The notes under the pieces: model-generated
What the model saw: only the letters and a program-made list of their open reading frames with translations
Databases searched by the model: none
What the model was told of the DNA's origin: nothing
NCBI GenBank assembly: GCA_030377865.1
Contig: JAUCGA010000016.1
Location: 1 to 64,000, forward strand
Source: Anaerolineales bacterium HSG25
Lineage (GTDB): Bacteria; Chloroflexota; Anaerolineae; 4572-78; J111
Direction of reading: 5' to 3'
Length of the DNA stretch: 64,000 nucleotides
Position numbers and translations under genes: made by a program
Part shown: piece after piece, positions 1-64,000 of the stretch
How the letters are laid out: the number at the start of each line of letters is the position of its first letter
How positions within the stretch are numbered: the stretch's first letter is position 1

Positions 1-99
1 GCTAGGGGGGAAGCGGCTCCTCCCCCTAGCAGGGGGAGGCTGGGAGGGGGTAGAGACTTTGCTCAATTTGGGAGATTTTAAATTCTGGAACTACCTTAG
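1..99. repeat. Family D shell with G/C-rich hairpin core (cut by window edge)
   Basis: Right half of a family D element. It holds a CTAGCAGGGGGAGG hairpin core, then the conserved right end GGGAGATTTTAAATTCTGGAACT, followed by CCTTAG. The same core and end recur at 53.8-53.9 kb and 62.3-62.5 kb. The left end lies outside the window. Confidence 0.8.
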
Positions 100-168
100 T
101 CATTTTTCTCCTGTAATAAGTTGCGCGCCCCAAATCTAATTTTTGGCCTTGGTCTTCGGGCGTTATAT

Positions 169-270
169 ATAGATGTTCAGATAAATATTTTCAGCCATCA
201 CCTTCCCGCAAGTTCTAAACTTGCGGGAAGGTTGGCCTTGAATTGAAAACCATTATCTGAAAGACTGTAG
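169..270. repeat. Family H element with TTCCCGCAAG hairpin core
   Basis: About 102 bp with imperfect inverted ends (TATAGATGTTCAGATAA on the left, TTATCTGAAAGACTGTAG on the right) around a CTTCCCGCAAG/CTTGCGGGAAG hairpin. A near-identical copy lies at 18132-18233. It ends 1 bp beyond the stop codon of the metalloprotease gene. The hairpin could act as a 3-prime stabiliser or attenuator; that is inference. Confidence 0.8.
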
Positions 271-271
271 C

Positions 272-2761
272 CTAATTTTTAACTACCAACGGTAGATAAA
301 CTCGGTGTTCATCCAACACAGCAAACAACGAGAAATGGTCGGTTGTACTGGTCAACTCGGTATTAGTTCGGGCTACCGTAACAATCCCCTCACGGCTCCA
401 TGTTGAATCATCCCAATAATACAAAGCTGGATTGATCGCGTTGGCTGGAATTTTAACAGTGATTGTGATAGGTAGATTGAATTGAGGGACGGATGGGCTG
501 ACCGTCAACTCAAAGAATCGCTCAAGCCCAATTTTATTTTTCAATGGATGGGTGGTTGGGTTGTGAGTTTGCCAGTTAAAGGTGGCCGTCGTCTCTTGAT
601 TTGAACTAACAACCCCCACCGGGAATCGAACCGTTACCCGTTGCTCCGCATCGTTGGAGTTGAGGATTGTTTCTGTATCGGAAGAAACATTGATGGAGAT
701 TGGTTGACCGGGAGGAGGTGTGTTGGTTGGTAGGGGCGTAGCGGTTGGTTGGGGTGTCGCGGTTGGTGTGGCCGTTGGCATGGTCTCTACAACCGTTATA
801 TCGTTAGAGCTGACAGTAAAAAAGATATTATTATGACAAGCCACTTTAACCCGTCCCTTGGTCGTATTGACTGCATCATCACTTGGCACGGTGATAGTGG
901 TCAGTCCATTATTGGGGAGTTCGCTGGCTAGGTTGATGGAGAATGTTCGCCCACCATCGGTGGAGAGGAAAATATCAACCTTATCACAATTGATGGGGGA
1001 ATCATTGGTCTCAGCAATATTCCAAGCGATACTCTGCTCAGATTGTTGAGTCCATATAGGAGCGACCTCGGTGATGGTAAACGGCTCGCTCATGGTAATC
1101 ACATTGAGGGTGACACCATCGAAGCTAACTCCGCCCCGATTGTCCCGCACGGTCAGCCGAAAGTTGAGGGCGCGGTTTGTGGTCGGTAGCGACTCGCCTT
1201 TGGCCGAGCGGGGATTAAAACGGTTAGGGAAGATGCGGGTGGGGCTAGTCATAGGTATCATAGATCGGAAAATCGGCCCGCTACCGAGGTCGGTGTTGGG
1301 CAAAACCGCTTTATTAGTCCAGGCCGACCCTCGATCAAACTGTTCCCAACTGTAGGTTAAGGTGTCGCCATCGGCATCACTACCTGAACCGGTCAAGGCA
1401 AACTGAGTATTGGCCGGAATCGTCTGGTCGAAGCCCGCCGACACCGTGGGGATTTTATTGTCGGAATCGCTCTCCATGTCGCATGCATCCCCTCCATACG
1501 GGTCGTTCAGAAAATCGACCATGTCCTCAAAACTGGCCGTGTGGAAATAAGGGTCGCTATTGGGTTGTAAATCTTGGCTGTAAGTCTCATCGGTGCAAGT
1601 GCCGGTATAGCCCATAATCGTTGAACCACTGGCTGGCTCGTAGGCTTTATTGGCGGTGCGAGTGGTACAGTTCGCTACACCAACCGCGTTGTAGGTATGC
1701 TCTCCACCAAACTGGTGTCCAATTTCGTGCGATACATAATCGACATCAAACGGGTCGTTAATCGGCTCATCTTGTCCTGTTACACCTTTTGCTTTACTGC
1801 CGGTTTGACAGGCCGACCTGACCGAGGCAATACCACCTCCGCCAGTGCTAAAGACATGCCCAACATCATAGTTACTGGTGCCAATAAGTTCATCGAGCGT
1901 TTCCTGATTTTCGGACATCATTGGATAGCCGTCATCGTTGGTGTATGGATCGTTGTCGGAGTCAGTGTAGACAATTTTTTCATTATTTTCTACCAACTCA
2001 AAATCAACCGCCAACTCTCGGTTATAGATGCCGGTGACACGGTTGATGGTGGTGACAATGGCACTCATGCCGTCGCTGACCGTGCCACCATGAAACTGTG
2101 TGTACTCACCGGTGGCGGCAACAGCCAAACGATAGGTGCGCCAGACGGTTCCGTTTGAGGTGGCTCGGTTAGCTCCACGAGGCGTGCGAGGCGTATCGAC
2201 CACCGGAGCAAACTGTCGAAATGAATGGTTAGTTGCCTGATAATCGTGTCGATAATAACTAATATAATGCTCGGTATCATTTTGTCGATATGGGTCGATA
2301 TAAACCGTGCCTTGGCTCGATAAAATTAGGCCATGAAATCCCGCCGGAGTTATATCTAGTCGGATAGTTGCGGTTGGGTCTGATATACCCCAGCCATGAT
2401 AGGTTTTGATGTCGGGAAAACGCTCGGCCAACGCCGGAGCCAATAACGGCACAGCTTCCACGTAGAACTGCCCCATCGTACCATCAGGCAAAGGTAAGGT
2501 TAGGGTCAGAGACGATTGACGAGTGACCGTTCTTTTTTGAGGGGCATTACCTAACAATTCCATCAGGCTGACCCTATCAACTTGTACTAGCCGATATTGG
2601 GCAGGAACGATGAGACGTTTTTGTCCGGTACGGGCGATAGTCGTTTCGGTCACATCTATCCATAACGATGATGGTTGTGCCTGAGCTATTGGAGGTATCT
2701 GTTTTATCAGAAAAATTAGGGTAACTATACTGAGTGTTAGTCCGATGAAATACTTGTTCAT
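272..2761 (-). CDS. Secreted reprolysin-like zinc metalloprotease
   Basis: An 829-residue secreted protease. A signal peptide (about residues 1-28, hydrophobic, ending AQAQ) is followed by a pro-region and a metzincin-type catalytic domain. The zinc motif HEIGHQFGGEH is at residues 346-356, with three zinc His and the catalytic Glu347. After it come a PKD/Ig-like region with an SDADGDTLTYSW-type motif, a Thr/Pro linker (about 665-690) typical of extracellular spacers, a second beta-rich domain, and the C-terminal motif VYLPLVVKN. That terminal YLPLV motif recurs on secreted proteins of Chloroflexota and probably serves sorting or anchoring (inference). The gene ends 1 bp before the family H repeat. 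Substrate unknown; family assignment is firm from the zinc motif and architecture. Confidence 0.9.
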   Translation of the reverse strand: MNKYFIGLTLSIVTLIFLIKQIPPIAQAQPSSLWIDVTETTIARTGQKRLIVPAQYRLVQVDRVSLMELLGNAPQKRTVTRQSSLTLTLPLPDGTMGQFYVEAVPLLAPALAERFPDIKTYHGWGISDPTATIRLDITPAGFHGLILSSQGTVYIDPYRQNDTEHYISYYRHDYQATNHSFRQFAPVVDTPRTPRGANRATSNGTVWRTYRLAVAATGEYTQFHGGTVSDGMSAIVTTINRVTGIYNRELAVDFELVENNEKIVYTDSDNDPYTNDDGYPMMSENQETLDELIGTSNYDVGHVFSTGGGGIASVRSACQTGSKAKGVTGQDEPINDPFDVDYVSHEIGHQFGGEHTYNAVGVANCTTRTANKAYEPASGSTIMGYTGTCTDETYSQDLQPNSDPYFHTASFEDMVDFLNDPYGGDACDMESDSDNKIPTVSAGFDQTIPANTQFALTGSGSDADGDTLTYSWEQFDRGSAWTNKAVLPNTDLGSGPIFRSMIPMTSPTRIFPNRFNPRSAKGESLPTTNRALNFRLTVRDNRGGVSFDGVTLNVITMSEPFTITEVAPIWTQQSEQSIAWNIAETNDSPINCDKVDIFLSTDGGRTFSINLASELPNNGLTTITVPSDDAVNTTKGRVKVACHNNIFFTVSSNDITVVETMPTATPTATPQPTATPLPTNTPPPGQPISINVSSDTETILNSNDAEQRVTVRFPVGVVSSNQETTATFNWQTHNPTTHPLKNKIGLERFFELTVSPSVPQFNLPITITVKIPANAINPALYYWDDSTWSREGIVTVARTNTELTSTTDHFSLFAVLDEHRVYLPLVVKN

Positions 2762-2785
2762 GAGAGGGTCTCTTTTGGTGTGATG

Positions 2786-2888
2786 TAGGAATCAGGTCTA
2801 AATAAGTTGTGCGCTCCAGAGAGGTTCAATCTCTAAGATTGACCCTCTCTCATGATGAACTGCACAAGTTAATTAATCCCGATTCCTA
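2786..2888. repeat. Family E element with TTCAATC hairpin core
   Basis: Inverted ends TAGGAATCAGG and CCCGATTCCTA flank AAGTTGTGCGC / TGCACAAGTTAATTAA inner arms and a GGTTCAATCTCTAAGATTGA hairpin. A TA dinucleotide bounds both sides, consistent with a TA target (inference). It is followed (2889-2995) by a second palindromic stretch built on GTAGTAGGC/GCCTACTAC that also ends GATTCCTA, so the two look nested or tandem. Confidence 0.75.
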
Positions 2889-3066
2889 AGTGTCAACTTA
2901 ACGTTTGTAGTAGGCGATTTATCGCCTTCAAACGGCACTAAAGTGCCTACTACGAACTTTTAAGTTGACGGTCATAATCTCGATTCCTAGCGCGTTGATT
3001 ATAGCCCAATCTTTGTTGTTGAGGTATTTTTGCATGTGATCATTGCCCTCGACTACCAGATGGTGT

Positions 3067-3157
3067 GTAAAAGTTCAGTAAAGTAGCCCTAGAAACCCGA
3101 TTTCTTTAAGAAATCGGGTTTCTGACATCCTTTCTGGTGAGTTCACTGAATATTTAC
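3067..3157. mobile_element. Family A MITE (91 bp) with perfect 8-bp target duplication
   Basis: Ends GTAAAAGTTCAGT and ACTGAATATTTAC are inverted repeats. The centre is a palindrome of AGAAACCCGATTTCT and its complement. GATGGTGT occurs immediately before (3059-3066) and after (3158-3165) the element, a perfect 8-bp target-site duplication. There is no coding capacity. It is one of ten copies in the window. Confidence 0.92.
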
Positions 3158-3327
3158 GATGGTGTTGGATCATCACGACGATATTTGTCGGTCAAAAACC
3201 CTCCGGCACTCGCCTACCCAATGTTATTCATACATCATTCACCCATTCGCCAAGTTGTGAATTTATTACAGGTGGTTTACAATGCCTGTAATGAATGTTG
3301 TGTGCATGGTAGTATCGTGGCATGCAC

Positions 3328-3473
3328 TTAAGTAACTTTCATTTCTAAGTTGTCACTTTTATCAGCATGTCATTCCCGCATGCTTTGGGCGGGAATCTAT
3401 GTGTTGTCAGTGGATTCCCGCTAAAAACATGCGGGAATGACAATTTACAAGTTAGTTCTGAAAACTACTTAAG
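3328..3473. repeat. Family F shell with CCCGCATGC core
   Basis: Ends TTAAGTAACTTTCATTTCTA and TAGTTCTGAAAACTACTTAA are imperfect inverted repeats. The core is a TCATTCCCGCATGC hairpin also seen inside family D shells. A TTCAATC hairpin follows directly (about 3474-3505). I see no gene between 3158 and 3634. Confidence 0.75.
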
Positions 3474-3634
3474 CGTGGTTCAATCTTTAAGATTGAACCA
3501 CGCTCCGTTGGACAACCATATCAAACTTTACAATCAATGTAGATTAACGAAAGGAACGCCCCTTTGATTAGTGGTAGGTAATGAAGATGTTCAAATAACA
3601 ATCGTTCATTATATATCACTAATTACTCACGCCC

Positions 3635-6514
3635 ATGACCATTTGGGATGATTTTCATGGCCCCAACGCGGGCTACATTTTAGAACTGTACGAGCAATAT
3701 CAGCAAGACCCCGCCTCTTTAGACTCGGTCACTCGGTCTTATTTTGAACAGGCTCCCCCCCCGCCGGTTGCAAATATAGAGCCACCAGCTCCGGCTCCGG
3801 TCTTTGCCCCTGCGCCGACTCCCTCGGTGACACCAGCTTCACAAGCCAGTGCGCCTCCTCCAACCAATGGCGCACCAAGAGCAATTTTTGGACCCTCGTT
3901 AAGCGCTAGTAATGCCACAAAAATCTTCACCGTCGTCAACTATGCCCGAGCCATTCGCGACTATGGGCACTTAGGCGCACAGCTCGACCCACTCGGTACG
4001 CCACCTCCCGGCGACCCCAGCTTAGACATAGAGAACTATGGTCTAACCGAAGCGGACCTGAATAATCTGCCAGCCAGCTTGGTTGACGGGCCTCTGGCTC
4101 AACAGACCAGTACCGCCGCCCAAGCGTTGCAGGCTCTTCGAGAGGTCTATGTATCGAGTACCGGCTACGACCTTGAGCATGTCCACAACCATGCCGAAAG
4201 AAACTGGCTTCGTGACGCAATCGAAACGAGCCGTTTTACGGTCAACCATGCTCCGATTGATGAGAAACATCTCCTCAAAGAGCTAACCGAAATTGAGGGA
4301 TTTGAGCAGTTTTTGCATCGTACCTTCCCCGGCAAAACCCGCTTCTCAATTGAAGGGTTAGAGATGATGGTTCCGATTTTGAATGAAATGATCTCCGCCG
4401 CGGTAGACCTCCATATCTATGATATTTTGATTGGCATGGCCCACCGTGGACGGCTCAACGTCTTAACCCATGTCCTCAAAAAACCTTACGGGCAGATTTT
4501 GGCCGAATTTAAAGACCCGATTGACAGTACCTATGTGCGAGCCTACGAAAGTTTGGCTTGGACAGGTGATGTGAAATATCACACTGGCGCGGCGCATCGC
4601 CTCTCTAGTAAAGACCATCTGGAGCTAAAAATTTCGATTGCCCCCAACCCTAGCCACCTTGAGCATGTTAATCCGGTGGTGTTGGGCATGGCTCGAGCCG
4701 CGGCCACCCTCACCGGTCGACGTGGCCCCGCCGTTGTCGAAAATATGTCCTCAGTACCCGTTCTTATCCACGGCGATGCCGCATTCTCAGCCCAAGGGAT
4801 TGTCGCCGAAACGCTCAATCTGCACCGTCTGCCCGGCTACACCGTTGGTGGCACGCTCCATATTATCGCTAATAATCAGGTTGGATTCACCACCGATGCC
4901 GACGTGGGGCGCAGTACTACCTATGCCAGCGACCTGGCCAAAGGGTTTGAGATTCCGATTGTGCATGTCAACGCCGACGACCCCGAAGCCTGTATCGCCG
5001 TGGCGCGGTTGGCCTTTGCTTACATGGCCGAGTTCCACAAAGATTTTGTGATTGACCTAATCGGCTATCGACGCTATGGTCATAATGAAGGCGATGAGCC
5101 ACGTTTTACCCAACCGATGATGTATAACGTGGTGCAAAATCATCCCTCAGTGCGCGAAATTTGGGCCAAAAAACTGATTGAGCGAGGCCTGGTTACACCC
5201 AAAGAGGTCGAGGCCATGTTGCAAAAACAGTTGAACCACTTGCAACAAAAGTTTGAATCGTTTGAGCCAAAAAGCGAAATGCCTGAACCAGACTTAGACC
5301 CACCAGAACCGGGCACAGCTAAACGAGTCAAAACAGGCATCAAGGCCAAACGGCTCAAGGCGCTCCATGCATCGTTGCTAGAACTACCCGAAAATTTCGC
5401 CTTAAACAGCAAACTCAAACGGTTGTTCAAACGTCGGGGAGAAATGTTAGAGGATTATGATAAATCCATGATTGATTGGGGTACCGCCGAAACATTAGCC
5501 TTCGCCTCGATTCTGGCCGATGGAATCGCCATCCGGCTAACGGGTGAGGATGTCGGACGCGGTACCTTTAGCCATCGGCATGCGGTGTTGCGCGACCAAA
5601 ATAACGGTGAGTCATTCGCCCCTCTGCAATCCCTCCCCCAAGCCAGAGCCTCCTTCGAGATTTATAACAGCCCCCTGTCCGAAAACGCGGCAGTTGGTTT
5701 TGAGTATGGCTACAACATCCAAGCCCCAGACCGCTTGGTGATTTGGGAGGCGCAGTATGGTGACTTTGTCAACGGCGCGCAAGCCATTATCGACGAGTTT
5801 GTTGTCTCTGGTCACGCAAAATGGGGTCAAACCCCCTCGCTGATGATGCTATTGCCCAACGGTCATGAAGGTCAAGGCCCCGACCATTCCACCGGTCGCG
5901 TCGAGCGTTTCCTGCAATCTGCGGCAGAAATCAACATGCGGATTGTAAACTGTACTACTGCGGCTCAATATTTCCACCTGCTCCGTCGGCAAGCGACCCT
6001 GCTAATCCGTGATCCGCTCCCACTAATTGTTATGGCTCCTAAGAGCCTGCTTCGTCACCCCCTAGCTACCGCCTCGTTAAAAGATTTGGTAGAAGGAAAA
6101 TGGCAACCATTTATTGATGACGAACAAGCCAAGGCCGAGCCAGAAAAAATTACCCAAGTCGTCCTGTGTAGTGGCAAGTTTTATGTTGATTTAGTCACCA
6201 GTTCGGCTCGCGAACAACGCTCCGATGTAGCGGTTGTGCGAATCGAGCAGTTGTACCCCTTATTGGGTGACATGTTGAGTGATATTTTGAACGGTTATCC
6301 TAACCTGAAAAAAGTGATTTGGGCACAGGAAGAACCAAAAAATATGGGTGCTTGGAGTAGTTTTAAGGCTCAACTCATCCAAATTAGAAAACTGATGGGA
6401 GTCAGTTGGGAACTTGACTATATCGGGCGACCCCGTCGAGCTAGTCCTGCCGAGGGAACCGCGGCTTGGCATAAAGTGAATCAAGAAGCCCTTATTGAAC
6501 GTATATTTTCGTAA
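3635..6514 (+). CDS. sucA: 2-oxoglutarate dehydrogenase E1 component
   Basis: Thiamine-diphosphate-dependent E1 (959 residues) that decarboxylates 2-oxoglutarate and passes the succinyl group to E2 in the TCA cycle. An N-terminal E2-binding segment and a Pro/Ala-rich linker (about 45-85) are followed by the family motifs: GMAHRGRLNVL, APNPSHLEHVNP, GDAAFSAQGIVAETLN, NNQVGFTTDADV, GHNEGDEPRFTQP and LPNGHEGQGPDHSTGR. Length is typical. No clear Shine-Dalgarno sequence precedes the ATG. The TAA stop (6512-6514) is the first unit of a 20-copy heptamer array. sucB follows on the same strand after 427 bp of repeats. No E3 gene is visible here. Confidence 0.96.
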   Translation: MTIWDDFHGPNAGYILELYEQYQQDPASLDSVTRSYFEQAPPPPVANIEPPAPAPVFAPAPTPSVTPASQASAPPPTNGAPRAIFGPSLSASNATKIFTVVNYARAIRDYGHLGAQLDPLGTPPPGDPSLDIENYGLTEADLNNLPASLVDGPLAQQTSTAAQALQALREVYVSSTGYDLEHVHNHAERNWLRDAIETSRFTVNHAPIDEKHLLKELTEIEGFEQFLHRTFPGKTRFSIEGLEMMVPILNEMISAAVDLHIYDILIGMAHRGRLNVLTHVLKKPYGQILAEFKDPIDSTYVRAYESLAWTGDVKYHTGAAHRLSSKDHLELKISIAPNPSHLEHVNPVVLGMARAAATLTGRRGPAVVENMSSVPVLIHGDAAFSAQGIVAETLNLHRLPGYTVGGTLHIIANNQVGFTTDADVGRSTTYASDLAKGFEIPIVHVNADDPEACIAVARLAFAYMAEFHKDFVIDLIGYRRYGHNEGDEPRFTQPMMYNVVQNHPSVREIWAKKLIERGLVTPKEVEAMLQKQLNHLQQKFESFEPKSEMPEPDLDPPEPGTAKRVKTGIKAKRLKALHASLLELPENFALNSKLKRLFKRRGEMLEDYDKSMIDWGTAETLAFASILADGIAIRLTGEDVGRGTFSHRHAVLRDQNNGESFAPLQSLPQARASFEIYNSPLSENAAVGFEYGYNIQAPDRLVIWEAQYGDFVNGAQAIIDEFVVSGHAKWGQTPSLMMLLPNGHEGQGPDHSTGRVERFLQSAAEINMRIVNCTTAAQYFHLLRRQATLLIRDPLPLIVMAPKSLLRHPLATASLKDLVEGKWQPFIDDEQAKAEPEKITQVVLCSGKFYVDLVTSSAREQRSDVAVVRIEQLYPLLGDMLSDILNGYPNLKKVIWAQEEPKNMGAWSSFKAQLIQIRKLMGVSWELDYIGRPRRASPAEGTAAWHKVNQEALIERIFS

Positions 6515-6650
6515 TTCGTAATTCGTAATTCGTAATTCGTAATTCGTAATTCGTAATTCGTAATTCGTAATTCGTAATTCGTAATTCGTAATTCGTAATT
6601 CGTAATTCGTAATTCGTAATTCGTAATTCGTAATTCGTAATTCGTAATTC
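6511..6650. repeat. Heptamer array, 20 perfect copies of GTAATTC
   Basis: Twenty uninterrupted copies of GTAATTC (140 bp) start at the stop codon of sucA; the first TAA is the stop itself. This resembles the short tandemly repeated repetitive (heptamer) sequences known from filamentous cyanobacteria. Perfect copies suggest recent expansion and length instability (inference). Confidence 0.95.
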
Positions 6651-6660
6651 GTGGGGCGTA

Positions 6661-6794
6661 ACTTGACAATGTTAGATTACAACATGTCACACTGAGTGAA
6701 GGGAAGTGTCCCCCATGATGCTACTTTAGAGTGGATTCTTCGCAAACTACGCTCAGAATGACATGCAAGAAGGCTAATATAACATTGTCAAGGT
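6661..6794. repeat. Degenerate family J-like shell between two heptamer arrays
   Basis: ACTTGACAATGTTAGATTAC on the left is loosely mirrored by AATATAACATTGTCAAGG on the right, around CATGTCACACTGAGTG and CTCAGAATGACATGCAAG arms. A related fragment lies at 8690-8740. It is an old element and holds no coding sequence. Confidence 0.6.
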
Positions 6795-6899
6795 AACACG
6801 CAACACGCAACACGCAACACGCAACACGCAACACGCAACACGCAACACGCAACACGCAACACGCAACACGCAACACGCAATACGCAACACGCAACACGC
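6795..6899. repeat. Heptamer array, 15 copies of AACACGC
   Basis: Fifteen consecutive 7-bp units AACACGC, one with a C-to-T change (AATACGC), followed by degenerate ACGAATT units that run up to the sucB ribosome-binding site (CAAGGAT). The unit differs from the array at sucA but has the same 7-bp period. Confidence 0.93.
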
Positions 6900-6941
6900 A
6901 ACACGAATTACGAATTACGTACTACGCAAGGATAAAAACTT

Positions 6942-8273
6942 ATGACAATAGAAATTCGAGTGCCCACCTTAGCCGAATCGGTGGTTGAAGCCACGGTCGG
7001 TCAATGGTTAAAACAGGCTGGTGATACCGTATCAGCTGGAGAAGCGTTAGTCGAGTTAGAAACAGACAAGGTCAACTTAGAGGTATCTGCCGAACAAGCC
7101 GGAGTGTTGGTTACTATTTCTGCGCCTGAAGGTGCTGATGTCGTCGTGGGTGATTTGTTAGGCATGCTCGACCCCAGCGGTGATGTTGCCGCCCCGTCAG
7201 CCCCATCAACAAGTACCACCGCGCCTTCTGTGCCTACCCCGCCAGCCCCACCCGTAGCACCTGTTCCGGCGGTTGACGTTGCCTCGGCCTCTACCACCGA
7301 AGAGAAGGCAACACCTGTCGCCAAAAAAGTAGCCCAAGCACATGGCGTAGATTTGGCTCAAGTCAGCTATAGCGGCAGTCGGATTACCAAAGACGATGTA
7401 CGGAGCCATGTCACGCAACAGCAGGTCGCGCCAGTACCCGCTCCTCCCCCAATACCGACAGCGCCGCCAGCCCCCGTGCCACAGACTCCCGCACTCTCAG
7501 CCAAACCGGTCGCACCGCCCGCATCGTCGGTCAAACAACCGGCTTCCCATCCGGTGTTCGAGTTGGCCGACCGAGGCCGCGAAGAACGGGTACGGCTGTC
7601 ACGGCGACGACAGACCATCGCCAAACGGTTAGTCGAGGCCCAACAGACCGCGGCCATGCTGACCACTTTCAACGAAATCGACATGAGCGCGGTTATGGAT
7701 ATTCGGAAACGGCGCAAAGAGAATTTTGTTGATAAACATGGGGTGCGTTTAGGTTTCATGTCTTTCTTTGTGAAGGCCGTGGTCTCGGCTCTAAAAGCGT
7801 TCCCGCCGGTTAACGCCTCGATTGATGGCAGTGACGTAATCTACAAGCAATATTATGATATTGGGATTGCCGTAGGAGCCAAAGAGGGGCTGGTTGTGCC
7901 AGTATTACGAGATGCCGACCGCCGCAACTTCGCTCAAATTGAAGGCGGTATTGTCGAACTCGCAAATCGAGCCAAAGACGGGAGCCTCTCTCTGGCCGAC
8001 TTGCAGGGCGGCACCTTCACCGTGACGAATGGCGGGGTGTTTGGCTCCATGCTCAGTACCCCGATTCTGAATCCGCCCCAAGTCGGTATTTTGGGCCTAC
8101 ACAAAATCGAACAACGCCCCATCGCCCTCAACGGCGAGGTGGTGATTCGCCCCATGATGTACGTGGCTCTGAGCTACGACCATCGTATCATCGACGGACG
8201 TGAGGCGGTGCAGTTTTTGGTGCATATTAAGTCACTGATGGAAGACCCAGAAACGATGTTGTTGGAGGGGTAG
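6942..8273 (+). CDS. sucB: 2-oxoglutarate dehydrogenase E2, dihydrolipoyl succinyltransferase
   Basis: 443 residues in the canonical three-domain order. A lipoyl domain (1-77, swinging-arm Lys in [11 protein letters not shown]) is followed by a Pro/Ala/Val-rich linker. A peripheral subunit-binding domain comes next (about 122-155, [13 protein letters not shown]...RITKDDV), then a second long Pro-rich linker, then the acyltransferase core ending with the catalytic [11 protein letters not shown]. The enzyme transfers succinyl groups to CoA and forms the core of the complex with SucA. AAGGA lies about 10 bp before the ATG. Pathway partner of the upstream E1 gene. Confidence 0.96.
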
Positions 8274-8297
8274 ATCCGATATTGAGAGAGGTTCAAT

Positions 8298-8388
8298 GTA
8301 AATATTCAGTGAACTCGCCAGAAGGAACGTCAGAAACCCGATTTCTCAAAGAAATCGGGTTTCTAGGGCGGTTTTACTGAATTTTTAC
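8298..8388. mobile_element. Family A MITE (91 bp), no target duplication seen
   Basis: GTAAATATTCAGT at the left end and ACTGAATTTTTAC at the right end, with the AGAAACCCGATTTCT palindrome inside. Flanks GGTTCAAT and ATTTCATT do not match, so the duplication has decayed or one side was rearranged. It lies 24 bp past the sucB stop and could form a strong hairpin in the mRNA 3-prime end. Confidence 0.88.
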
Positions 8389-8390
8389 AT

Positions 8391-8441
8391 TTCATTAGCC
8401 AACTGAAATTTGTTTTATTCATTGGCTGTTGGGTAGCAAAT
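8391..8441. repeat. 51-bp direct repeat, left copy, flanking the Uma2 locus
   Basis: Starts TTCATTAGCCAACTGAAA and ends CTGTTGGGTAGCAAAT. The partner at 9999-10049 is in the same orientation with 3 mismatches in 51 bp. The two copies bracket the Uma2 gene and a family D element. Confidence 0.85.
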
Positions 8442-8461
8442 CATCGATTAGCCATGTTTAG

Positions 8462-8613
8462 GCAGTTCCAACTTTTAAAATCTCCCAAACTGATTAAATT
8501 CTCTATGTCATTCCCGCATGCTTTTAGCGGGAATCCACATTCTGCATACAAATGGATGCCCGATAACAACATTCGGGCATGACATTTGGGAGGTTTATTT
8601 TCTTGGAGTTACC
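8462..8613. mobile_element. Family D element with CCCGCATGC core and TTAG duplication
   Basis: Ends GCAGTTCCAACTTTTAAAA and TTTTCTTGGAGTTACC surround two nested hairpins (CCCGCATGCTTTTAGCGGG and GCCCGATAACAACATTCGGGC). TTAG flanks it on both sides (8458-8461, 8614-8617), the 4-bp duplication seen for most family D copies. Confidence 0.85.
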
Positions 8614-8849
8614 TTAGAACGTGGATATGGTGAATTTAGCGTTTCATTCATCGTGTCCGCGTTTTTTTTGTCTTGGCTTAGACCCTACCTTGACCATGTT
8701 AGATTACAAGCATGTCATACTGATTTCATTCACAGGGCATAGTTTTGAAAAAGATTATCAGAACATCGGTAGCAGTTTGATATTTGACATTGCTTTTTTC
8801 TTGGATTATCATTTCCAATGATAAATAGTTTACGTTTGGAGGTGTACAA

Positions 8850-9962
8850 ATGACAACAGTGACACAACTGTCAGAATCGGAAATATTTCTAATTCCATCC
8901 AAAAGAAGAGAAGCTTGGCCAGAGGAAAACCATAAGAGTTTACCAACTATGTATGATTTGCCAAGCGAGAATAAAGAGGAGGAACCCGGCTTGCCTGACG
9001 AATTCCATAATTTTCAAGCAAATTTACTATCAGATTCTTATGCCTTGCCCAACTATCCACGGGAGCAGATATTCACTGCTGGCGATCTTAATCTATATTT
9101 TGACCCCGACCATCCCAAATGGTATAGACGACCTGATTGGTATGCCGTTGTTGGTGTATCAAGACTGTACCAAGGTTGGGATTTGCGGACGAGCTATGTG
9201 GTTTGGGATGAAGGTGTAGCACCCTACATCGTGATGGAGTTTCTATCACCGAGTACAGAGAGTAGTGATTTAGGACAAAGAGAGGTTCTACCGGGGCGGC
9301 CTCCACCGAAATGGGAGATGTATGAGCAGATATTAAAAGTACCCTATTATATATTGTTTGATAAACGGACTAGCGAACTACAAGTCTTTAAGCTGATTAA
9401 AAATAGGTATAAGAAGATAAGAATAAAAGGTGACAGACTGTGGATGCCAGATTTGGAGGTCGGTATAGGCTTATGGGAAGGTGTCTATCAAGGTATCCAT
9501 CGAAAATGGTTGCGCTGGTATGATGCAAACGGAGAGTGGTTATTAACACGGGCCGAGCAGGCAGAACTACGGGCCAAGAAGGAACGTCGTGCCAAAGAAC
9601 AGGCAAAACTACAGACCGAACATGAACGTCGCGCCAAAGAACAGGCAGAATTTCGGGCCGAACAGGCAAAACTACAGACCGAACATGAACGTCGTGCCAA
9701 AGAACAGGCAGAATTTCGGGCCGAACAGGCAAAACTACAGACCGAACATGAACGTCGTGCCAAAGAACAGGCAAAATTACAGACCGAACATGAACGTCGT
9801 GCCAAAGAACAGGCAGAACTGCGGACCGAACAGGCAGAACTACATGCCCAACAACAACTGATAAATGTAGCCCGCAATCTGTTGTCCACGATGGATGATG
9901 AGGCCATCTGCCAAGTCACGGGCCTAGAGTTGGTTGTTATTCGTGAATTGCGGGGATTATGA
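8850..9962 (+). CDS. Uma2-family nuclease with heptad-repeat coiled-coil tail
   Basis: 370 residues. Residues about 40-235 match the Uma2 (DUF820) PD-(D/E)XK-like fold: PDWYAVVGV, then YIVMEFLSPSTESSD, then YYILFDKRTSELQVFKL, with a C-terminal LWMPDLEVGIGLWEG. From about residue 230 to 330 the chain is a charged coiled coil built of 14- and 21-residue units (ERRAKEQ-AKLQTEH, with or without AEFRAEQ). These are exact multiples of the 7-residue heptad, and the DNA repeats as 42/63-bp units. A final GLELVVIRELRGL resembles the short helix ending many Uma2 proteins. GGAGGT precedes the ATG. Function unknown; Uma2 proteins are numerous in Chloroflexota and cyanobacteria. Confidence 0.87.
   Translation: MTTVTQLSESEIFLIPSKRREAWPEENHKSLPTMYDLPSENKEEEPGLPDEFHNFQANLLSDSYALPNYPREQIFTAGDLNLYFDPDHPKWYRRPDWYAVVGVSRLYQGWDLRTSYVVWDEGVAPYIVMEFLSPSTESSDLGQREVLPGRPPPKWEMYEQILKVPYYILFDKRTSELQVFKLIKNRYKKIRIKGDRLWMPDLEVGIGLWEGVYQGIHRKWLRWYDANGEWLLTRAEQAELRAKKERRAKEQAKLQTEHERRAKEQAEFRAEQAKLQTEHERRAKEQAEFRAEQAKLQTEHERRAKEQAKLQTEHERRAKEQAELRTEQAELHAQQQLINVARNLLSTMDDEAICQVTGLELVVIRELRGL
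9579..9845 (+). repeat. Coding 42/63-bp tandem repeat inside the Uma2 gene
   Basis: Near-identical units starting GAACGTCGTGCCAAAGAACA recur about five times, alternating 42 and 63 bp. They differ by presence of a 21-bp AEFRAEQ block. Unit number can change by slippage without breaking frame or heptad phase. Confidence 0.85.
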
Positions 9963-9998
9963 GGTGCCTTCACCGATCACATCATCCGACATTATGAT

Positions 9999-10049
9999 TT
10001 CATTAGCTAACTGAAACTTGTTTTATTCATCGGCTGTTGGGTAGCAAAT
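9999..10049. repeat. 51-bp direct repeat, right copy
   Basis: Partner of 8391-8441 (48 of 51 bases identical). It lies 36 bp past the Uma2 stop codon. The rest of the gap to 10241 shows no further recognisable element. Confidence 0.85.
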
Positions 10050-10241
10050 TGGGCGCATAGGGTAGTTGGGGGAGTGCAGTATAAGACCGCTAATCCAGTT
10101 GACGCGAATGAGTCACCTCCAACAACAGACCTCTTTTTGGCTCAAAATTCATCCTGCGAGTGATAATTCGTGGGTTTTTTGATTGGCGGTTATATCCCCC
10201 CGAACCGTTCTCTGCGCCCTATCATAACAAGGAGAATCACC

Positions 10242-12707
10242 ATGCTCGATCATTTTCCTCGCCCGGCCAACGACAACGGACGGGGCGTTCATTGGAGCCA
10301 CGATTCGCAACGGTGGGGCAAACCCGACTGGGGGTTTTGGCAGGAACAGATTCTGGCTCTGAATATAAAATGGGTTAAAATGTTAGACACTGGCGACGGA
10401 TCATCTATCGGTTTAGCCAAGCGTCTTATCGACATTGGCGTTATGCCCGTGGTACGCTTCTATCGTCTTGAACCAAACCCCGACCCAATTAGTAGCCGCG
10501 AAATCGAAGCCGCGAGGCAATACATCGACTGGGGGGTCGTCTATTTTGAGACCAACAACGAGCCGGATCTAACCTTAGAATGGAAGAACAAATATCGACC
10601 CGATAACTGGCTAGAGATTGTCGTCGATAACTTTATCTTTGAAGCCTCTGCCATCCGCGACATGGGCGGTTATCTCCTTTTTCCTGCCTTTGGGCCGGGC
10701 GGACGAGGCAACCCCTTTCAACTGATTGTCGAACGAGGTCGGCAAGACATTTTAGATGGCAACTGTGGACTTGCTATCCATAACTACTGTTTAGGCCGTC
10801 CCCTAGATTATCCTAACGACGCGGTCAACATGGCCGGAGCGCCGCTCACTCAGCAAGAATGGGTCGAGCGGGGCGGCATGTGGGCCTGGGAGATGGACTA
10901 TCAACAGGTTAACCAACACCGCCGAGAGCTAGCAAATCCGCATGCCTCCATCATGGAAGATTCAACCTGTTTTAGAGCCTTTGAATATTTTGACAAACTG
11001 GTCAACGATGCGGTCGGGCACTCGATTCCAATTTTTACCACCGAAGGGGGTTACAATGTCGGGCAACGAGCCGGTACCACCGCGGGCGACGATCCTCGTT
11101 ATCCCAAACCAACCCCCGAATGGACGGGGCGGCTGACCGAAGACATGTTCGACTATCTCCAAACCGAAGGGCCAGACTACTATTTTGCCTGCATGCCGTG
11201 GCTCATAGCCGTCTCCCGCATCGGCAATCTGGCTCCCCCCTACGAGCAACAAGGGCCGTGGTACACTCATCAGTTTGACCAGCAGTTCGGCCTCAATGGC
11301 GAACTGCCGACTGTGCCCAAGCTCAAAGCCTTGCCTAGCGTAGTACGAGCCGACGGCCCACAGCCCAACAATTGGGCACGGTATCAGGTCGATTGGGACG
11401 GACGCAATGTTGACAATCGGCTCAAATATCTGGAGCCGCAACCCTCTCTGCAATCGGTGGGAACTCAGGTTCCCATGTCGCCCTACTGGCGTTTAAGCAC
11501 CGTGCAATGGGCCGATCGTGACGAAGGCGGCATCGGCTACATCTTTGTTAAAGCGCTGGATGAAAACGGCACACCCATCGAGCAGGCCACCTTTCAGGTT
11601 GAGCGGCCTAACCATGCCGACCAGATTCTCACCAAAGGTCAGGCTGACGATTTTTTAGGCGATTATCAGATGACTGCCGGACTAGGAACCTACCGAGTCA
11701 GCATGGCTCACGATGACCTCCCCTCAGACGTGTTAGCTGATGTGGGGCGAGGCAACGAGGAAAACCCCAGCCCCTTCGACAATACCTCTTTTTTTCTAAC
11801 CTTTCAAAAAATTCGCCCCTATCAAATTGAGGATACAGTTTTGCCGGTGGCCGCGTCCCTCGCGCCGCATGGGGTAGCCTTTGCGCCATCAGGATACAGG
11901 TTGGCAGTGAGTGGCTATCAATCGCTTGAGCTGTGGGATCTGCCCAACGAACATCTTCTGCAAACCTTCATCGGGCATAACAGTTGGGTCGGCACGATTC
12001 GTTTTAGTCCTACCGACTCCATGCTTGTCTCAACCAGTTGGGACAAAACCGTGCGTCTGTGGGATGTCGAATCGGGCCAAGAACGAGCCAAATTTCAGCA
12101 TAATAGTTGGGTATCAGGGGTTGATTTCAGTCCTGACGAGAGCAGTGTCGTCACGATTGGCGCCGACAAAACTGTCTATGTGTGGGATATTGACAGTCAA
12201 CAACTAATCCGGCAAATGCAGGGACATCAGTTTCATGGCTGGGCCGTAGCCTTCCATGCTCAGGGGCGGTGGATCGCCTCCGGCAGTGGTGACAAAACGG
12301 TGCGACTGTGGGATATTTATAGTGGTCAGGAGATTCAGCGTCTGACTGGTCATACGCGGGGGGTGCTTGATGTAGCCTTTTCACCAACCGGTGACCTACT
12401 AGCTTCGGCCAGTAACGACGGCTTTATCAAACTGTGGCAGGTCAACACGGGGCAGGAGATTCGGCAAATCGATGCCGGCAGTTCAGCCGTCTATAGCATC
12501 GCCTTTAGCCCCGACGGGCAACGCCTAGCCTCAGGGCAAATGGATCATACGGTCAAACTGTGGCAAGTCGAAACTGGTCAAGCGCTACAAACCTTTGTTG
12601 GGCATAAAGACATCGTGCGCCAAGTGGCCTTTAGTCCAACCGGCGACCTACTAGCCTCCACCTCGGCTGATAAAACGGTACGGCTGTGGGCGTTGGGGCA
12701 TGGATAG
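10242..12707 (+). CDS. Glycosidase-like TIM barrel fused to seven-bladed WD40 propeller
   Basis: The ATG at 10242 is preferred over an upstream in-frame ATG (10170) because AGGAGA sits 5 bp ahead of it; this gives 821 residues. The N-terminal half resembles a clan GH-A glycosidase: YFETNNEPDL supplies a candidate acid/base Glu, and FTTEGGYNVG a candidate nucleophile Glu. A beta-rich domain follows (about 480-580). The C-terminal part holds seven WD40 repeats, each ending LWD/VWD/LWQ (for example DKTVRLWDVESGQE), enough for one closed propeller. There is no signal peptide. WD40 repeats usually mediate protein contacts; joining them to a hydrolase-like barrel is unusual. Enzyme activity is inferred only. 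Confidence 0.72.
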   Translation: MLDHFPRPANDNGRGVHWSHDSQRWGKPDWGFWQEQILALNIKWVKMLDTGDGSSIGLAKRLIDIGVMPVVRFYRLEPNPDPISSREIEAARQYIDWGVVYFETNNEPDLTLEWKNKYRPDNWLEIVVDNFIFEASAIRDMGGYLLFPAFGPGGRGNPFQLIVERGRQDILDGNCGLAIHNYCLGRPLDYPNDAVNMAGAPLTQQEWVERGGMWAWEMDYQQVNQHRRELANPHASIMEDSTCFRAFEYFDKLVNDAVGHSIPIFTTEGGYNVGQRAGTTAGDDPRYPKPTPEWTGRLTEDMFDYLQTEGPDYYFACMPWLIAVSRIGNLAPPYEQQGPWYTHQFDQQFGLNGELPTVPKLKALPSVVRADGPQPNNWARYQVDWDGRNVDNRLKYLEPQPSLQSVGTQVPMSPYWRLSTVQWADRDEGGIGYIFVKALDENGTPIEQATFQVERPNHADQILTKGQADDFLGDYQMTAGLGTYRVSMAHDDLPSDVLADVGRGNEENPSPFDNTSFFLTFQKIRPYQIEDTVLPVAASLAPHGVAFAPSGYRLAVSGYQSLELWDLPNEHLLQTFIGHNSWVGTIRFSPTDSMLVSTSWDKTVRLWDVESGQERAKFQHNSWVSGVDFSPDESSVVTIGADKTVYVWDIDSQQLIRQMQGHQFHGWAVAFHAQGRWIASGSGDKTVRLWDIYSGQEIQRLTGHTRGVLDVAFSPTGDLLASASNDGFIKLWQVNTGQEIRQIDAGSSAVYSIAFSPDGQRLASGQMDHTVKLWQVETGQALQTFVGHKDIVRQVAFSPTGDLLASTSADKTVRLWALGHG

Positions 12708-12810
12708 GCAATGTACATCGGAATAAATCCCGATGCTGATAGCCAAAGCAGGCTAAAGTCAGCTAAATAGGCCGCTTTTAGTGTGGGGATTTATTCCCAC
12801 ATTATTTGTT
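12708..12810. repeat. Palindromic K-type repeat (GGCTAAAG / CTTTAGCC family)
   Basis: CGGAATAAATCCCGATGCTG, AAGCAGGCTAAAG and GGCCGCTTTTAG, then GGGGATTTATTCCCAC. The same words occur in reverse at 31017-31145 and 47710-47812. I see nothing else in the gap up to 12981. Confidence 0.65.
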
Positions 12811-12981
12811 TCGCCTTATGTTTATAGCCTAGTGTTCCGCAAGAATTTTACTACTATGAGCCTGACTTTGTTTCTGTATCAAATCGTTGTAAAATATAGG
12901 CTGTGTAAAAAGTTCTACGATTAGGGGCTTGATTGAATCAATCAAATTCCTAACCGCATGATTCAATAATAAGGATAAATT

Positions 12982-14181
12982 ATGTCTCGAAAACTTATTC
13001 GTCAACCTAAATACGACTTAAACGATAGGCCGTTTATGATTATTTGGGAAACAACCCACGCTTGTGACCTCGCCTGTCGTCATTGTCGGGCCGAGGCAAT
13101 TGCGGAACATGATCCGCTCATTCTTAAATTTGAGGAGGCCAAACGCCTGTTAGAGCAGGTGGAAAGTTTTGGCAAACCTCGCCCCATTTTTATCTTTACT
13201 GGTGGCGACCCATTTAAACGGGATGACCTGTTTGACCTGCTCGATTACGGTAAGGAACTCGGTCTGATGATGGCGGTTTCCCCTTCTGGTACGCCCTTGT
13301 TAAACGAAGAAAACCTACGCAAAATCAAGGCGCATGGTGGTAAAGCCATCTCGCTCAGTATCGACGGCTCGACCCCCGAACGGCATGATGATTTTCGGCA
13401 AGTGCCCGGCTCGTTTGAGTTAACCACCAACGGCTGGAAAATGGCTCGCAAAATTGGCCTAAAACTGCAACTGAACACCACCGTCACCCGTTACAATTTA
13501 GAGGATTTACCGAATATATTTAACCTTGTGTTAGAGTACGGAGCTATGACTTGGAGCGCCTTTTTCCTCGTGCCGGTGGGACGAGGGAAGGCCGAGGATG
13601 AGGTCTCGCCGGAAGAGTATGAAGCGGTGATGCACTTTTTGTACGACTGCTCTAAATATGTGAGTGCTAAAACAACGGAGGGGCATCATTACAAACGGGT
13701 GGTCTTGCAACGAGCCATTTTGGATGAGAAAGGTCTCGACATGGAAGATTATTTTAACTTACATCCTGTTTATTACCAGCTACATGACAAAATGTTGGAG
13801 ATTGTGACCCAAAAGGGGGTTACTCGACGAGAGCATATCTTCCGTACGCCCATGCATATTAACGCCGGAAATGGCTTTGTTTTCATCTCGCGGCGAGGTG
13901 ATGTGTTCCCCAGTGGATTTATGCCCTTGAGTGTGGGCAATGTTCGAGAAAAATCGTTGGTCGAACTATACCAAGATTCACCACTGTTTAATGATTTACG
14001 CGACATAACCAAGTTAGAGGGAGTTTGTGGTCAATGTGAGTTCGCCCCGATATGTGCAGGCTCTCGCTCGCGAGCCTACGCCATGACCGGCAATCCTATG
14101 GCCTCCGAACCGTTTTGCACCTACGAACCCGGCTCGTTCCCTTTTCAAGAAGAATTGGAAGCAAAAATGAAAAATACGTAA
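12982..14181 (+). CDS. Radical SAM / SPASM domain protein (TIGR04053-like)
   Basis: 399 residues. The CxxxCxxC cluster is CDLACRHC near residue 29, followed by FTGGDPFKRDDL (the GGDP strand that contacts SAM) and SIDGSTPERHD. The C-terminal Cys-rich SPASM region, CGQCEFAPICAGSRSRAY, can bind an additional [4Fe-4S] cluster. The overall layout matches the TIGR04053 group of radical SAM/SPASM proteins, whose substrate I do not know; relatives modify peptides or tetrapyrroles. AAGGAT lies 6 bp upstream of the start. No precursor-peptide gene is visible next to it. The TAA stop leads straight into a degenerate heptamer-like array. Confidence 0.88.
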   Translation: MSRKLIRQPKYDLNDRPFMIIWETTHACDLACRHCRAEAIAEHDPLILKFEEAKRLLEQVESFGKPRPIFIFTGGDPFKRDDLFDLLDYGKELGLMMAVSPSGTPLLNEENLRKIKAHGGKAISLSIDGSTPERHDDFRQVPGSFELTTNGWKMARKIGLKLQLNTTVTRYNLEDLPNIFNLVLEYGAMTWSAFFLVPVGRGKAEDEVSPEEYEAVMHFLYDCSKYVSAKTTEGHHYKRVVLQRAILDEKGLDMEDYFNLHPVYYQLHDKMLEIVTQKGVTRREHIFRTPMHINAGNGFVFISRRGDVFPSGFMPLSVGNVREKSLVELYQDSPLFNDLRDITKLEGVCGQCEFAPICAGSRSRAYAMTGNPMASEPFCTYEPGSFPFQEELEAKMKNT

Positions 14182-14328
14182 TGCAAATTATGAATTATGA
14201 ATTACGTGTTGCGTATTGCGTGTTACATGTTACGTATCACGAACTACGCAATACCTATATTTTTTGTGATGGTCAAGATGATGCACGGAGTGCAATGGGT
14301 TCAGCCATTGCCTGCTGACCACGACAAA
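14180..14328. repeat. Degenerate heptamer-like array plus family J fragment
   Basis: From the stop codon, units such as AATTATG, AATTACG and TGTTACG run to about 14255. Then come TGATGGTCAAGATGATG, a GGAGTGCAATGGGTTCAGCC hairpin and CTGCTGACCACGAC, which are family J end and core words. The M16C start codon lies 14 bp beyond and shows no Shine-Dalgarno sequence. Confidence 0.7.
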
Positions 14329-14341
14329 TACTTATATTTTT

Positions 14342-17269
14342 ATGACAAAATCTTTCGAGTTAATTAAAGAAACAACTATTCCCGAATTAAACATTGAAGC
14401 TCAGTTATACCGGCATGTTAAAACTGGCGCACAGTTATTATCAGTTATTAACGACGATGAAAACAAATCGTTTGGCATTACCTTTCGTACCCCACCCGCC
14501 GACGCGACGGGTGTAGCCCATATTATGGAACATTCTGTCCTATGTGGCTCACGCAAATACCCGCTAAAAGAGCCGTTTATCGAGTTGGCGAAAGGCTCAC
14601 TCAACACCTATCTAAATGCTTTTACCTACCCAGATAAGACATGTTATCCGGTTGCCAGTCAAAATTTGCAAGATTTTTACAATTTGATTGATGTCTACCT
14701 CGATTCGGTCTTTCATCCCAACATCTCGCCTGAGACACTACAACAGGAGGGCTGGCATTATGAGCTGACCGATAAAGATGAACCACTCATCTACAAAGGG
14801 GTAGTCTTTAATGAAATGAAGGGCGCGTACTCAGCCCCAGAGCGGTTGATGTACAACTATAGTAAAGCGGCGCTTTTGCCCGATACCCCCTACGGCGTTG
14901 ATTCCGGTGGTGACCCGCAGGCTATTCCTGACCTGACCTACGAAAAATTCAAGTCGTTTTTTGACACATGTTATCATCCCTCTAATGCCCTCATCTACTT
15001 TTATGGTGATGATGATCCGACCAAACGGTTTGAGATTCTGGAAACGTACTTGGCTGATTTTGAGGCCAAAGATGTCAGCGATACGGCCATTCCACTTCAA
15101 CAACCCTTTGTCGAGCCGAAAGAGGTCGTTCGTCCCTACGCGGCCAACGAGGAGGATACCGAGGCGACCAAAAGCATGGTCACCCTGAACTGGCTTCTAC
15201 CCGAAAACAATAACCCTCAACTTAGCTTGGCTCTGTCGATTTTGTCCCACGCCGTGTTGCGTACCAACGCCTCCCCGTTGCGTAAAGCATTGGTCGATTC
15301 TGGGTTGGGCGAGGATGTCATGGGCGGCGGGTCGAGCGGAACCTATCGCCAGTTGACCTTCTCCACCGGCATGAAGGGAGTCAAACGGGCCGACGTGCCA
15401 CAGGTTGAACAGTTGATTCTGGACACCTTAGCCCAAATCGCCGAGCAGGGGATTGAGCCGGACATGTTGGAAGCGGCCATGAACACCATCGAGTTCCGCA
15501 TGCGTGAGTATAACACCGGCGGTTTTCCACGAGGTTTGGCGATTATGTTGAGCGCCCTGACCACTTGGCTGCATGGACAAGATCCGTTAGAGCAAATTAC
15601 TTTTGAAGGCCCTCTGGCCGCGGTTAAGCAAGCTCTGCAAGACAACCCACGTTATTTAGAAGAGCTTATCAACGAGCATCTGCTCACTAATTCGCACCGT
15701 GTGACCATGATTTTGGAGCCGGACGCGCAAATTAAACAACAAATAGAAGCTAAAGAGGTGGCAACCTTGGCTCAGGTTAAGGCCGACCTTAGCCCCGATG
15801 AGTTAGAAGCGGTCATTGAGAGTACCAAACAACTCCAACTGGCCCAAGAAACTCCCGACTCAGCCGAGGCCCTAGCCATGATTCCGAGCCTTAAACTGAG
15901 CGATATTGACCAAGAGAACAAATCGCTTCCGATTGAGTTGTTTCCTCAAAATGGGTATGAACTGCTTCATCATAATCTGTTCACTAGTGGCATTGTCTAT
16001 CTGGAGGTGGGCTTCAATTTCCACGGAATTCCACAAGAACTACTGCCCTATTTTCCGCTGTTTAGCGACGCTCTGTTTGATATTGGTACCGAAACCGAAG
16101 ATTATACCAAACTGTCGCAACGAATTGGCCGTAAGACTGGCGGGGTGCAGAGCATAGAGTTTATCTCTAATCAAAAAGAATCGCCGGAGAGTTTGACCTG
16201 GCTGTTTTTGCGCGGTAAAGGCACGGTGGCTCAGGTTGATGATATGTTGGCGATTATGCGGGATGTTCTGTTGACAGTCAAACTGGACAATCAAGAGCGT
16301 TTCCGGCAGATGGTGCTAGAGGAGAAAGCTCACCGAGAATCGATTGTTGTGCCGGGCGGACATAGTTTTGTCAGCACTCGGATTCGAGCCAGATTTACCG
16401 AAGCCGGATGGCTCAGCGAGCAGACTGGTGGAGTCAGCTATCTGTTTTTCTTGCGACGTTTGGTCGACGAGGTGGAGAACGATTGGCCCGGTGTCGTCGC
16501 TAAGTTAGAACGAATCCGTCAAATTGTGGTCAATCGTAACGCCGCGGTCTGCAACATCACCATTGATGCTGACAACTGGCAACAGATCAAACCGAAGCTG
16601 ACCGACTTTATGGACAGTCTGCCAGCCCAGCCCTATCAACCTGCTGAGTGGGATCGTAGTGAGTTCCCCATTGTGGCGGCTGAGGGCTTAACCGCCGCCG
16701 GAGCGCAGATTAACTACGTTGGCAAAGCGGCTAATCTGTATGATCTGGGCTACCAGTTCCACGGCTCCATGTCGGTTATCAATAACTACCTGCAAACTAC
16801 CTATTTGTGGGAGAAAATACGCATGCAAGGCGGCGCGTATGGCGCATTTTGCAGTTTTGATAAAAACGCGGGCGTGTTTGGCTACCTCTCTTACCGTGAC
16901 CCGAACCTACTAGAGACGTTGACCAACTATGACCAAGCCAACCAATTTTTGCGGCAACTCAACCTCAACGACGACCAATTGACCAAAAGTATCATCGGTG
17001 TGATTGGCAGTGTTGATACCTATCGCTTGCCCGATGCCAAAGGCTACATGTCGATGATCCGGCATCTGCTCAACTACAGCGAGGCCGACCATCAGCAGTA
17101 CCGTGAGGAGATTCTCGGTACTACGATTGAGCATTTCCATGCCTTGGCCGAGGTGTTGGCCGAAGTGAACAAGGTTGGCCTGGTGAGCATGCTTGGCTCT
17201 GCCGAAGCGATTGAGGCGGTCAACGAGAGCCAAGGCGGCGACTGGCTGACGATTACGAAAGTACGATAA
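14342..17269 (+). CDS. M16C zinc peptidase (presequence-protease type)
   Basis: 975 residues, the normal size for single-chain M16C peptidases that enclose and degrade peptides (PreP/Cym1 family). The inverted zinc motif is HIMEH (HxxEH) at about residues 59-63 within GVAHIMEHSVLCGS. A downstream FNEMKGAYSAPERLM supplies the third zinc-ligand region. The C-terminal half carries the family GGAYGAFCSFDKNAGVFGYLSYRDPN motif. There is no signal peptide, so a cytoplasmic peptide-scavenging role is likely. The TAA stop opens a TAATTGA array. Confidence 0.94.
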   Translation: MTKSFELIKETTIPELNIEAQLYRHVKTGAQLLSVINDDENKSFGITFRTPPADATGVAHIMEHSVLCGSRKYPLKEPFIELAKGSLNTYLNAFTYPDKTCYPVASQNLQDFYNLIDVYLDSVFHPNISPETLQQEGWHYELTDKDEPLIYKGVVFNEMKGAYSAPERLMYNYSKAALLPDTPYGVDSGGDPQAIPDLTYEKFKSFFDTCYHPSNALIYFYGDDDPTKRFEILETYLADFEAKDVSDTAIPLQQPFVEPKEVVRPYAANEEDTEATKSMVTLNWLLPENNNPQLSLALSILSHAVLRTNASPLRKALVDSGLGEDVMGGGSSGTYRQLTFSTGMKGVKRADVPQVEQLILDTLAQIAEQGIEPDMLEAAMNTIEFRMREYNTGGFPRGLAIMLSALTTWLHGQDPLEQITFEGPLAAVKQALQDNPRYLEELINEHLLTNSHRVTMILEPDAQIKQQIEAKEVATLAQVKADLSPDELEAVIESTKQLQLAQETPDSAEALAMIPSLKLSDIDQENKSLPIELFPQNGYELLHHNLFTSGIVYLEVGFNFHGIPQELLPYFPLFSDALFDIGTETEDYTKLSQRIGRKTGGVQSIEFISNQKESPESLTWLFLRGKGTVAQVDDMLAIMRDVLLTVKLDNQERFRQMVLEEKAHRESIVVPGGHSFVSTRIRARFTEAGWLSEQTGGVSYLFFLRRLVDEVENDWPGVVAKLERIRQIVVNRNAAVCNITIDADNWQQIKPKLTDFMDSLPAQPYQPAEWDRSEFPIVAAEGLTAAGAQINYVGKAANLYDLGYQFHGSMSVINNYLQTTYLWEKIRMQGGAYGAFCSFDKNAGVFGYLSYRDPNLLETLTNYDQANQFLRQLNLNDDQLTKSIIGVIGSVDTYRLPDAKGYMSMIRHLLNYSEADHQQYREEILGTTIEHFHALAEVLAEVNKVGLVSMLGSAEAIEAVNESQGGDWLTITKVR

Positions 17270-17326
17270 TTAATTGATAATTGATAATTGATAATTGATA
17301 ATTGATAATTGATAATTGATAATTTT
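17267..17326. repeat. Heptamer array of TAATTGA starting at a stop codon
   Basis: The stop TAA (17267-17269) is followed by seven perfect TAATTGA units (17271-17319). It separates the M16C gene from the next gene, whose GGAG ribosome-binding site follows directly. Confidence 0.92.
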
Positions 17327-17340
17327 CATGGAGCAACCGT

Positions 17341-18090
17341 ATGTCACAAATAAAAAACTATCACCGTCCAAAATCCACCACCGAGACGTTACACCTGTTA
17401 AATCGTTCCGATATTAACACGGTTCTAATTGCGGGCGGTACTTATCTAACCCCCAATATGTCGTCTGAGGTGGAAGAGTTGGTCGATTTGCAAAGTGTGG
17501 GGCTGGGGTCGATTGACCGTCACGACGGACAAATCGGCATAGGAGCGATGACTCGATTACAGTCATTGGTCGATCATATAGACCTGCCTACGTTAGTGCG
17601 GGAGATGGCGCAGAGAGAGGGGCCGAATACCATGCGAAGCCAAGCTACCATCGGCGGAGTTATCGTTGGTGGGGATTGGGAGAGTGAACTGTTAGCCGCG
17701 TTGTTGGTTTACGAGGCTACGGTCACACTTGAGGGAACAGATGAAACACGGAGCATGTCTCTAACCGACTTTCTGGCTGATTCGGCCTCAGCACTAAAAG
17801 GGCAACTGCTGACTCAGGTCAGTTTTCCCGCGCATGGTAAAACCGCCGCCGAGCGAGTAGCTCGCACTCCGGCTGATAAGCCGATTGTAGCCGCGCTGGT
17901 ACGTTTAGAGCCGGAGACTCAATATATCCATGTGGCTTTATGCGGTGTCGCAGACACACCAATTTTAGTCAGCCAAGAAGAGTTAGTGACTCTCAATCCG
18001 CCCGCTGATTTTCGAGGCTCAACCGAGTATCGGAAAGAGATGGCGCAGGTGTTGACGACGCGGGCGATTTCAAGTTTGAAGAAAAAATGA
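17341..18090 (+). CDS. FAD-binding subunit of molybdopterin dehydrogenase type (CoxM/CutM-like)
   Basis: 249 residues with the family's two FAD-contact motifs: LIAGGTYLTP near residue 30 and the TMRSQATIGGVIVGGD stretch near 97-112. These subunits normally pair with a large molybdenum subunit and a [2Fe-2S] subunit of xanthine/CO dehydrogenases. No such partners are encoded nearby, so this is an orphan subunit or part of a dispersed enzyme. The C-terminal domain looks shorter than in CoxM. A start at the ATG after CATGGAGCAACCGT is well supported. Confidence 0.82.
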   Translation: MSQIKNYHRPKSTTETLHLLNRSDINTVLIAGGTYLTPNMSSEVEELVDLQSVGLGSIDRHDGQIGIGAMTRLQSLVDHIDLPTLVREMAQREGPNTMRSQATIGGVIVGGDWESELLAALLVYEATVTLEGTDETRSMSLTDFLADSASALKGQLLTQVSFPAHGKTAAERVARTPADKPIVAALVRLEPETQYIHVALCGVADTPILVSQEELVTLNPPADFRGSTEYRKEMAQVLTTRAISSLKKK

Positions 18091-18131
18091 TCCATCAAAT
18101 CAGTTTGTATAACCGACAAATCACCCTGCTA

Positions 18132-18233
18132 TAGATGTTCAGATAAATATTTTCAGTTGTCACCTTCCCGCAAGTTCTAAACTTGCGGGAAGGTTGGTCT
18201 TGAATTGAAAATCATTATCTGAAAGACTGTAGT
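18132..18233. repeat. Family H element, second copy
   Basis: Matches 169-270 with a few substitutions, same orientation. CTATAGATGTTCAG on the left, CTGAAAGACTGTAG on the right, CTTCCCGCAAG hairpin inside. No flanking duplication is visible. The stretch from 18234 to 18407 holds no recognisable gene. Confidence 0.82.
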
Positions 18234-18407
18234 TCAAAAATATATTATATAATTATATCTTTGTTGTGGCTAATTAGCCAGCATTGAAAACACCACTCAT
18301 AAATTCAGAAACATCACCTTTGATTGAAATGGACTTACTCTGTATTTCTTCAGGTACATTTTTTTGTGCCCGAAAAAAATGTAGTACAATGAATCGACAA
18401 ACTCTTG

Positions 18408-19190
18408 TTATTCTGTAAGTGCTGGTAAAATATCTTCTGAAAAGCCAGATAACTCCAATATCCGCAGTTGTGTTTGATTGAGCGGTGTCAAATATCGCTT
18501 AACAACCTGCCCCTTTTGGTCGTAGTGAATATCTAAATATATATACCTAAAGGTATGAAGTATCAACCCAATTGAGGGACGAGCGGTTTTTCGTTTTGGA
18601 TTACCATCATAAATATGGTCTAGAGTTTCCTCATTTGCGGCCAAAGCACGTCGCACTACAAACTCAATGATACTTTCTGCTCTCGATAGAATCGCCAATA
18701 AGAGGATGAGGCTTGTATTGCAGTCATCTTGTAGGATACGTGGTGAAAGCATGTTTCGTGTTTTACGTTTAAAATAAGAAAAAGGACGTTTCATCGAGTA
18801 CTGATTTTGGATTATCCGGTCTTCCAATTCCCGCTCTATCTTGCTCCACACCGTCTTATCATTCAGATAATGCAAGGCATATTCCAAACGGGCCACTGAA
18901 AAATCATCCTCTTCCATCCTCTGACCACTCAGACATTCTAGGGTATAACGGTGGTCACTTACCCACTCTGCCATATATGCCCAGTTGTCATTCCATTCTA
19001 CCGATACATACACCAAGAGTATCGTCATCAACCAGCCAATACTTAACCCCTGATAATTCTCATCTTGCAGACAGTGGTTATCTATTACCTCTGCTACCCC
19101 CATTGTTATTAGCATTTGCAATACTAATGGGATAGTGTCTACCTGCTCTATTTTTCTCATTTTCCGTTGTTCAAAAGAATTCGTAATCAT
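18408..19190 (-). pseudogene. Internally deleted DUF4277 / IS1634-type transposase
   Basis: 260 residues, open throughout, but about half the family's usual length. Residues about 10-135 match the DUF4277 N-terminal region (TIPLVLQMLITMGVAEVID, GLSIGWLMTILLVYVS, DDFSVARLEYALHYL). Residues from about 185 match the extreme C-terminus of the same proteins (RPSIGLILHTFRYIY, LNQTQLRILELSG). The central RNase-H-like catalytic part carrying the DDE residues is missing. It is therefore a deletion derivative unable to transpose alone, though a DNA-binding remnant could still act as a regulator or inhibitor (inference). Confidence 0.8.
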
Positions 19191-19383
19191 TTTTTCTCCT
19201 TATTTTCTTCTCTACAATAGATTTTCTCTATTTATTTTGCTATTGTTCAGGCGATTCGGCGATTCAACGATTCAGTGATTCCGTCAGCCAAAATTCGATT
19301 ATTCCTCAATTCGTTGTCCTGTTTTCATCAATTGCGCTATAATATCATGCTTTTGGTCGATTTGAAATTAAGTTAAAGCTGGT

Positions 19384-19474
19384 GTAAATATTCAGTGAAC
19401 TCGTCAGAAAGAGTGTCAGAAACCCGATTTCTTTAAGAAATCGGGTTTCTAGGGCTACTTTACTGAATTTTTAC
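19384..19474. mobile_element. Family A MITE directly upstream of the helicase operon
   Basis: 91 bp, ends GTAAATATTCAGT and ACTGAATTTTTAC. Flanks AAGCTGGT (19376-19383) and AAGCAGGT (19475-19482) match at 7 of 8 positions, an aged 8-bp duplication. The right duplication overlaps the Shine-Dalgarno AGGTGAG of the following gene, so the element sits in its leader or promoter. Confidence 0.9.
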
Positions 19475-19488
19475 AAGCAGGTGAGATA

Positions 19489-19842
19489 TTGATCATTACC
19501 CTACAACAACCAACGTCCAACTATCCAGACTTAACTTTCCAACAACAGTATGTTGTGATTGGAATTGAAGCCGATGATTTGCGACTATTAAACGATCATG
19601 GTCGTCCCTATCTGTATCCTCATGCCCTGTTTGAGATTGTGGATTCGACTGAACCACAGGATTGGGTCACTGAGTTTGGCGATGACGGTGAGCGGTATGC
19701 TTATCCACCAGTATTAAATAGCCCAGGCTTCGTTGAGGATTTTTTTGACGCTAATAAACAGGCCGTGATGACTTTCTGGCGGAATGGCATGGCTACAGAG
19801 TATATTGAGCGATTAAAGGACTATTATGGCGTATTTTATTGA
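19489..19842 (+). CDS. Small acidic protein, first gene of the NERD-helicase unit
   Basis: 117 residues from a TTG start; AGGTGAG lies 5-11 bp upstream, and no ATG fits. I do not recognise the family. It is acidic and aromatic-rich with no transmembrane segment, Cys cluster or signal peptide (LYPHALFEIVDSTEPQDWV in the middle, LKDYYGVFY at the end). The last 17 bp overlap the next gene, so the two are translationally coupled and probably act together, for example as regulator, antitoxin or substrate adaptor (inference). Confidence 0.75.
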   Translation: MIITLQQPTSNYPDLTFQQQYVVIGIEADDLRLLNDHGRPYLYPHALFEIVDSTEPQDWVTEFGDDGERYAYPPVLNSPGFVEDFFDANKQAVMTFWRNGMATEYIERLKDYYGVFY

Positions 19843-21961
19843 AACTGAATCATTAGAACAGAACGGTGAGGCTGGAGAAAAGAAAGTTTGGGAAGTGGTA
19901 AAAAAGGCATTTCGGAACTCGGACTGCTTAGGATACTGGCGTTACCCACTATTCTCGTCAACAGGGAAGGCGCGCAAGGAACCGGATATTTTGATTGCTG
20001 ACAAGAGTTTGGGCTTATTAGTGCTTGAGGTCAAAGCGATTAACATTCAGAATATCATCACCATCCAAGGTCATCAGTGGCAAATGCGAGATTTTTATTC
20101 GGATTATATTCAGCCATACCGACAAGCAGAAAACCAACTGTACGCAGTGGCTGGGTGGTGTGATACCGATCCAATCATCCGACGACGAGTAACTGGTCGA
20201 GCGGTAGTAGCATTACCATACATCACGCGTGGGGAATGGGAGGGTCGAGGCTTCGATAAGTTGCCCAGTTCACCACCTATTTTGTTTCGAGGCGATCTAC
20301 GTCTGGCTCGTTTTTACGAACAGGTGGAAATGATCCCCCCACTCATCCAGGGCCAAGCGTTGGATGATGAGCAGTGGGAGGCATTTCAGGTGGCATTGTG
20401 CGGCTCTGCGGTGCTGAAAAAGGACACTCCCGGTGATAGTCCCGACCCAGAGAGCCGTCGAGCAATCATCGACACAGTTCGGGAGAAGTTGATTAAATTT
20501 GATTTGCAACAAGAGCGAATTGGCAAACAGATCCCACCGGGTATCCAACGTATCCGAGGAATTGCCGGATCAGGCAAAACCGTATTGTTGGCTCAACGAG
20601 CGGTACACATGCACCTGAAGTATCCTGATTGGAATATCGCCCTGATATTCTTCACTCGGTCGTTGTATGACCAGATCATCAACCTGATTGACAAGTGGAT
20701 GCGCCACTTTACCCAAGGTGAACAGAGCTATAATCAGCAAAACAGTAACCTAAAAGTTTACCATGCATGGGGAAGCAAGACCCAACCGGGCTTTTATCGG
20801 GAAGCATGTTTGGCCCACAAGGTGCGTCCACTGATTGTCAATGACATCAAGGAGCTACGCCTAACCCCAAATGATGGGTTGATTTACGTCTGTCAACAGT
20901 TCCTAAAACAGGTTGAACCTCAACGGATATTTGATGCAATCCTAATTGATGAGGGTCAAGATTTGGTGACTGATAATGAGAGTTTATTGTTTGATGACAA
21001 ACAATCGTTCTACTGGTTTGCCTATTCCATGCTACGATGGAACGGCATCGACGCGACCCAGCGACGGCTTTATTGGGCTTATGATGAGGCACAAAGCTTG
21101 ACTAATCTGACAATCCCGCAATATAAACAGATTTTCGGAGAAGATTTAGGAAAACGACTGACCAAAGGGGTCAGTTATAAAGGGGGAATAAAGAAAAGTG
21201 AGGTTATGCCAGCTTGTTATCGCACACCTGGGCCGATTATCACGGCGGCACACGCGCTGGGGATGGGGTTGCTCAGACCAAATGGCATGTTGACCGCAGG
21301 ATTAACCACTAAACTAGAATGGGAGCAATTGGGATATAATGTATTACAAGGAGAATTTCGAGAGGGAAATAAAATTGTGTTACAGAGATTGGAGAAGAAC
21401 TCCCCCAATCCAGTACCACAATTTTGGCATGAGTATGTGTTTCAATTCCGAACGTATCGGTCTCGGGCCAAAGAGATTGAGGCGTTAACCCAGCATATCA
21501 AACGAAACATTCATGAGGATAAGCTGAAACCTTGTCGAGAGATTTTGGTTTTAGTGCTAGGGAATTCCTACGATGTGCCCAAACTGACCCGCATGGTAGC
21601 CAAACAGCTACAACAGACTGGGATTGATGTGTTCATTCCATCGGCAAAGCGGTTGAACGATTTGGCTCCACGTTGGCCCAACAATGACCCCAACCAGTTT
21701 TGGCATGAAGGCGGAGTGACAATCTCCAATATCCACCGAGCCAAGGGAAACGAAGCCGACATGGTTTATGTGATAGGAGTGGATAATATAGCTCGAAAAG
21801 AGGAGGATATGACTTTACGCAACCAGTTGTTTGTAGGTCTGACCCGTTCTAAGGCATGGGTACATCTGAGTGGGGTGGGACAACATCCACTGTTTGATGA
21901 GATTAAACGGGTAATTGCCTGTGGTGACACGTTTGAATTTGTCTTCAGGAGAAATAAATGA
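19826..21961 (+). CDS. NERD-nuclease domain fused to UvrD-like superfamily 1 helicase
   Basis: 711 residues. The N-terminal part (about 10-180) resembles the NERD nuclease-related fold (KEPDILIADKSLGLLVLEVKAI, a PD-(D/E)XK-like D...E-x-K pattern). The rest is a superfamily 1 helicase: Walker A GIAGSGKTVLLAQRA near residue 250, Walker B FDAILIDEGQDL near 375, a late VTISNIHRAKGNEADMVYV segment (motif V) and LFVGLTRSKAWVHLSG (motif VI). The start lies inside the upstream gene (17-bp overlap). Such NERD-helicases occur in mobile and defence regions; a role in acting on foreign or damaged DNA is plausible but not shown here. Confidence 0.88.
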   Translation: MAYFIETESLEQNGEAGEKKVWEVVKKAFRNSDCLGYWRYPLFSSTGKARKEPDILIADKSLGLLVLEVKAINIQNIITIQGHQWQMRDFYSDYIQPYRQAENQLYAVAGWCDTDPIIRRRVTGRAVVALPYITRGEWEGRGFDKLPSSPPILFRGDLRLARFYEQVEMIPPLIQGQALDDEQWEAFQVALCGSAVLKKDTPGDSPDPESRRAIIDTVREKLIKFDLQQERIGKQIPPGIQRIRGIAGSGKTVLLAQRAVHMHLKYPDWNIALIFFTRSLYDQIINLIDKWMRHFTQGEQSYNQQNSNLKVYHAWGSKTQPGFYREACLAHKVRPLIVNDIKELRLTPNDGLIYVCQQFLKQVEPQRIFDAILIDEGQDLVTDNESLLFDDKQSFYWFAYSMLRWNGIDATQRRLYWAYDEAQSLTNLTIPQYKQIFGEDLGKRLTKGVSYKGGIKKSEVMPACYRTPGPIITAAHALGMGLLRPNGMLTAGLTTKLEWEQLGYNVLQGEFREGNKIVLQRLEKNSPNPVPQFWHEYVFQFRTYRSRAKEIEALTQHIKRNIHEDKLKPCREILVLVLGNSYDVPKLTRMVAKQLQQTGIDVFIPSAKRLNDLAPRWPNNDPNQFWHEGGVTISNIHRAKGNEADMVYVIGVDNIARKEEDMTLRNQLFVGLTRSKAWVHLSGVGQHPLFDEIKRVIACGDTFEFVFRRNK

Positions 21962-22009
21962 GTCAATCTAAGAATATATCTGATTGAATAATTGTTTTGA
22001 GACGAAACA

Positions 22010-22047
22010 ACCAATCTAAAATCTAAAATCGCCAATCTAAAATCCAA
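22010..22047. repeat. TAGATT-based tandem words at the 3-prime end of the membrane gene
   Basis: On the minus strand the stop TAG is followed by TAGATTGGCGATTTTAGATT units. The same words appear in frame inside the gene at 23313-23380. Another example of a repeat tract that begins at a stop codon. Confidence 0.8.
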
Positions 22048-24703
22048 CAATCTCCACCGCGTAATGATTCAGCACCCCCTGCGAATCGAAGGCCGGTAGC
22101 CGTTCCCCCGTCGCCGGATTGTACAACCCCACCAATAAAGTAAATGGTTCATCTCCCAAACTATCTAAATCAAGCTCATGCTGATCCACAATCACCTCAC
22201 CGGCGTTCCAGAGTGAGGTCGGATAATCTCCATTGACCGGCGGGCCATCGAATCCGGTCAGCATGGTCGAATTGGCCGGATCAACTGAGCCGTCGGCTTC
22301 CTGCGGCCATGCTTGAATGAATATCGTGTAGTCATTGGCTATTGGTTGCTGAACTTGCCACACAAGAGTCAAGGTTTGGCTCATGGGGGCAAGTTGATAG
22401 TCCAGCAGAGTAACTTGATCCAAGAAGTTAATCGGTTCTTTGTTGGTTGCGGGTAGCTTCGGCCATGTCCACGGAATCAATTTGAGGCTGGTGATAATCG
22501 GTTCGATAGGCTGACCGTCTTGATTGACCACAGGTTTGCCGGGTCGCCCCGTTTCATGATAATCGTAGATTCCGGCGAGGATGGTCAGCCGAGTCGGGGC
22601 ATGAGTCATTTCGGTGTGGGGCGGGATGGTGATCTCATACTCGTCGGCCAAAATATCACCCGCTTTGAGATACGAGGTCGGCCAATGTCCACCGCCCGGG
22701 TAGGTGTCTCGTTGGGCGACTTTTTCCCGTTGCCGACCAAGCACATGGATAAACTGGCTGTAGTTCTGCTTCGTCGGTTTGAGCAGTTGCCAATAGAGAG
22801 TCAAGCGTAATTTTTCCGCCGGACGAATCGTGTCGATGGGCAGGTGATAGCCAAGCAGTTGCATGGTATCGTCATAGATATAATCAAGCGGCTGTATCTC
22901 TGCGGGCAGGTCGGCTTCGGTAAGAATGTTTGGTTTCGCATAGACATGGATTATGTAAATAAACGGTACACTCAGGGCAAAGATAAACAAAGCTGTGGTA
23001 CAGATGACGATGATTGCGGTCTTGATTTCTTGCGAGGTATATAGTTTTTCTCGTACGCCTGTTGGTAGTTCGGGCAGATGTTGTTTGGTCGAAATCACCT
23101 GATCAATCAGCCATGTCAGCCCCAGAATCATCAAAGCCGAAATCGCCGAGATTGCCGGATAGAACAGTCTCCCCTGCGTCGCCGGTTGAGTCAGATTCCA
23201 GACGATAAAGCCAGCCACCATGATCAAACACCAACCCAATAACAGGTAAAAGGTTGGGCGATGAACATGACCAACTTTCCCGTAAGTTTGGAACTTGCGG
23301 GAAGGTGACACCAATCTAAAATCTAAAATCCAAAATCTAAAATCCAAAATTGCCAATCTAAAATCGCCAATCCAAAATCCGACCAATCCTACAAAGGCTA
23401 GTAACGACAAAAAATCTAACAGGCGATAAATCCAGTTTGTCACCAGAATGTTCACTCCGCCAAACAAGGCCCAGTAAGCGATGCGTAGCCCTTCGAATTC
23501 AGCCCACAAGACCGCCAACGAGAGCGCGGTGGGGCGGGGGTCGGCAGTCTTACGCATCGATTCAAGGCCGAGCAAGTCTCCATTATATACCCACGCGTTC
23601 CGTAGATAGAACCATCCAGCTACCACAAATACGGTTGCACCTAATATCAACCCCCAACCAATTGCCTTTTTGAGAATGGCCCACGAGACCGTGGAGATTA
23701 GTCCCCCCTCAATCCCCCCTACGTCCCCGAATGGGGGCAAAGGGGGAGAAGCCGCGCCCCTCCCCCTTGTGGGGGGAGGTTGGGAGGGGGGAGAGTACTC
23801 ATCAAACAGAAAAGCCTGATTTTGCCAATTGCCTTGGTTTACTTTTTCATCTCGATAAGCCAACCAAATAAACCACAAACCTGCTAAGGGAAGCAGACCA
23901 AGCGCGTACAATTTGCTCAACGCCCCCAAGCCTATCAAAACGCCCAAGCCGACGATTGAGGTAATTGTAACCCCTCTTTCAAGGTGCGAAGCTCCTCCGA
24001 GGTGTGTTTTTCTCCTCGTTCGCCCGTTGGTAGTTCGGGGAGGTGTTACATGAGGTGCATCTCCCATCCCAATCATCACCCACAAGGCCAACGTCACAAA
24101 CATAATCACCGCGTTGTCATTATTGACCGCGCTCGAAATGAAGATAAACATGGGGTTAAAGGCCGTCACCGCCATTGCACCAGTCGCCAACCAGCGATTA
24201 CCCTGAAACAGAGTCAGGGCAATCAGATAACAAACTGCTACCGTGACCGAGGCAAACAGAATCGACATGAATCGAATCAGATGCACGGCCAACACATGGC
24301 CCGACCATGATTCATTCGGTGGGTGGATGGTAATATGTTTGTTGTCGGGGCGGAGCGGGTCGCCGATGGAGGTGTGGGGGTTGTACCAGAAAACATCGTC
24401 CCAACTGCCGGTTTCAATCCACGCTGTAGTCAAAGCGGCGAGGGCATAATAAAGCGGGGGCTGACTGCCTTCATGCTCCCAATGGTGGGCGGCCTCACCA
24501 CCGTCCTGTATCGGCAGGCGAGTGGTGTCGGCCATGTATTTGACCACCGCATAATGGCGGGATTCGTCACCTGCTTCAAAGGGCGGCGTGGCGATGCTGT
24601 AGATAATCCCCAAGCCGATGAAGGCCAGCAATATCAGCACGGCGGGGAGGTGGGGGCGAATGGAGAATGTTTGTTCGAGGATGGTTTGTGGTTTGGAAGT
24701 CAA
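22037..24703 (-). CDS. Large polytopic membrane protein, GT39/DUF2142-like glycosyltransferase
   Basis: 888 residues from a TTG start one base after the PIN-gene stop; no ATG precedes the first membrane helix. The early loop IATPPFEAGDESRHYAVVKY, with its acidic GDE, and GSQPPLYYAL recall lipid-linked sugar transferases of the GT39/DUF2142 type. About ten hydrophobic helices follow, then a soluble C-terminal region (about 600-888) of beta-rich repeats. Four low-complexity segments translate from intergenic repeat cores, for example FRLAILDFRFWILDFRL and GRGAASPPLPPFGDVGG, and all keep the frame. Likely role: cell-surface glycosylation. Donor and acceptor unknown. Confidence 0.75.
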   Translation of the reverse strand: MTSKPQTILEQTFSIRPHLPAVLILLAFIGLGIIYSIATPPFEAGDESRHYAVVKYMADTTRLPIQDGGEAAHHWEHEGSQPPLYYALAALTTAWIETGSWDDVFWYNPHTSIGDPLRPDNKHITIHPPNESWSGHVLAVHLIRFMSILFASVTVAVCYLIALTLFQGNRWLATGAMAVTAFNPMFIFISSAVNNDNAVIMFVTLALWVMIGMGDAPHVTPPRTTNGRTRRKTHLGGASHLERGVTITSIVGLGVLIGLGALSKLYALGLLPLAGLWFIWLAYRDEKVNQGNWQNQAFLFDEYSPPSQPPPTRGRGAASPPLPPFGDVGGIEGGLISTVSWAILKKAIGWGLILGATVFVVAGWFYLRNAWVYNGDLLGLESMRKTADPRPTALSLAVLWAEFEGLRIAYWALFGGVNILVTNWIYRLLDFLSLLAFVGLVGFWIGDFRLAILDFRFWILDFRLVSPSRKFQTYGKVGHVHRPTFYLLLGWCLIMVAGFIVWNLTQPATQGRLFYPAISAISALMILGLTWLIDQVISTKQHLPELPTGVREKLYTSQEIKTAIIVICTTALFIFALSVPFIYIIHVYAKPNILTEADLPAEIQPLDYIYDDTMQLLGYHLPIDTIRPAEKLRLTLYWQLLKPTKQNYSQFIHVLGRQREKVAQRDTYPGGGHWPTSYLKAGDILADEYEITIPPHTEMTHAPTRLTILAGIYDYHETGRPGKPVVNQDGQPIEPIITSLKLIPWTWPKLPATNKEPINFLDQVTLLDYQLAPMSQTLTLVWQVQQPIANDYTIFIQAWPQEADGSVDPANSTMLTGFDGPPVNGDYPTSLWNAGEVIVDQHELDLDSLGDEPFTLLVGLYNPATGERLPAFDSQGVLNHYAVEIVGF
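23275..23385. repeat. In-frame repeat inserts: TTCCCG hairpin plus AATCTAAAATC tract
   Basis: ACTTTCCCGTAAGTTTGGAA and its arm CTTGCGGGAAGG (the core of families H and I) are followed by CCAATCTAAAATC words repeated to 23380. All are translated within the membrane protein in a loop between helices. Confidence 0.85.
23696..23806. repeat. In-frame G/C-rich hairpin core of the family D type
   Basis: CCCCCCTCAATCCCCCCTAC through GGTTGGGAGGGGGGAGAG corresponds to the core carried by family D elements at 53.8 kb and 62.3 kb, but the D shell ends are absent. It encodes the Pro/Gly-rich stretch SPPSQPPPTRGRGAASPPLP in a loop of the membrane protein. Confidence 0.85.
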
Positions 24704-24704
24704 T

Positions 24705-25109
24705 TCAGACCATCCAATTCTCGGATTTTAAGCCTGAAATGGCCTCAAAATCTCTATCGGTTGTCAATAACGTTAAATCATACTTCAAGGTGAGTACGGC
24801 GATAAAGCTATCAACAATCTCCAACTGCCATCCTTTTTTACGAAGTGCTACTCGTAGTTCGGCTGATTGTTCAGCTAAATTAAGGTTAAGATAGTAATAA
24901 TCAAATAACCCTTTAAGACGTTCCCACTCTGTCAAATTTTGTTTCACCCGAGGCAATAACCGAATACCAAACAAAAATTCGCTCAGGGCGGGTAATGGAA
25001 TGATAAATGTGTCACCCATTCCCATTTTAAGTAGAATTTTTTCTCGTAATGGATGCGTCAAGGTGACTAATGGAGATATATGATTGGTGTCTAAAAGGTA
25101 TCGAGCCAT
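24705..25109 (-). CDS. PIN-domain ribonuclease toxin (VapC-like)
   Basis: 134 residues with the PIN signature: MARYLLDTNHISPLV (first acidic residue Asp7), a central acidic helix (PALSEFLFGIR), then SFIAVLTLKYDLTLLTTDRDFEAI carrying the late Asp residues. VapC toxins cleave RNA with a metal-bound acidic cluster. The start overlaps the upstream gene by 19 bp, the usual coupling in toxin-antitoxin pairs. The stop is 1 bp before the start of the membrane-protein gene, so all three may be co-transcribed. Confidence 0.87.
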   Translation of the reverse strand: MARYLLDTNHISPLVTLTHPLREKILLKMGMGDTFIIPLPALSEFLFGIRLLPRVKQNLTEWERLKGLFDYYYLNLNLAEQSAELRVALRKKGWQLEIVDSFIAVLTLKYDLTLLTTDRDFEAISGLKSENWMV

Positions 25110-25477
25110 GCCTTTTGTTCCTCTAACTCATGATTTAGGCTACTCGTTTTCATATCTGCCTCAACCTTTTGCCATTGTTCATCCCAATCATGATAATCTA
25201 CAATGGTCTCCTCTTGGATTGATGGAATCGCTAAATAGTCGTCAATAGACATGGTCGCAGATATTATATTTTTAGGATTAGGCGGTATTTGCCGTATGTT
25301 TTTTATGACATCTTCTAATGAAAGATCGGATGGTTCTGCCGTAATCCCCACCTGACCAAGGTTGAATTTTACTCGCAAAAAAGCAATAAACTCCGCCAAC
25401 AACCGCACCCCTTCTTGAGGTAATATATCTATCAGCGCGCTGATTTCAGTTTTTAACTGCTGTGAGTTTTGGATCAT
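25091..25477 (-). CDS. Putative antitoxin partner of the PIN toxin
   Basis: 128 residues. An amphipathic N-terminal part (LKTEISALIDILPQEGVRLLAEFIAFLRVKF) resembles the helical start of DUF2281/VapB-like antitoxins. The C-terminus is acidic and Trp-rich (DYHDWDEQWQKVEADMK) and could wrap the toxin. A strong AGGAGT precedes the ATG. Identity as an antitoxin rests on the overlap with the PIN gene and this layout. It is longer than a typical 70-90 residue VapB. Confidence 0.68.
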   Translation of the reverse strand: MIQNSQQLKTEISALIDILPQEGVRLLAEFIAFLRVKFNLGQVGITAEPSDLSLEDVIKNIRQIPPNPKNIISATMSIDDYLAIPSIQEETIVDYHDWDEQWQKVEADMKTSSLNHELEEQKAWLDTF

Positions 25478-25642
25478 TGGATACTCCTTTTTGACTGCGT
25501 AGGGGTCTATTCTTTACACTTGAGTTATGTCAGCATACATCACACCGAAATGGCTATCAATTCAAGGGTTTTCTTGCTCATTCAAAGTAACCGAACTATA
25601 CTGTATTGTCGAAATCGGCAAAAACGAAAAACGAGGTGATTT

Positions 25643-25999
25643 ATGGCCTGGTACACGGCGCATGCCATTATGTATGTTAAATTTAAGGACGGCAATCAAG
25701 ATAAATATCCCTTTTGGGAGAATATCATTTTGATTGAAGCCACATCCTCTGATGAAGCGTTTGAGAAAGCGGAGCAAAGAGCCAAAGAAGATGAAGGAGA
25801 CAGCCGAGGAAGTTTCACGCACGAAGGTCGTCCTGCCATAAGGCTTTTTGCCGGATTACGCCGCTTGGTCAGTTGTGTTGATGCAGAAGAACGCCCCAAC
25901 CATGGCACGGAACTGACCTATTCTGAAATGGAGGTGACCAGTAAGGCCGATTTTGAAAAGTTGGTCAACGGTGAGTCGGTGATGGTTTTGTATGAGTGA
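25643..25999 (+). CDS. DUF4288 domain protein
   Basis: 118 residues. WYTAHAIMYVKFKDG near the start and LIEATSSDEAFEKAEQRAKE are typical of DUF4288, a small alpha/beta family of unknown function often found near toxin or defence genes. GAGGTGA precedes the ATG. It stands alone on the plus strand, divergent from the toxin-antitoxin pair, with a 165-bp shared upstream gap that could hold both promoters. Confidence 0.75.
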   Translation: MAWYTAHAIMYVKFKDGNQDKYPFWENIILIEATSSDEAFEKAEQRAKEDEGDSRGSFTHEGRPAIRLFAGLRRLVSCVDAEERPNHGTELTYSEMEVTSKADFEKLVNGESVMVLYE

Positions 26000-26037
26000 T
26001 AGGGTGTTGACAGAACAGATTCGACTAGGTAACCAAA

Positions 26038-26171
26038 AGTTTGTCGATTCATTCATGACCTGACATGCTGACAAAATCAAAAGCATTTTTTGACAGAATT
26101 AACAAAATTAACAGGATTTTTTCACTTGTAATCTTGTTAATCTTGTTTTAGTCATGTTGAAACGATAAACA
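26038..26171. repeat. Family L palindromic repeat
   Basis: AGTTTGTCGATTCATTCATG on one side and AGTCATGTTGAAACGATAAAC on the other, with AACAGGATT...AATCTTGTTAATCTT arms. An inverted-orientation copy lies at 56823-56980, and end words recur at 31190, 31425 and 18391. Confidence 0.75.
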
Positions 26172-26191
26172 TCTGGGTAACAATCGGTTAG

Positions 26192-26331
26192 GCAATTCCA
26201 GAAAAATAAATCTCCCAAACAACCCACTGATTGAAATCAGCATCTTAAACGAAAAACCTGCTTAAGCAGGTTTCCCGTATTAGCCTGTGAATTCATTCAC
26301 AGGGCAAGGCCGATTAAAAGTTGGAACTGCT
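26192..26331. mobile_element. Family D shell with CTTAAGCAGG core; TTAG duplication at a stop codon
   Basis: GCAATTCCAGAAAAATAAAT at the left, AAAAGTTGGAACTGCT at the right, TTAG on both sides (26188-26191, 26332-26335). The core CTGATTGAAATCAG / CCTGCTTAAGCAGG is otherwise found in family E shells. The right TTAG contains the TAA stop of the adjacent minus-strand gene, so the element landed on that stop codon. Confidence 0.85.
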
Positions 26332-26832
26332 TTAGTGTTTGACCTTAGACTTAGACACAATCGCCCCCAAACACCATGTCACCCCATCAATGAGTGTGCT
26401 TCTGGAGATAGCCTGTTGACTCAGAAACGTCGCAAACTCTTGATGAAAGGTGACATGGTCAGCTAAGGCATGCAACGCCCGTTTATATTCAGGGGGAATA
26501 GACAACTTGCTGACCTTGACCAAATCAAACAGGATATTCAGCCCATCAACAATGGTGGCCGTCGTATCGGTATCTTTATTGGCTAACAGATGTAGGAGAA
26601 GCGCTATATCGTAGACGGCATCGACCTCACCTGTTAATTGACGAGAGTTGTTTTGTCCCGACGCATCAAGGAAGCGGGAGGCAGAGTTTGGGTCGCTAAA
26701 AAAGAGCAGGTATCCATCTTCCGATAATGGCTCATCAACCTCACCCGGAAAAATGAGAGTATAAAGTTCTGGCTCCTTGGCATCAGGATTGATAGAAAAC
26801 CCGACGAGCCAGACCTGTTCTCGTTCTATCAT
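26332..26832 (-). CDS. Hypothetical protein of 166 residues
   Basis: I do not recognise it. It is soluble, with a mixed alpha/beta N-terminus (IEREQVWLVGFSINPDAKEP, then LLFFSDPNSASRFLDASG) and a helical C-terminal half. I chose the ATG at 26832. A GTG at 26868 overlapping the previous stop would add 12 residues (RRENVRREN...), but these are encoded by the GTGAGGCGTGAAAAC repeat tract, so they are probably not native. The gene lies just downstream of the aminotransferase on the same strand and is probably co-transcribed. Confidence 0.65.
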   Translation of the reverse strand: MIEREQVWLVGFSINPDAKEPELYTLIFPGEVDEPLSEDGYLLFFSDPNSASRFLDASGQNNSRQLTGEVDAVYDIALLLHLLANKDTDTTATIVDGLNILFDLVKVSKLSIPPEYKRALHALADHVTFHQEFATFLSQQAISRSTLIDGVTWCLGAIVSKSKVKH

Positions 26833-26839
26833 CTTCAAA

Positions 26840-26876
26840 TTTTCACGCCTCACGTTTTCACGCCTCACACCATCTC
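26840..26876. repeat. GTGAGGC/GTGAAAA tract overlapping the aminotransferase stop
   Basis: On the minus strand the stop TGA begins TGAGGCGTGAAAACGTGAGG, then GCGTGAAAAT. The same words form longer arrays at 32876-32991 and 62500-62596. Confidence 0.8.
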
Positions 26877-28166
26877 TTGCACACTGGCAAAAGCATGATC
26901 AAGAATCTCTAACGCCTCATCAACATGCGCCTTTGTCGCCACAAGGGGTGGGGCGATTCGTAGCACGTTGTTGTACAGCCCCCCTTTGCCGATGAGCAGA
27001 CCCCGTTGGCGAGTTTGCTCAAAGATTGCGCCGACCGCGTCGGTGGCCGGTTCTTTGCTCTTTTGGTCTGTCACCATCTCGATACCTTGCATCAGACCTT
27101 TGCCCCGCACATCGCCGATGAGCGGGTATTTCTCTTGCAGACCTTCGAGCCGAGTACGGAAATAACCGCCCACGTCGCTGACATGGCTAGGTGGGGCATT
27201 TTCTTGCATGGCCTCAATCGTGCCCAGCGCGGCCGCAGTCGAGATCGGATTCCCACCAAAGGTGCTAATCGTCAGTCCTTTGCCGACGGTACTTTCGGCG
27301 ATTTCGGGGGTGGTGATGGTGTTTGCCAATGGGAATCCGTTGGCGATTCCTTTGGCCATCGTCATAATGTCGGGTTGCACGTCCCAATGCTCAATGCCGA
27401 ACCATTTGTCGCCAGTGCGCCCGAATCCGGTTTGCACCTCGTCACAGATAAACAGTCCGCCGTAGTGACGAATAATATCGACCACAATTTTGAAATACTC
27501 CGGCGGTGGGGTGACAAATCCACCCACGCCCTGAATCGGCTCGGCCAAAAAGGCGGCGATGCGGCCTGATGTCGTCGTCTTGATGACCTCTTCCACATCC
27601 TCAGCGCAGGCGATCCCACATGATGGGTAGCTCATTTTGAACGGACAGCGGTAACAATAGGGATTGATGGCATGTTTGATGCCCATGATATGCGTCCCAC
27701 CGATACGCCAACCAGCTTGACCAGTCAAACTCATGCCCAGTGAAGAGCGTCCGCTGTAGCCATGTCGCAGAGCGATAATTTCCTGCTGACCGGTGTAGAC
27801 TTTGGCCAGTAAAACCGCCGTTTCATCCGCCGCCGTGCCGGATGCGGTGAAGTAGGAGGTCTGTAGATCACCCGGTGTAATTTCGGCGATTTTTTCAGCC
27901 AGATTGACATGGTTTTCTTGTGGATACAGGGTCGATGAGTGAACCAGTTTTGCGCTCTGTTCCTGCACCCGTTTGGTTACTTTGGGATGGTTATGCCCCA
28001 CACTGGTGGTTAAAATACCGCCAAAAAAGTCGAGGTATTTGTTCCCCTCCACATCCCACACGTACATGCCGTCCCCACGGTCAAGAGGTAACGGCTCCGT
28101 GTAATAAAGCAAATGGTTGGGCCATAGATATTTCTTTTGTTTGTCTAAAATTTCTTGTTTGTTCAT
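26865..28166 (-). CDS. Class III PLP-dependent aminotransferase (AGXT2-like)
   Basis: 433 residues, usual length. FICDEVQTGFGRTGDKWFG, followed by MTMAKGIANGFPLA with the PLP-binding Lys, gives a clear class III (fold type I) assignment. GTAADETAVLLAK binds the cofactor phosphate. A Cys-containing insert, CYRCPFKMSYPSCGIACAEDVEE, is typical of the alanine-glyoxylate/beta-alanine aminotransferase branch. The next minus-strand gene upstream in the window is panC's neighbour region, so a link to beta-alanine metabolism is conceivable but is inference. Confidence 0.9.
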   Translation of the reverse strand: MNKQEILDKQKKYLWPNHLLYYTEPLPLDRGDGMYVWDVEGNKYLDFFGGILTTSVGHNHPKVTKRVQEQSAKLVHSSTLYPQENHVNLAEKIAEITPGDLQTSYFTASGTAADETAVLLAKVYTGQQEIIALRHGYSGRSSLGMSLTGQAGWRIGGTHIMGIKHAINPYCYRCPFKMSYPSCGIACAEDVEEVIKTTTSGRIAAFLAEPIQGVGGFVTPPPEYFKIVVDIIRHYGGLFICDEVQTGFGRTGDKWFGIEHWDVQPDIMTMAKGIANGFPLANTITTPEIAESTVGKGLTISTFGGNPISTAAALGTIEAMQENAPPSHVSDVGGYFRTRLEGLQEKYPLIGDVRGKGLMQGIEMVTDQKSKEPATDAVGAIFEQTRQRGLLIGKGGLYNNVLRIAPPLVATKAHVDEALEILDHAFASVQEMV

Positions 28167-28196
28167 GATTTGCTCTATTGCGGTGTGATTTATATT

Positions 28197-28333
28197 AGAG
28201 TTGTTCGGGAATAACTAATCATCTCATAAAAACTCAAAATCGAGGTACACGGAGTGCAAAAGCATCTTGCTTTTGCATGTTACCTCTGGCAAAAGCAAGA
28301 TGCTTTTGCACTCCTTTATTTCCGAACAACTCC
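28197..28333. mobile_element. Family B element overlapping the 3-prime end of panC
   Basis: AGAGTTGTTCGGGAATAA at the left and TTATTTCCGAACAACTCC at the right. Core GGAGTGCAAAAGCATCTTGC and complement. Its right end supplies the last codons and the TAA stop of panC. Flanks ATT/AAT do not give a clean 3-bp duplication here. Confidence 0.85.
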
Positions 28334-29164
28334 AATAATCATATTGTCAATCAGACGTGTATTATCGACAAAAACCGCCATCGAGAGTAGTGCCTGATCG
28401 GTGATCGTTTCCAACTCAATCAGCGTGACCGGATTAGCCACGCTGACATAGTCTAGCCGTGCCAGTGGAGTACTGGCAATCAGGTCGATTATGGTCAGGT
28501 GGATCGCTTCGGCGTTACGCTCTCCTTGGGCAAAAGTCGTTTGAGCCGCGGTCAGGGCACGGTACAAACATGTCGCTTGCTCACGAGCCTCCGGCGAGAG
28601 GTTACTGTTGCGTGAACTTAAGGCCAATCCATCATGGTCTCTGGCGATGGGGCAGACCACCACATCGAGATTAACGTTCAGGTCGCGTACCATCTGTTTG
28701 ATGACTGCTACTTGTTGGGCATCCTTCTGCCCAAAATAGGCTCGATTCGGCTGGAAGACGTTGAACAACTTGGCGACTACTGTCGTCACGCCCCGAAAAT
28801 GGCCGGGTCGAGCCGCGCCCTCCAACAGTTGCGTCACCTCTTCCACCTCAACATGGGTTTGGTAGTTTGGTGGATAGACTGTCTCCGGTTCTGGAGTCCA
28901 GACCAAGTCTACTCCGGCCTCTTTGAGCAGGGTCAAGTCCCGTGCCATGTCGCGAGGGTAAACCTCTAAATCTTTGGCCTCGTTAAATTGAGTCGGATTG
29001 ACAAAAATACTGACTCCGACTCGATCATTTTCCTGACGGGCGCGCTCCACCAGACTTAAATGTCCGGCATGAAGAAAGCCCATGGTCGGTACCAGACCCC
29101 AGCTTAGATTAGGGTTGGCCCAACGGCTTTGGCGAATATCGGCGATGGTTTCTGATATTTGCAT
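28316..29164 (-). CDS. panC: Pantothenate synthetase
   Basis: 282 residues from the ATG at 29164. An upstream in-frame ATG would add 44 residues unlike the family, so I reject it. The enzyme joins pantoate and beta-alanine using ATP. LVPTMGFLHAGHLSLVERAR carries the HIGH-like nucleotide motif; SIFVNPTQFNEAKDLEVYPR and FGQKDAQQVAVIKQMVRDLN are family signatures; LALSSRNSNLSPE is the KMSKS-like loop. The final residues GVVRK and the stop are encoded by the terminal inverted repeat of a family B element, so the native C-terminus may have been replaced. Confidence 0.95.
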   Translation of the reverse strand: MQISETIADIRQSRWANPNLSWGLVPTMGFLHAGHLSLVERARQENDRVGVSIFVNPTQFNEAKDLEVYPRDMARDLTLLKEAGVDLVWTPEPETVYPPNYQTHVEVEEVTQLLEGAARPGHFRGVTTVVAKLFNVFQPNRAYFGQKDAQQVAVIKQMVRDLNVNLDVVVCPIARDHDGLALSSRNSNLSPEAREQATCLYRALTAAQTTFAQGERNAEAIHLTIIDLIASTPLARLDYVSVANPVTLIELETITDQALLSMAVFVDNTRLIDNMIIGVVRK

Positions 29165-29365
29165 GGTAATTGATGGATGTTTGAGGGGGCGGGCACGCAG
29201 ACACCGCATGCGTGTTTGTAGTAGGCTGATAGCTTGCGTTCCCAGCCCCTCAAACATCATGACCAGATTTTTGAGAGTATACCACAGTTTATTCAACCAA
29301 GCAGATTGAATCGAACCGATTTAGACTACTTCAATTAATGCAAAGTAGATATGTTGCGGAATAAG

Positions 29366-29504
29366 AGACCTGTTCGGCAATAACTTATCATCGCATAAAA
29401 ACTCAAATTATGGGTCTGCGGAGTGCAAAAGCTTCTTGCTTTTGCATGATTTGTCTCTAGCAAAAGCAAGAAGCTTTTGCACTCCTTTATTCCCGAACAA
29501 TTCT
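29366..29504. mobile_element. Family B element with AAG target duplication
   Basis: AGACCTGTTCGGCAATAA and TTATTCCCGAACAATTCT are inverted ends. Core GGAGTGCAAAAGCTTCTTGC and complement. AAG lies on both sides (29363-29365, 29505-29507). Confidence 0.88.
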
Positions 29505-29562
29505 AAGGAACAGTGGAATCGGATTCGGATTTTCACGGAAAAACACGGATTTTTTGCTTGTT

Positions 29563-29685
29563 TTAGGCAATTCCAGAAAAATAAATCTCCCAAACAATCC
29601 ACTGATTGAAATCAGCGTCTTAAACGAAAAACCTGCTTAAGCAGGTTTCCCGTATCAGCCTGTGAATTCATTCACAGGGCAAGGC
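29563..29685. repeat. Family D left end with CTTAAGCAGG core
   Basis: TTAGGCAATTCCAGAAAAAT then CTGATTGAAATCAG, CCTGCTTAAGCAGG and GAATTCATTCACAGGGC words as at 26192-26331. The right D end is not recognisable, so this copy is truncated. No gene lies between 29297 and 29699. Confidence 0.75.
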
Positions 29686-29699
29686 TCGTAATGTCAGGC

Positions 29700-30869
29700 C
29701 TAATCAAACGGAGTCCATTTCTGGTCACTCTTAGCACTCTCAACTACTTTTTCGATAAACTTAATACCTCGTGCCCCATCTTGTACGGTCGGGAAATCAA
29801 GCTCTAAAGCCGTCGGTTCACGTCCAACCAACTTGGCGCGGATAGTGTCGCCAACATTCATGTAGATGTTGCCAAACGCCTCGAAGAACGCTTCGGGGTG
29901 ACCAAATGGCAGGTGCGTGGCTCGTTGAGCGGCTTCGGACAGGTAGTCGTTGCCCCGTTTATAAACCTGCACCGGCCCACTCACTGGGTAGAAATTGACA
30001 TAGTTCGGCTCCTCTTGTTCCCAAGAAAGCGCGCCTTCCGTGCCATAAACCCGAATGTTCAGCCCGTTTTCACTTCCCGTGGCAATCTGAGATACCCACA
30101 TAATCCCCTTTGCACCACCCTTAAACTTCATGAGGATGCTGGCATCATCATCCAGCAAACGCCCCGGCACATAGCTGGTTAACTCAGCACACAGGGCCTC
30201 AATTTCTAGGCCCGTAATGTAGCTGACCAGATTCTCGCAGTGGGTGCCGATGTCGCCCATCGCACCGACAATGCCCGACTTGGCCGGATTGGTGCGCCAC
30301 TTGGCTTGGGTGTTACCGGTATCTTCCTCTTTATTAAGCAACCATGCTTGTGGATATTCGACCACGATTCGTTGTAATTTACCCAATCGCCCCGACTGTA
30401 CCCAATGGCGGGCTTCCTTAACCATCGGATACCCAGTATAATTATGGGTGACACCGAAGACCACGCCATTTTTTTCAACCGCGGCCGCCAATGCTTGCGC
30501 TTGCTCGCTAGTATGCACGATGGGTTTGTCTAACACGACATTAAAACCAGCCTCTACAAAGGCCAAGGCTGGCTCAAAGTGAACATGGTTGGGGGTGACG
30601 ATAGAGACATAGTCAATCCGCTCGCCAACTGGCAAAGCCGATTCTTTTTCTAACATCTCTTGCCAAGAACCATAGTTACGATTTGGGGCAATCAATAAAT
30701 CCTCACCCGATGCTTTTGCTTTTTCGGGTGTGCTAGAAAATGCACCCGCTACTAACTCTGTTTTACCATCTGAAATCGCGGCTCGGCGATGTACGGCTCC
30801 AATAAAAGAACCTCGCCCTCCACCGATTTGACCAAATTTTAGTTTGCGTTGTAGTTGTTCATTACTCAT
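29700..30869 (-). CDS. Gfo/Idh/MocA-family NAD(P)-dependent oxidoreductase
   Basis: 389 residues from the ATG at 30869, which follows an excellent AGAAGGAGAT; an upstream ATG at 30905 would add 12 residues and lacks a site. The N-terminal Rossmann fold reads KFGQIGGGRGSFIGAVHR. DKPIVHTSEQAQALAAAVEK contains the EKP-like DKP motif of the family, and GDIGTHCENLVSYITG supplies the GxxxxH catalytic region. Family members oxidise or reduce sugars and inositols; the substrate cannot be told. A family A MITE lies about 40 bp upstream of the start. Confidence 0.92.
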   Translation of the reverse strand: MSNEQLQRKLKFGQIGGGRGSFIGAVHRRAAISDGKTELVAGAFSSTPEKAKASGEDLLIAPNRNYGSWQEMLEKESALPVGERIDYVSIVTPNHVHFEPALAFVEAGFNVVLDKPIVHTSEQAQALAAAVEKNGVVFGVTHNYTGYPMVKEARHWVQSGRLGKLQRIVVEYPQAWLLNKEEDTGNTQAKWRTNPAKSGIVGAMGDIGTHCENLVSYITGLEIEALCAELTSYVPGRLLDDDASILMKFKGGAKGIMWVSQIATGSENGLNIRVYGTEGALSWEQEEPNYVNFYPVSGPVQVYKRGNDYLSEAAQRATHLPFGHPEAFFEAFGNIYMNVGDTIRAKLVGREPTALELDFPTVQDGARGIKFIEKVVESAKSDQKWTPFD

Positions 30870-30910
30870 TGTTATATCTCCTTCTGAATAATAGATATGG
30901 TACACAGAAG

Positions 30911-31001
30911 GTAAAAGTTCAGTAAAACTGCCCTAGAAACCCGATTTCTCAAAGAAATCGGGTTTCTGACGCTCTTTCTGGTGAGTTCACTGAATATTTA
31001 C
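30911..31001. mobile_element. Family A MITE with perfect 8-bp duplication CACAGAAG
   Basis: GTAAAAGTTCAGT to ACTGAATATTTAC, 91 bp. CACAGAAG at 30903-30910 and 31002-31009. It sits in the probable promoter or leader region of the Gfo/Idh/MocA gene. Confidence 0.93.
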
Positions 31002-31016
31002 CACAGAAGTTTGGTA

Positions 31017-31165
31017 GTGTTGACGTGTTGACTGATAGCCTTGGGCTAAAGCCACAAGGCTAAAAACTCAAGACCGCTAAAAGCGGCCTATTTAGCTGGC
31101 TTTAGCCTGCTTTAGCTATCAGCATCGGGATTTATTCCGATGTGTCATCAGTCAAGATAACAACA
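31017..31165. repeat. Palindromic K-type repeat
   Basis: GTGTTGACTGATAGCC, GGGCTAAAGCCACAAGG, GACCGCTAAAAGCGGCC, GGCTTTAGCCTGCTTTAGC and CGGGATTTATTCCGATG in order. A close copy lies at 47710-47812 and a partial one at 12708-12810. Confidence 0.7.
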
Positions 31166-31184
31166 TTACCAGAAGTTTATCATT

Positions 31185-31445
31185 TCAACATGCAGATTGA
31201 CAAGGTTACAAGGAAGCGGGATTAATTAACTTGTGCAGTTCGCCACTCTGGCTTGTAAAAAACAGAAGTGTATCCATGATGGTAACGGGTATGTACCCGT
31301 TACCCATAACAGGCGGGTGTATACCCGCCAAATACCCGTTGCGATTACATAATCGCAACGATCAGGACATGGTATTTGGGTAAAAATAACAACTTAGAAT
31401 TGAAAGTTAGTTATGTCAGGTCATGAATAAAACGACAAACTTTTG
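31185..31445. repeat. Nested family L / E / F repeat block
   Basis: Starts with AGAAGTTTATCATTTCAAC (family L end), passes through GGATTAATTAACTTGTGCAG (family E) and CTTGTAAAAAACAGAAGTG (family F inner end), the ACCCGTTGCGATTACATAA core, AACTTAGAATTGAAAGTTAG (family F), and ends TCAGGTCATGAATAAAACG (family L). The order reads like one element opened by successive insertions. No gene is supported here. Confidence 0.65.
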
Positions 31446-31622
31446 AGTATATTATAAACTTAACTGGATTTTGCACCAGTTTGGTCTGTAGAGTCACCGA
31501 ATCTGGTTTCTCCAAATAGCTGGACTCCAGTCTTCTCAGTGAACTCAGCCAACCTAGTGACCTCAACGGTTCAACTCTTCGGTAAGCCTTGCACATCCAG
31601 AGTGAATCAATCCGTGCATCGT

Positions 31623-31662
31623 CCAAAAACAAACATGCCCACTCAAATCGAGTGGGCATGTT
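31623..31662 (-). terminator. Possible minus-strand intrinsic terminator
   Basis: ACATGCCCACT / AGTGGGCATGT makes an 11-bp stem with a 7-nt loop; on the minus strand it is followed by TTTGTTTTTGG. No minus-strand gene ends immediately before it, so its role is uncertain. Confidence 0.4.
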
Positions 31663-31856
31663 AAGTAGTTTTCAGAACTAACTTGTAAAAAACAGAAGTG
31701 TACCCATAATAGGCGGGTATATACCCGCCAAATACCCGTTGCGATTACATAATCGCAACGATCAGGAAAACAGGAGTGTCAAAATTGTATTTTGACAGCA
31801 AGAATGGAATTCTTGCACTCCGGGAAAAGTGATAACTTAGAAATGAAAGTTACTTA
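31661..31856. repeat. Family F shell with TACCCGTTGCG core and TCAAAATTG hairpin
   Basis: TTAAGTAGTTTTCAGAACTA and TAGAAATGAAAGTTACTTA are the same shell as 3328-3473, but the content differs: CGGGTATATACCCG, CGTTGCGATTACATAATCGC, GTCAAAATTGTATTTTGAC and CAAGAATGGAATTCTTG hairpins. It shows core exchange within one shell family. Confidence 0.8.
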
Positions 31857-31934
31857 CGAGTTGCACTGCTCACGACCGATTGTCAATCTGTATATCCTCT
31901 GATACAATGCGTGGTTGAAAAACCTATGACTTAG

Positions 31935-32040
31935 GCAGTTCCAGAAAAATAAATCTCCCACCGTCCCCTGAGCCTGTCGAAGGGGAACTGGCTTCGACAG
32001 GCTCAGCCAGCGATTGGGGGGGTTAAAAGTTGGAACTGAC
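31935..32040. mobile_element. Family D shell with GCTTCGACAGG core
   Basis: GCAGTTCCAGAAAAATAAAT and GTTAAAAGTTGGAACTGA ends. The core is a CCTGTCGAAG...CTTCGACAGGC hairpin not found in other D copies but echoed at 60150-60205. Flanks TTAG (31931-31934) and TTAT (32041-32044) match at 3 of 4 bases. Confidence 0.8.
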
Positions 32041-32110
32041 TTATGCTCGGTCAGGTATCGTCATGCGGTTGCCATGACGATACCTGACCGAGCTGTATCG
32101 AATAAAATCT

Positions 32111-32584
32111 ATGAAACAAGCAACATGTTCGCAACATATCAACGCTGCACCTGAGCAAGTATGGGTCGTTTTGTCTGATGTTACCCGCCTGCCCGAATGG
32201 GCCTACACCGAGGGGCGATTCCCCTACCCGACCGAGGGTAAATATGGCTCTGAGCAAACCGAGGGTGTCGGCACTATTTGGATTGGAGTCTCTGCCGATG
32301 GGCAGACCGCCACCCAAAAAGTAACCGCGTGGGAAGCCCCCAATCAGTTGAGCTACGAACTGCAAACCTCGGAGAACGCGCCTATGCAGATGAGTCAAAT
32401 CAACCATTTTAAGCTGACGGCTCAAGATGAAGGCACACAGATCGAATGGATTGTCGATTGGGAAATTAGCGGTGGATTTTGGCTCAGTCGCTGGATTGCC
32501 AACTTTACCACCGGCGGCGCGTTTGAAGAGATGATGAGCGGCTCGTTAGAGAAGCTCCAACAGTTGTTGGAGGATGAGGTTTAA
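32111..32584 (+). CDS. SRPBCC-fold (START/polyketide-cyclase-like) protein
   Basis: 157 residues, a single helix-grip domain. ATCSQHINAAPEQVWVVLSD and DVTRLPEWAYTEGRF are the typical opening; KVTAWEAPNQLSYELQT and IEWIVDWEISGGFW follow. Such proteins bind small hydrophobic ligands; the ligand here is unknown. It is flanked on both sides by repeats, has no close neighbour on its strand and is probably monocistronic. Confidence 0.88.
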   Translation: MKQATCSQHINAAPEQVWVVLSDVTRLPEWAYTEGRFPYPTEGKYGSEQTEGVGTIWIGVSADGQTATQKVTAWEAPNQLSYELQTSENAPMQMSQINHFKLTAQDEGTQIEWIVDWEISGGFWLSRWIANFTTGGAFEEMMSGSLEKLQQLLEDEV

Positions 32585-32664
32585 AACCTGTTTTTTTGTG
32601 GTAGTCAAGATAATGTTGAAAACCATGTCATACTGAGCCGAAAGCAGAGGGAAAGAAATAATCC

Positions 32665-32850
32665 TGACGCTAACGGAATCTTTGGGTGAGCAAGACTACA
32701 ACAGATTTGGGGATTTAACGGATAAAAACCTCTCCGATAACGGACTGATTACATTCAAATTCGGTTAATTCGTGTCATCGAGAACCAATCCGTTTCTTCC
32801 AATTATCCGTTGTAGTCCTGTTTTCTACTGAACCAAAGAAAAAGTTAGGG
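32665..32850. repeat. Family G element
   Basis: Starts TGACGCTAACGGAATCTTTG, includes CAAGACTACAACAGATTTGG and ACCAATCCGTTTCTTCC, and ends AACCAAAGAAAAAGTTAG. An inverted copy at 53378-53646 shares most of the sequence and has a matching TGACGCTA end. Confidence 0.75.
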
Positions 32851-32875
32851 TGAGAAATTTTGGGTTAAAAAACAT

Positions 32876-32991
32876 AAAACGTGAGGCGTAAAACGTAAAT
32901 CCTCACGTTTCATGCCTCACGTTTTATTCCTCACGCCTCACTCCTCACGCCTCACTCCTCACGTTTCACGTTTCACTCCTCACGCCTCACG
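32876..32991. repeat. GTGAGGC/GTGAAAC array starting at the M24 peptidase stop
   Basis: On the minus strand the stop TGA (32987-32989) opens TGAGGCGTGAGGAGTGAAAC and similar units of 7-8 bp for about 110 bp. It belongs to the same word family as 26840-26876 and 62500-62596. Confidence 0.88.
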
Positions 32992-34123
32992 GCAACCGTT
33001 TGTCATGATGGGTCAACTGCTCGGCTCCATCCGCCGTGACGAGGTAGGCATCTTCAAGACGCACCCCTGTTTGGCCGGGCAGATAGATGCCCGGTTCGAG
33101 CATGATCACCATGCCCGATTGGAGTTTGGTTTCGTTATAGGGCACAATACGCGGCTCTTCATGTCCCGACACGCCTACCCCGTGCCCGGTATGGTGTCGA
33201 TAGACGTTGTAGCCTGCGTCTGCTATAAATTGGCGAGTCTGCTGGTCGATATGGTTGGCCTTTACGCCGGGTTTAATCAGGGATCGAGCCATGTCCAAGG
33301 CCTCACTGACGGTCTGATGAAGTTTTTTGTGAGTAGCGTTTGGTTCGGTGGCAAAGTAGGTGGCACAACTGTCGCTCCAGTAACCGTGCAAAATAGTGCT
33401 CAAATCGACAATTAACGAATCATCAGCCTTTAGTTCATGCGCTTTGGGCCACCCGCCGATATTCTGTTGCCGATAACCGACGATACAGTCGTTACCTAGC
33501 GGCACCCGACAACCAGCCTCTCGTTCGATGGCTCCATGAACCTCGCTCCACACGTCGATTTCTCGTAAGCCCGGTTTGACGATTTTGCGAGCCACAGCAT
33601 GACCGACTTCGATTAGGGCAAAATTTTGCCGCAATTTTACCAGTTCCTCATCGGTTTTGATCATGCGTAACGGCTCCAACCAGCCATCGAGCGGCACAAA
33701 CTCCATTGCCGGAAGTATCTCTTGCATGGCATTTGAAACCAGCAGGGTACAATGGCTCATCTCGATGCCAACCTTGCCGCGAGCCACAGAGCGTTTCATC
33801 AACTCTCGCATGGTTAGTTGTAGGTTGGGGATACCGCTTAACGGATCTTGCACCGTGTACCCCATGTAGATAATGACCTTGCCATCTGAATCTTGGTCAA
33901 GATGTGCGGCTTGGGTCGCGTAGTTGTTGACCACCACCAAAATAAATTGGCCGTCCTCATACCAAATCAACGGCGGACTCCCCTCAAACAAATTGGAGCC
34001 GGTTTGAATTGGTGGGGCAAATCCGGTTAGCCATGTAATCGTGTGCGGGTCGGTGAACAAGGCTCGATTTATGCCATGTTGCTTTAATAAATCAACCGTC
34101 CGTTTTCGTTGTTCTTGATGCAT
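32987..34123 (-). CDS. M24-family Xaa-Pro peptidase (PepQ/PepP-like)
   Basis: 378 residues. A creatinase-type N-terminal domain (about 1-145) is followed by the pita-bread metallopeptidase domain. The metal ligands are the Asp in LIVDLSTILHGYWSDSCATYF, His in HTGHGVGVSGHEEP, Glu in MVIMLEPGIYLPGQTG and the late VRLEDAYLV. The enzyme cleaves X-Pro bonds with a dinuclear metal centre and is likely cytoplasmic. It lies 77 bp after the cyclase gene on the same strand; the gap holds an inverted repeat. Confidence 0.93.
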   Translation of the reverse strand: MHQEQRKRTVDLLKQHGINRALFTDPHTITWLTGFAPPIQTGSNLFEGSPPLIWYEDGQFILVVVNNYATQAAHLDQDSDGKVIIYMGYTVQDPLSGIPNLQLTMRELMKRSVARGKVGIEMSHCTLLVSNAMQEILPAMEFVPLDGWLEPLRMIKTDEELVKLRQNFALIEVGHAVARKIVKPGLREIDVWSEVHGAIEREAGCRVPLGNDCIVGYRQQNIGGWPKAHELKADDSLIVDLSTILHGYWSDSCATYFATEPNATHKKLHQTVSEALDMARSLIKPGVKANHIDQQTRQFIADAGYNVYRHHTGHGVGVSGHEEPRIVPYNETKLQSGMVIMLEPGIYLPGQTGVRLEDAYLVTADGAEQLTHHDKRLP

Positions 34124-34129
34124 AGTAAA

Positions 34130-34198
34130 TGATACGTGATACGTGATGCGTGATGCGTAACTCCTTACGTATCACGCATCACGTATCATATTTCACGT
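34130..34198. repeat. Inverted TACGTGATGCG array forming a long hairpin
   Basis: GATACGTGATGCGTGATGCG is followed, after a short CTCC centre, by the complementary run TACGTATCACGCATCACG. The two arms of about 30 bp could form one stem between the cyclase stop (34201-34203) and the M24 start codon, attenuating or separating the two genes (inference). Confidence 0.75.
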
Positions 34199-34200
34199 CC

Positions 34201-37200
34201 CTATAGTTTTCGTTGAATAACATGGTAGGCATCCAAATCAACACCTACTTTTTTGCGAGTGTACGCATAATCAAGTGGCTCGACCTGAAAAGCCGAGCCA
34301 ACTAGATTCAGTGTTCGCGCGTCGATGTATATTTCGCTTTCAGTGCGACCACCAATCGCCATTTTACTTAATTTGCTTGACATGTTGACCGCCGGGCCAA
34401 CCATCGTACTTTCTGCACCGACGGTTCCGGTGGTGATTTTTCCGGTACTGACCCCAATTCCCATGCCAGTTTGGGCAAACTCTGGACTTTCCTTCTTCCA
34501 CTCATCGCGCAAAGTGATGTAGGCTTGACGCATCTTAAACGAGGCCAGCAAAGCCGACTTGGCCGAGGTCACCTTTTCATCCTCATGCCGTTCTGGAATG
34601 TGCCCGAACACGCCCATCACACTGTCGCCCAAACTTTTGTCCATCGCCCCACCCGCCTGCACGATGATGGTGGACATGCGGAGCAGATACTCATCCAAAA
34701 AGGCGACCATCAACTCTGGGCCGATGGCGTTGGTCAAATAGGTGGAGCCATGAATGTCGCCCATCAGGACTGTCACCTCAGTTTGATGGGTCAACTCGGC
34801 GATATAGCCGGGGTCGTAATAGCGGTCAAGCTCGACTCGGCGACCGATTTGACGGTCATTCAGCAGACGTAGGCTCGACGTTTCGGTCACGCTGTGGGCA
34901 ATCGAGGGGACTTTTTTGACCACTTGGTCGAAATCTTCTCGATTGACCGCCAGCAGGCGAGTCGGCTTGGTGGTGCGGATGGTGGCCGTGCGCGGTACTG
35001 CCCGTAACAGGGCAATCTCGCCAAAAAAGTCTCCAGGGCCAAGGCGGTTAATCACCCCGCTTCGTTGCCCGCCCAAATCGGGAGCTAATACCTCCACTTC
35101 GCCGACCTCTATAATGTAGAAGCTCTGCCCCATCTCGCCCATGTGGAAGACGATTTGACCGGGCCGAAACTCCTCAACCTGAATCCGATTCGCCAATAAA
35201 ACACTCTGCTCCAGAGTCATCTTGCTCAAAATTGGGATACTCTCTAACACCCGTACCACGCCGGTCGAGAGGGCTTTTTCCAGAATATCAAGCTGAGTCT
35301 GCGCCTCCGAGTAGTCCGGCTTGAGGTTAAGCGCGGTATGGAAGGCCGTGCGAGCGCCAACATAGTCCCGCAGAATTTTTTGCGTCGTCCCTAAGTTATA
35401 ATAATGGTGCGGATTAACCGGCTCTAGTTGGGTGGTAGCCTTGAAAATCGTCAGCGCCTCCACATATTTTTCTTGGTCATGATAGGTGATACCGAGTTGA
35501 TTGTAGGCATCGACAAAGTCCGAACGCAGACGAATCGCCTCCTCCAGATGGATGATGGCTCGTTCGTATTGTAACACCTGTCGATAGAGCGAGCCAAGTT
35601 CGTACTGTACCTCTGCCGAGCCGGGATTCTCCTCCGTTGCCAGATGGAGGTAGGTCAGCCCTTCGGGGTAACGTCCTAACAAACGGGAGGCTAATCCGGC
35701 ACTAAATAGGAGGGCGAAATATTGTTGTAGGGGCAGTTGTCGCTCTAACTGTTTTAAGGCCGCAGTTACCTCTTCGCCCGCGTTGGCTAAACATTGTGCC
35801 CCCAACCAGATACGAGCATAATCGTTTTCTGCGCCCAAAATCTTAGAGTATAACAGAGCTTTATCATGGGTAATTCCATACAACAAAACGGTAGTCCCCT
35901 GCCAACGTCGTCGTCCTTCAATCGTGGTCAGATGCGGCTCAAGGTCTAACTCATTGTCCCGAATGGCTAAAGCGGCAAAAAATTCCTGATAGGTGTGATG
36001 GGCAAATTCGAGGGTGCCACGGTCAGCCGAATAGCGAATCAGGCCGCTATGTTTTATCTCCTCATGCACATCCTCACCGGCGATGTCAGCCAACCGTTCT
36101 CGCTCTATCGGCGAAAGTTGGGCACGGTAACTTTGCAGAGCCTTGACAATCATCTCGACCCAACGAGGGCGGGGAAAGGCCCATAACTCCTCCTCCTGCA
36201 TGGCTAATCCTAAGTTAGCGAGAGCCTGTTTCCGTAAGGCCAGCGGTACTTGCGAACTTTGGGGGCCAAAGATTTTCCACCATTCGCTATCGGTGCGCTC
36301 CAACAGATTGTCGATAAACACCTCAAACAGCACCCCCCGATTTTTGGGTAGCGCCTCATCGCTCCGTTTGGCAATTTGGGCGAACATGTAGAGGGCCAAG
36401 GGGGTTTGAGCCAAATCCTCCAACTGTGGGTCACGGTAAATTTCAGCCGCCACCTTGCGTCCCTGTTCGGCCCGTAAATAGTTAACCAGAAATAGCTCGA
36501 TATCCTCGCCCGACAGCCGTTGTAACATGGCCGTGCGGAAGCCATGTAAGGTGGTGTAATCCTCGGCTCGGCAGGACAGGACGACACGGTGTTGTCCATA
36601 TTGACGTAAAAAGCGGCTCACTTCCGGCGAAGTTTCCTCATGGAAAGGCATTTCGTTCAACCCGTCTAACAGAATCAGCAAAGAATGGATGCGGGTATCG
36701 TCGGACTGCTCCCCGTTTAACAGTTTGATGATGTCGGCTTCAGTCTGATAGGCTTCGATTTCGTAGCCTATGAAAATCTCTAGGATGGCCTGTTCGATAG
36801 TTTTGCTGGGTGTGAGGGTATTTAGTTGGATGAAGATGGGCATGATGACCAGTTCGTTGGTTTGGTTCAACAGATGTTGTGACTGTTCAGCCGTATCTAG
36901 TACCAAACGGCGCAGGACAGTGGTTTTTCCGCCCCCTGCCTCGCCTAAAATGACGGTACGACGGTCATTGGCGATGAGGTCGCGCACGTCAATCGGGTTG
37001 TCTTTGAGCAGACTCGCCCCCTCAACCGCAAAACGGCGCAATGGCGACACTTCCGTCGGCGAGGAGAGTCGTCGCTCCAATCGACGGTCGGCGATGTTGG
37101 TCAGAATCTCGAAAACGGCGGGTGCTTTTTGGTTAATCTGATGTAGGGTGCGCGGGGTAACGATAATCACTTTGGTGGCTTTGGTGGTACGGACGGTCGC

Positions 37201-38121
37201 CGTGCGGGGTACATCTTTAATCAGGCCAATTTCACCAAAAAAGTCTCCCTTGCCCAACTTGGTGACGATGATGTCATTGCCCAAAGCATCGGGGACGCGT
37301 ACTTCAACCTCGCCCTTGACGATGATGTAACAGTCGTAACTTTTCTCGCCACGAGTTATGATAGTTTGGTTGGTCGGAATACTGGTCGCGGTGGGAAACA
37401 GCGGGGCGATTTGGCGCAGTTCAGGGTAGGTTAGGGTGTGACGCGGCGCAAACGGGTTGAGGGTTTCTCCGGCGCGGTTGGCTTTGAGTGGAACGTATAA
37501 GTCTTTCCAGACCGCGTAGTCAGGGTCTTCAACAAGACGACGCAAATATCGCTCTAGCGGAGAGAGGGTGCTGTAGACATAGTTGGGGTCACTGGCCGCG
37601 GTTGGGCTGACATAAAGTGGCGCGTTGGAAGGAAACTGGAATAGATGTCCCTTCCAACTCCAAAAATCGGGCGCATTACGAGCCAATTCGGTCACAAATG
37701 AGGCGTTGCCCCAAATCACAATCGGCTGAGCTAGTTGAGTCAACCGATCGCGCAAAAAGTTCAACAGGCGGATGAACTGCCCTCGTTGCTCGGTATCGAA
37801 CTTTTCAATACCATAAACAAAAAAGATGATTGACTTGTATTTTCCGGTTAATTCTAGGTTTTTAAAACGCGAGCCATCTGTGAGTTCGGTGAGAGTTCGA
37901 GCTAAATTAATATCCTTACTGCTCAGTTCAAAGCTAAAGACATAAATTTGGTCGGTTTCTAACTTACGCCGGAAATAGTCAATCAGGCGCGCTCGTAGGT
38001 CTAGGTCGTCACACTCAGCAATCGCCAAGCCCCCCATGTTACTCATACGGAACATGGCTAATAAAGTTCGTATCTCGTCTGGAAAACGAGATGTAAATTC
38101 ATCAATTTCGGGTATCATCAT
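34201..38121 (-). CDS. cNMP-NACHT-TPR-cNMP-class III nucleotide cyclase multidomain protein
   Basis: 1306 residues, no membrane helices. In order: an N-terminal P-loop-like region without a clear Walker A (1-200); cyclic-nucleotide-binding domain 1 (235-345, cassette FFGEIGLIKDVPRTATV); a NACHT/STAND NTPase (386-700, Walker A GEAGGGKTTVL at 393, Walker B LLILLDGLNE near 481); TPR repeats (800-945, for example AEVQYELGSLYRQ); cNMP domain 2 (965-1080, FFGEIALLRAVPRTATI); and a class III cyclase domain (1113-1300). The two metal Asp are present (MGDIHGST D1122, SLGDSVMGVF D1166), as is the Asn in VGPAVNMSSK (N1246). The usual transition-state Arg is Lys1250, so activity may be low or altered. 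It could synthesise and sense cyclic nucleotide on one chain (inference). Confidence 0.88.
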   Translation of the reverse strand: MMIPEIDEFTSRFPDEIRTLLAMFRMSNMGGLAIAECDDLDLRARLIDYFRRKLETDQIYVFSFELSSKDINLARTLTELTDGSRFKNLELTGKYKSIIFFVYGIEKFDTEQRGQFIRLLNFLRDRLTQLAQPIVIWGNASFVTELARNAPDFWSWKGHLFQFPSNAPLYVSPTAASDPNYVYSTLSPLERYLRRLVEDPDYAVWKDLYVPLKANRAGETLNPFAPRHTLTYPELRQIAPLFPTATSIPTNQTIITRGEKSYDCYIIVKGEVEVRVPDALGNDIIVTKLGKGDFFGEIGLIKDVPRTATVRTTKATKVIIVTPRTLHQINQKAPAVFEILTNIADRRLERRLSSPTEVSPLRRFAVEGASLLKDNPIDVRDLIANDRRTVILGEAGGGKTTVLRRLVLDTAEQSQHLLNQTNELVIMPIFIQLNTLTPSKTIEQAILEIFIGYEIEAYQTEADIIKLLNGEQSDDTRIHSLLILLDGLNEMPFHEETSPEVSRFLRQYGQHRVVLSCRAEDYTTLHGFRTAMLQRLSGEDIELFLVNYLRAEQGRKVAAEIYRDPQLEDLAQTPLALYMFAQIAKRSDEALPKNRGVLFEVFIDNLLERTDSEWWKIFGPQSSQVPLALRKQALANLGLAMQEEELWAFPRPRWVEMIVKALQSYRAQLSPIERERLADIAGEDVHEEIKHSGLIRYSADRGTLEFAHHTYQEFFAALAIRDNELDLEPHLTTIEGRRRWQGTTVLLYGITHDKALLYSKILGAENDYARIWLGAQCLANAGEEVTAALKQLERQLPLQQYFALLFSAGLASRLLGRYPEGLTYLHLATEENPGSAEVQYELGSLYRQVLQYERAIIHLEEAIRLRSDFVDAYNQLGITYHDQEKYVEALTIFKATTQLEPVNPHHYYNLGTTQKILRDYVGARTAFHTALNLKPDYSEAQTQLDILEKALSTGVVRVLESIPILSKMTLEQSVLLANRIQVEEFRPGQIVFHMGEMGQSFYIIEVGEVEVLAPDLGGQRSGVINRLGPGDFFGEIALLRAVPRTATIRTTKPTRLLAVNREDFDQVVKKVPSIAHSVTETSSLRLLNDRQIGRRVELDRYYDPGYIAELTHQTEVTVLMGDIHGSTYLTNAIGPELMVAFLDEYLLRMSTIIVQAGGAMDKSLGDSVMGVFGHIPERHEDEKVTSAKSALLASFKMRQAYITLRDEWKKESPEFAQTGMGIGVSTGKITTGTVGAESTMVGPAVNMSSKLSKMAIGGRTESEIYIDARTLNLVGSAFQVEPLDYAYTRKKVGVDLDAYHVIQRKL

Positions 38122-38278
38122 ACATTACCTCATTGTAAGCGGGTAATAAAAAACAGAGTTGCGGTCTAATTCTTGCAATCGGTTCAATTATATCATTCCC
38201 AAGAACGGGAGTCAATCGAACCTTAAAAAAGTTAATTAGGTATTGACAATAATCGGGGGATATGTTATTATCCCTCTC

Positions 38279-38351
38279 GAGCCGTTAGCTCAGTCGGTAG
38301 AGCAATTGCCTTTTAAGCAATGGGTCGTGGGTTCGAGCCCCACACGGCTCA
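38279..38351 (+). tRNA. tRNA-Lys (anticodon TTT)
   Basis: A 73-nt cloverleaf. Acceptor stem GAGCCGT/ACGGCTC, D arm GCTCAGTCGGTAGAGC, anticodon stem ATTGC/GCAAT with loop CTTTTAA (anticodon TTT), T arm GTGGG-TTCGAGC-CCCAC, discriminator A. The CCA end is not encoded. It lies alone between the cyclase gene and a small protein gene. Confidence 0.97.
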
Positions 38352-38360
38352 CTTTAAAGT

Positions 38361-38398
38361 GGGTGTGTTGTAGAGTTATAGGCAACACGCCTGTTTTT
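38361..38398 (+). terminator. Probable terminator of the tRNA gene
   Basis: GGTGTGTTG and CAACACGCC form an imperfect stem around an 11-nt loop, closed by GTTTTTAT. It lies 9 bp past the tRNA end. Confidence 0.6.
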
Positions 38399-38405
38399 AT
38401 ATCTA

Positions 38406-38504
38406 TTGGAATTAAATAAGTTGCGTGTTCCAGAGTAGTTCAATCTTTAAGATTGAACTACTCTCATAACCAACATGTACAGGTTTATTTGTGCTTATTC
38501 CATA
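38406..38504. repeat. Family E element with TTCAATC hairpin core
   Basis: TTGGAATTAAATAAGTTGCG and TTTGTGCTTATTCCATAG ends around GTTCAATCTTTAAGATTGAAC. Diverged from the copies at 2786 and 51080. Confidence 0.7.
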
Positions 38505-38541
38505 GTAACAATGATCTTTTAAAACTAAAGGACGTGATGTT

Positions 38542-38868
38542 ATGTATTCTCGGTGTGAAATTCTATTTCCTCATTCTCGGGTGGGTGGATTAAAAAAGTT
38601 AAAGGGTGACGAGTGGCGTAAATTAACAGAGCGAATCGCGTTATTGCCGGAAATACACGAAGATTCCTTGTCGTTCTCGCACATGATGATAAAGTTGTGT
38701 GACTGCCTAAACTGTGATTTAGGAAGCTATAAAGCGGCACTTGGATGTTCAGCCTGCTCTCAGCGAACCATTAACGCCTTACGAGATTCAGATCCGCAGT
38801 TGAAAAAACGATTTGAAAAATCACGAAAAGAAGTTCGATTGTACCTTAATGAAACCGAACTTCCCTAA
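38542..38868 (+). CDS. Small Cys-rich protein of unknown function
   Basis: 108 residues. I do not recognise the family. A central LCDCLNCDLGSYKAALGCSA then CSQ holds five cysteines that could bind zinc or an iron-sulfur cluster. The C-terminus is basic and helical (LKKRFEKSRKEVRLYL). AAGGAC lies 10 bp before the ATG, and a good terminator follows at 38901, so it looks like a real single-gene unit. Confidence 0.72.
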   Translation: MYSRCEILFPHSRVGGLKKLKGDEWRKLTERIALLPEIHEDSLSFSHMMIKLCDCLNCDLGSYKAALGCSACSQRTINALRDSDPQLKKRFEKSRKEVRLYLNETELP

Positions 38869-38900
38869 CAAGAATCCGTATAATTTTGACTTTCTTTAAC

Positions 38901-38938
38901 AAAGCAGACACTTCATAATGAGGTAGTCTGCTTTTTTA
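38901..38938 (+). terminator. Intrinsic terminator after the small Cys-rich gene
   Basis: AAAGCAGAC / GTCTGCTTT stem with a 16-nt loop followed by TTTTTATTTT. It precedes the mevalonate kinase start by 15 bp, so mvk transcription must begin close to or read through it. Confidence 0.82.
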
Positions 38939-38952
38939 TTTTGGGTAAATTT

Positions 38953-39882
38953 ATGACTATAACTACGACTGCGCCCGGAAAAATTATTTTATGCGGCGAA
39001 CATGCTGTCGTGTATGGTCGCCCAGCCATTGCCGTGCCAGTCTCGCAAGTTGAGGCTAAAGCGGTTCTGATCCCCACAAAAACGAAGTTTCATATTATTG
39101 CTCCCGATTTAAAACGCGATTATCGGCTTGATTCTGCGTTGCCTGATGACCCAATCGCCAGCAGTATCAAGCTAACCTTGGCTCAGTTTGATGAATTACC
39201 GCCTCATGTAACCTTACAGCTTACGGCTACAATCCCGCTGGGACGAGGTTTAGGCAGTGGTGCGGCTATCTCAACCGTGATTGTTCGTGCCTTGGCTCAA
39301 TATTTTGAGCAACCCTTAAGTACCGACATGGTGTCTCGTTTAGTGTTTGAGGTGGAGAAACTGTATCATGGTACACCATCTGGCATTGATAACACGGTCA
39401 TCGCCTACCAGCAGTCGGTCTACTTTATCAAAGGGAGACCGATTCAGCGCCTGCGGGTTAAACAACCGTTCTGTCTGGTGATTGGCGATACGGGTGTGGT
39501 AGCTCCCACGCATATTGCAGTGGGTGGGGTGCGGGAACGCTGGCAGGCCAATCGGGAGCAGTACGAGGGGTATTTTGATGACATTGAGACGTTGGTCAGA
39601 CATACGCGGGTTATCGTCGAGCAGGGAATCAGCAAACCAAAGGCCTTAGGTAAATTGATGAATGAAAATCAGGAACTGCTCGAACAGATTGGAGTCTCAT
39701 CGCCGGAGTTGGAACGACTGGTTCAGGCGGCTCGTCAAGCTGGGGCATGGGGAGCCAAACTCTCTGGCGCAGGACTGGGCGGTAACATGATCGCCCTTGT
39801 CGAACTGGCTCAGGCTGATGCAGTCGCGCAGAATCTTCGTCAAGCTGGGGCGACAGATGTCATTATCAGCCAAATTGAGTAG
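38953..39882 (+). CDS. mvk: Mevalonate kinase
   Basis: 309 residues from the ATG at 38953; a TTG four codons upstream is less likely. GHMP-kinase signatures: TAPGKIILCGEHAVVYGRPA (N-terminal substrate region), PLGRGLGSGAAIS (ATP-binding glycine loop), GTPSGIDNTV, and AWGAKLSGAGLGGNMIAL (C-terminal motif 3). It phosphorylates mevalonate in isoprenoid synthesis, implying a mevalonate route in this organism. No other pathway genes are nearby. The stop TAG coincides with the broken left edge of a family E element. Confidence 0.94.
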   Translation: MTITTTAPGKIILCGEHAVVYGRPAIAVPVSQVEAKAVLIPTKTKFHIIAPDLKRDYRLDSALPDDPIASSIKLTLAQFDELPPHVTLQLTATIPLGRGLGSGAAISTVIVRALAQYFEQPLSTDMVSRLVFEVEKLYHGTPSGIDNTVIAYQQSVYFIKGRPIQRLRVKQPFCLVIGDTGVVAPTHIAVGGVRERWQANREQYEGYFDDIETLVRHTRVIVEQGISKPKALGKLMNENQELLEQIGVSSPELERLVQAARQAGAWGAKLSGAGLGGNMIALVELAQADAVAQNLRQAGATDVIISQIE

Positions 39883-40098
39883 TTCGTCATGAGAGAGGCT
39901 TAATAGACCTGTTCGGGAATAACTAATTATCTCATAAAAACTCAAAATCGAGGTACACGGAGTGCAAAAGCATCTTGCTTTTGCCAGAGGTAAATATGCA
40001 AAAGCAAGATGCTTTTGCACTCCTTTATTCCCGAACAACTCTAATCTCTAAGATTAAGCCTCTCTGGAGTGTGCAACTTATTTAGGACTCATTCCATA
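39880..40098. repeat. Truncated family E element carrying a nested family B insertion
   Basis: AGTTCGTCATGAGAGAGGCT is split by family B (39905-40042) and resumes as AATCTCTAAGATTAAGCC, ending TTATTTAGGACTCATTCCATA. The left outer end is missing and joins directly to the mvk stop codon. Confidence 0.8.
39905..40042. mobile_element. Family B element nested in family E, AAT duplication
   Basis: AGACCTGTTCGGGAATAA to TTATTCCCGAACAACTCT. AAT at 39902-39904 and 40043-40045. Removing it restores the family E hairpin. Confidence 0.9.
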
Positions 40099-40129
40099 GT
40101 TGCACCTATCCTCTCAGTACCATAATACA

Positions 40130-40260
40130 TAGGGCTGTTCAGTTCTCCATATTCGTCACGCTACAAGCATGACCTACGGCCTCATGTCTGACAAAATCAC
40201 TGTAGGTGACGCTTGTAGCGTCACAATTATGCCCATATAGACTAGAACTGAACAGCCCTT
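40130..40260. mobile_element. Family C element with 10-bp direct repeats
   Basis: TAGGGCTGTTCAGTTCT and AGAACTGAACAGCCCTT are inverted ends; the inside carries GTCACGCTACAAGC and GCTTGTAGCGTCAC arms. CCATAATACA occurs at 40120-40129 and 40261-40270, a perfect 10-bp duplication. Confidence 0.88.
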
Positions 40261-40309
40261 CCATAATACAATTGGCGTTGGTCTTCATTTGGGCCATAAG
40301 AACAGGATG

Positions 40310-40400
40310 GTAAAAGTTCAGTAAAGTAGCCCTAGAAACCCGATTTCTTAAAGAAATCGGGTTTCTGACACTCTTTCTGGCGAGTTCACTGAATATTTAC
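40310..40400. mobile_element. Family A MITE with perfect 8-bp duplication ACAGGATG
   Basis: 91 bp. ACAGGATG at 40302-40309 and 40401-40408. It splits an older repeat (AACAGGATGAGCGGAATGAC and its complement ending CATCCTGTT near 40460). Confidence 0.93.
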
Positions 40401-40530
40401 ACAGGATGAGCGGAATGACACTGATTTTGGCATGATTTAATCAGTGTCATTCCACGCATCCTGTTCTAAGATTGGCCGAAACAAAGACTATAGCCATACA
40501 GTTTACAACCGAGTCTAGGAGAGACCTCTT

Positions 40531-42129
40531 ATGAATAACATTGATGGCCTATACCGTAATATCATTGTCATCGCGGGTGAGTTTATCATTACCACCAGCT
40601 TATTCACCTTTATCTATCTGATTATTAGAATTGTCATAAACCAGATTAAGGTGTTGTCGTTTTTTCAGCCCTATCAGACCCAATTGGAAGCGATTCAGCG
40701 TAATGTTCGAGGGGTGTTGCTACTTCTATTTTCAGGGTTAATGTTGATATTGTTATCACTGAACGGGTATTTGATATATAAACAGATTGACTTGTGGATA
40801 TATCTGACCGAACAACTGGCTACAGTACCATCCAACTACTGGCTCTGGCTGGGCGTTGGGATACTACAGGCTTTTATATTGGTAACGATAGCCTATTTTT
40901 TAACCAATCAATTAACTATTATTTTACCTAAATTAGGGAAAAAAGCTAAGGCGTTTGAGCAGATCAAGGCCAATGACCAAAATATTGATAAATTTTTTGG
41001 CCTTCTTAATACCATCCAAGTTAATATGCTTTGGTTAACCGTGGTCACAATCTCGACCATGCTCTTGCCTTTTTGGAACACCGTGAGTGACGGATTATAT
41101 ACGCTACTAAAGGTGTATCTGATTATATCGGTTGGTCGCTTGGCCGTGATGTTGGTACGGGTTATTATCGATAGTTTGGAAGAGTTGGTTAAAAAATATA
41201 CGAATTTAACGGTGTTGCAAGAGATTTATCAGCGATTGCATAGCCTGCTCCCTTTATTTAATCGGGCTATGGAGTATGTAATCTATGTTGGTACGGCAAC
41301 TCTGGCGATTCAGCAGGTCAGTTTTATTGCTGAATTTGCCCTATATGGTGGCATTATCATCCGTGTTATCGGTATTATTTTCTTTAGTCGTCTACTGGTG
41401 GAGTTATTTAGTTTACTTATCGATAAATTTCTACTTGTACGGGGCGACTTGACCAACGTGCAGTGGCAACAGCGTTTAACGATGGTGCCATTAGTTAAAA
41501 GTACGCTCAAATATGCGATATATTTTAGTGCCATGTTGTTACTCCTCAGCACGTTACATTTTAATATCGCACCGATTTTGGCCGCAGTTGGTGGGGTAGG
41601 TTTAGTGGTTGGTATTGGGGCGCAACCTGTGGTCAACGATCTTATATCGGGGCTATTTGTGTTATTTGAGAATTTATATTTGGTGGGTGACTATATCGAA
41701 ATTGGTGAGGCTAAGGGGATTGTTGAGGCGATTGACATTCGTACCACCCGTCTTAGAGACCCAGACGGACAGTTGCATATTGTCCGAAATGGACAAATTG
41801 GGGACATCGTCAACTACTCAAAAGGGTATACCTTGGCGATTGTTAGGGTTGGGGTGGCTTATGATTCTGATATGGAACGAGTGTATACGGTGATCGCCAA
41901 GGTGGGGGAGGAGTTTAACCAAACCAGCAAATATGTCCTCGCCCCAACAGAGGTGGAGGGGATTGAGGATTTTGGTGGCTCTGAAATCGTGGTACGAACG
42001 GCGACTCGAACCAAGCCGGGGTTTCATCGAGAGGTTGGCTACGAGTTTCGCAAGCTACTTAAGCAGGCGTTTGATGAGGCCGATATCGAGATTCCATTCT
42101 CTCAACATGTCATCCATTTTAAAGAATGA
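40531..42129 (+). CDS. Mechanosensitive channel of the MscS family
   Basis: 532 residues. Five to seven hydrophobic helices occupy about residues 10-345. The pore-lining helix and beta domain start near LAAVGGVGLVVGIGAQPVVN and DLISGLFVLFENLYLVGDYI, with the conserved glycine/alanine packing of MscS TM3. The C-terminal cytoplasmic domain ends IPFSQHVIHFKE. It releases solutes on hypo-osmotic shock. GGAGAG precedes the ATG. The final TGA stop lies within GAATGAGCATTAATTAA, a family E terminal sequence. Confidence 0.92.
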   Translation: MNNIDGLYRNIIVIAGEFIITTSLFTFIYLIIRIVINQIKVLSFFQPYQTQLEAIQRNVRGVLLLLFSGLMLILLSLNGYLIYKQIDLWIYLTEQLATVPSNYWLWLGVGILQAFILVTIAYFLTNQLTIILPKLGKKAKAFEQIKANDQNIDKFFGLLNTIQVNMLWLTVVTISTMLLPFWNTVSDGLYTLLKVYLIISVGRLAVMLVRVIIDSLEELVKKYTNLTVLQEIYQRLHSLLPLFNRAMEYVIYVGTATLAIQQVSFIAEFALYGGIIIRVIGIIFFSRLLVELFSLLIDKFLLVRGDLTNVQWQQRLTMVPLVKSTLKYAIYFSAMLLLLSTLHFNIAPILAAVGGVGLVVGIGAQPVVNDLISGLFVLFENLYLVGDYIEIGEAKGIVEAIDIRTTRLRDPDGQLHIVRNGQIGDIVNYSKGYTLAIVRVGVAYDSDMERVYTVIAKVGEEFNQTSKYVLAPTEVEGIEDFGGSEIVVRTATRTKPGFHREVGYEFRKLLKQAFDEADIEIPFSQHVIHFKE

Positions 42130-42240
42130 GCATTAATTAAGTTGTGCTTATGGTCGCTGATTGAAATCAGCGTCTTAAACGGAAAACCTGCTTAAGCAGG
42201 TTTCTTGTATCAGCATAAGAATTCATTCTTATGTGCAAAC
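42121..42240. repeat. Family E shell with CTTAAGCAGG core at the MscS stop
   Basis: AAAGAATGAGCATTAATTAA, GCTGATTGAAATCAGCG, CCTGCTTAAGCAGG, AGAATTCATTCTTATGTGC. The same order as at 46466-46611. The first bases encode the last residues and the stop of the channel gene. Confidence 0.8.
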
Positions 42241-42261
42241 ACGGGTGATTAAACCAATGGC

Positions 42262-42305
42262 AGAGATGAGACAACAATTGTTTAGTTGTCTCATCTCTTT
42301 TTTAT
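42262..42305 (+). terminator. Strong intrinsic terminator downstream of MscS
   Basis: AGAGATGAGACAAC / GTTGTCTCATCTCT, a perfect 14-bp stem with a 9-nt loop, followed by a run of T (42298-42303). Confidence 0.92.
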
Positions 42306-42313
42306 ATTTTTTG

Positions 42314-42463
42314 TAGTGGTCAGCTTGATGTTGAAAAAGATTATGTCACCCTGAGCGTTTTTTGCGAAGGGTCTCACTCACCCGAATCTAGGGAGATTCG
42401 GGTGGATACTTCGCCTTCGGCTCAGTATGACATGGTTTTCAACATCATCTTGACCACCACTTT
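42314..42463. mobile_element. Family J element with 12-bp direct repeats
   Basis: TAGTGGTCAGCTTGATGTTG and CAACATCATCTTGACCACCA are inverted ends; core arms TTATGTCACCCTGAGCG and CTCAGTATGACATGG. TTTATATTTTTTG (42301-42313) and TTTATATTTTTG (42464-42475) flank it. The left copy is the T tract of the MscS terminator; the right copy contains the stop codon of the convergent gene. Confidence 0.82.
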
Positions 42464-42464
42464 T

Positions 42465-43721
42465 TTATATTTTTGAGGTAGCTGGGTCATCGGTAGAGGC
42501 TTCTGATTCTGATGAAGTGGTCTCTTCAGTTTGAACAGGATTCAACGGCATGCCGATAGTGTTGGCTCGATGGAGTGCCTCATCACTATCAGTCGATGGT
42601 TTTGGGTCAGGCATGGCCGAAAGTTCGCCGAGGTCGATAATCTGGTCTATTTCATCTTCTAACGTTTCAGTGTCTGTTATGTCGGGTTCGGGGGTTTTTG
42701 ATGTTTCGGATGTATCATCGGCGTTGTCGGTTGGCAGGTCAGTAGCATCTGCATCAGATTCGGCCTTGACTTTGGCGATTCGTTTCATCTCACGAGTGTC
42801 GATGGCCGCTTCTCCTGTAGCCGGTGCGTCGGCAGGCGGAACCGGAATCGATTCCAGTTTTTCACCCACTTTTGCCACTGCTATTTTTCGCCCCCCCGGT
42901 AATGGAATTTCCTGAACTCCGCCGGGCGCGCCATCCATAACTGGCACAACCGAATCTCCGCCGGTACCCGTTTGTCCTTCACCTTGGAGACGGGCAATTT
43001 CGGTTTTGACCTGACTCAAACGGCGCTCAACAAAGTCGATGTTGAGCATGAGTTCGGTGGGGGTGTTGGGGCTGAGTCGGGCTTCTTGGTCATATAGAGC
43101 TTGCCGTTTCTGTTGCCAATCGGCGGCCTGCTTATTTAACGAATCAAGGGCTAACTCAAGCACAGAGGGAATATTTGGGATTTCTGAGGTGGAGAAGGTA
43201 TCACTCAATTCTGGAATAGCCATAGTCAAGGTATGCTCAATTTGGTAGCGTAGGGAGTCACAGCGTTGATAGATGTCTCCCATATTACTGGTTTTACTCC
43301 GACTTAGGTTGCTCATGCTCCACGCTACGAGCGCCCCCATCACCAAGAACATGCCCATCAAACTGGTTAAACAGCCAAAAGCTAAACTTAAAGAGTCGCT
43401 AAATAGGGAGTTAAAACCTAATCCAAATAGGGCTAATATCACGCCCAAAATTACGACACCCCATAAATAGCTTAAACGCCCTGAGCGCCCTTGTCGAACC
43501 AAGGTCTCGGTAGTAGCAGAGCTAATTTTTTTGTCAAAATTGGGATCTTTCAAGCGAGCCTGCACTTCTAGGCGAAGTTGATTAAACTGCTCGTTATGGT
43601 TGTCATCTTTGTGGGAGGCCGGCAGGGGCGCAATCATGGTTTGGAAAGCGACAACAGAGGCGCGTAGATGCTGAAGTTGGTCTAAGTCTTGTCTTGTTAA
43701 AGACGGTTGTTGGTCATTCAT
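42465..43721 (-). CDS. Two-helix membrane protein with long acidic cytoplasmic tail
   Basis: 418 residues, family not recognised. A soluble N-terminal helical part (1-95) is followed by two adjacent membrane helices (about 97-160: WGVVILGVILALFGLGFNSL and LTSLMGMFLVMGALVAW), a coiled-coil segment (about 165-240) and a disordered tail rich in Asp, Glu, Ser, Thr and Pro from about 290. The layout suggests a membrane-anchored scaffold or sensor. It is convergent with MscS, and their 3-prime ends are separated by terminator and repeat DNA. Confidence 0.75.
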   Translation of the reverse strand: MNDQQPSLTRQDLDQLQHLRASVVAFQTMIAPLPASHKDDNHNEQFNQLRLEVQARLKDPNFDKKISSATTETLVRQGRSGRLSYLWGVVILGVILALFGLGFNSLFSDSLSLAFGCLTSLMGMFLVMGALVAWSMSNLSRSKTSNMGDIYQRCDSLRYQIEHTLTMAIPELSDTFSTSEIPNIPSVLELALDSLNKQAADWQQKRQALYDQEARLSPNTPTELMLNIDFVERRLSQVKTEIARLQGEGQTGTGGDSVVPVMDGAPGGVQEIPLPGGRKIAVAKVGEKLESIPVPPADAPATGEAAIDTREMKRIAKVKAESDADATDLPTDNADDTSETSKTPEPDITDTETLEDEIDQIIDLGELSAMPDPKPSTDSDEALHRANTIGMPLNPVQTEETTSSESEASTDDPATSKI

Positions 43722-43875
43722 AAAATAACAATATCCTTTTTTTTACAACGGGTTGTTTTTTCTTAACATATAACGACTGAATTCACTGTAGAGCTTTCGA
43801 CAGGTGATTGGTCCGTCAATTTAGCAACGAAATGACTAAAGTTTTCTATAGAGACTAATGGATTATCATTCATAG

Positions 43876-44145
43876 TTAATATGCAGGTTGAAAACGTAAT
43901 ATTTTACTTAAACTAAGTTGCTTAATCTGTTTGGTATAGGCTTCTTTACGACGTATCCAAATTTGATAGATACCTTTCCAACGGCTAAAATCGTTTCGAG
44001 TTTCGTCATACTCGTCATACTCTGCCAACTTACCAGCCATAAGAGCTATGTAAAAATCTTCACTTAAAATACCATATTTTTCCTCGTGCAAAGTCAAACG
44101 GCATTCAAGTAGTTTCATTTCGATAACCAATTCTTGAATTGTCAT
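43876..44145 (-). CDS. Small helical protein, 89 residues
   Basis: Not recognised. Highly charged and helical (MTIQELVIEMKLLECRLTLH, then KEAYTKQIKQLSLSKILRF), with a probable short coiled coil and no membrane segment. AGGTAGAAATG gives a weak ribosome-binding site. It is upstream of the two-helix membrane gene on the same strand with a 154-bp gap; a functional link is only possible. Confidence 0.6.
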   Translation of the reverse strand: MTIQELVIEMKLLECRLTLHEEKYGILSEDFYIALMAGKLAEYDEYDETRNDFSRWKGIYQIWIRRKEAYTKQIKQLSLSKILRFQPAY

Positions 44146-44246
44146 TTCTACCTACCTTTATAATTCAATGTTCCATTAACAAAAATCACCCCTCATTATA
44201 CCTGAGACGATGGCCTTGAGACAAACGGTTTTCGATAAGATTAAGC

Positions 44247-44560
44247 TAAGGAATGAGATTTTTTTAACTTGTGCATTTGACCGCTGATGACCGCTGATTG
44301 AAATCAGCGTCTTAAACGGAAAACCTGCTTAAGGGATTTCCAAGGAAATAAATCTCCCAAACTGATTAAATTCTCTATGTCATTCCCGCATGCTTTTAGC
44401 GGGAATCCACATTCTGCATACAAATGGATGCCCGATAACAACATTCGGGCATGACATTTGGGAGGTTTATTTTCTTGGAGTTACCTAAGCAGGTTTCTCG
44501 TGTCAGCATAAGAATTCATTCTTATGTGAAAACGCGCAACTTATTTAATCCCCATTCCTA
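44247..44560. repeat. Family E shell with CTTAAGCAGG core, interrupted by family D
   Basis: Starts TAAGGAATGAGATTTTTTTA, passes GCTGATTGAAATCAGCG and CCTGCTTAAG, is opened by a family D element (44334-44485), resumes AGCAGGTTTCTCG, and ends TTTAATCCCCATTCCTA. It is followed after two bases by another family E element. Confidence 0.88.
44334..44485. mobile_element. Family D element nested in a family E core, TAAG duplication
   Basis: GGATTTCCAAGGAAATAAAT to TATTTTCTTGGAGTTACC, core CCCGCATGCTTTTAGCGGG. TAAG at 44330-44333 and 44486-44489. Removing the element and one TAAG regenerates CCTGCTTAAGCAGG, the sequence of uninterrupted copies. Confidence 0.93.
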
Positions 44561-44562
44561 AC

Positions 44563-44666
44563 TAAGGAATGAGCATTGATTAACTTGTGCAGTTCGTCAT
44601 GAGAATGGTTCAATCTTAGAGATTGAACCACTCTGGAGCGCACAACTTATTTAGGATTCATTCCTA
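44563..44666. repeat. Family E element with TTCAATC hairpin core
   Basis: TAAGGAATGAGCATTGATTA to TTTAGGATTCATTCCTA around GGTTCAATCTTAGAGATTGA. Directly follows another E shell with a different core. Confidence 0.85.
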
Positions 44667-44765
44667 CGCTTGATTGTAAAGTAGTCAACAATTTTACGCA
44701 AAATCACTAATAATCCTCGACTGAACAATCCCGCTATTTTTTTGAGTTTACAAACCAGTGTGACT

Positions 44766-44856
44766 GTAAATATTCAGTGAACTCGCCAGAAAGAGCATCA
44801 GAAACCCGATTTCTCAAAGAAATCAGGTTTCTAGAGCTACTTTACTGAACTTTTAC
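44766..44856. mobile_element. Family A MITE, no duplication
   Basis: GTAAATATTCAGT to ACTGAACTTTTAC, 91 bp, with a one-base mismatch in the central palindrome (AATCAGG). Flanks do not match. It lies 26 bp past the esterase stop. Confidence 0.88.
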
Positions 44857-44881
44857 ATTCTCACGCCTTATGTTCTATCCG

Positions 44882-46063
44882 TCATCGAATAACTGTCTCA
44901 GCCAAGCGTTTCCAATGTTCGACGATTTTGTCTGCCGCGGTGGGGTAACCTTGGCTATACCAACTATCGCAATGTCCCATGTCACTCGTCTCGTCGATAG
45001 TGACTGTAAATCCGGCGGTTTGGTAGATATTGATGGCGTTACGAATAGTTGGATAAAGATAATCGTTAGTACCATAAACAAAATTGAAACTCGATTTGGC
45101 GACAATGTTGGGCTGTTTGCCTAACTGTTTAATTTGTTGCCGATAGGTCCAAATCCAAACATCCCCCCCGCAATTTAAGACCATGTGGGCCGGATAAAGA
45201 TTCCCCATGTTGGAGAAAAAGTTGTTAGCCCAAAACTCTGAGCCACCAGAAACTCCGGCTCCAAACAGTTGGTTTTGACAGACATTGTAACGGGCAAATA
45301 TCTCATTAAACACGTCGGCTAAGTTTTGGTTAAAATCCGCTTCATAGTATTCCGTCCACCAGCGCGCCCCATTGTTGGGTGACTGAGGCGATACTAAAAT
45401 CCAGCCTTGTTGATTGACTAGTTGCGTGACGGGATACGTTGGGTCTTCAAACCGATAGTAGTTACCGCCATCGCCATGCAAAAAGAAACTTAGATAGGTT
45501 GGTTGTTGAGGGTCGTACCCCTCACCGACAACAATCACCGCTTTGAGTCCGGCGATTGTCACATCGTTATAAATACCGGGTTCTAGCCCGCCGCTCCCTT
45601 GGCTGGGGTTACATTGATAGACAGTTGGGTCAACAGTGGGTGTGGGCGTGGAAGTAGGAGTTGTGGTGGGGGTATAAGTTTCTGTTGGTGTAGCGGTCAT
45701 GGTCGGCGTAGTAGTAGGGGATGGAGTGGCTGTATCTGTTGGAGTGAGAGTAGTAGTCGGCGTGGTGGTCGGAGATGGAGTGGTTGTATCTGTTGGGGTG
45801 AGGGTGGCGGTCGGGGTGTCAGTTGGGGTTGTAGATGGGGTGGCACTTGGTGTTTGCGTTACGGTTTTTGTTGGCGAGGGGGTTGCCGTATGGATTATGG
45901 GCGGTGTGGCATGCTCACGAAGCATGGGCAAATAAATCTGGGATGCTTGCGGGGTCGATTCTGCGCCTAAGCTCTGAGAGGTTGGATGTAAAATCAGCAT
46001 AATGACCATACTACTGAGAGCCAATATTAGTATCGGATAAAACTGTTTGTTTAAGATGTGCAT
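44882..46063 (-). CDS. Secreted alpha/beta-hydrolase (esterase, PHB-depolymerase-like) with Thr/Pro linker
   Basis: 393 residues from the ATG at 46063. The in-frame ATG at 46084 lies inside a family F repeat and is less likely. A signal peptide or anchor (about 1-30) is followed by IYLPMLREHATPP, the Chloroflexota YLP motif here near the N-terminus, then an 80-residue linker of TPT/TPS repeats, then a hydrolase domain. LFGAGVSGGSEFW supplies the nucleophile Ser (GxSxG), and TSDMGHCDSWY a candidate catalytic His. Family members cleave esters of polymers or feruloyl groups. Substrate not determined. Confidence 0.82.
   Translation of the reverse strand: MHILNKQFYPILILALSSMVIMLILHPTSQSLGAESTPQASQIYLPMLREHATPPIIHTATPSPTKTVTQTPSATPSTTPTDTPTATLTPTDTTTPSPTTTPTTTLTPTDTATPSPTTTPTMTATPTETYTPTTTPTSTPTPTVDPTVYQCNPSQGSGGLEPGIYNDVTIAGLKAVIVVGEGYDPQQPTYLSFFLHGDGGNYYRFEDPTYPVTQLVNQQGWILVSPQSPNNGARWWTEYYEADFNQNLADVFNEIFARYNVCQNQLFGAGVSGGSEFWANNFFSNMGNLYPAHMVLNCGGDVWIWTYRQQIKQLGKQPNIVAKSSFNFVYGTNDYLYPTIRNAINIYQTAGFTVTIDETSDMGHCDSWYSQGYPTAADKIVEHWKRLAETVIR
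45608..45905 (-). repeat. Coding low-complexity TPT/TPS linker repeats
   Basis: Near-repeats such as ACTCTCACTCCAACAGATAC encode PTTTLTPTDTATPSPTTTPT units, a flexible extracellular spacer whose length can vary without frame loss. Confidence 0.8.
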
Positions 46064-46069
46064 CGTGGC

Positions 46070-46214
46070 ATAAGTAACTTTCATTTCTAAGTTGTCACTT
46101 TTGTTAGCATGTCATTCCCGCATGCTTTGGGCGGGAATCTAAGTGCTGTCAGTGGATTCCCGCTAAAAACGTGCGGGAATGACAATTTACAAGTTAGTTC
46201 TGAAAACTACTTAA
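46070..46214. repeat. Family F shell with CCCGCATGC core
   Basis: TAAGTAACTTTCATTTCTAA to TTAGTTCTGAAAACTACTTAA, core TCATTCCCGCATGCTTTGGG. Nearly identical to 3328-3473. It lies directly upstream of the esterase start codon. Confidence 0.85.
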
Positions 46215-46313
46215 AATCCTTAGGAGTTTCTTCGAGGGAGTAACAAACGTAATGGTTAAACTTCCTCGAAGATTATAAAAAATTATAGCCGATACACGTC
46301 AATAAAAATAACT

Positions 46314-46451
46314 GGCTCTTTGGGGTTTTCCGTGCAAACGTCATGATTGTGTCATCATCTTCCCGCAAGTTTAAAACTTGCGGGAAGATTGCCCATCAAA
46401 GTATCTAATTTAAGGCGTAGTTTTGAGTTGCACGGAATCTACCAGAGAACC
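46314..46451. mobile_element. Family I element with perfect 8-bp duplication AAATAACT
   Basis: GGCTCTTTGGGGTTTTCCGT and ACGGAATCTACCAGAGAACC are inverted ends; core CTTCCCGCAAG/CTTGCGGGAAG as in family H. AAATAACT at 46306-46313 and 46452-46459. Confidence 0.93.
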
Positions 46452-46465
46452 AAATAACTGCTTGC

Positions 46466-46611
46466 TAGGAATGAGATTTTTTAACTTGTGCCTAAGACCA
46501 CTGATTGAAATCAGCGTCTTAAACGGAAAACCTGCTTAAGCAGGTTTCTCGTGTCAGCATAAGAATTCATTCTTATGTGAAAACGCGCAACTTAATTAAT
46601 ATCCATTCCTA
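46466..46611. repeat. Family E shell with CTTAAGCAGG core ending at the prs stop
   Basis: TAGGAATGAGATTTTTTAAC to TTAATTAATATCCATTCCTA. Its last bases CTA are the complement of the prs stop codon TAG. Confidence 0.85.
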
Positions 46612-47586
46612 CTCGTTAAATAGTTCACCTACTGAAATACCCAAATGAACTCGGCGAATTACTTCTCCGAGCAGAGGAGCCACGGAGAGAATCGTCAATT
46701 TATCGAAGGTTTTTTCTGGTGGAAGGGCGATGGTGTTGGTCACTGCCACCTCTCTGATGGGTGATTCGGTTAGCCGTTTTACCGCTGGGTCTGAAAAGAC
46801 AGAGTGGCTAGCACAGGCATATATATCAGCCGCCTCTGACCCTTTTAGGAAATGAACCGCTTGAACCATCGTTCCGGCGGTGTCAATTTCATCATCATAA
46901 ATAATGCAGTCTTTGCCCGCGACATCTCCAATGACGTTTAGCGCTTCGGCATCACTACCATCTTTGCGCTGAATACGACGTTTCTCGATAATTGCTAACG
47001 GCATGTCGAGCGCTTGAGCAAAGTTTCTGGCTCGTTTGGTAGCTCCAATATCACCGGCAACAACCACACCATTTTCGATTTTTTTAGCTCGCATGTGGTC
47101 ACTGAGCAGGTAAAAGGCGGTCACCTCATCCACCGGAATATTGAAGAAACCTTGAATCTGTCCGGCATGCAGGTCGATGGTTAAGAACCTGTCTGCGCCC
47201 GCGGTGCTGACTAAATCGGCAACCAAACGAGCGGTTATTGGGACGCGAGGTTGATCTTTTTTATCGGTTCGGCCATACCCGTAATAGGGTACAACCGCGG
47301 TAATTCGTCCGCCTGAATCCCGTTTGACCGTGTCAATCATAATTAACAACTCCATTAAGTTGTCGTTTGCCGATGACATGCGTCCTTGTTCATCATAAGA
47401 GACTGCTATGGGCTGAATGATAAATACATCTTTGCTACGCACGCTTTGGTGTAGCCGACAAAAAATATTATTGTTAGAAAATTTGAAAACATCTGCCTTG
47501 GCTAACGGCACACCTAACGAATGGCTGATTTCTTGGGCCAGTTTTGGGTTTGCTGTACCGCTAAATAAGGCTATCTCTCCGTACAT
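46609..47586 (-). CDS. prs: Ribose-phosphate pyrophosphokinase
   Basis: 325 residues from the ATG at 47586, which has AGAGGAG 7 bp upstream; an ATG 12 codons earlier lacks a site. The enzyme makes PRPP from ribose 5-phosphate and ATP. IALFSGTANPKLAQEISHSLG starts the fold, GYGRTDKKDQPRVPITARLV is the flexible-loop and ATP region, FLTIDLHAGQIQGFFNIPVD is the family signature, and CIIYDDEIDTAGTMVQAVHF is the PRPP-binding loop. The stop codon overlaps the end of a family E repeat. PRPP also feeds the apt gene product encoded at 60 kb. Confidence 0.95.
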   Translation of the reverse strand: MYGEIALFSGTANPKLAQEISHSLGVPLAKADVFKFSNNNIFCRLHQSVRSKDVFIIQPIAVSYDEQGRMSSANDNLMELLIMIDTVKRDSGGRITAVVPYYGYGRTDKKDQPRVPITARLVADLVSTAGADRFLTIDLHAGQIQGFFNIPVDEVTAFYLLSDHMRAKKIENGVVVAGDIGATKRARNFAQALDMPLAIIEKRRIQRKDGSDAEALNVIGDVAGKDCIIYDDEIDTAGTMVQAVHFLKGSEAADIYACASHSVFSDPAVKRLTESPIREVAVTNTIALPPEKTFDKLTILSVAPLLGEVIRRVHLGISVGELFNE

Positions 47587-47709
47587 GATAAAACTCCTCT
47601 TGTGGAAAAAACGATAAGTCACTGTCCAAGCAGTTGTTTTTTCATAAATAATCTGCGAGAAAAATTTCTTGCTGATGGGTATAATTTATACTCACCGATG
47701 TAATAAAAA

Positions 47710-47812
47710 TATGGTAGTGTTGACTGATAGCTTTGGGCTAAAGCCACAAGGTTAAAAACTCAAGACCGCTAAAAGCGGCCTAAATAGCTGGCTTTAGCCT
47801 GCTTTAACTATC
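47710..47812. repeat. Palindromic K-type repeat
   Basis: Matches 31017-31110 (GTGTTGACTGATAGC, GGGCTAAAGCCACAAGG, CCGCTAAAAGCGGCC, GGCTTTAGCCTGC) and is immediately followed by a family A MITE. Confidence 0.75.
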
Positions 47813-47903
47813 GTAAATATTCGGTGAACTCGCCAGAAGGAGCGTCAGAAACCCGATTTCTTTAAGAAATCGGGTTTCTGGGGCGGTTATATTGAACTTT
47901 TAC
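47813..47903. mobile_element. Family A MITE, no duplication
   Basis: GTAAATATTCGGT to ATTGAACTTTTAC, 91 bp, abutting a K-type repeat. It ends 9 bp before the GNAT gene's stop codon on the minus strand. Flanks TAACTATC and TCTGACGA differ. Confidence 0.87.
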
Positions 47904-47912
47904 TCTGACGAT

Positions 47913-48437
47913 TTAGTTGTTGTACTCTGAACGCAAAATACTCATGACAAACTGGTCGTGAAATTGACCATGCCGAAATCCGGCAGACCGTAACCTCCCT
48001 TCCTCAACAAAACCAGATTTCTCATAACATCGTTTTGCCGCAGGATGATGCGCGTCAACCCGTAAATATATTCGATTCAAATTCAGTTGTTTAAAGGCAA
48101 ACTCAACGAGCCGTTCAATCGCTTCTTGTCCATACCCTTGTCCCCAACACTCTTTATCACCGATGACGATGCCAAGTTCGGCACTTTGATTGCGTGGCTG
48201 TATCTTCATCAACCCAACAGAGCCGATATGTTTCTCCTCGGTGGTAATGACAATAGCTAGGTTAAGTGTTGAAGAATCATGACGTTGATTTTCGTACCAT
48301 TCAACCTCATCGTCCAAATTCATGGGGATAAATGTAGTTAAATGAGCGTTTACTGTTTCATCGTTGAGCCATTTGACGTAACGAGCTAAATCATCACGTT
48401 CAACGGGACGCAAATAAATTCGTTTACCTTTCAACAT
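47913..48437 (-). CDS. GNAT acetyltransferase, RimJ/RimL-like
   Basis: 174 residues from the ATG at 48437 (AGGAGA about 11 bp upstream); an earlier in-frame ATG would add 18 residues. KGKRIYLRPVERDDLARYVKWLND is the typical RimJ/RimL opening. CWGQGYGQEAIERLVEFAFKQ is the acetyl-CoA pyrophosphate loop, and NRIYLRVDAHHPAAKRCYEKSGF is motif B. It acetylates an amino group on a protein N-terminus or small molecule. No genetic neighbour hints at the substrate. Confidence 0.9.
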   Translation of the reverse strand: MLKGKRIYLRPVERDDLARYVKWLNDETVNAHLTTFIPMNLDDEVEWYENQRHDSSTLNLAIVITTEEKHIGSVGLMKIQPRNQSAELGIVIGDKECWGQGYGQEAIERLVEFAFKQLNLNRIYLRVDAHHPAAKRCYEKSGFVEEGRLRSAGFRHGQFHDQFVMSILRSEYNN

Positions 48438-48601
48438 CGGGTTAAGCTGTCTCCTAAAAAAATAATGCACAAGGTGTGAGTGTTGCAACATGTTATACCG
48501 TCACTGGTCACACTTTGTGCATTAAATGATAATAAATTGATGGTTTTTATACTTCAATTATCGAGCTGTGTATTCTGATTTTACGAGACGCACATGTCAT
48601 G

Positions 48602-49867
48602 TTATGACATCTCATGCACGGTCTCAATTAAACGCTCAACTTCGGCGGGAGTGTTGTAATGAGCCAACCCGACCCGCACTGCTCCACCAGTTTCAGCCAA
48701 CCCTAAACGGTCGATGACGCTAATGGCGTAATAATGCCCATCCCAAACAAAAATACCGCGTTCAGCTAAGTACGCGGCAATTTCGGCGGGGCTATGATGG
48801 GCGTGGGTAAAGGCCAAGGTCGGACAACGTTCGGCAAACTCAGCCGGATTAGTTAGCCCATAAATTGTAATTTCAGGAATGGCTTGTAGGCCGTTTAACA
48901 ATGTGGTAAACAGGTCGCGTTCATCACTCATAATCGTTTGCATGGCCTGTTTTAAGTCCCCTCGACGGTCTGGATAACGGCTTGAGGCGGTAGCCGATTG
49001 ACCATAACTCCGTCCCAAGTCAGCCAAATAGGCAATGGCTGCGTTGGCTCCGGCTATTCCCTCATGATTCTGCGTACCTGTTTCAAACTTGCCGGGTGGA
49101 TCATCATCAGCCGGACGGACTTTATAGGCTGGTATCTGTTCGAGTAGTTCATATCGACCCCACAATATGCCAATATGTGGGCCAAAAAATTTGTAGGCCG
49201 AGCAGACTAAAAAGTCACATCCTAGTTCTTGAACATCAATCGGGCCATGCGGCGCGTAATGTACCGCATCTACCCAGACCCAAGCCGAACTTTTTTGGCG
49301 TACAAGTTCAACGATTTGGGCGATAGGGTTGACGGTTCCGACTGCGTTAGAGGCGTACCCGACCGCAACCAGTTTTGTCTTTTCGCTCAGAGAATCGGCC
49401 AGTTGGGTTAGGTTGAGGCGACAGTCACTAACCTCAAAGTCAATCCATCTAATGACGATTCCTTGCTCTTCCAGAGCCAACCACGGAGCAACATTTGCGT
49501 CGTGGTCTAACCGAGTAACGATAATTTCATCTCCGGCTTGAAACAGGCGAGCCATAGCTCGGCTCAGATTAAAGGTTAGGCTGGTCATGTTTTGCCCAAA
49601 CACAATCTCGTTTGCCGAGGGGGCATTTAAGAAATCGGCCATAGCCTGCCGAGTCATGTCGATAATTTGGTCGTTGCGCTGGCTGGTGATGAAATATCCG
49701 CCATGATTAGCATTCGCTTCGGTCAGATAACGATTCATGGCGGTCATTACTTGGCGTGGTACTTGGGTGCCACCCGGCCCATCAAAAAAAACGTAGGGTT
49801 GTCCCTGCGCGTCAGTCTCTTGTAAAGCTGGAAATTGTTGACGAATTTCAGACAGATTTAATAACAT
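48602..49867 (-). CDS. Cysteine-desulfurase-like PLP enzyme (VC1184 subfamily)
   Basis: 421 residues, class V aminotransferase fold. RQQFPALQETDAQGQPYVFFDGPGGTQVP is the characteristic opening of the VC1184-type subgroup. VWVDAVHYAPHGPIDVQEL carries the PLP-contacting Asp and His, and CSAYKFFGPHIGILWGR the PLP Lys. The family is annotated as cysteine desulfurase-like, but members are often not the house-keeping IscS/SufS, and the substrate is uncertain. It starts 3 bp after the glk stop, with its AGGTTA site inside glk, so the two are co-translated. Confidence 0.9.
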   Translation of the reverse strand: MLLNLSEIRQQFPALQETDAQGQPYVFFDGPGGTQVPRQVMTAMNRYLTEANANHGGYFITSQRNDQIIDMTRQAMADFLNAPSANEIVFGQNMTSLTFNLSRAMARLFQAGDEIIVTRLDHDANVAPWLALEEQGIVIRWIDFEVSDCRLNLTQLADSLSEKTKLVAVGYASNAVGTVNPIAQIVELVRQKSSAWVWVDAVHYAPHGPIDVQELGCDFLVCSAYKFFGPHIGILWGRYELLEQIPAYKVRPADDDPPGKFETGTQNHEGIAGANAAIAYLADLGRSYGQSATASSRYPDRRGDLKQAMQTIMSDERDLFTTLLNGLQAIPEITIYGLTNPAEFAERCPTLAFTHAHHSPAEIAAYLAERGIFVWDGHYYAISVIDRLGLAETGGAVRVGLAHYNTPAEVERLIETVHEMS

Positions 49868-49870
49868 GGA

Positions 49871-50857
49871 TTATAACCTCATCGCGTAATGGAATGCACC
49901 CAATAACGCCGCTTTATCGTTAAGGATAGCAAAAACAGGAATATGTGATAGCATGTCGGCAAAGCGCCCTTTATTGACAAACGCGGCCATAAAACTACCC
50001 TCTTTCAACTTGTCGAGAATACGAGGTGGTATTCCACCACCTAAATAGATCCCACCAGTAGCCATAGTTTTAACAGCTAAGTTACTCGCTTCGTTCCCCA
50101 ATATCGAGACAAATGTGTTTAGCACTCCTAAACAGAGTTCACATTCACCAGATAAAGCCGCATTCACGATAATGGGTGTCGGATCCTTAGCTGTTTTTAT
50201 TTTTGCCGTGACATCCTTATTCCCTTCCTCGGAGCGTGTCTCGCTGAGATACGCGTATATATGAGGGATGCCCATACTACCGGAGCAGACTCGCTCGTAG
50301 CTAACATGATTATGGGTGCGCCACATGTATTGCAGAAGGCCGAGTTGTACAGGTGTTGTGGGGGCAAAACTAGAATGTCCACCCTCTGAGGGTATAATTT
50401 GATACCCATCGTCATGATGCACCAAAAATGCCTCGCCTAAGCCAGTTCCGGGAGCAATGACGGCTTTGTTTGCGTCAAAACGTCGCTCGGCCCGCTCACT
50501 ATTTAGGGGAGCCACTTCATGGTCGGCCAAATATGGGACAGCGTAGGCGGTAGCTTCCAAATCGTTAATTAGTTTCATCTTTTCAACTTGGATAATCTCT
50601 TTGAGGGTTGCTTCTGAAATTTCCCAAGAAAGGTTCGTAACTTGTGCCTTGCCTTTAGCGATGGGGCCTGCTACACCTAACACGGCTTTATCAACCGTAA
50701 TATTGGTATCGTTTAAGAATTTTTTGACAATAACATCTAAAGTAGGAAAGTCGGCACTTCGAAAGGTCGATTCTACCTCCAGCTTTGGGGCTTTATCATC
50801 AATTGAATAAATCGCTAAATTTGTTTTTGTTCCGCCGGTATCACCAACGAGTATCAT
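49871..50857 (-). CDS. glk: Glucokinase (Glk family)
   Basis: 328 residues. ILVGDTGGTKTNLAIYSI is the phosphate-1 loop; AVIAPGTGLGEAFLVHHDDG is the phosphate-2 region; YQIIPSEGGHSSFAP matches the substrate segment of the Glk (COG0837) branch rather than ROK kinases, and the zinc-binding ROK Cys motif is absent. It phosphorylates glucose at the entry to glycolysis or glycogen metabolism. Forms a two-gene unit with the cysteine-desulfurase-like gene. Confidence 0.92.
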   Translation of the reverse strand: MILVGDTGGTKTNLAIYSIDDKAPKLEVESTFRSADFPTLDVIVKKFLNDTNITVDKAVLGVAGPIAKGKAQVTNLSWEISEATLKEIIQVEKMKLINDLEATAYAVPYLADHEVAPLNSERAERRFDANKAVIAPGTGLGEAFLVHHDDGYQIIPSEGGHSSFAPTTPVQLGLLQYMWRTHNHVSYERVCSGSMGIPHIYAYLSETRSEEGNKDVTAKIKTAKDPTPIIVNAALSGECELCLGVLNTFVSILGNEASNLAVKTMATGGIYLGGGIPPRILDKLKEGSFMAAFVNKGRFADMLSHIPVFAILNDKAALLGAFHYAMRL

Positions 50858-50872
50858 AACTTTTTTTCCTTA

Positions 50873-51052
50873 AGTTAAATAACTTTCATTTCTAAGTTGT
50901 CATTTTTTACGGAGTGCAAGAATTCCATTCTTGCCACACTTCTTTTAGTACAACGGGTGAGGCAGGGGCGGAGCGGAGATGGTCGCATATTCCAAGTCTA
51001 GACCGCCCTGCCTAGCCCCTACGATTCATCACAATTTGTAAAGATCATTTAG
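50873..51052. repeat. Degraded family F-like shell with CAAGAATTCC core
   Basis: TAAATAACTTTCATTTCTAA, then GGAGTGCAAGAATTCCATTC, and an unmatched GTACAACGGGTGAGGCAGGG stretch up to TTGTAAAGATCATTTAG. Only the left shell end is clear. Confidence 0.6.
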
Positions 51053-51079
51053 CCGAAAATGAACCATACCAGATTCTTA

Positions 51080-51183
51080 TAGGAATCGGAATCAAATAAA
51101 TTGCGCGCTCCAGAGTGGTTCAATCTCTAAGATTGAACCACTCTCACGGCCAACTGCACAAGTTAATTAATCCCGATTTCTTA
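51080..51183. repeat. Family E element with TTCAATC hairpin core
   Basis: TAGGAATCGGAATCAAATAA to TTAATTAATCCCGATTTCTTA around GGTTCAATCTCTAAGATTGA. It ends 5 bp from the ppk1 stop. Confidence 0.85.
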
Positions 51184-51187
51184 TCTG

Positions 51188-53287
51188 CTACCTGTTTTTA
51201 ACTATATCCATGAATTCTTGTTGGCTATCTCGTATTTCTTCGCCATCTTTAGGAGATAATCGAATGTAGCTCCCATCAGCACGTAGCTGACGGGCATGGA
51301 TGTTGTCGGCCCACGAGATATTGAGTGCGGTAATTAGCTCTTCTTTTAGAATGGGGTCTTCAATGGGAAATAAAGTTTCGATGCGTCGGTCTAGGTTACG
51401 AGACATAATATCGGCCGAGCCGAGATAGATTTCTGGGTCTCCACCATTATGAAAATAGTAGATACGGGTATGTTCCAGAAAACGTCCAACAATGCTAATG
51501 ACTCGTACATTGTCGCTTAATTCTGGAATACCCGGACGAAGGCCACAAATACTGCGAGCAATCACCTCAACCGTTACCCCAGCTTGAGAGGCTTTGTAGA
51601 TTTGTTTGATAAATTTTGAATCGATCAAGGCGTTCATTTTAAAGATGAGTTTGGCCGGTTTTCCCTCTCTTGCCCAAGCTATCTCTCGTTCGATGAGGGC
51701 GATAAAACGTTTTCGCAGACTAAGAGGAGCCACCAAGAATTTTTTGTAGTCCTCTTTTTTCGAGTAACCAGTCAGAGCATTAAACAAATCAGATGCATCT
51801 GATCCAATATCGGGATTACAGGTAAACAGTCCCATATCAGTATATATTTTTGCAGTCATAGCATTATAATTGCCGGTTGACAAATGTACATAACGCCGGA
51901 TACCCTCTGGTTCTCGCCGAATAATTAGGCAAATTTTAGTGTGGGTTTTTAAGCTACGGAAGCCGTATAGTACGTGTACTCCGGCTCGTTCTAAAGTTTT
52001 CGCCCAGCCGATATTACTTTCTTCATCGAAGCGGGCTTTTAACTCAACAAGAGCGGTTACCTGTTTACCATTTTCGCGAGCTTCCATTAAAGCGTCGACT
52101 ACGGGCGAGTTTTGTCCTGCTCGGTATAGAGTCTGTTTTACGGCCAGAACATCGGGATCGCGAGCGGCAGATTTTAGAAAGTCTGCCACAGGTACAAAGG
52201 AGTCGTATGGATGATGTAACAAAATATCACCATCACGAATAACATTGAAAATATCTTGGGGGTGTTGTATTTTGCTCAGGCGAGGATGAATAGCGGACTG
52301 ATGAGGCTTATCTTTTAGGTCGGGACGGTCTAGCTTCATTAGAGCCATGAGGCCACTTAAACCGAGAGTGGCTTCACTTTCATAAATATCTTCTGGACCA
52401 ACATTAAAGTTTCGACAGAGGAGTTGGCGGGTATGCTCAGGCATGGTCGCGGTGACGGTCAAACGAACGACAAAACCGTAATGCCGTCGACGCACAGTAG
52501 CTTCAATTGCGTCCATTAAATCACTGGCCTCATCAGCTTCAATCTCCATGTCAGCATTTCGGGTGATGCGGAAATGATGAACTTCGATAATCTCAAAACC
52601 GGGGAAAAGGTTATCAAGATTGTTGGCGATTAAATCCTCTAGCCAAATAAAACGGTAGGTACGATGACTGTCTCCCTGACGAGGCTTAATCGGTACTAAA
52701 CGGGGGAGTGTACCGGGCAATTTCAAACGGGCAAAACTTTCTGCACCTGTCTCTGGATCTCGTACCGAAACAGCAAGGTTGATAATAAGATTAGAGATAT
52801 GGGGAAATGGGCGACCGAGGTCTGATGCTAGAGGGGTTAGGATAGGAAAGACATCATTTTTAAAGTAGTCATCCACGGTTTGCTTTTGTACTTTTGTTAA
52901 TTCTTCGTAACTATGCAGATGGATACCAGTTTCGTTCAGCTTTTGACGTAACTCTTGAAAACAGTTATACATGTCAACCAGATTTGTACGAACTTTTTTA
53001 CGAATAGCTAACAACTGTTCTTTGGGAGTTAATCCATCAGCAGGCGTTTTGGTAATACCAACTGTAACCTGTTGTTTTAGACCAGCCACCCGAATCATGA
53101 AAAGTTCATCCATGTTTGAACTAAATATGGCTAAAAATTTTGCCCGTTCTAACAGTGGGTTTTTTTCATCTTGGGCTTCGTCTAAGACCCGCCGATTGAA
53201 TTCTAGCAGGCTTAATTCTCGGTTAATAAATAATGCAGGGTCATCTAAATCATACTGTTGAGCATTTTCCGACGTTGTATTTGACAT
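51188..53287 (-). CDS. ppk1: Polyphosphate kinase
   Basis: 699 residues, full length. N domain (LFINRELSLLEFNRRVLDEAQ), head domain, and the two C-terminal PLD-like domains. The phosphorylated His lies in FRSLKTHTKICLIIRRE, followed by RYVHLSTGNYNAMTAKIYTD. IIEVHHFRITRNADMEIEADEASDLM is a family signature. It reversibly makes polyphosphate from ATP. AGGAAA precedes the ATG. Single-gene unit bounded by repeats on both sides. Confidence 0.95.
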   Translation of the reverse strand: MSNTTSENAQQYDLDDPALFINRELSLLEFNRRVLDEAQDEKNPLLERAKFLAIFSSNMDELFMIRVAGLKQQVTVGITKTPADGLTPKEQLLAIRKKVRTNLVDMYNCFQELRQKLNETGIHLHSYEELTKVQKQTVDDYFKNDVFPILTPLASDLGRPFPHISNLIINLAVSVRDPETGAESFARLKLPGTLPRLVPIKPRQGDSHRTYRFIWLEDLIANNLDNLFPGFEIIEVHHFRITRNADMEIEADEASDLMDAIEATVRRRHYGFVVRLTVTATMPEHTRQLLCRNFNVGPEDIYESEATLGLSGLMALMKLDRPDLKDKPHQSAIHPRLSKIQHPQDIFNVIRDGDILLHHPYDSFVPVADFLKSAARDPDVLAVKQTLYRAGQNSPVVDALMEARENGKQVTALVELKARFDEESNIGWAKTLERAGVHVLYGFRSLKTHTKICLIIRREPEGIRRYVHLSTGNYNAMTAKIYTDMGLFTCNPDIGSDASDLFNALTGYSKKEDYKKFLVAPLSLRKRFIALIEREIAWAREGKPAKLIFKMNALIDSKFIKQIYKASQAGVTVEVIARSICGLRPGIPELSDNVRVISIVGRFLEHTRIYYFHNGGDPEIYLGSADIMSRNLDRRIETLFPIEDPILKEELITALNISWADNIHARQLRADGSYIRLSPKDGEEIRDSQQEFMDIVKNR

Positions 53288-53377
53288 AAGATTTCCTATT
53301 TTGAATGGTTATATATATGGTTACTTTATTATATCATAACTATAGATATTGAGCATCCCTATTCAAGAGAAAATTGC

Positions 53378-53646
53378 TGACGCTACCTAATTCTTTGGTT
53401 TAGTTGAAAACAGGACTACAACGGATAATTGAAAGAAACGGATTGGCTCTCGATGACACAAATTAACCGTAAATATTCAGTAAACTCGCCAAAAAGAGTG
53501 TCAGAAACCCGATTTCTCAAAGAAATCGGGTTTCTAGGGCGGCATTACTGAACTCTTACGTAATCAGTCCGTTATTGGGGAGGTTTTTATTCGTTAAATT
53601 CCCAAATCTGTTGTAGTCTTGCTCGCCAAAGATTCCGTTAGTGTCA
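53378..53646. repeat. Family G element, inverted copy, with a nested family A MITE
   Basis: TGACGCTACCTAATTCTTTG on the left and CCAAAGATTCCGTTAGTGTCA on the right. The body matches 32665-32850 in reverse, interrupted by the family A element at 53469-53559. Relative to the other copy, ten bases around the insertion point are lost. The right edge cuts into the esterase remnant. Confidence 0.82.
53469..53559. mobile_element. Family A MITE nested in family G
   Basis: GTAAATATTCAGT to ACTGAACTCTTAC, 91 bp. There is no 8-bp duplication; the host repeat lacks about ten bases here, so deletion accompanied or followed insertion. Confidence 0.87.
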
Positions 53647-53968
53647 GATAAAATGGATATACGGGGGCTATTTTCTTGAGGCGTGGTTCTAAGGCGGCAC
53701 AAGCAATAGTCAGTGCGCCACCTTGACTACCGCCCGTCGCGCCGATTCTGGTCTCATCCACATCAGGCATGGCCATGACGATTTGAGCTAGGCAATTCCA
53801 AGAAAATAAATCTCCCAAATTGAGCAGAGTTTCTACCCCCCTCAGTCCCCCCTGCTAGGGGGAGGAGCCACTTCCTCCCTAGCAGGGGGGACTGAGGGGG
53901 GTAGAAACTCTGCTCAATTTGGGAGATTTTAAATTCTGGAACTTCCCTAGTTGGACGGTGTCTAAAAA
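53647..53968 (-). pseudogene. Acetyl-xylan-esterase (AXE/CAH) fragment broken by a family D element
   Basis: About 50 residues of an acetyl xylan esterase / cephalosporin-C deacetylase remain. Reading through after removing the family D element (53792-53946) and one CTAG gives [19 protein letters not shown], then [20 protein letters not shown] with the catalytic Ser (GxSxG), and [15 protein letters not shown]. Both ends are missing: the 5-prime side stops at the methyltransferase gene's end, the 3-prime side at a family G repeat. It is a gene relic, not expressed as an enzyme. Confidence 0.88.
53792..53946. mobile_element. Family D element inserted in the esterase gene, CTAG duplication
   Basis: GCAATTCCAAGAAAATAAAT to TTTTAAATTCTGGAACTTCC, core CCCCCCTCAGTCCCCCCTGC and complement. 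CTAG at 53788-53791 and 53947-53950. Excision restores an open, family-matching esterase frame across the site. Confidence 0.94.
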
Positions 53969-53974
53969 GATATG

Positions 53975-54712
53975 CTAGATTCGTTTTTCAACTACCAACA
54001 AATGAGACAGTCCAAACATTCTCATGGGCGACTGCTCAAACAGATAGGTTATGGTTTGTAGGGCTTTGCCTAGGTTAGGGCGACGGGCAACGATGTTATC
54101 ATAACCCGGATAGATTTGGGTGTGGTTGATAATCCGAACGGGCAGACCCGCAATCAACTGTTGTAGTCCTTGCCGAGTGTAGGCTCGGACATGGGGAGCG
54201 AGTTTGTTTCGCAACGAATCGGGCAGGTAGTTGATGAGAGGGGTGTTGCCAAAATGGTACTCACCACGCCAATAATGACCGTGAGTTTCAAATGGGTAGA
54301 GTCGATTGGGACAGAAGATGACAATCCGTCCGCCGGGTTGTAGAACCCGTACCATCTCGGCTACAGACTGTGCGTCATCCTGAACATGTTCAATCACTTC
54401 ATGGCTCAAAATAAGGTCAAAATAGTCGTCGGGATAGGGTAAATATTCACCCGCGCCAACATTAACCAACTCCGAATGATGTCGGCTATCTATGACTCGT
54501 TCTAATTCAATATCTAAGCCCACCACATGGGGAGTGAACTGTTTGAGTGCTTTAACATACATGCCTACGCCACATCCATCAACCAATACCTTACTATCAT
54601 GGCGTAATCTTGGCCCAGCCGCTCGCTGAATCATGTGCAGACGACGAATTTGCCCGGCTCGCCAAACAAGACTGGGTACACCTCGTTCGTCAGCTTTATC
54701 ATAATGGCTCAT
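53975..54712 (-). CDS. Class I SAM-dependent methyltransferase
   Basis: 245 residues. A type 11 methyltransferase core: SKVLVDGCGVGMYVKAL (SAM motif I, with VDGCGVG in place of the common DxGxG), VGLDIELERV (post I), and EYLPYPDDYFDLILSHEVIEHV (motif II/III), then VLQPGGRIVIFCPN. The C-terminal half with HYWRGEYHFGNTPLINYLPD resembles methyltransferases placed near sugar or lipid-surface genes. Substrate unknown. Its stop codon borders the esterase relic. Confidence 0.88.
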   Translation of the reverse strand: MSHYDKADERGVPSLVWRAGQIRRLHMIQRAAGPRLRHDSKVLVDGCGVGMYVKALKQFTPHVVGLDIELERVIDSRHHSELVNVGAGEYLPYPDDYFDLILSHEVIEHVQDDAQSVAEMVRVLQPGGRIVIFCPNRLYPFETHGHYWRGEYHFGNTPLINYLPDSLRNKLAPHVRAYTRQGLQQLIAGLPVRIINHTQIYPGYDNIVARRPNLGKALQTITYLFEQSPMRMFGLSHLLVVEKRI

Positions 54713-54782
54713 TTTTCCTCCAGAACTGATCGGTTTTCTGACACGAAGCTAGTAGTTGTCAGTTCTCAAAACCTTATTTTTG

Positions 54783-55001
54783 GTATATTCAGTAGATCTG
54801 TTCGGCAATAAGAAAGGTGGGTATTTATTGGGCTATCGGAGTGCAAGAATTGTATTCTTGCCAGTCAAAATAGAATTTTGACACTCCTTTCCGCACAAAT
54901 CCTTATTCCCGAACAAGTCTAGTGAACTTGCCAGAAGGAGCGTCAGAAACCCGATTTCTTAAAGAAATCGGGTTTCTAGGGTGGTTTTACTGAACTTTTA
55001 C
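54783..55001. mobile_element. Family A MITE split by a family B insertion, ending at the menG stop
   Basis: GTATATTCAGT (54783-54793) and AGTGAACTTGCC...TGAACTTTTAC (54921-55001) are the two parts. The last base, C at 55001, is the complement of the G in the menG stop TAG. Confidence 0.87.
54794..54920. mobile_element. Family B element nested in family A, AGT duplication
   Basis: AGATCTGTTCGGCAATAAG to CTTATTCCCGAACAAGTCT. AGT at 54791-54793 and 54921-54923. The core here is CAAGAATTGTATTCTTGCC plus a TCAAAATAGAATTTTGAC hairpin instead of the AAAAGC core of other B copies. Confidence 0.9.
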
Positions 55002-55729
55002 TATTTTTGACCCACGTGCAGGGCCACGGTTCCCATCATCAACATGGTGTACTGCACATTTTTTAAGCCTGCCGTTTCCATAGCTTGTTTCAATTCCTCT
55101 GGACGTAAAAACGCATCGGCAGAGTGGGGAAGGTAGCTGTAGGCATCTGGCTGACCACTGATGATACCTCCCAACATGGGCACGATGTTATGAAAATAGA
55201 GCCGAAACATCGCCCCAAATAACGATTCTGCGGGACGGGGGATTTCTAAAATGGCGACTTTCCCGCCCGGTTTACAAACTCTGGTTTGGTCAGCTAATAC
55301 ATTGGCAACATTGGTCACGTTCCGCATTAAAAAGCCACTAACTACCCCATCGAAATAGTCATCAGGAAATGGAAGGTAAACTGTATCGGCACCGCTCCAA
55401 CTGAGTTTTTGCCGATTTTGTAGTTGCGGATACCGATTTTTGCCAATCGTCATCATGGGCAGGGTGAAGTCTGCCCCAACCACCTGAGCAAGGTCGGGGC
55501 GTTGCCGAACTGCTTCAAAGGCGATGTCTCCAGTCCCAGTGGCGATGTCGAGCAGGTTGCCTTGTGGTGGTAACTGTAATTGTTTAACCAACAGGTTGCG
55601 CCATCGTCCATCTTGTCCCGCGCTCATTAACCGATTCATTATATCATAACGAGGGGCAATCCGAGCAAACATCTGATTAACATAGGCATGTTTTTCTGCG
55701 GCTGAGTTAAAGTTTATTTTAGGGTTCAT
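55001..55729 (-). CDS. menG: Demethylmenaquinone methyltransferase (UbiE/MenG)
   Basis: 242 residues from the ATG at 55729; upstream in-frame codons lie in a family I repeat. MFARIAPRYDIMNRLMSAGQDGRWR is the UbiE signature 1; GNLLDIATGTGDIAFEA is SAM motif I; YLPFPDDYFDGVVSGFLMRNVTN and RVCKPGGKVAILEIPRP complete the family pattern. It methylates demethylmenaquinone in the last step of menaquinone synthesis, pointing to quinone-based respiration. A family I element sits 15 bp upstream of the start, so expression probably uses a promoter beyond or inside it. Confidence 0.93.
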   Translation of the reverse strand: MNPKINFNSAAEKHAYVNQMFARIAPRYDIMNRLMSAGQDGRWRNLLVKQLQLPPQGNLLDIATGTGDIAFEAVRQRPDLAQVVGADFTLPMMTIGKNRYPQLQNRQKLSWSGADTVYLPFPDDYFDGVVSGFLMRNVTNVANVLADQTRVCKPGGKVAILEIPRPAESLFGAMFRLYFHNIVPMLGGIISGQPDAYSYLPHSADAFLRPEELKQAMETAGLKNVQYTMLMMGTVALHVGQK

Positions 55730-55752
55730 AATCGTTTTTTTGTTGTTTCTTT

Positions 55753-55892
55753 GGCTCTTTGGGACTTTTCGTGCAGATGTCATGATTGTGTCATCATCTT
55801 CCCGCAAGTTTTAAACTTGCGGGAAGATTGCTCCATCAAAGTATCTAAATTCAGGATGCAGTTTTGAGTTGCACGGAATCTACCAGAGAACC
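55753..55892. mobile_element. Family I element with perfect 8-bp duplication GTTTCTTT
   Basis: GGCTCTTTGGGACTTTTCGT to ACGGAATCTACCAGAGAACC, core CTTCCCGCAAG/CTTGCGGGAAG. GTTTCTTT at 55745-55752 and 55893-55900. Inserted just upstream of the menG start. Confidence 0.94.
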
Positions 55893-55919
55893 GTTTCTTT
55901 CATTAAGATTTAGGGGGAA

Positions 55920-55950
55920 TAAGAAAAAGCGCCTAACGAATTAGGCGCTT
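55920..55950 (-). terminator. Intrinsic terminator of the membrane-protein gene
   Basis: AAGCGCCTAA-CGAA-TTAGGCGCTT is a perfect 10-bp stem. Read on the minus strand it is followed by TTTTCTTATT, 37 bp beyond the stop codon of the gene at 55987. Confidence 0.92.
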
Positions 55951-55986
55951 ATATTGTAAAAATTGGATTTTTAGGAAAAGTGATAA

Positions 55987-56583
55987 CTATTCTGCAACAT
56001 TTAATTTGGGGTAAATCATACCACCGATTGAACTTAGCATCGCGGAGACCATTGAGCCGCCAACTCCAAAGATAATCATGGCCCAGAAAACTCGTCCGGC
56101 TAAACTAAGCGTATCAAAGTTTACACCATAGTCAACCAACCACATAAACTGAGAAGCAATGTTTTGGCCTAAATCTACCATCAAAAAACCAGCGGCGGCC
56201 ATAATCATGGCGATGATACCACCGTATACGCCGGCCCAAAAGCCAGCCATCCAACCTACTTTACCACCTTGGTGGGTATTACGGATACTATCACTAGCCA
56301 TTAAACTGGCTAACAAACCTGTGGCTAAACAAACAACCGGAAAACCGGGCCAAACAAGATAAGCAAGCGAAAAGAATGGTATGTTCTCATTGGGCGGGAT
56401 GAGACTAAGTAACATTAGTAATAATAAGCCTATACCACCAGCAAAACTGGCTTTTAAGCTAGACCAAACCATTAATGCGGCATGCTGGTTTTGCTGATTA
56501 GGCTGGTTTTTGTGCGCTTGTTGATAATGTGTTGGCGGGGCGTATTGTGGTTGCCTTTGTTGTTGTTGTGTTGTAACAGTCAT
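55987..56583 (-). CDS. Polytopic membrane protein with Gln-rich N-terminus
   Basis: 198 residues from the ATG at 56583, directly after AAGGAGATTGAA; an ATG six codons upstream lies inside that ribosome-binding region. A soluble Gln/Pro/His-rich N-terminus (about 1-40, TTQQQQRQPQYAPPTHYQQA) precedes four to five hydrophobic helices (GGIGLLLLMLLSLIPP; YLVWPGFPVVCLATGLLASL; AGVYGGIIAMIMAAAGFLMV; VFWAMIIFGVGGSMVSAML). No family recognised. Own terminator downstream. Confidence 0.78.
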   Translation of the reverse strand: MTVTTQQQQRQPQYAPPTHYQQAHKNQPNQQNQHAALMVWSSLKASFAGGIGLLLLMLLSLIPPNENIPFFSLAYLVWPGFPVVCLATGLLASLMASDSIRNTHQGGKVGWMAGFWAGVYGGIIAMIMAAAGFLMVDLGQNIASQFMWLVDYGVNFDTLSLAGRVFWAMIIFGVGGSMVSAMLSSIGGMIYPKLNVAE

Positions 56584-56822
56584 TTCAATCTCCTTAAACA
56601 TAAAACATGAATGAATCCAATATGAATTAGCTTCCTTGAAGAAGTTGTAACGATTATAGCATCATTGCCTACAGTTTGGCAATAGCTACTAGGCGATTTA
56701 GCCTACGCTATCCCTACGATTTTTTATTAGGGTAAATTTTGCTAATGTATTAGCTTATTGTACGCGTTATAATTCAGATCGAAAAGTTAGACCATGTTTT
56801 TTCGTCATGTTGCTTATCACAG

Positions 56823-56980
56823 AAGTTTATCATTTCAACATGACTAAAACAATATCTGACAGGATTAACAGAATTGACAGGATTACAAGCAAAAAAAATC
56901 CTGTTAATCTTGTTAATCCTATCAAAAAATGCTTTTGATTTTATCAATATATCAGGTCATGAATGAAACGACAAACTCTT
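56823..56980. repeat. Family L palindromic repeat
   Basis: AAGTTTATCATTTCAACATG to GTCATGAATGAAACGACAAA, with AACAGGATTACAAGC and AATCCTGTTAATCTTG arms. Inverted relative to 26038-26171. Directly followed by a family C element. Confidence 0.75.
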
Positions 56981-56989
56981 GTTATCAGA

Positions 56990-57131
56990 TAGGACTGTTC
57001 AGTTCTCCATGTTCTCCATGTTCGTCACGTTACAAGCATAACCTCCACGACCTCATGTCTGACAAAATTACTGTAGGTGACGCTTGTAGCGTCACAATTA
57101 TGCCCATATAGATTAGAACTGAACAACCCTT
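56990..57131. mobile_element. Family C element with TTATCAGA direct repeats
   Basis: TAGGACTGTTCAGTTCTCC to TTAGAACTGAACAACCCTT. TTATCAGA at 56982-56989 and 57134-57141; the 10-bp flanks match at 8 positions, as expected for an ageing copy of the 10-bp duplication seen at 40120. Confidence 0.82.
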
Positions 57132-57177
57132 ACTTATCAGACGAATAGCTTGCATTTATCCAACAGTTTTGTGACTT

Positions 57178-57281
57178 AGTGTAGTGGTCAGCTTGATGTT
57201 GAAAACGGAGTGCAACGGATTTAGCCGTTGCTACAGGCAATGGCTGAACCCATTGCACTCCAACATCATCTTGACCACCAC
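57178..57281. mobile_element. Family J element with perfect 15-bp direct repeats
   Basis: AGTGTAGTGGTCAGCTTGAT to CATCATCTTGACCACCAC around a GGAGTGCAACGGATTTAGCC core and its arm. ACAGTTTTGTGACTT at 57163-57177 and 57282-57296. The core differs from the J copy at 42314. Confidence 0.88.
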
Positions 57282-57418
57282 ACAGTTTTGTGACTTGGCT
57301 ATCATTAGACGGCTTGATAACTCACAGATTCAGCTTTATTCATAATTGCTACAACTGTATGATTGTGCTAATATTGACCATGCTAACATAATGAATTTAC
57401 AGGAGGAATATTGTTGAT

Positions 57419-59557
57419 ATGAATGGTATAGACCCGTCAACTGAATGGTTGACTGATTATGATAAACACCTTTTTTCTGAAGGAAATCATGAGCGTCTTT
57501 ATGAAAAAATGGGCGCACATTTGATTGAGCTAAATGGGCAGAATGGTGTACATTTTTCTGTGTGGGCACCCAATGCGACACAAATAGAAATAGTTGGTGA
57601 TTTTAACGATTGGGACGGCTCCAATCATCGCATGTTTGGAAGTGAAAGCGGTATCTGGACCATGTTTATTCCTGATATGAGGGAAAATACACTTTACAAA
57701 TATCGGATAATTACCCCACAGGGGGAAAAATTTGATAAATCTGATCCATTTGGCTTTTATATGGAACAACGTCCCAAAACAGGGTCGAAGGTTTGTGACA
57801 TTGATAGCTACGAATGGAACGATGCCGAGTGGATCAGTAAACGACCTGAAAACCAAGCATTTGATAAACCGCTCTCTATTTATGAGGTTCATCTTGGCTC
57901 ATGGAAACGTCTGCCTGATCCAGAATGGGTTAGCCGTTATCTGACCTATCGCGAACTGGCTGAACATCTGCTTCCCTATGTCGTTGAGATGGGGTACACC
58001 CATATTGAGTTGATGCCGATTTCAGAATACCCTCTTGACGCATCATGGGGGTATCAGGTGTTGGGCTTTTATGCCGCCACCAGTCGTTATGGTACGCCTC
58101 AAGACTTAATGTATTTTATTGACCAATGTCACCAGCAAGGCATTGGTGTGATTTTAGACTGGGTTCCCGGTCATTTTCCTAAAGATGGCTCTGGTCTAAA
58201 CTTTTTTGATGGTACGCATCTCTTCTCCCATTCGGATCCACGCCAAGGTGAGCATCCCGACTGGGGAACGATGGTCTTTAACTATGACCGGCACGAAGTC
58301 CGTTCGTTCTTGTTGGCTAATGCTGTTTTTTGGCTTGACAAGTATCATTTTGATGGACTGCGAGTTGATGCCGTAGCTTCGATGCTGTATCTCGACTATT
58401 CTCGTGAAGAAGGTCAGTGGATTCCGAATCAGTACGGTGGACGTGAAAACTTGGGCGCGATTCAGTTCTTACGCAAAACCAACGAAGTGGTGCATGGCCT
58501 TTATCCCGGTGTAATGACCATTGCCGAAGAATCGACCGCATGGCCAATGGTTTCTCGTCCGACCTATTTAGGCGGCCTTGGGTTTAGTCTTAAATGGAAC
58601 ATGGGGTGGATGCATGATACCCTACGATATATGAGTAAAGACCCAATTCATCGGCGCTACCATCATAATGACCTAACCTTTGGTCTGTTATACGCCTTTA
58701 ACGAAAACTTTGTTCTGCCCCTCTCTCATGACGAGGTTGTACATGGCAAAGGTTCACTAATCAACAAGATGCCCGGCGACGATTGGCAAAAATTTGCTAA
58801 TTTGCGAGCCTACTACACCTTTATGTGGGCACATCCGGGTAAAAACCTACTATTTATGGGATGTGAGTTTGGTCAATGGGCCGAATGGAATTTTAATGGT
58901 AGTCTCGACTGGGAAGCGACTGAACATGGCGAGAATCATAAAGGTATGATTACTTTTATGAAAGAGCTAAACAGGTTATATAAAGAAACTCCCGCCTTGT
59001 ATGAGGATGATTTTGAGTGGACGGGCTTTGAATGGATTGATGCGAATGATCATGATAATAGCGTTCTCTCGTTTTTGCGGAAGGCTAAATATACCGATGA
59101 GTGTGTGATAGTGATTGGTAGTTACACCCCCGTACCGCGCGAGAACTACTATATTGGGGTTCCCGAACCCGGCTTTTATGATGAAATTTTCAATAGTGAC
59201 CGAGGTCGATATTGGGGTGGCGATGTGAATAACGGCGAGGGAGTTCAGGCCGAAGAAAAACCGATGCATGGATATGACTATGCGGTGAGATTAACTCTGC
59301 CCCCCTTAGCAACCGTTATCTTAAAGGTACGCAAAAAATTGACCAAAGTTACTCCGGCAGTAGAGGCCGTTGTAGAAACAGAAGCCACGGTTGAAACACA
59401 AGAAGAAGAGCCAGCCGAACAGAAAACCAAGCCTGCTAAACCGGCTCCGAAAAAAGCTCCGGCTAAAAAGGCTCCCAAAAAAACAGCCAAGGCTAAAACG
59501 TCGAAAACAGCTAAAGCCAGTAGTGCCAAAGCCAAAAAATCAGACAAAGCGGCTTAG
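57419..59557 (+). CDS. glgB: 1,4-alpha-glucan branching enzyme with basic C-terminal tail
   Basis: 712 residues. A CBM48 domain (about 40-125, [20 protein letters not shown]) precedes the GH13 barrel: [18 protein letters not shown] (nucleophile Asp), [14 protein letters not shown] (acid/base Glu) and [15 protein letters not shown] (transition-state Asp). Then a C-terminal beta domain. It makes alpha-1,6 branches in glycogen. After the catalytic fold, from about residue 640, comes a 70-residue low-complexity tail of Lys, Ala, Pro and Glu ([20 protein letters not shown]), like histone H1 tails and absent from typical GlgB. AGGAGGA lies 13 bp before the ATG. Confidence 0.95.
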
Positions 59558-59562
59558 AGATT

Positions 59563-59774
59563 AGAGTTGTTCGGGAATAAAGGAGTGCAAAAGCTTCTTG
59601 CTTTTGCATGTTTATTTCCGGCAAAAGCAATCGCCCTAGAAACCCGATTTCTCAAAGAAATCGGGTTTCTGATGCTCTTTCTGGCGAGTTCACTGAATAT
59701 TCACGAAGCTTTTGCACTCCGCATGCCTCGGATTTGAGTTTTTATGCGATGATAAGTTATTGCCGAACAAGTCT
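59563..59774. mobile_element. Family B element with ATT duplication and nested family A fragment
   Basis: AGAGTTGTTCGGGAATAA to TTATTGCCGAACAAGTCT; ATT at 59560-59562 and 59775-59777. A truncated family A MITE (59631-59704) interrupts the GCAAAAGCAAGAAGCTTTTGC core. Confidence 0.88.
59631..59704. mobile_element. Truncated family A MITE inside family B
   Basis: Begins CGCCCTAGAAACCCG and ends TCACTGAATATTCAC; about 17 bp of the left end is missing. Flanked by GCAAAAGCAA and GAAGCTTTTGC of the host element. Confidence 0.85.
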
Positions 59775-59797
59775 ATTGTTCTGGAAATAACAAATAT

Positions 59798-59837
59798 AAA
59801 AAAAGGACTGACAGTTTATCGTGTCAGTCCTTTTTTA
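59798..59837. terminator. Strong bidirectional intrinsic terminator after glgB
   Basis: AAGGACTGACA / TGTCAGTCCTT, an 11-bp perfect stem with an 8-nt loop, A-run before and T-run after. Confidence 0.93.
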
Positions 59838-59839
59838 GT

Positions 59840-59990
59840 TAAGTAACTTTCATTTCTAAGTTGTAACTTTTGTCGGCATGTTATGCCCGAATGTCGTTAT
59901 CGGGCATCCACACAACACTGTGAGGAATGGATTCCCGCTAAAAGCATGCGGGAATGACATGAGGAAAGTGTCGGTTTCAAACTAATTTGA
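59840..59990. repeat. Partial family F shell with CCCGCATGC core
   Basis: TTAAGTAACTTTCATTTCTA, GGCATGTTATGCCCGAATG, GATTCCCGCTAAAAGCATGC. The right shell end is diverged. Then a TTCAATC hairpin at 60017-60043 and a CTTGTCGAAGGCC/GGTTTCGACAAGC hairpin at 60170-60205. I see no gene from 59838 to 60318. Confidence 0.65.
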
Positions 59991-60318
59991 GTATAAATAT
60001 ATTGCGCTATCAGAATGGTTCAATCTTTAAGATTGAACCATTCTCTCTACCCGTTCCAACTTCTTATCCAGAAATTTTGCCGTGGTCAAACTGACCACCA
60101 CACTTGTTCAAAAATTTCGGCTAACATTTTAAGGCGAAACAACTAGAGCATGATAGCCGTGGCCTGAGCTTGTCGAAGGCCGTTGGTTTCGACAAGCTCA
60201 ACCAACTATATTTCGGCTTAAGTTGATAGCCAAAATTTCGATCTGTGCGGATGGATAACCGAAAAATCGACCTTGTAGGTTTTAGAAACCTGCAAGGTCT
60301 TCGCTCCAACCCATACCA

Positions 60319-60837
60319 CTACGAATCATACTGCAACAATGAAAACAGGTCGTAATCGGTTAGTTTATCGCGACCATTCAAGAACGTTAGCTCAACGACA
60401 AAGGCCATGCTCACTATCTCACCGCCTAGTTTTTCGATGAGCTTGACGGTTGCCTCAGCGGTGCCACCTGTGGCGAGCAGATCATCAACCACCAATATCC
60501 GTTGCCCCTTGGAAATCGCATCGACATGTACCTCTAGGGTGTTGGTTCCGTACTCTAGGGCATAACTCTCGGCAATCGATTCGGCAGGGAGCTTACCCGG
60601 TTTTCGGATTGGAATGAATCCTACGCCAAGTTTATAGGCCAAAGGCATGCCGAAGATAAATCCGCGTGATTCCATGCCTACCACGAAGTCAATGTTTTTG
60701 TCTTGATACTGCTCGGCTAACTGGTCGATTGACTGTTTCATGGCCTCTGCATTTTTAAGCAGGGTGGTAATATCGTAAAAAAGGATGCCCTCTTTTGGAA
60801 AATCGGGTACGTGACGAATGACTGATTTTAAGTCCAT
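60319..60837 (-). CDS. apt: Adenine phosphoribosyltransferase
   Basis: 172 residues from the ATG at 60837, which follows CAGGAGTTAATCAC; an upstream open extension of 84 codons is repeat DNA. LKSVIRHVPDFPKEGILFYDITTLLK is the Apt opening, VGMESRGFIFGMPLAYKLG binds the base side, and ILVVDDLLATGGTAEATVKLIEK is the PRPP loop. It salvages adenine to AMP using PRPP from Prs. Single gene; the upstream 367 bp are nested repeats. Confidence 0.95.
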   Translation of the reverse strand: MDLKSVIRHVPDFPKEGILFYDITTLLKNAEAMKQSIDQLAEQYQDKNIDFVVGMESRGFIFGMPLAYKLGVGFIPIRKPGKLPAESIAESYALEYGTNTLEVHVDAISKGQRILVVDDLLATGGTAEATVKLIEKLGGEIVSMAFVVELTFLNGRDKLTDYDLFSLLQYDS

Positions 60838-60889
60838 TGTGATTAACTCCTGTAAAATAATGTTGTTTTGTTTGTGAATTGAAAAATCT

Positions 60890-60984
60890 GTAATGGTCAG
60901 CTTGATGTTGAAAATGGAGTGCAACGGGTTTAGCCGTTGCCAAAAGCAATGGCTGAACCCATTGCACTCCAACACCATCTTCCA
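60890..60984. repeat. Family J shell, copy in the apt leader
   Basis: TAATGGTCAGCTTGATGTTG, GGAGTGCAACGGGTTTAGCC, GGCTGAACCCATTGCACTCC, AACACCATCTTCC. Same core as 57178-57281. Followed by AGGCGGGT / ATACCCGCC and the CGTTGCGATTACATAATCGC hairpin to 61095. Confidence 0.78.
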
Positions 60985-61102
60985 CATGATGGTAGCAGAT
61001 GTATCTGCTACCCATACTAGGCGGGTGGCGCGAAGCCTCTTGAAGGAGGATATACCCGCCAAATACCCGTTGCGATTACATAATCGCAACGATCAGGAAA
61101 AT

Positions 61103-61171
61103 CGGAGTGCAAAAGCATCTTGCTTTTGCCAGAAGCAAGATGCTTTTGCACTCCGTTATTTCCGAACAACC
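61103..61171. repeat. Family B right half with AAAAGC core
   Basis: GGAGTGCAAAAGCATCTTGC hairpin and the right end GTTATTTCCGAACAAC. The left end is missing. Confidence 0.75.
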
Positions 61172-61204
61172 TTTGCTTCAATGAAATAAACTATTGCACT
61201 TTTG

Positions 61205-62293
61205 TTACCGATTAAACCAAGCAACCGACAACGGAAGTATAGCACCTAAGCCAACGAGCATGGATGCAAAAAGACCAAGCATGGCGATCATGGCTAACGG
61301 TGGTAAAACCACCGAGAAGAAACCGACCAACATACTCAGGACAAAAATTATCGTGGCAATGCCGACTATCAGACCTGTTACCCGCCAAGCCTTTTTCATA
61401 GAGGCATGGTGTACACTATGCAGTTGTCCGGTTTGACCGTGGACAAAAACCGGCTGAGGGGTTTTATCATCATCCAGATAGTAGGTGACATAGAGCGGCA
61501 GGAGCAAAAGTGTCCAGTTGTGCTGAGTGTACTCTGCTTGCCAACGAAAATCCCGAAAATGTTTAACTTGACAGGCGCGCCGACACTCCTTCTGTGCCCG
61601 ACTCTGAAACTCTGGTAAGGCTTCCGACCATGCATCTTCGGGTGAACGGTTGGGAAGCATAACCAACGATTGACGTAACATGGCAGGTTTATAGGGGCGA
61701 GCCGATTTCAGGTCATACTGACTTGTGGGCAGTTCATGTTGCTCTAGGGCCGGAGCGCTAACATTGTCGTAACTACGCTGGAGTTTCCCCACTCGCGGCT
61801 CCCAGCGAACCCTAGTTTCTTTGATTTGTCTCGATTTCCAGCCACCCGTTGCATCGTCAAATTTATCTTGATGGGTAATCGCCTTATAGTTAAACCCAAC
61901 CTCAGCCTGCCATGTGGCCTGCACCTCACTATCGACCAACCAACGTGGCATGTAGAGCGGTTGAATCCGTTTTCGTAAATTTTTACTGGTTAGATCGCCG
62001 GGCGGAAACCAGCCACTGCCCACAAAGGAGTTAAGTGTCTTTTTGAGTGAATCGGGGTCAACAGCAAAAGGGACACACAACTCTGGGGAATAACTCAGTT
62101 CGAGTTGATTCTCATCGTTATCTGTTGACGCGGACAAAGAAACTAGTATACCATTACAGTAAGGGCAATTCTGCTGACTATCGGTCGCGGGTAACAAGTA
62201 GCTCCGATAACAGACCTCGCACGACACCATCTCAATATCAGTACCCCAAACTGCATCTAAATTGTTGCTTGAATCGTTTTTGTTATTTGACAT
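61205..62293 (-). CDS. Zinc-ribbon membrane protein (shorter twin)
   Basis: 362 residues. An N-terminal zinc ribbon, CEVCYRSYLLPATDSQQNCPYC (residues about 25-46, two CxxC pairs), then a conserved middle region with two WR/WQAEVG strands (YMPRWLVDSEVQATWQAEVG), a TQHNWTLLLLPLYVTYYLDD segment, a VHGQTGQLHSV motif and two C-terminal membrane helices. It shares this order with the next gene, so the two are paralogues. Function unknown; the fold may couple an extracytoplasmic or membrane site to a metal ribbon. A family D element ends 13 bp upstream of the start. Confidence 0.78.
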   Translation of the reverse strand: MSNNKNDSSNNLDAVWGTDIEMVSCEVCYRSYLLPATDSQQNCPYCNGILVSLSASTDNDENQLELSYSPELCVPFAVDPDSLKKTLNSFVGSGWFPPGDLTSKNLRKRIQPLYMPRWLVDSEVQATWQAEVGFNYKAITHQDKFDDATGGWKSRQIKETRVRWEPRVGKLQRSYDNVSAPALEQHELPTSQYDLKSARPYKPAMLRQSLVMLPNRSPEDAWSEALPEFQSRAQKECRRACQVKHFRDFRWQAEYTQHNWTLLLLPLYVTYYLDDDKTPQPVFVHGQTGQLHSVHHASMKKAWRVTGLIVGIATIIFVLSMLVGFFSVVLPPLAMIAMLGLFASMLVGLGAILPLSVAWFNR

Positions 62294-62306
62294 AATAAAC
62301 TATTAG

Positions 62307-62464
62307 GCAATTCCAAGAAAATAAATCTCCCAAATTGAGCAGAGTCTCTACCCCCCTCAGTCCCCCCTGCTAGGGGGGAAGCGGCTCCTCCCCCTAGCAG
62401 GGGGAGGCTGGGAGGGGGTAGAGTGTCACAATGGTTTTGGGAGGTTTTAAATTCTGGAACTTCC
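62307..62464. mobile_element. Family D element with TTAG duplication between the zinc-ribbon twins
   Basis: GCAATTCCAAGAAAATAAAT to TTTTAAATTCTGGAACTTCC, core CCCCCCTCAGTCCCCCCTGC. TTAG at 62303-62306 and 62465-62468. Confidence 0.92.
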
Positions 62465-62499
62465 TTAGAAACGTGATTCCTGAAACGTAAGGATGCAGA

Positions 62500-62596
62500 G
62501 ACCGTCACGTTTTCACTCCTCACGTTTTCACTCCTCACGTTTTCACTCCTCACGTTTCATTCCTCACGTTTTCACTCCTCACGTTTCATTCCTAAA
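62500..62596. repeat. GTGAGGA/GTGAAAAC array beginning at a stop codon
   Basis: On the minus strand the stop TAG (62592-62594) leads into GAATGAAACGTGAGGAGTGA units continuing to about 62500. Same word family as 32876-32991. Confidence 0.88.
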
Positions 62597-63872
62597 TATC
62601 ATCCAACGCGTTAGCCTGACCAACCAGCCAAGCGATACCCACAATACCCAGAACGAGCAAGATAAAGCCGACAATCCCTATTGGCAAACCAACCCCACCA
62701 AAAATCAGAGTCGCAATCCCCATCAGGCAGAGTAAAATTCCCGGCGTGACCATGACCGTACCCGCCAGCCAAATTTTCCACCATGCTACCGGACGTTGCC
62801 CCGACACGAGGCCGCTTTGTCCGTTGACCATAACCTGATAGCTCTGGTCGCCATAGCTGTAGGTCGCAATAAAAATGGGAAGCAGAATGTAGCGCCAATT
62901 TTCATCCTTAAAGCGCAGGCTCATGCTAAAGTTACGAATTTGGGACGTGCTGGCCTGATTGCGGCAGGCTTGCCGAGTTGTTTCTCGCATCTCATGCCGA
63001 CCCGTCTCCCAAGCCTCCTCTAACTGAATGTCGTAGGCTTGAGCCTGATACCCCGCTAAATATTGAGGCTCATACAAGGCCAGAGCATTCGTATCAAAAC
63101 CGTCTCGTAGCCGATTGAGGAGCAGTTTACTCAACCGATTGGTGCCGGTGATGAGTAGATCGTCATGATTGCAGGTTACATCACCCGATTCCCATTTCCA
63201 GACTGTTTTAGTACGGGTTTTTCGTTTACCATTTGAGTAATAACTTTCTGTTTTTGTATGCCCAACTTCGGCTCGCCAACTGGCCTTTGTCGTGGAATCA
63301 AAAGTCCAAAAAGGCAGGTAAATGCCAGTAAAACTACCCACTGAGGCTACCTCATTGAGTGAGCCGGGAGTCATCCAACTACTGCCTAGCCACTCCCGAA
63401 CCGGCTCGATACATTGGTCAGCCTCAATTTTGAAGGGGACTAAAAAGCGAGGGCGCAACAGATCATGCGGAGCCTCTCGTTGAATAACATTATTCGAGTT
63501 ACAAAACGGGCAGGTGTGGGTTAGCGAATCGGGCGGTACTGAGGTGTAGGCTCCACAGTTTTGGCACTGTAGCTCTTTACGACTTGTGCCCCAACCATGC
63601 GCGGCACGTTTTAAGTTTTTGGCGCTAAAATTAAACGCCTCAGCTCCTTTGCCGACCACCGCTTGCGAGGGAGGTTCGTAGTAACCGCAGTGTGTACAGG
63701 TCAACCCACCATCGGTGGCGCTGTATGCCGTGGCGGCCATGCATTGGGGGCACTTAAACTCAACCACGGGCCGATCTTGGGTCGTTTCTTCGGGGGCAGG
63801 TTGATAAACCTCAATCCCAGTTACCGCCGATTCGGTGGGAATAAAATTTGGAGGGGGAAATGATTTGAACAT
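62592..63872 (-). CDS. Zinc-ribbon membrane protein (longer twin)
   Basis: 426 residues. Two zinc ribbons: CPQCMAATAYSATDGGLTCTHC (about 40-61) and CQNCGAYTSVPPDSLTHTCPFC (about 103-124). The middle shares features with the shorter twin: YLPFWTFDSTTKASWRAEVG, FKDENWRYILLPIFIATYSY, VMVNGQSGLVSGQRP. Two C-terminal membrane helices close the protein. Same strand and order as the twin, so they probably form one transcription unit with the family D element between them. The final 120 bp of the window contain no recognisable gene. Confidence 0.8.
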   Translation of the reverse strand: MFKSFPPPNFIPTESAVTGIEVYQPAPEETTQDRPVVEFKCPQCMAATAYSATDGGLTCTHCGYYEPPSQAVVGKGAEAFNFSAKNLKRAAHGWGTSRKELQCQNCGAYTSVPPDSLTHTCPFCNSNNVIQREAPHDLLRPRFLVPFKIEADQCIEPVREWLGSSWMTPGSLNEVASVGSFTGIYLPFWTFDSTTKASWRAEVGHTKTESYYSNGKRKTRTKTVWKWESGDVTCNHDDLLITGTNRLSKLLLNRLRDGFDTNALALYEPQYLAGYQAQAYDIQLEEAWETGRHEMRETTRQACRNQASTSQIRNFSMSLRFKDENWRYILLPIFIATYSYGDQSYQVMVNGQSGLVSGQRPVAWWKIWLAGTVMVTPGILLCLMGIATLIFGGVGLPIGIVGFILLVLGIVGIAWLVGQANALDDI

Positions 63873-64000
63873 GCTGTCTATTATACCACAACTACGATGA
63901 TATGTGATTTTGCACTAGCTGGATTAAAAACGCGGTTTCCGGTTAGTCCTCCCAAAAAGGAGTGTTTGGGTATTGGAAACTATAAATTTGCCTTGACTGA

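Follow-up and report, generated by a model that had tools for sequence, protein, structure and literature searches.

The question raised by this locus is how small bacterial repeats with the same ends come to hold different hairpins, and how the same hairpin comes to lie between different ends. The window, a 64,000-nucleotide stretch of Anaerolineales bacterium HSG25, is one contig (C51) of a 4.99 Mb genome that is 80% complete and divided among 143 contigs. Twelve-mers present in at least eight copies make up 13% of the window and 9% of a 1.62 Mb sample, which includes the window, consists of stretches of at most 20 kb each and was half chosen for the ends of one repeat, D. We refer to the terminal repeats as shells and to the hairpins they enclose as cores. 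Shell letters D, E, F, H, I and J are matched by core and place to those of an initial annotation of the window; A, K and L are added here. Our preferred reading, to which we give a probability of about 0.74, is that these elements are chimeric MITEs, with transposase ends outside and a REP inside, whose births are rare and whose shell-core pairs are subsequently amplified.

A search with nine end-pairs recovers 509 paired elements in the 1.62 Mb. Shell A is the most abundant (139 elements), followed by D (77), J (63), K (50), I (46), E and H (41 each), F (30) and L (22). The elements are non-coding and typically 86-217 bp long, and all nine shells have inverted ends, the terminal inverted repeats measuring 13-31 bp. 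The D ends read GGNARTTCCA..CTCCCAAA. A 16-mer of the D shell, searched genome-wide at up to two mismatches, finds 133+141 matches; a reversed control finds 0+8.

The flanks of these elements carry target duplications whose length varies with the shell. Duplications of 3 bp accompany 71 of 77 D elements (chance 0.23) and 43 of 63 J elements (chance 0.20), while 8 bp are duplicated at 63 of 139 A elements and about 10 bp at 7 of 22 L elements. For I the duplication is at least 7 bp (7 bp in 29/45; 8 by eye), and for K, where 11 bp were tested, it is found in 20/50 and extends to about 15 bp by eye. E flanks show a 3-bp duplication in 15/41 (chance 0.15), and F flanks show no clear target duplication. 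Identical 2-bp flanks surround 35 of 41 H elements, but these are a nearly fixed TA on both sides, so that the shuffle (0.81) is non-discriminating; nested H elements have TA on both sides in 5/5. The shells thus behave as MITEs of several transposase types, and from the different duplication lengths it is likely that four or five kinds of transposase are involved. Judging by duplication length and end letters, K may be IS481-like and L may be ISAs1-like.

No autonomous element with any of the nine shell ends was found among the listed pairs of facing ends up to 3.5 kb apart in the 1.62 Mb and the small loci. Among the pairs listed, host genes lie between separate small elements, and L has no long pair. 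Across the whole assembly, DDE_Tnp_1 gives one match and DDE_3 none, although multicopy insertion sequences are easily lost from a fragmented assembly.

Within the window, the D shell is found with four different cores. It holds c1 (CCCGCATGC) at 8461..8613 on the minus strand, with a 3-bp target duplication, TAA; c2 (CTTAAGCAGG) on the plus strand at 26191..26340 (right end about 26340) and, with its right end lost, at 29566..29685; and c4 (CTTCGACAGG) at 31934..32040 (+). With c3 (CCCCCCTCAG) it forms a nearly perfect palindrome at 53791..53946 (+), and occurs again at 62306..62464 (+), with a TTA duplication, and at 1..95 (-), cut by the window start. E shells hold c5, a 33-nt TTCAATC hairpin, at 2788..2886 (-), the TTCAATC core at 38405-38502 and 51079-51183, and c2 (CTTAAGCAGG) at 42124..42243 (+) and 46465..46611 (+). 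F encloses a c1-type doublet (CCCGCATGC) at 3330..3470 (-) and 46072..46212 (-), and c6 (CGTTGCGATTAC) together with c11, a GGAGTG REP doublet, at 31663..31855 (+). The 33-nt hairpin c7 (CTTCCCGCAAG) lies in H shells at 176..261 (+) and 18138..18223 (+), and in I shells at 46313..46455 (+) and 55748..55895 (+). J carries c9, a GGAG-REP doublet, at 28202..28328 (+) and, with the spacer inverted, at 39910..40037 (+), and the GGAG-REP doublet c11 at 54799..54915 (+). The remaining shells are represented by K with the GGAG-REP doublet c10 (57184..57278, -) and with c14 (42316..42457, -), L with the GTAG-REP doublet c12 (40131..40259, +), and A with the 33-nt hairpin c8 (AAACCCGATTTCT; 3063..3157, +).

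The same many-to-many pattern extends beyond the window to the 1.62 Mb. Among the 509 elements, five shells carry at least two different cores, and several cores occur in at least two shells. The 77 D elements comprise 37 with c3, 15 with c1, 10 with c4, 4 with c2, 8 untagged, and 3 composites or others; a GTGAG hairpin, in 3 copies, is the fifth of its main cores. E (n=41) has at least two cores plus a GGCGCG-type hairpin, with 16 c5, 11 c2 and 14 others or composites. F (n=30) divides into 17 c6+c11, 8 c1 and 5 others, and J (n=63) into 42 c9, 12 c11 and 9 composites or others. K (n=50) has at least four cores: 28 copies hold c10, 11 c14 and 4 c9, with 5 untagged and 2 others. Mostly one core is found in H (39/41 c7), I (41/46 c7), A (132/139 c8) and L (19/22 c12). 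Viewed from the cores, c7 is common to H and I, c9 to J and K, c11 to F and J, c1 to D and F, c2 to D and E, and the GGCGCG hairpin to K and E, and c12, the core of L, occurs once in I.

These observations uphold the central description in the initial annotation. The combinations it had named are all in place, those of D, E, F, H and I by direct reading, and its J shells prove to hold c9 and c11. Its four cores for D and two each for E, F and J stand, as does its sharing of c2 between D and E, c1 between D and F, and c7 between H and I. The contrary picture that it had offered as its own refutation, of one core per shell with nested insertions as the exceptions, does not fit a sample in which five shells carry at least two cores and only 28 of 509 elements are nested.

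How freely shells and cores combine differs among the shells. Mixing is not free. Within a combination, copies have a near-constant length and junction, as expected if a single founder had multiplied, and most combinations look as though they arose in this way, with shell and core amplified together. We classified 63 of 77 D, 26 of 41 E, 25 of 30 F, 47 of 63 J and 45 of 50 K copies for a shell-core linkage test, which compared only the terminal 13-27 bases, a region that a transposase would constrain. The shell predicts the core in D (1.98 vs 9.48 mismatches) and in E (7.28 vs 10.01), with 0/2000 permutations as strong in either case. Linkage is weak in K (96/2000 permutations as strong) and absent in F (660/2000) and J (1982/2000). 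That the core is predicted by the shell in D and E indicates that many copies derive from few founder combinations, and copy number thus makes recombination look more frequent than it is.

The identity of the cores links them to a second class of repeat. The genome has two Y1 genes, whose proteins score 82.4 and 106.7 bits against the NCBIfam RAYT model NF047646 (cut-off 80). The RAYT gene at locus L112 has the c9 doublet, GGAGTGCAAAAGC-hairpin..hairpin-CTCC, on both sides. Around the RAYT gene at L111 are CTACCCGCAAG..CTTGCGGGTAG hairpins, relatives of c7, whose stem matches them at 12 of 15 bases, a value equalled by none of 5000 shuffles. In relatives, the Y1 genes at L161, L153 and L159 have hairpins of the 33-nt form on both sides; those at L161 are c8-like, and the c8 stem matches them at 12/15 bases (0/5000 shuffles equal). 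A single hairpin copy accompanies each of the Y1 genes at L156 and L162, the latter scoring below the Pfam cut-off. Hence c7 and c9 are REP hairpins. Similarity identifies c8 as a predicted REP as well, and head sequence does the same for c10, c11 and c12: c9, c10 and c11 have a common GGAGTG head on different stems, and c12 has a GTAG head, known for REPs (PMC2817692).

Other cores are less readily connected to RAYT genes. Among 31 Y1 loci scanned, c2-like AAACCTG..CAGGTTT hairpins occur twice, on one side of the L141 gene, which may be a weak hint of a link between c2 and RAYT. The same scan gives single c1 or c3 matches in L112, L137 and L160 and no match to c4, c6 or c14, and in these 31 loci no RAYT link was found for c1, c3, c4, c6 or c14. 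We rejected c5 as a relative of the RAYT-flanking hairpins, with which it has only the 33-nt form in common (5-7/15 stem bases, best p 0.026). Further, c9 is rare outside repeats, with 6 of 148 flanks classed as unique, and so few REPs outside repeats speak against much present RAYT-driven movement. Both RAYT genes have recognisable neighbours, named by eye. The gene and hairpin arrays at L111:71-748 adjoin an ORF resembling a type I restriction specificity subunit, and at L112:274-2981 the gene and its c9 doublets lie between two similar ORFs resembling formylglycine-generating-enzyme-type proteins.

Hairpins of 33 nt (15-bp stem, 3-nt loop) make up three of the core families: c8 has 156 copies in the sample, c7 151 and c5 63. 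The scan, which left out a cluster of 207 N runs, compares with 0 such hairpins in 20 shuffled sources under a slightly stricter version. A further 33-nt family, AGACCTGACAGGTTT..AAACCTGTCAGGTCT, has 19 copies in the 1.62 Mb, for example at L035:11755-11787, L071:1469-1501 and L075:829-861. Only 2/19 have repeats on both sides, and the family is REP-like and mostly outside shells. Motifs of c4 type (CTTCGACAGGCTCAG) apparently lie inside coding sequence at L080:14475-15030, in successive similar repeats, at L052:7462-7536 and at L078:11132; seemingly intragenic, they can be likened to the intragenic palindromes of Rickettsia.

We propose that the shells would be recognised by several different cut-and-paste (DDE) transposases, and that each element would move whole and duplicate its target. 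The cores would in good part be REP hairpins and doublets such as RAYT (HUH Y1) enzymes process. Birth of a new pair would be a rare event in which a REP takes the place of a shell's interior, with junctions at or close to the edges of the REP itself. This replacement presumably proceeds through strand switching at hairpins, whether or not RAYT cleaves them. The newborn shell-core pair would then be amplified by the transposase of the shell.

Several other explanations deserve consideration, of which the simplest is nested transposition, a complete element jumping into another. A complete second element is found inside 28 of the 509 elements, a count in which hits in shell arms go undetected, and 20 of the 28 insertions have an exact target duplication of the expected length. 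In the window, the D copy with c1 (CCCGCATGC) at 44333-44485 is a true nested insertion at TTAA in the CTTAAG core, c2, of an E element spanning 44250..44558 (+). Yet clean combinations of one shell and one core are the large majority, and with only 28/509 nested they are not explained in this way. Host sequence also runs on at both sides of nested inserts, and empty acceptors are scarce. Nesting is therefore an improbable account of the pattern as a whole; as the initial annotation had anticipated, it explains some cases and does not suffice for the rest. Its suggestion that cores are preferred landing sites fares less well, since 16/28 nested elements, three of these 16 being one amplified composite, have the insert in a core hairpin, where the proportion of the interiors made up by hairpins would predict 13.8. 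The same D type occupies the same E-core site in six copies (window, L024, L043, L046, L047 and L052) of a 72-copy D set that was drawn from the window, L031-L070 and 14 small loci and predates later stretches of the sample; six copies of one D type at one site indicate that amplification acted on the whole composite. At L060:1306-1464 lies a seventh copy, of a different D type, D+c3, at the same c2-core centre (TTAA) as the window's D+c1. With two different D types there, a local preference for the c2 centre is possible, and of all the observations the L060 event speaks most strongly for a preferred site. Assembly artefact in a genome of 143 contigs has in its favour that several D ends fall at contig ends. 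We regard it as highly implausible, since the same combinations are present at many sites that differ in their flanks and show matching target duplications, and the shells occur with other cores in separately sequenced genomes.

Two further explanations dispense with one or other part of our proposal. Each combination could be a separate internal-deletion derivative of a REP-carrying autonomous element, with cores never exchanged. Consistent with this, J+c9 and J+c11 have little in common beyond the terminal 13-18 bp, and the D and E shells predict their cores. F elements, however, keep arms that are alike to about base 27 and 31 around entirely different interiors, which is, by eye, a clean interior replacement. 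In K+GGCGCG a piece of the c10 core (TAAACCCGTT) remains beside the new hairpin, by eye a partial replacement; shell differences are independent of the core in F and J; and the searched sample yielded no autonomous source. Such independent births are thus a doubtful explanation, if one to be taken seriously. Similar weight attaches to strand switching during replication acting alone, with arms copied within and between hairpins and no role for RAYT, which we also think rather unlikely. Remodelling of this kind is evident within elements: among 33 of the 63 J copies that have a clean REP-spacer-REP structure (30 left out), 29 have two stems of one type (mean of shuffles 13.7, 0/5000 as high) and 4 have unlike stems; the spacer runs forward in 19 copies, is inverted in 12 and is unclear in 2. 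In D+c3 copies, by eye, one arm has been copied from the other. Stem agreement and spacer flipping in J indicate that strand switching or recombination within a hairpin is frequent on the time scale of the copies. This evidence nonetheless comes from within single elements, whereas exchange between unlike cores would require a homology that they lack, and many core edges are REP edges by eye (GGAG..CTCC or the 33-mer), which points to the REP as the unit. The initial annotation's suggestion of exchange by recombination or template switching accordingly holds for remodelling inside J hairpins; in D and E, cores are linked to shells, and exchange between elements by the same route, one step further, is something we infer.

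Unfilled shells and free cores, which the initial annotation had proposed seeking, are both rare: three near-empty shells were found in all DNA read, one each in the window's genome (a K shell at L069:10171-10193), HSG24 and Candidatus Parabeggiatoa. These could be progenitors or deletion products.

Related genomes show the same shells around other cores. Anaerolineales bacterium HSG24, a sister species in the same genus of which 0.60 Mb was examined, has four paired D elements, three with c4-type interiors. Its H shells hold c7, a 33-nt hairpin AGACCCTAAAGGTTT..AAACCTTTAGGGTCT (4 copies) or a c12 doublet (1 copy), and its K shells c14 and c9-type cores. A loose pattern gave 27 E-like pairs in HSG24, several plainly spurious; those with readable arms contain GTAGGGGC and c4 cores, c12 pieces and, once, c5, and one E shell of 60 bp is empty. 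K with c1 occurs in another genus of the family (L123). A comparison with HSG24 gave 126 aligned blocks, each 300 bp or longer and on average 79% identical, and 24 candidate rows; among the six rows that were aligned there is no clean case of one insertion site with two different cores. Intergenic DNA has turned over between the two genomes. At the L036 site, which holds D+c2, HSG24 has a c4-like hairpin with no visible D ends.

The K shell reaches further. Its exact 18-mer occurs in at least 17 stretches, most of which look unrelated, and K-like arms can be made out in HSG24 and in the gammaproteobacterium Candidatus Parabeggiatoa. At up to two mismatches, K matches number 50 in one Parabeggiatoa genome, against 0 for the reversed control; the counts in two other genomes are 4 (control 1) and 3 (control 0). 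Paired K ends occur in 7 of 30 loci from the three genomes, all 7 from the first (Candidatus Parabeggiatoa, loci L226-L255). These seven elements have seven different lengths, from 35 to 227 bp, and two have partly similar interiors. The shell at L246 encloses a GTAG-headed doublet, and that at L241 is nearly empty. A further Parabeggiatoa shell, at L213, holds a c8-like hairpin and has an incomplete right end. Ends of K type are thus frequent in the genome of a giant sulfur bacterium of another phylum. The name prefix HSG is common to HSG24 and a Parabeggiatoa record, and exchange within one habitat between the two is possible. The presence of the K shell around different REPs in Chloroflexota and giant sulfur bacteria leads to the prediction that shells travel and cores are local.

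We speculate, with little confidence, that MITEs and RAYTs form a two-enzyme partnership: in this lineage, REP-loaded copies would account for most of the spread of unrelated DDE elements, and processing of the RAYT type would refill their shells with the local REP. Under such a partnership, one and the same shell would enclose REPs of Chloroflexota in one phylum and, in a gammaproteobacterium, a REP with a GTAG head. Copy number may depend on the REP core, which could for instance act as a terminator and so render insertions harmless.

Parts of this arrangement have precedents. REP dimers are reported inside palindromes in A. variabilis (GTAG-15) and H. neapolitanus (CGTC-1), where empty palindromes were not found, and in T. 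roseum (GTAG-23) REPs lie inside small palindromes of which hundreds are empty (PMC3733652). To this extent the initial annotation's statement that it knew of no described system has to be qualified. As in those systems, REPs here sit in the middle of palindromic shells, and the scarcity of empty shells resembles A. variabilis and H. neapolitanus, in contrast to the hundreds of empty targets in T. roseum. In the parts of PMC3733652 considered here, however, there is one REP family per shell and no transposase type is given for the shells, whereas we describe nine shells and about a dozen cores in many-to-many combination, with measured target duplications for six shells. Of many shells sharing many cores we recognised no report in the literature searched, which covered few subscription journals and is weak evidence of absence.

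The elements likewise resemble both of the repeat classes they combine. With REPINs and BIMEs and their RAYTs (PMC3116915, PMC2817692, PMC6006769) they have in common inverted REP doublets, REPs flanking RAYT genes and, in c12, GTAG-type heads. They differ in that the doublets seldom lie free, being enclosed in elements that have target duplications, and in that the head of c9-c11 is GGAG rather than the GT(A/G)G given for REPs in the portions of these papers considered. With the bacterial MITEs Correia/NEMIS, RUP and ERIC (PMC2229807) they share a length of about 100-200 bp, terminal inverted repeats, target duplications and strong hairpins. Correia elements occur with and without a 50-bp internal segment (PMC2229807), but exchange of interiors among several MITE families, as proposed here, is not described for these elements in the portion of that source considered.

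MITEs and REPs, which the study of small bacterial repeats usually keeps separate, are thereby joined in single elements. Classifying such repeats by interior alone or by ends alone produces conflicting families. The elements also provide a natural data set for the replacement of MITE interiors, an open question for the origin of MITEs generally.

The window contains other repeats besides these elements. Arrays of 7-bp units (TTCGTAA, AACACGC and CCTCACG-like) lie at 6508-6652, 6802-6912, 32900-32991 and 62510-62588, and the first two flank an inverted-repeat element at 6662-6792. Positions 9549-9858 contain a repeat with a period of 21/42 bases and 63-87% identity, which may lie in a coding sequence.

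Follow-up and report, generated by a model that had tools for sequence, protein, structure and literature searches.

The window analysed here is a stretch of 64,000 nucleotides from Anaerolineales bacterium HSG25 (contig JAUCGA010000016.1, positions 1 to 64,000). On its minus strand, at positions 34201-38121, lies a gene for a protein of 1306 aa, with the following features.

34201..38121, minus strand: whole gene, 1306 aa, encoding in order an apparently inactive AAA+-like domain, a first cNMP-binding domain (CNB1), NACHT, TPR, a second cNMP-binding domain (CNB2) and a class III cyclase domain (CHD).
37468..38121, minus strand: residues 1-218, three-layer alpha/beta AAA+-like domain (ORC/Sir3/Rif2/DnaC-like) with no Walker A (AlphaFold2, Foldseek, alignment).
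37069..37383, minus strand: CNB1, residues 247-351, with the cassette GDFFGEIG...PRTAT (Pfam, alignment).
36472..36963, minus strand: NACHT NTPase core, residues 387-550, with K399, D486 and R518 (Pfam, alignment).
35287..35712, minus strand: TPR repeats, residues 804-945 (Pfam).
34915..35175, minus strand: CNB2 core, residues 983-1069, with E1035 and R1044 (Pfam, alignment, structural matches).
34204..34785, minus strand: CHD, residues 1113-1306, with D1122, K1162, D1166, T1239, N1246 and K1250 (Pfam, alignment, fold matches).
38122..38541, no strand assigned: site of the partner ATPase gene of relatives, occupied here by tRNA-Lys (38279-38352, plus strand) only (locus comparison).

A preliminary description of this DNA, made from the letters alone, had read the protein as two cNMP domains, a NACHT domain, TPRs and a class III cyclase. 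Pfam searches confirmed this anatomy and recovered every domain: cNMP_binding twice (6.9e-40), NACHT (PF05729; 4.4e-6, barely passing at 27.1 bits against a cut-off of 26.7), several TPR models, and Guanylate_cyc (PF00211; 1.1e-9, 38.6 bits) at the CHD. The motifs were also as first quoted, namely the phosphate cassettes of CNB1 (FFGEIG...PRTAT) and CNB2 (FFGEIA...PRTAT) and the Walker A (GEAGGGKTT) and Walker B (LLILLDGLNE) sequences of NACHT, and the metal-binding Asp1122 and Asp1166, Asn1246 and Lys1250 lay where they had been placed. Both CNB1 and CNB2 have the cassette Glu and Arg that define a cNMP-binding domain, and the sequence features of a NACHT/STAND protein (Walker A Lys, Walker B Asp, a NACHT profile match and TPRs after NACHT) are all present. 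CNB1 and CNB2 share 42% identity over 99 residues, a similarity compatible with an internal duplication. The best structural matches of CNB2 include PKA RIalpha and PKG CNB-B, and the best fold matches of the CHD were CyaB of P. aeruginosa and CyaC of S. platensis. In profile searches of the draft genome (about 80% complete), we obtained 21 cNMP-binding and 15 cyclase matches; as judged from coordinates and ORF lengths, the protein described here is the only one with both.

Within the order, a homologue was found in 21 of 25 genomes (12/12 in family f1, 6/6 in f3 and 3/7 in f2), with one strong match in each homologue-bearing genome. These homologues are 46-93% identical to the window protein and cover most or all of its length, being truncated where contigs end; such conservation places the architecture far beyond chance. 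In the class as a whole, homologues were present in 25 of the 298 genomes sampled, and one further homologue was found outside it (genome G311). The relatives with names are genomes of Anaerolineae/Chloroflexi; Anaerolineales bacterium HSG24 is the closest of them. The homologue tree agrees with the taxonomy; therefore, the gene has been inherited vertically. CNB1 is present in the order and in G311 and absent from the homologues of families f11, f35 and f51.

The N-terminal 200 or so residues had been proposed as the output of the system. Structure prediction with AlphaFold2 from 26 homologues gave instead a three-layer alpha/beta fold (residues 1-218; mean pLDDT 79), for which the best Foldseek matches in the PDB were the AAA+ domains of ORC, Sir3, Rif2, IstB and DnaC (E about 2e-4, TM about 0.4). 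The P-loop motif GxxxxGK was absent in all 26 aligned homologues. On this medium-confidence model and these modest fold scores, residues 1-218 resemble an inactive AAA+ domain. There was no meaningful Pfam or PADLOC match in this region, and with its AAA+-like fold we rejected it as an effector; the proposal of an output domain was thus abandoned in favour of a degenerate AAA+ domain paired, in other genomes, with the product of an upstream ATPase gene.

In 20 of the 30 homologue-bearing genomes, from seven families (f1, f2, f3, f11, f35, f51 and f70), the gene immediately upstream and in the same orientation encodes this ATPase, an AAA/KAP-like protein of about 440 aa. Its motifs GHxGCGKSTE and IDDLDK are conserved, and it matches KAP_NTPase and AAA_22. 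The earlier statement that no effector gene is adjacent thus holds for the HSG25 genome and fails to describe most orthologous loci, where this conserved gene stands next to the homologue. The partner ATPase was undetected in ten homologue-bearing genomes, including HSG25; these absences require three changes on the tree, which we read as three putative losses, one of them in the HSG25 lineage. The order tRNA-Lys, small ORF, GHMP kinase (the last named by reading of the ORF, with no profile match behind the name) is the same in the window as in genomes G011, G006 and G010, which have the ATPase; the gene is thus cleanly absent from a conserved site. A search of the window for a remnant of it found none.

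Distant relatives of the ATPase were matched in 63 of 298 Anaerolineae genomes. Of 20 c1-like ATPase loci sampled, 15 had an inactive AAA+-like ORF directly downstream, and most of the downstream proteins scanned consisted of the AAA+-like domain and TPRs, with no NACHT, CNB or CHD. In the reverse direction, starting from the AAA+-like domain, an ATPase-like ORF was found upstream in six of eight loci, a count that includes one ATPase fragment and one full homologue pair (G311). As the pairing of ATPase and AAA+-TPR protein is widespread, the window protein is an elaborated member of a two-gene theme. The pair is apparently undescribed: a literature search, which left subscription journals mostly outside its reach, found no description of it and nothing specific on the present architecture.

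The AAA+-like domain and the ATPase showed no significant homology in a profile comparison, which counts against the AAA+ assignment of residues 1-218. The fates of the domain and the ATPase seem linked. The homologue of G024 is missing the AAA+-like domain, and the partner ATPase is also absent there. The summed branch length of the AAA+-like domain relative to that of NACHT was 1.87 in lineages without the partner and 0.69 in those with it (Mann-Whitney p 0.001, the branches being not fully independent), that is, the domain evolved about 2.7 times faster where the partner is absent. We infer that, in the relatives, the AAA+-like domain is the docking partner of the upstream ATPase.

The other end of the protein is under much tighter constraint. 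Between the two closest genomes (HSG25 and its congener), dN/dS estimated by a counting method from two sequences was 0.006 for the CHD, 0.010 for CNB2, 0.032 for TPR, 0.037 for NACHT and 0.098 for the AAA+-like domain, the contrasts being less extreme for other genome pairs; the value for the CHD indicates that this domain is not decaying in the HSG25 lineage. Wherever sequenced in the order, E297 and R306 (CNB1), K399, D486 and R518 (NACHT), E1035 and R1044 (CNB2), and D1122 and D1166 (CHD) are invariant, and the corresponding residues of the four domains are also kept in G311. Across the homologue family, the cassette Arg of CNB2 is missing exactly in those lineages that have lost the metal ligands of the CHD or the CHD itself: it is His in G168, and Tyr in genus g88 of family f35 (G133 and G151 examined), where the CHD is absent. 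In G114, the third g88 genome, the protein is 972 aa long and also ends without a CHD. No CHD remnant was found near the g88 loci, and no frame-shifted CHD behind the short homologues. As the CNB2 Arg was lost together with the CHD site twice, sensor and cyclase seem functionally coupled; with only two independent events on the tree, this is suggestive of coupling between receptor and cyclase and not proof of it. The idea of a single chain joining a cyclase-like domain to cNMP sensors, put forward in the preliminary description, was thus supported by the constraint on CNB2 and CHD and by the joint loss of their sites.

In the CHD, both metal Asp residues and the transition-state Asn are invariant in the order, and K1162 and T1239 align as the purine-selecting pair, which suggests ATP as the substrate. 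It had been supposed from Lys1250, at the position of the transition-state Arg, that product or rate may be unusual. The suspicion of an unusual site stood in part: Lys takes the place of Arg in all 16 readable members of the order, whereas Asn and Arg are both present in each of the seven other aligned CHDs of the HSG25 genome that keep the two metal Asp. Compared with other CHDs of the genome, a four-residue alignment gap precedes the Asn/Lys motif. G311 has His at the Arg position, with Asn present. Family f2 has Arg for K1162 and Ala for T1239, and f3 also has Ala for T1239. Where f11 and f35 homologues possess a CHD, the metal Asp and the Arg are retained, the Asn position holds Ile or Val, and the Lys position holds Gln. 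In G168 (f51), both metal ligands are lost (Asp to Cys and Asp to Glu) and Leu stands at the Asn position, together with Arg. No family member with a readable CHD has the transition-state Asn and Arg together. The substitution of Lys or His for Arg, together with those in f2 and f3, indicates that the pocket is not fixed like that of an ordinary adenylyl cyclase. Judged by its aligned residues, the site is class IIIb-like, and the CHD is a putative enzyme that probably makes cyclic nucleotides.

We tentatively favour, at somewhat below even chances, a regulatory NACHT (STAND-type) NTPase that carries its own cyclic-nucleotide loop, slow and of cAMP type. The ATP/ADP state of NACHT would be set by an input that acts via the TPRs and the inactive AAA+ domain; oligomerisation would then bring two CHDs together, as a class III homodimer needs, and the paired CHDs would slowly convert ATP to cAMP. 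The cNMP so made, or a pool shared across the cell, would bind to CNB1 and CNB2, which would thereby reset the switch or latch it. Ancestrally, with two genes, the inactive AAA+ domain would dock on the active ATPase encoded upstream; the HSG25 lineage would have dropped the ATPase and retained the half controlled by cNMP. A bolder version, to which we give a lower probability, is that a complete intramolecular loop of cyclase, two receptors and NTPase switch evolved atop a widespread, apparently undescribed Chloroflexota module of an AAA/KAP-like ATPase and an inactive AAA+-TPR partner with interchangeable C-termini, the Lys at the Arg position being tuned for slow, self-limiting signalling.

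The main rival of this NACHT-regulator reading is that the CHD is a pseudo-cyclase: it would bind ATP and metal and form dimers, acting as a sensor of nucleotides or a switch for dimerisation, and the cNMP read by CNB1 and CNB2 would come from other cellular cyclases. It is a serious though rather less probable alternative. It would account for the incomplete transition-state pair throughout the readable homologues (in the order and G311 the Asn is accompanied by Lys or His, and in f11, f35 and f51 the Arg is accompanied by Ile, Val or Leu) and for the g88 proteins, in which the CHD has gone and the remainder has been kept, and cNMP could come from other CHDs of the genome, at least seven of which have a complete site. 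However, constraint is strongest on the CHD and CNB2, neither the two metal Asp nor the Asn varies within the order, and Lys could in principle neutralise the transition-state phosphate. Furthermore, the reading of a shared pool by CNB2 alone would not require the CNB2 Arg to disappear with the CHD, yet this was seen twice.

It is improbable, in our view, that the protein is a generic scaffold of the ATPase/inactive-AAA TPR pair (e.g., for protein remodelling or complex assembly), to which the cNMP domains were later added as allosteric devices with no circuit of their own. The simpler pairs at the 15 c1-like loci described above are what such a scaffold would resemble, but the HSG25 lineage no longer has the ATPase, and its AAA+-like part evolves fastest while CNB2 and CHD are nearly frozen, so that here the cNMP part is more than an accessory.

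Around the gene, the ORFs of the window read as housekeeping genes, and none of ten neighbour genes has a PADLOC match, on which grounds a defence island was rejected. A plasmid search gave no homologue, and the only matches in phage records were two short ones at the level of the CHD, to an annotated adenylate cyclase; a mobile element was likewise rejected. The earlier link with defence was therefore not sustained, the anti-phage context of a defence island or mobile element with patchy inheritance being replaced by a vertical tree and housekeeping neighbours. Bacterial immunity uses NACHT proteins as well as cNMP signals, the protein weakly matches the NCBIfam model of the antiphage NACHT protein EruA (47.6 bits, where the cut-off is 1000), and the PADLOC models for Pycsar cyclase and effector were matched through the shared CNB and CHD domains; even so, an anti-phage sentinel, in which NACHT senses a phage product and the cyclase makes an alarm cNMP that leads to growth arrest, is the least likely of the readings, given vertical inheritance as a single copy in one order, this neighbourhood, the lack of an effector domain, and a sensor-cyclase end that evolves very slowly, unlike the pattern of an arms race. 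Thus, the gene most likely encodes a regulator that is chromosomal and passed down vertically in one Chloroflexota order, and not an anti-phage effector.

If the favoured reading of a NACHT regulator with its own loop is true, the protein would be a natural single-protein second-messenger circuit, open to dissection by point mutants. The analysis also exposes a recurring Chloroflexota ATPase pair whose subunits can be matched by co-loss, and the invariant Lys that stands for Arg in the order makes it possible to test directly whether such class III domains are slow enzymes or nucleotide-binding switches.

By the features tested, the protein is classed as a STAND/NACHT protein and as a class III cyclase homologue that departs from one catalytic requirement, the transition-state Asn plus Arg. 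With the type IIIb cyclases CyaB (Pseudomonas aeruginosa) and CyaC (Spirulina platensis), its CHD shares the fold, both metal Asp, the Lys/Thr pair and the Asn, and differs in having Lys in place of the transition-state Arg. Soluble adenylyl cyclase (ADCY10) and the actinobacterial cyclase-ATPase-TPR proteins also consist of a class III cyclase fused to a STAND-type NTPase and repeats; in the window protein, however, the cyclase is C-terminal, and there are two CNB domains and an extra, inactive AAA+-like domain. The CNB fold and the cassette Glu and Arg are common to the regulatory domains of PKA and PKG and to CRP, and two CNBs per chain are found as in PKA-R, but here they flank a NACHT-TPR core and adjoin a cyclase instead of a kinase, channel or HTH. 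Despite the matches to its models, the system is not Pycsar by context: sensor and cyclase are fused, there is no sign of mobility, and no separate CNB effector gene (TIR or membrane) stands beside the cyclase in the window or recurs across the compared loci. The pairing of an inactive NTPase domain with an active ATPase, alongside modules that make or bind cNMP, resembles the iSTAND and related NTP-dependent conflict systems (Kaur et al. 2020, PMC7159879), of which a MoxR-vWA pair is the defining feature. No MoxR or vWA gene was recognised among those ORFs of the window that were read, and the conserved neighbour of the homologues is, in contrast, a KAP/AAA_22-like ATPase. What is new is a variant of the STAND/cyclase theme that rests on an ATPase pair widespread in Chloroflexota.

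The pairing of a KAP/AAA-like ATPase of about 440 residues with an inactive AAA+-like TPR protein recurs in Chloroflexota (loci L141-L167), and the two reading frames often overlap or abut. At locus L161 (contig C128 of G000, 3822-6151), the genome of the window itself encodes a second inactive-AAA+ TPR protein of 672 amino acids, which is preceded by an ORF of 107 amino acids. This small ORF seems to contain both ends of the partner ATPase and nothing else of it, as if the ATPase core had been removed by an internal deletion.

The most divergent orthologue of the window protein (locus L018, G021:C152) has lost the APDFWSWK motif from its AAA+-like domain and is not accompanied by the partner ATPase.

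In the window, a 108-amino-acid ORF (38542-38868) adjoins the tRNA-Lys gene; it had no match in Pfam and is kept at seven related loci, including that of the window. Elsewhere, the ORF at 8850-9962 has tandem coiled-coil repeats (EQAKLQTEHERRAK...) at its end, and long antisense ORFs arise from these repeats as well.
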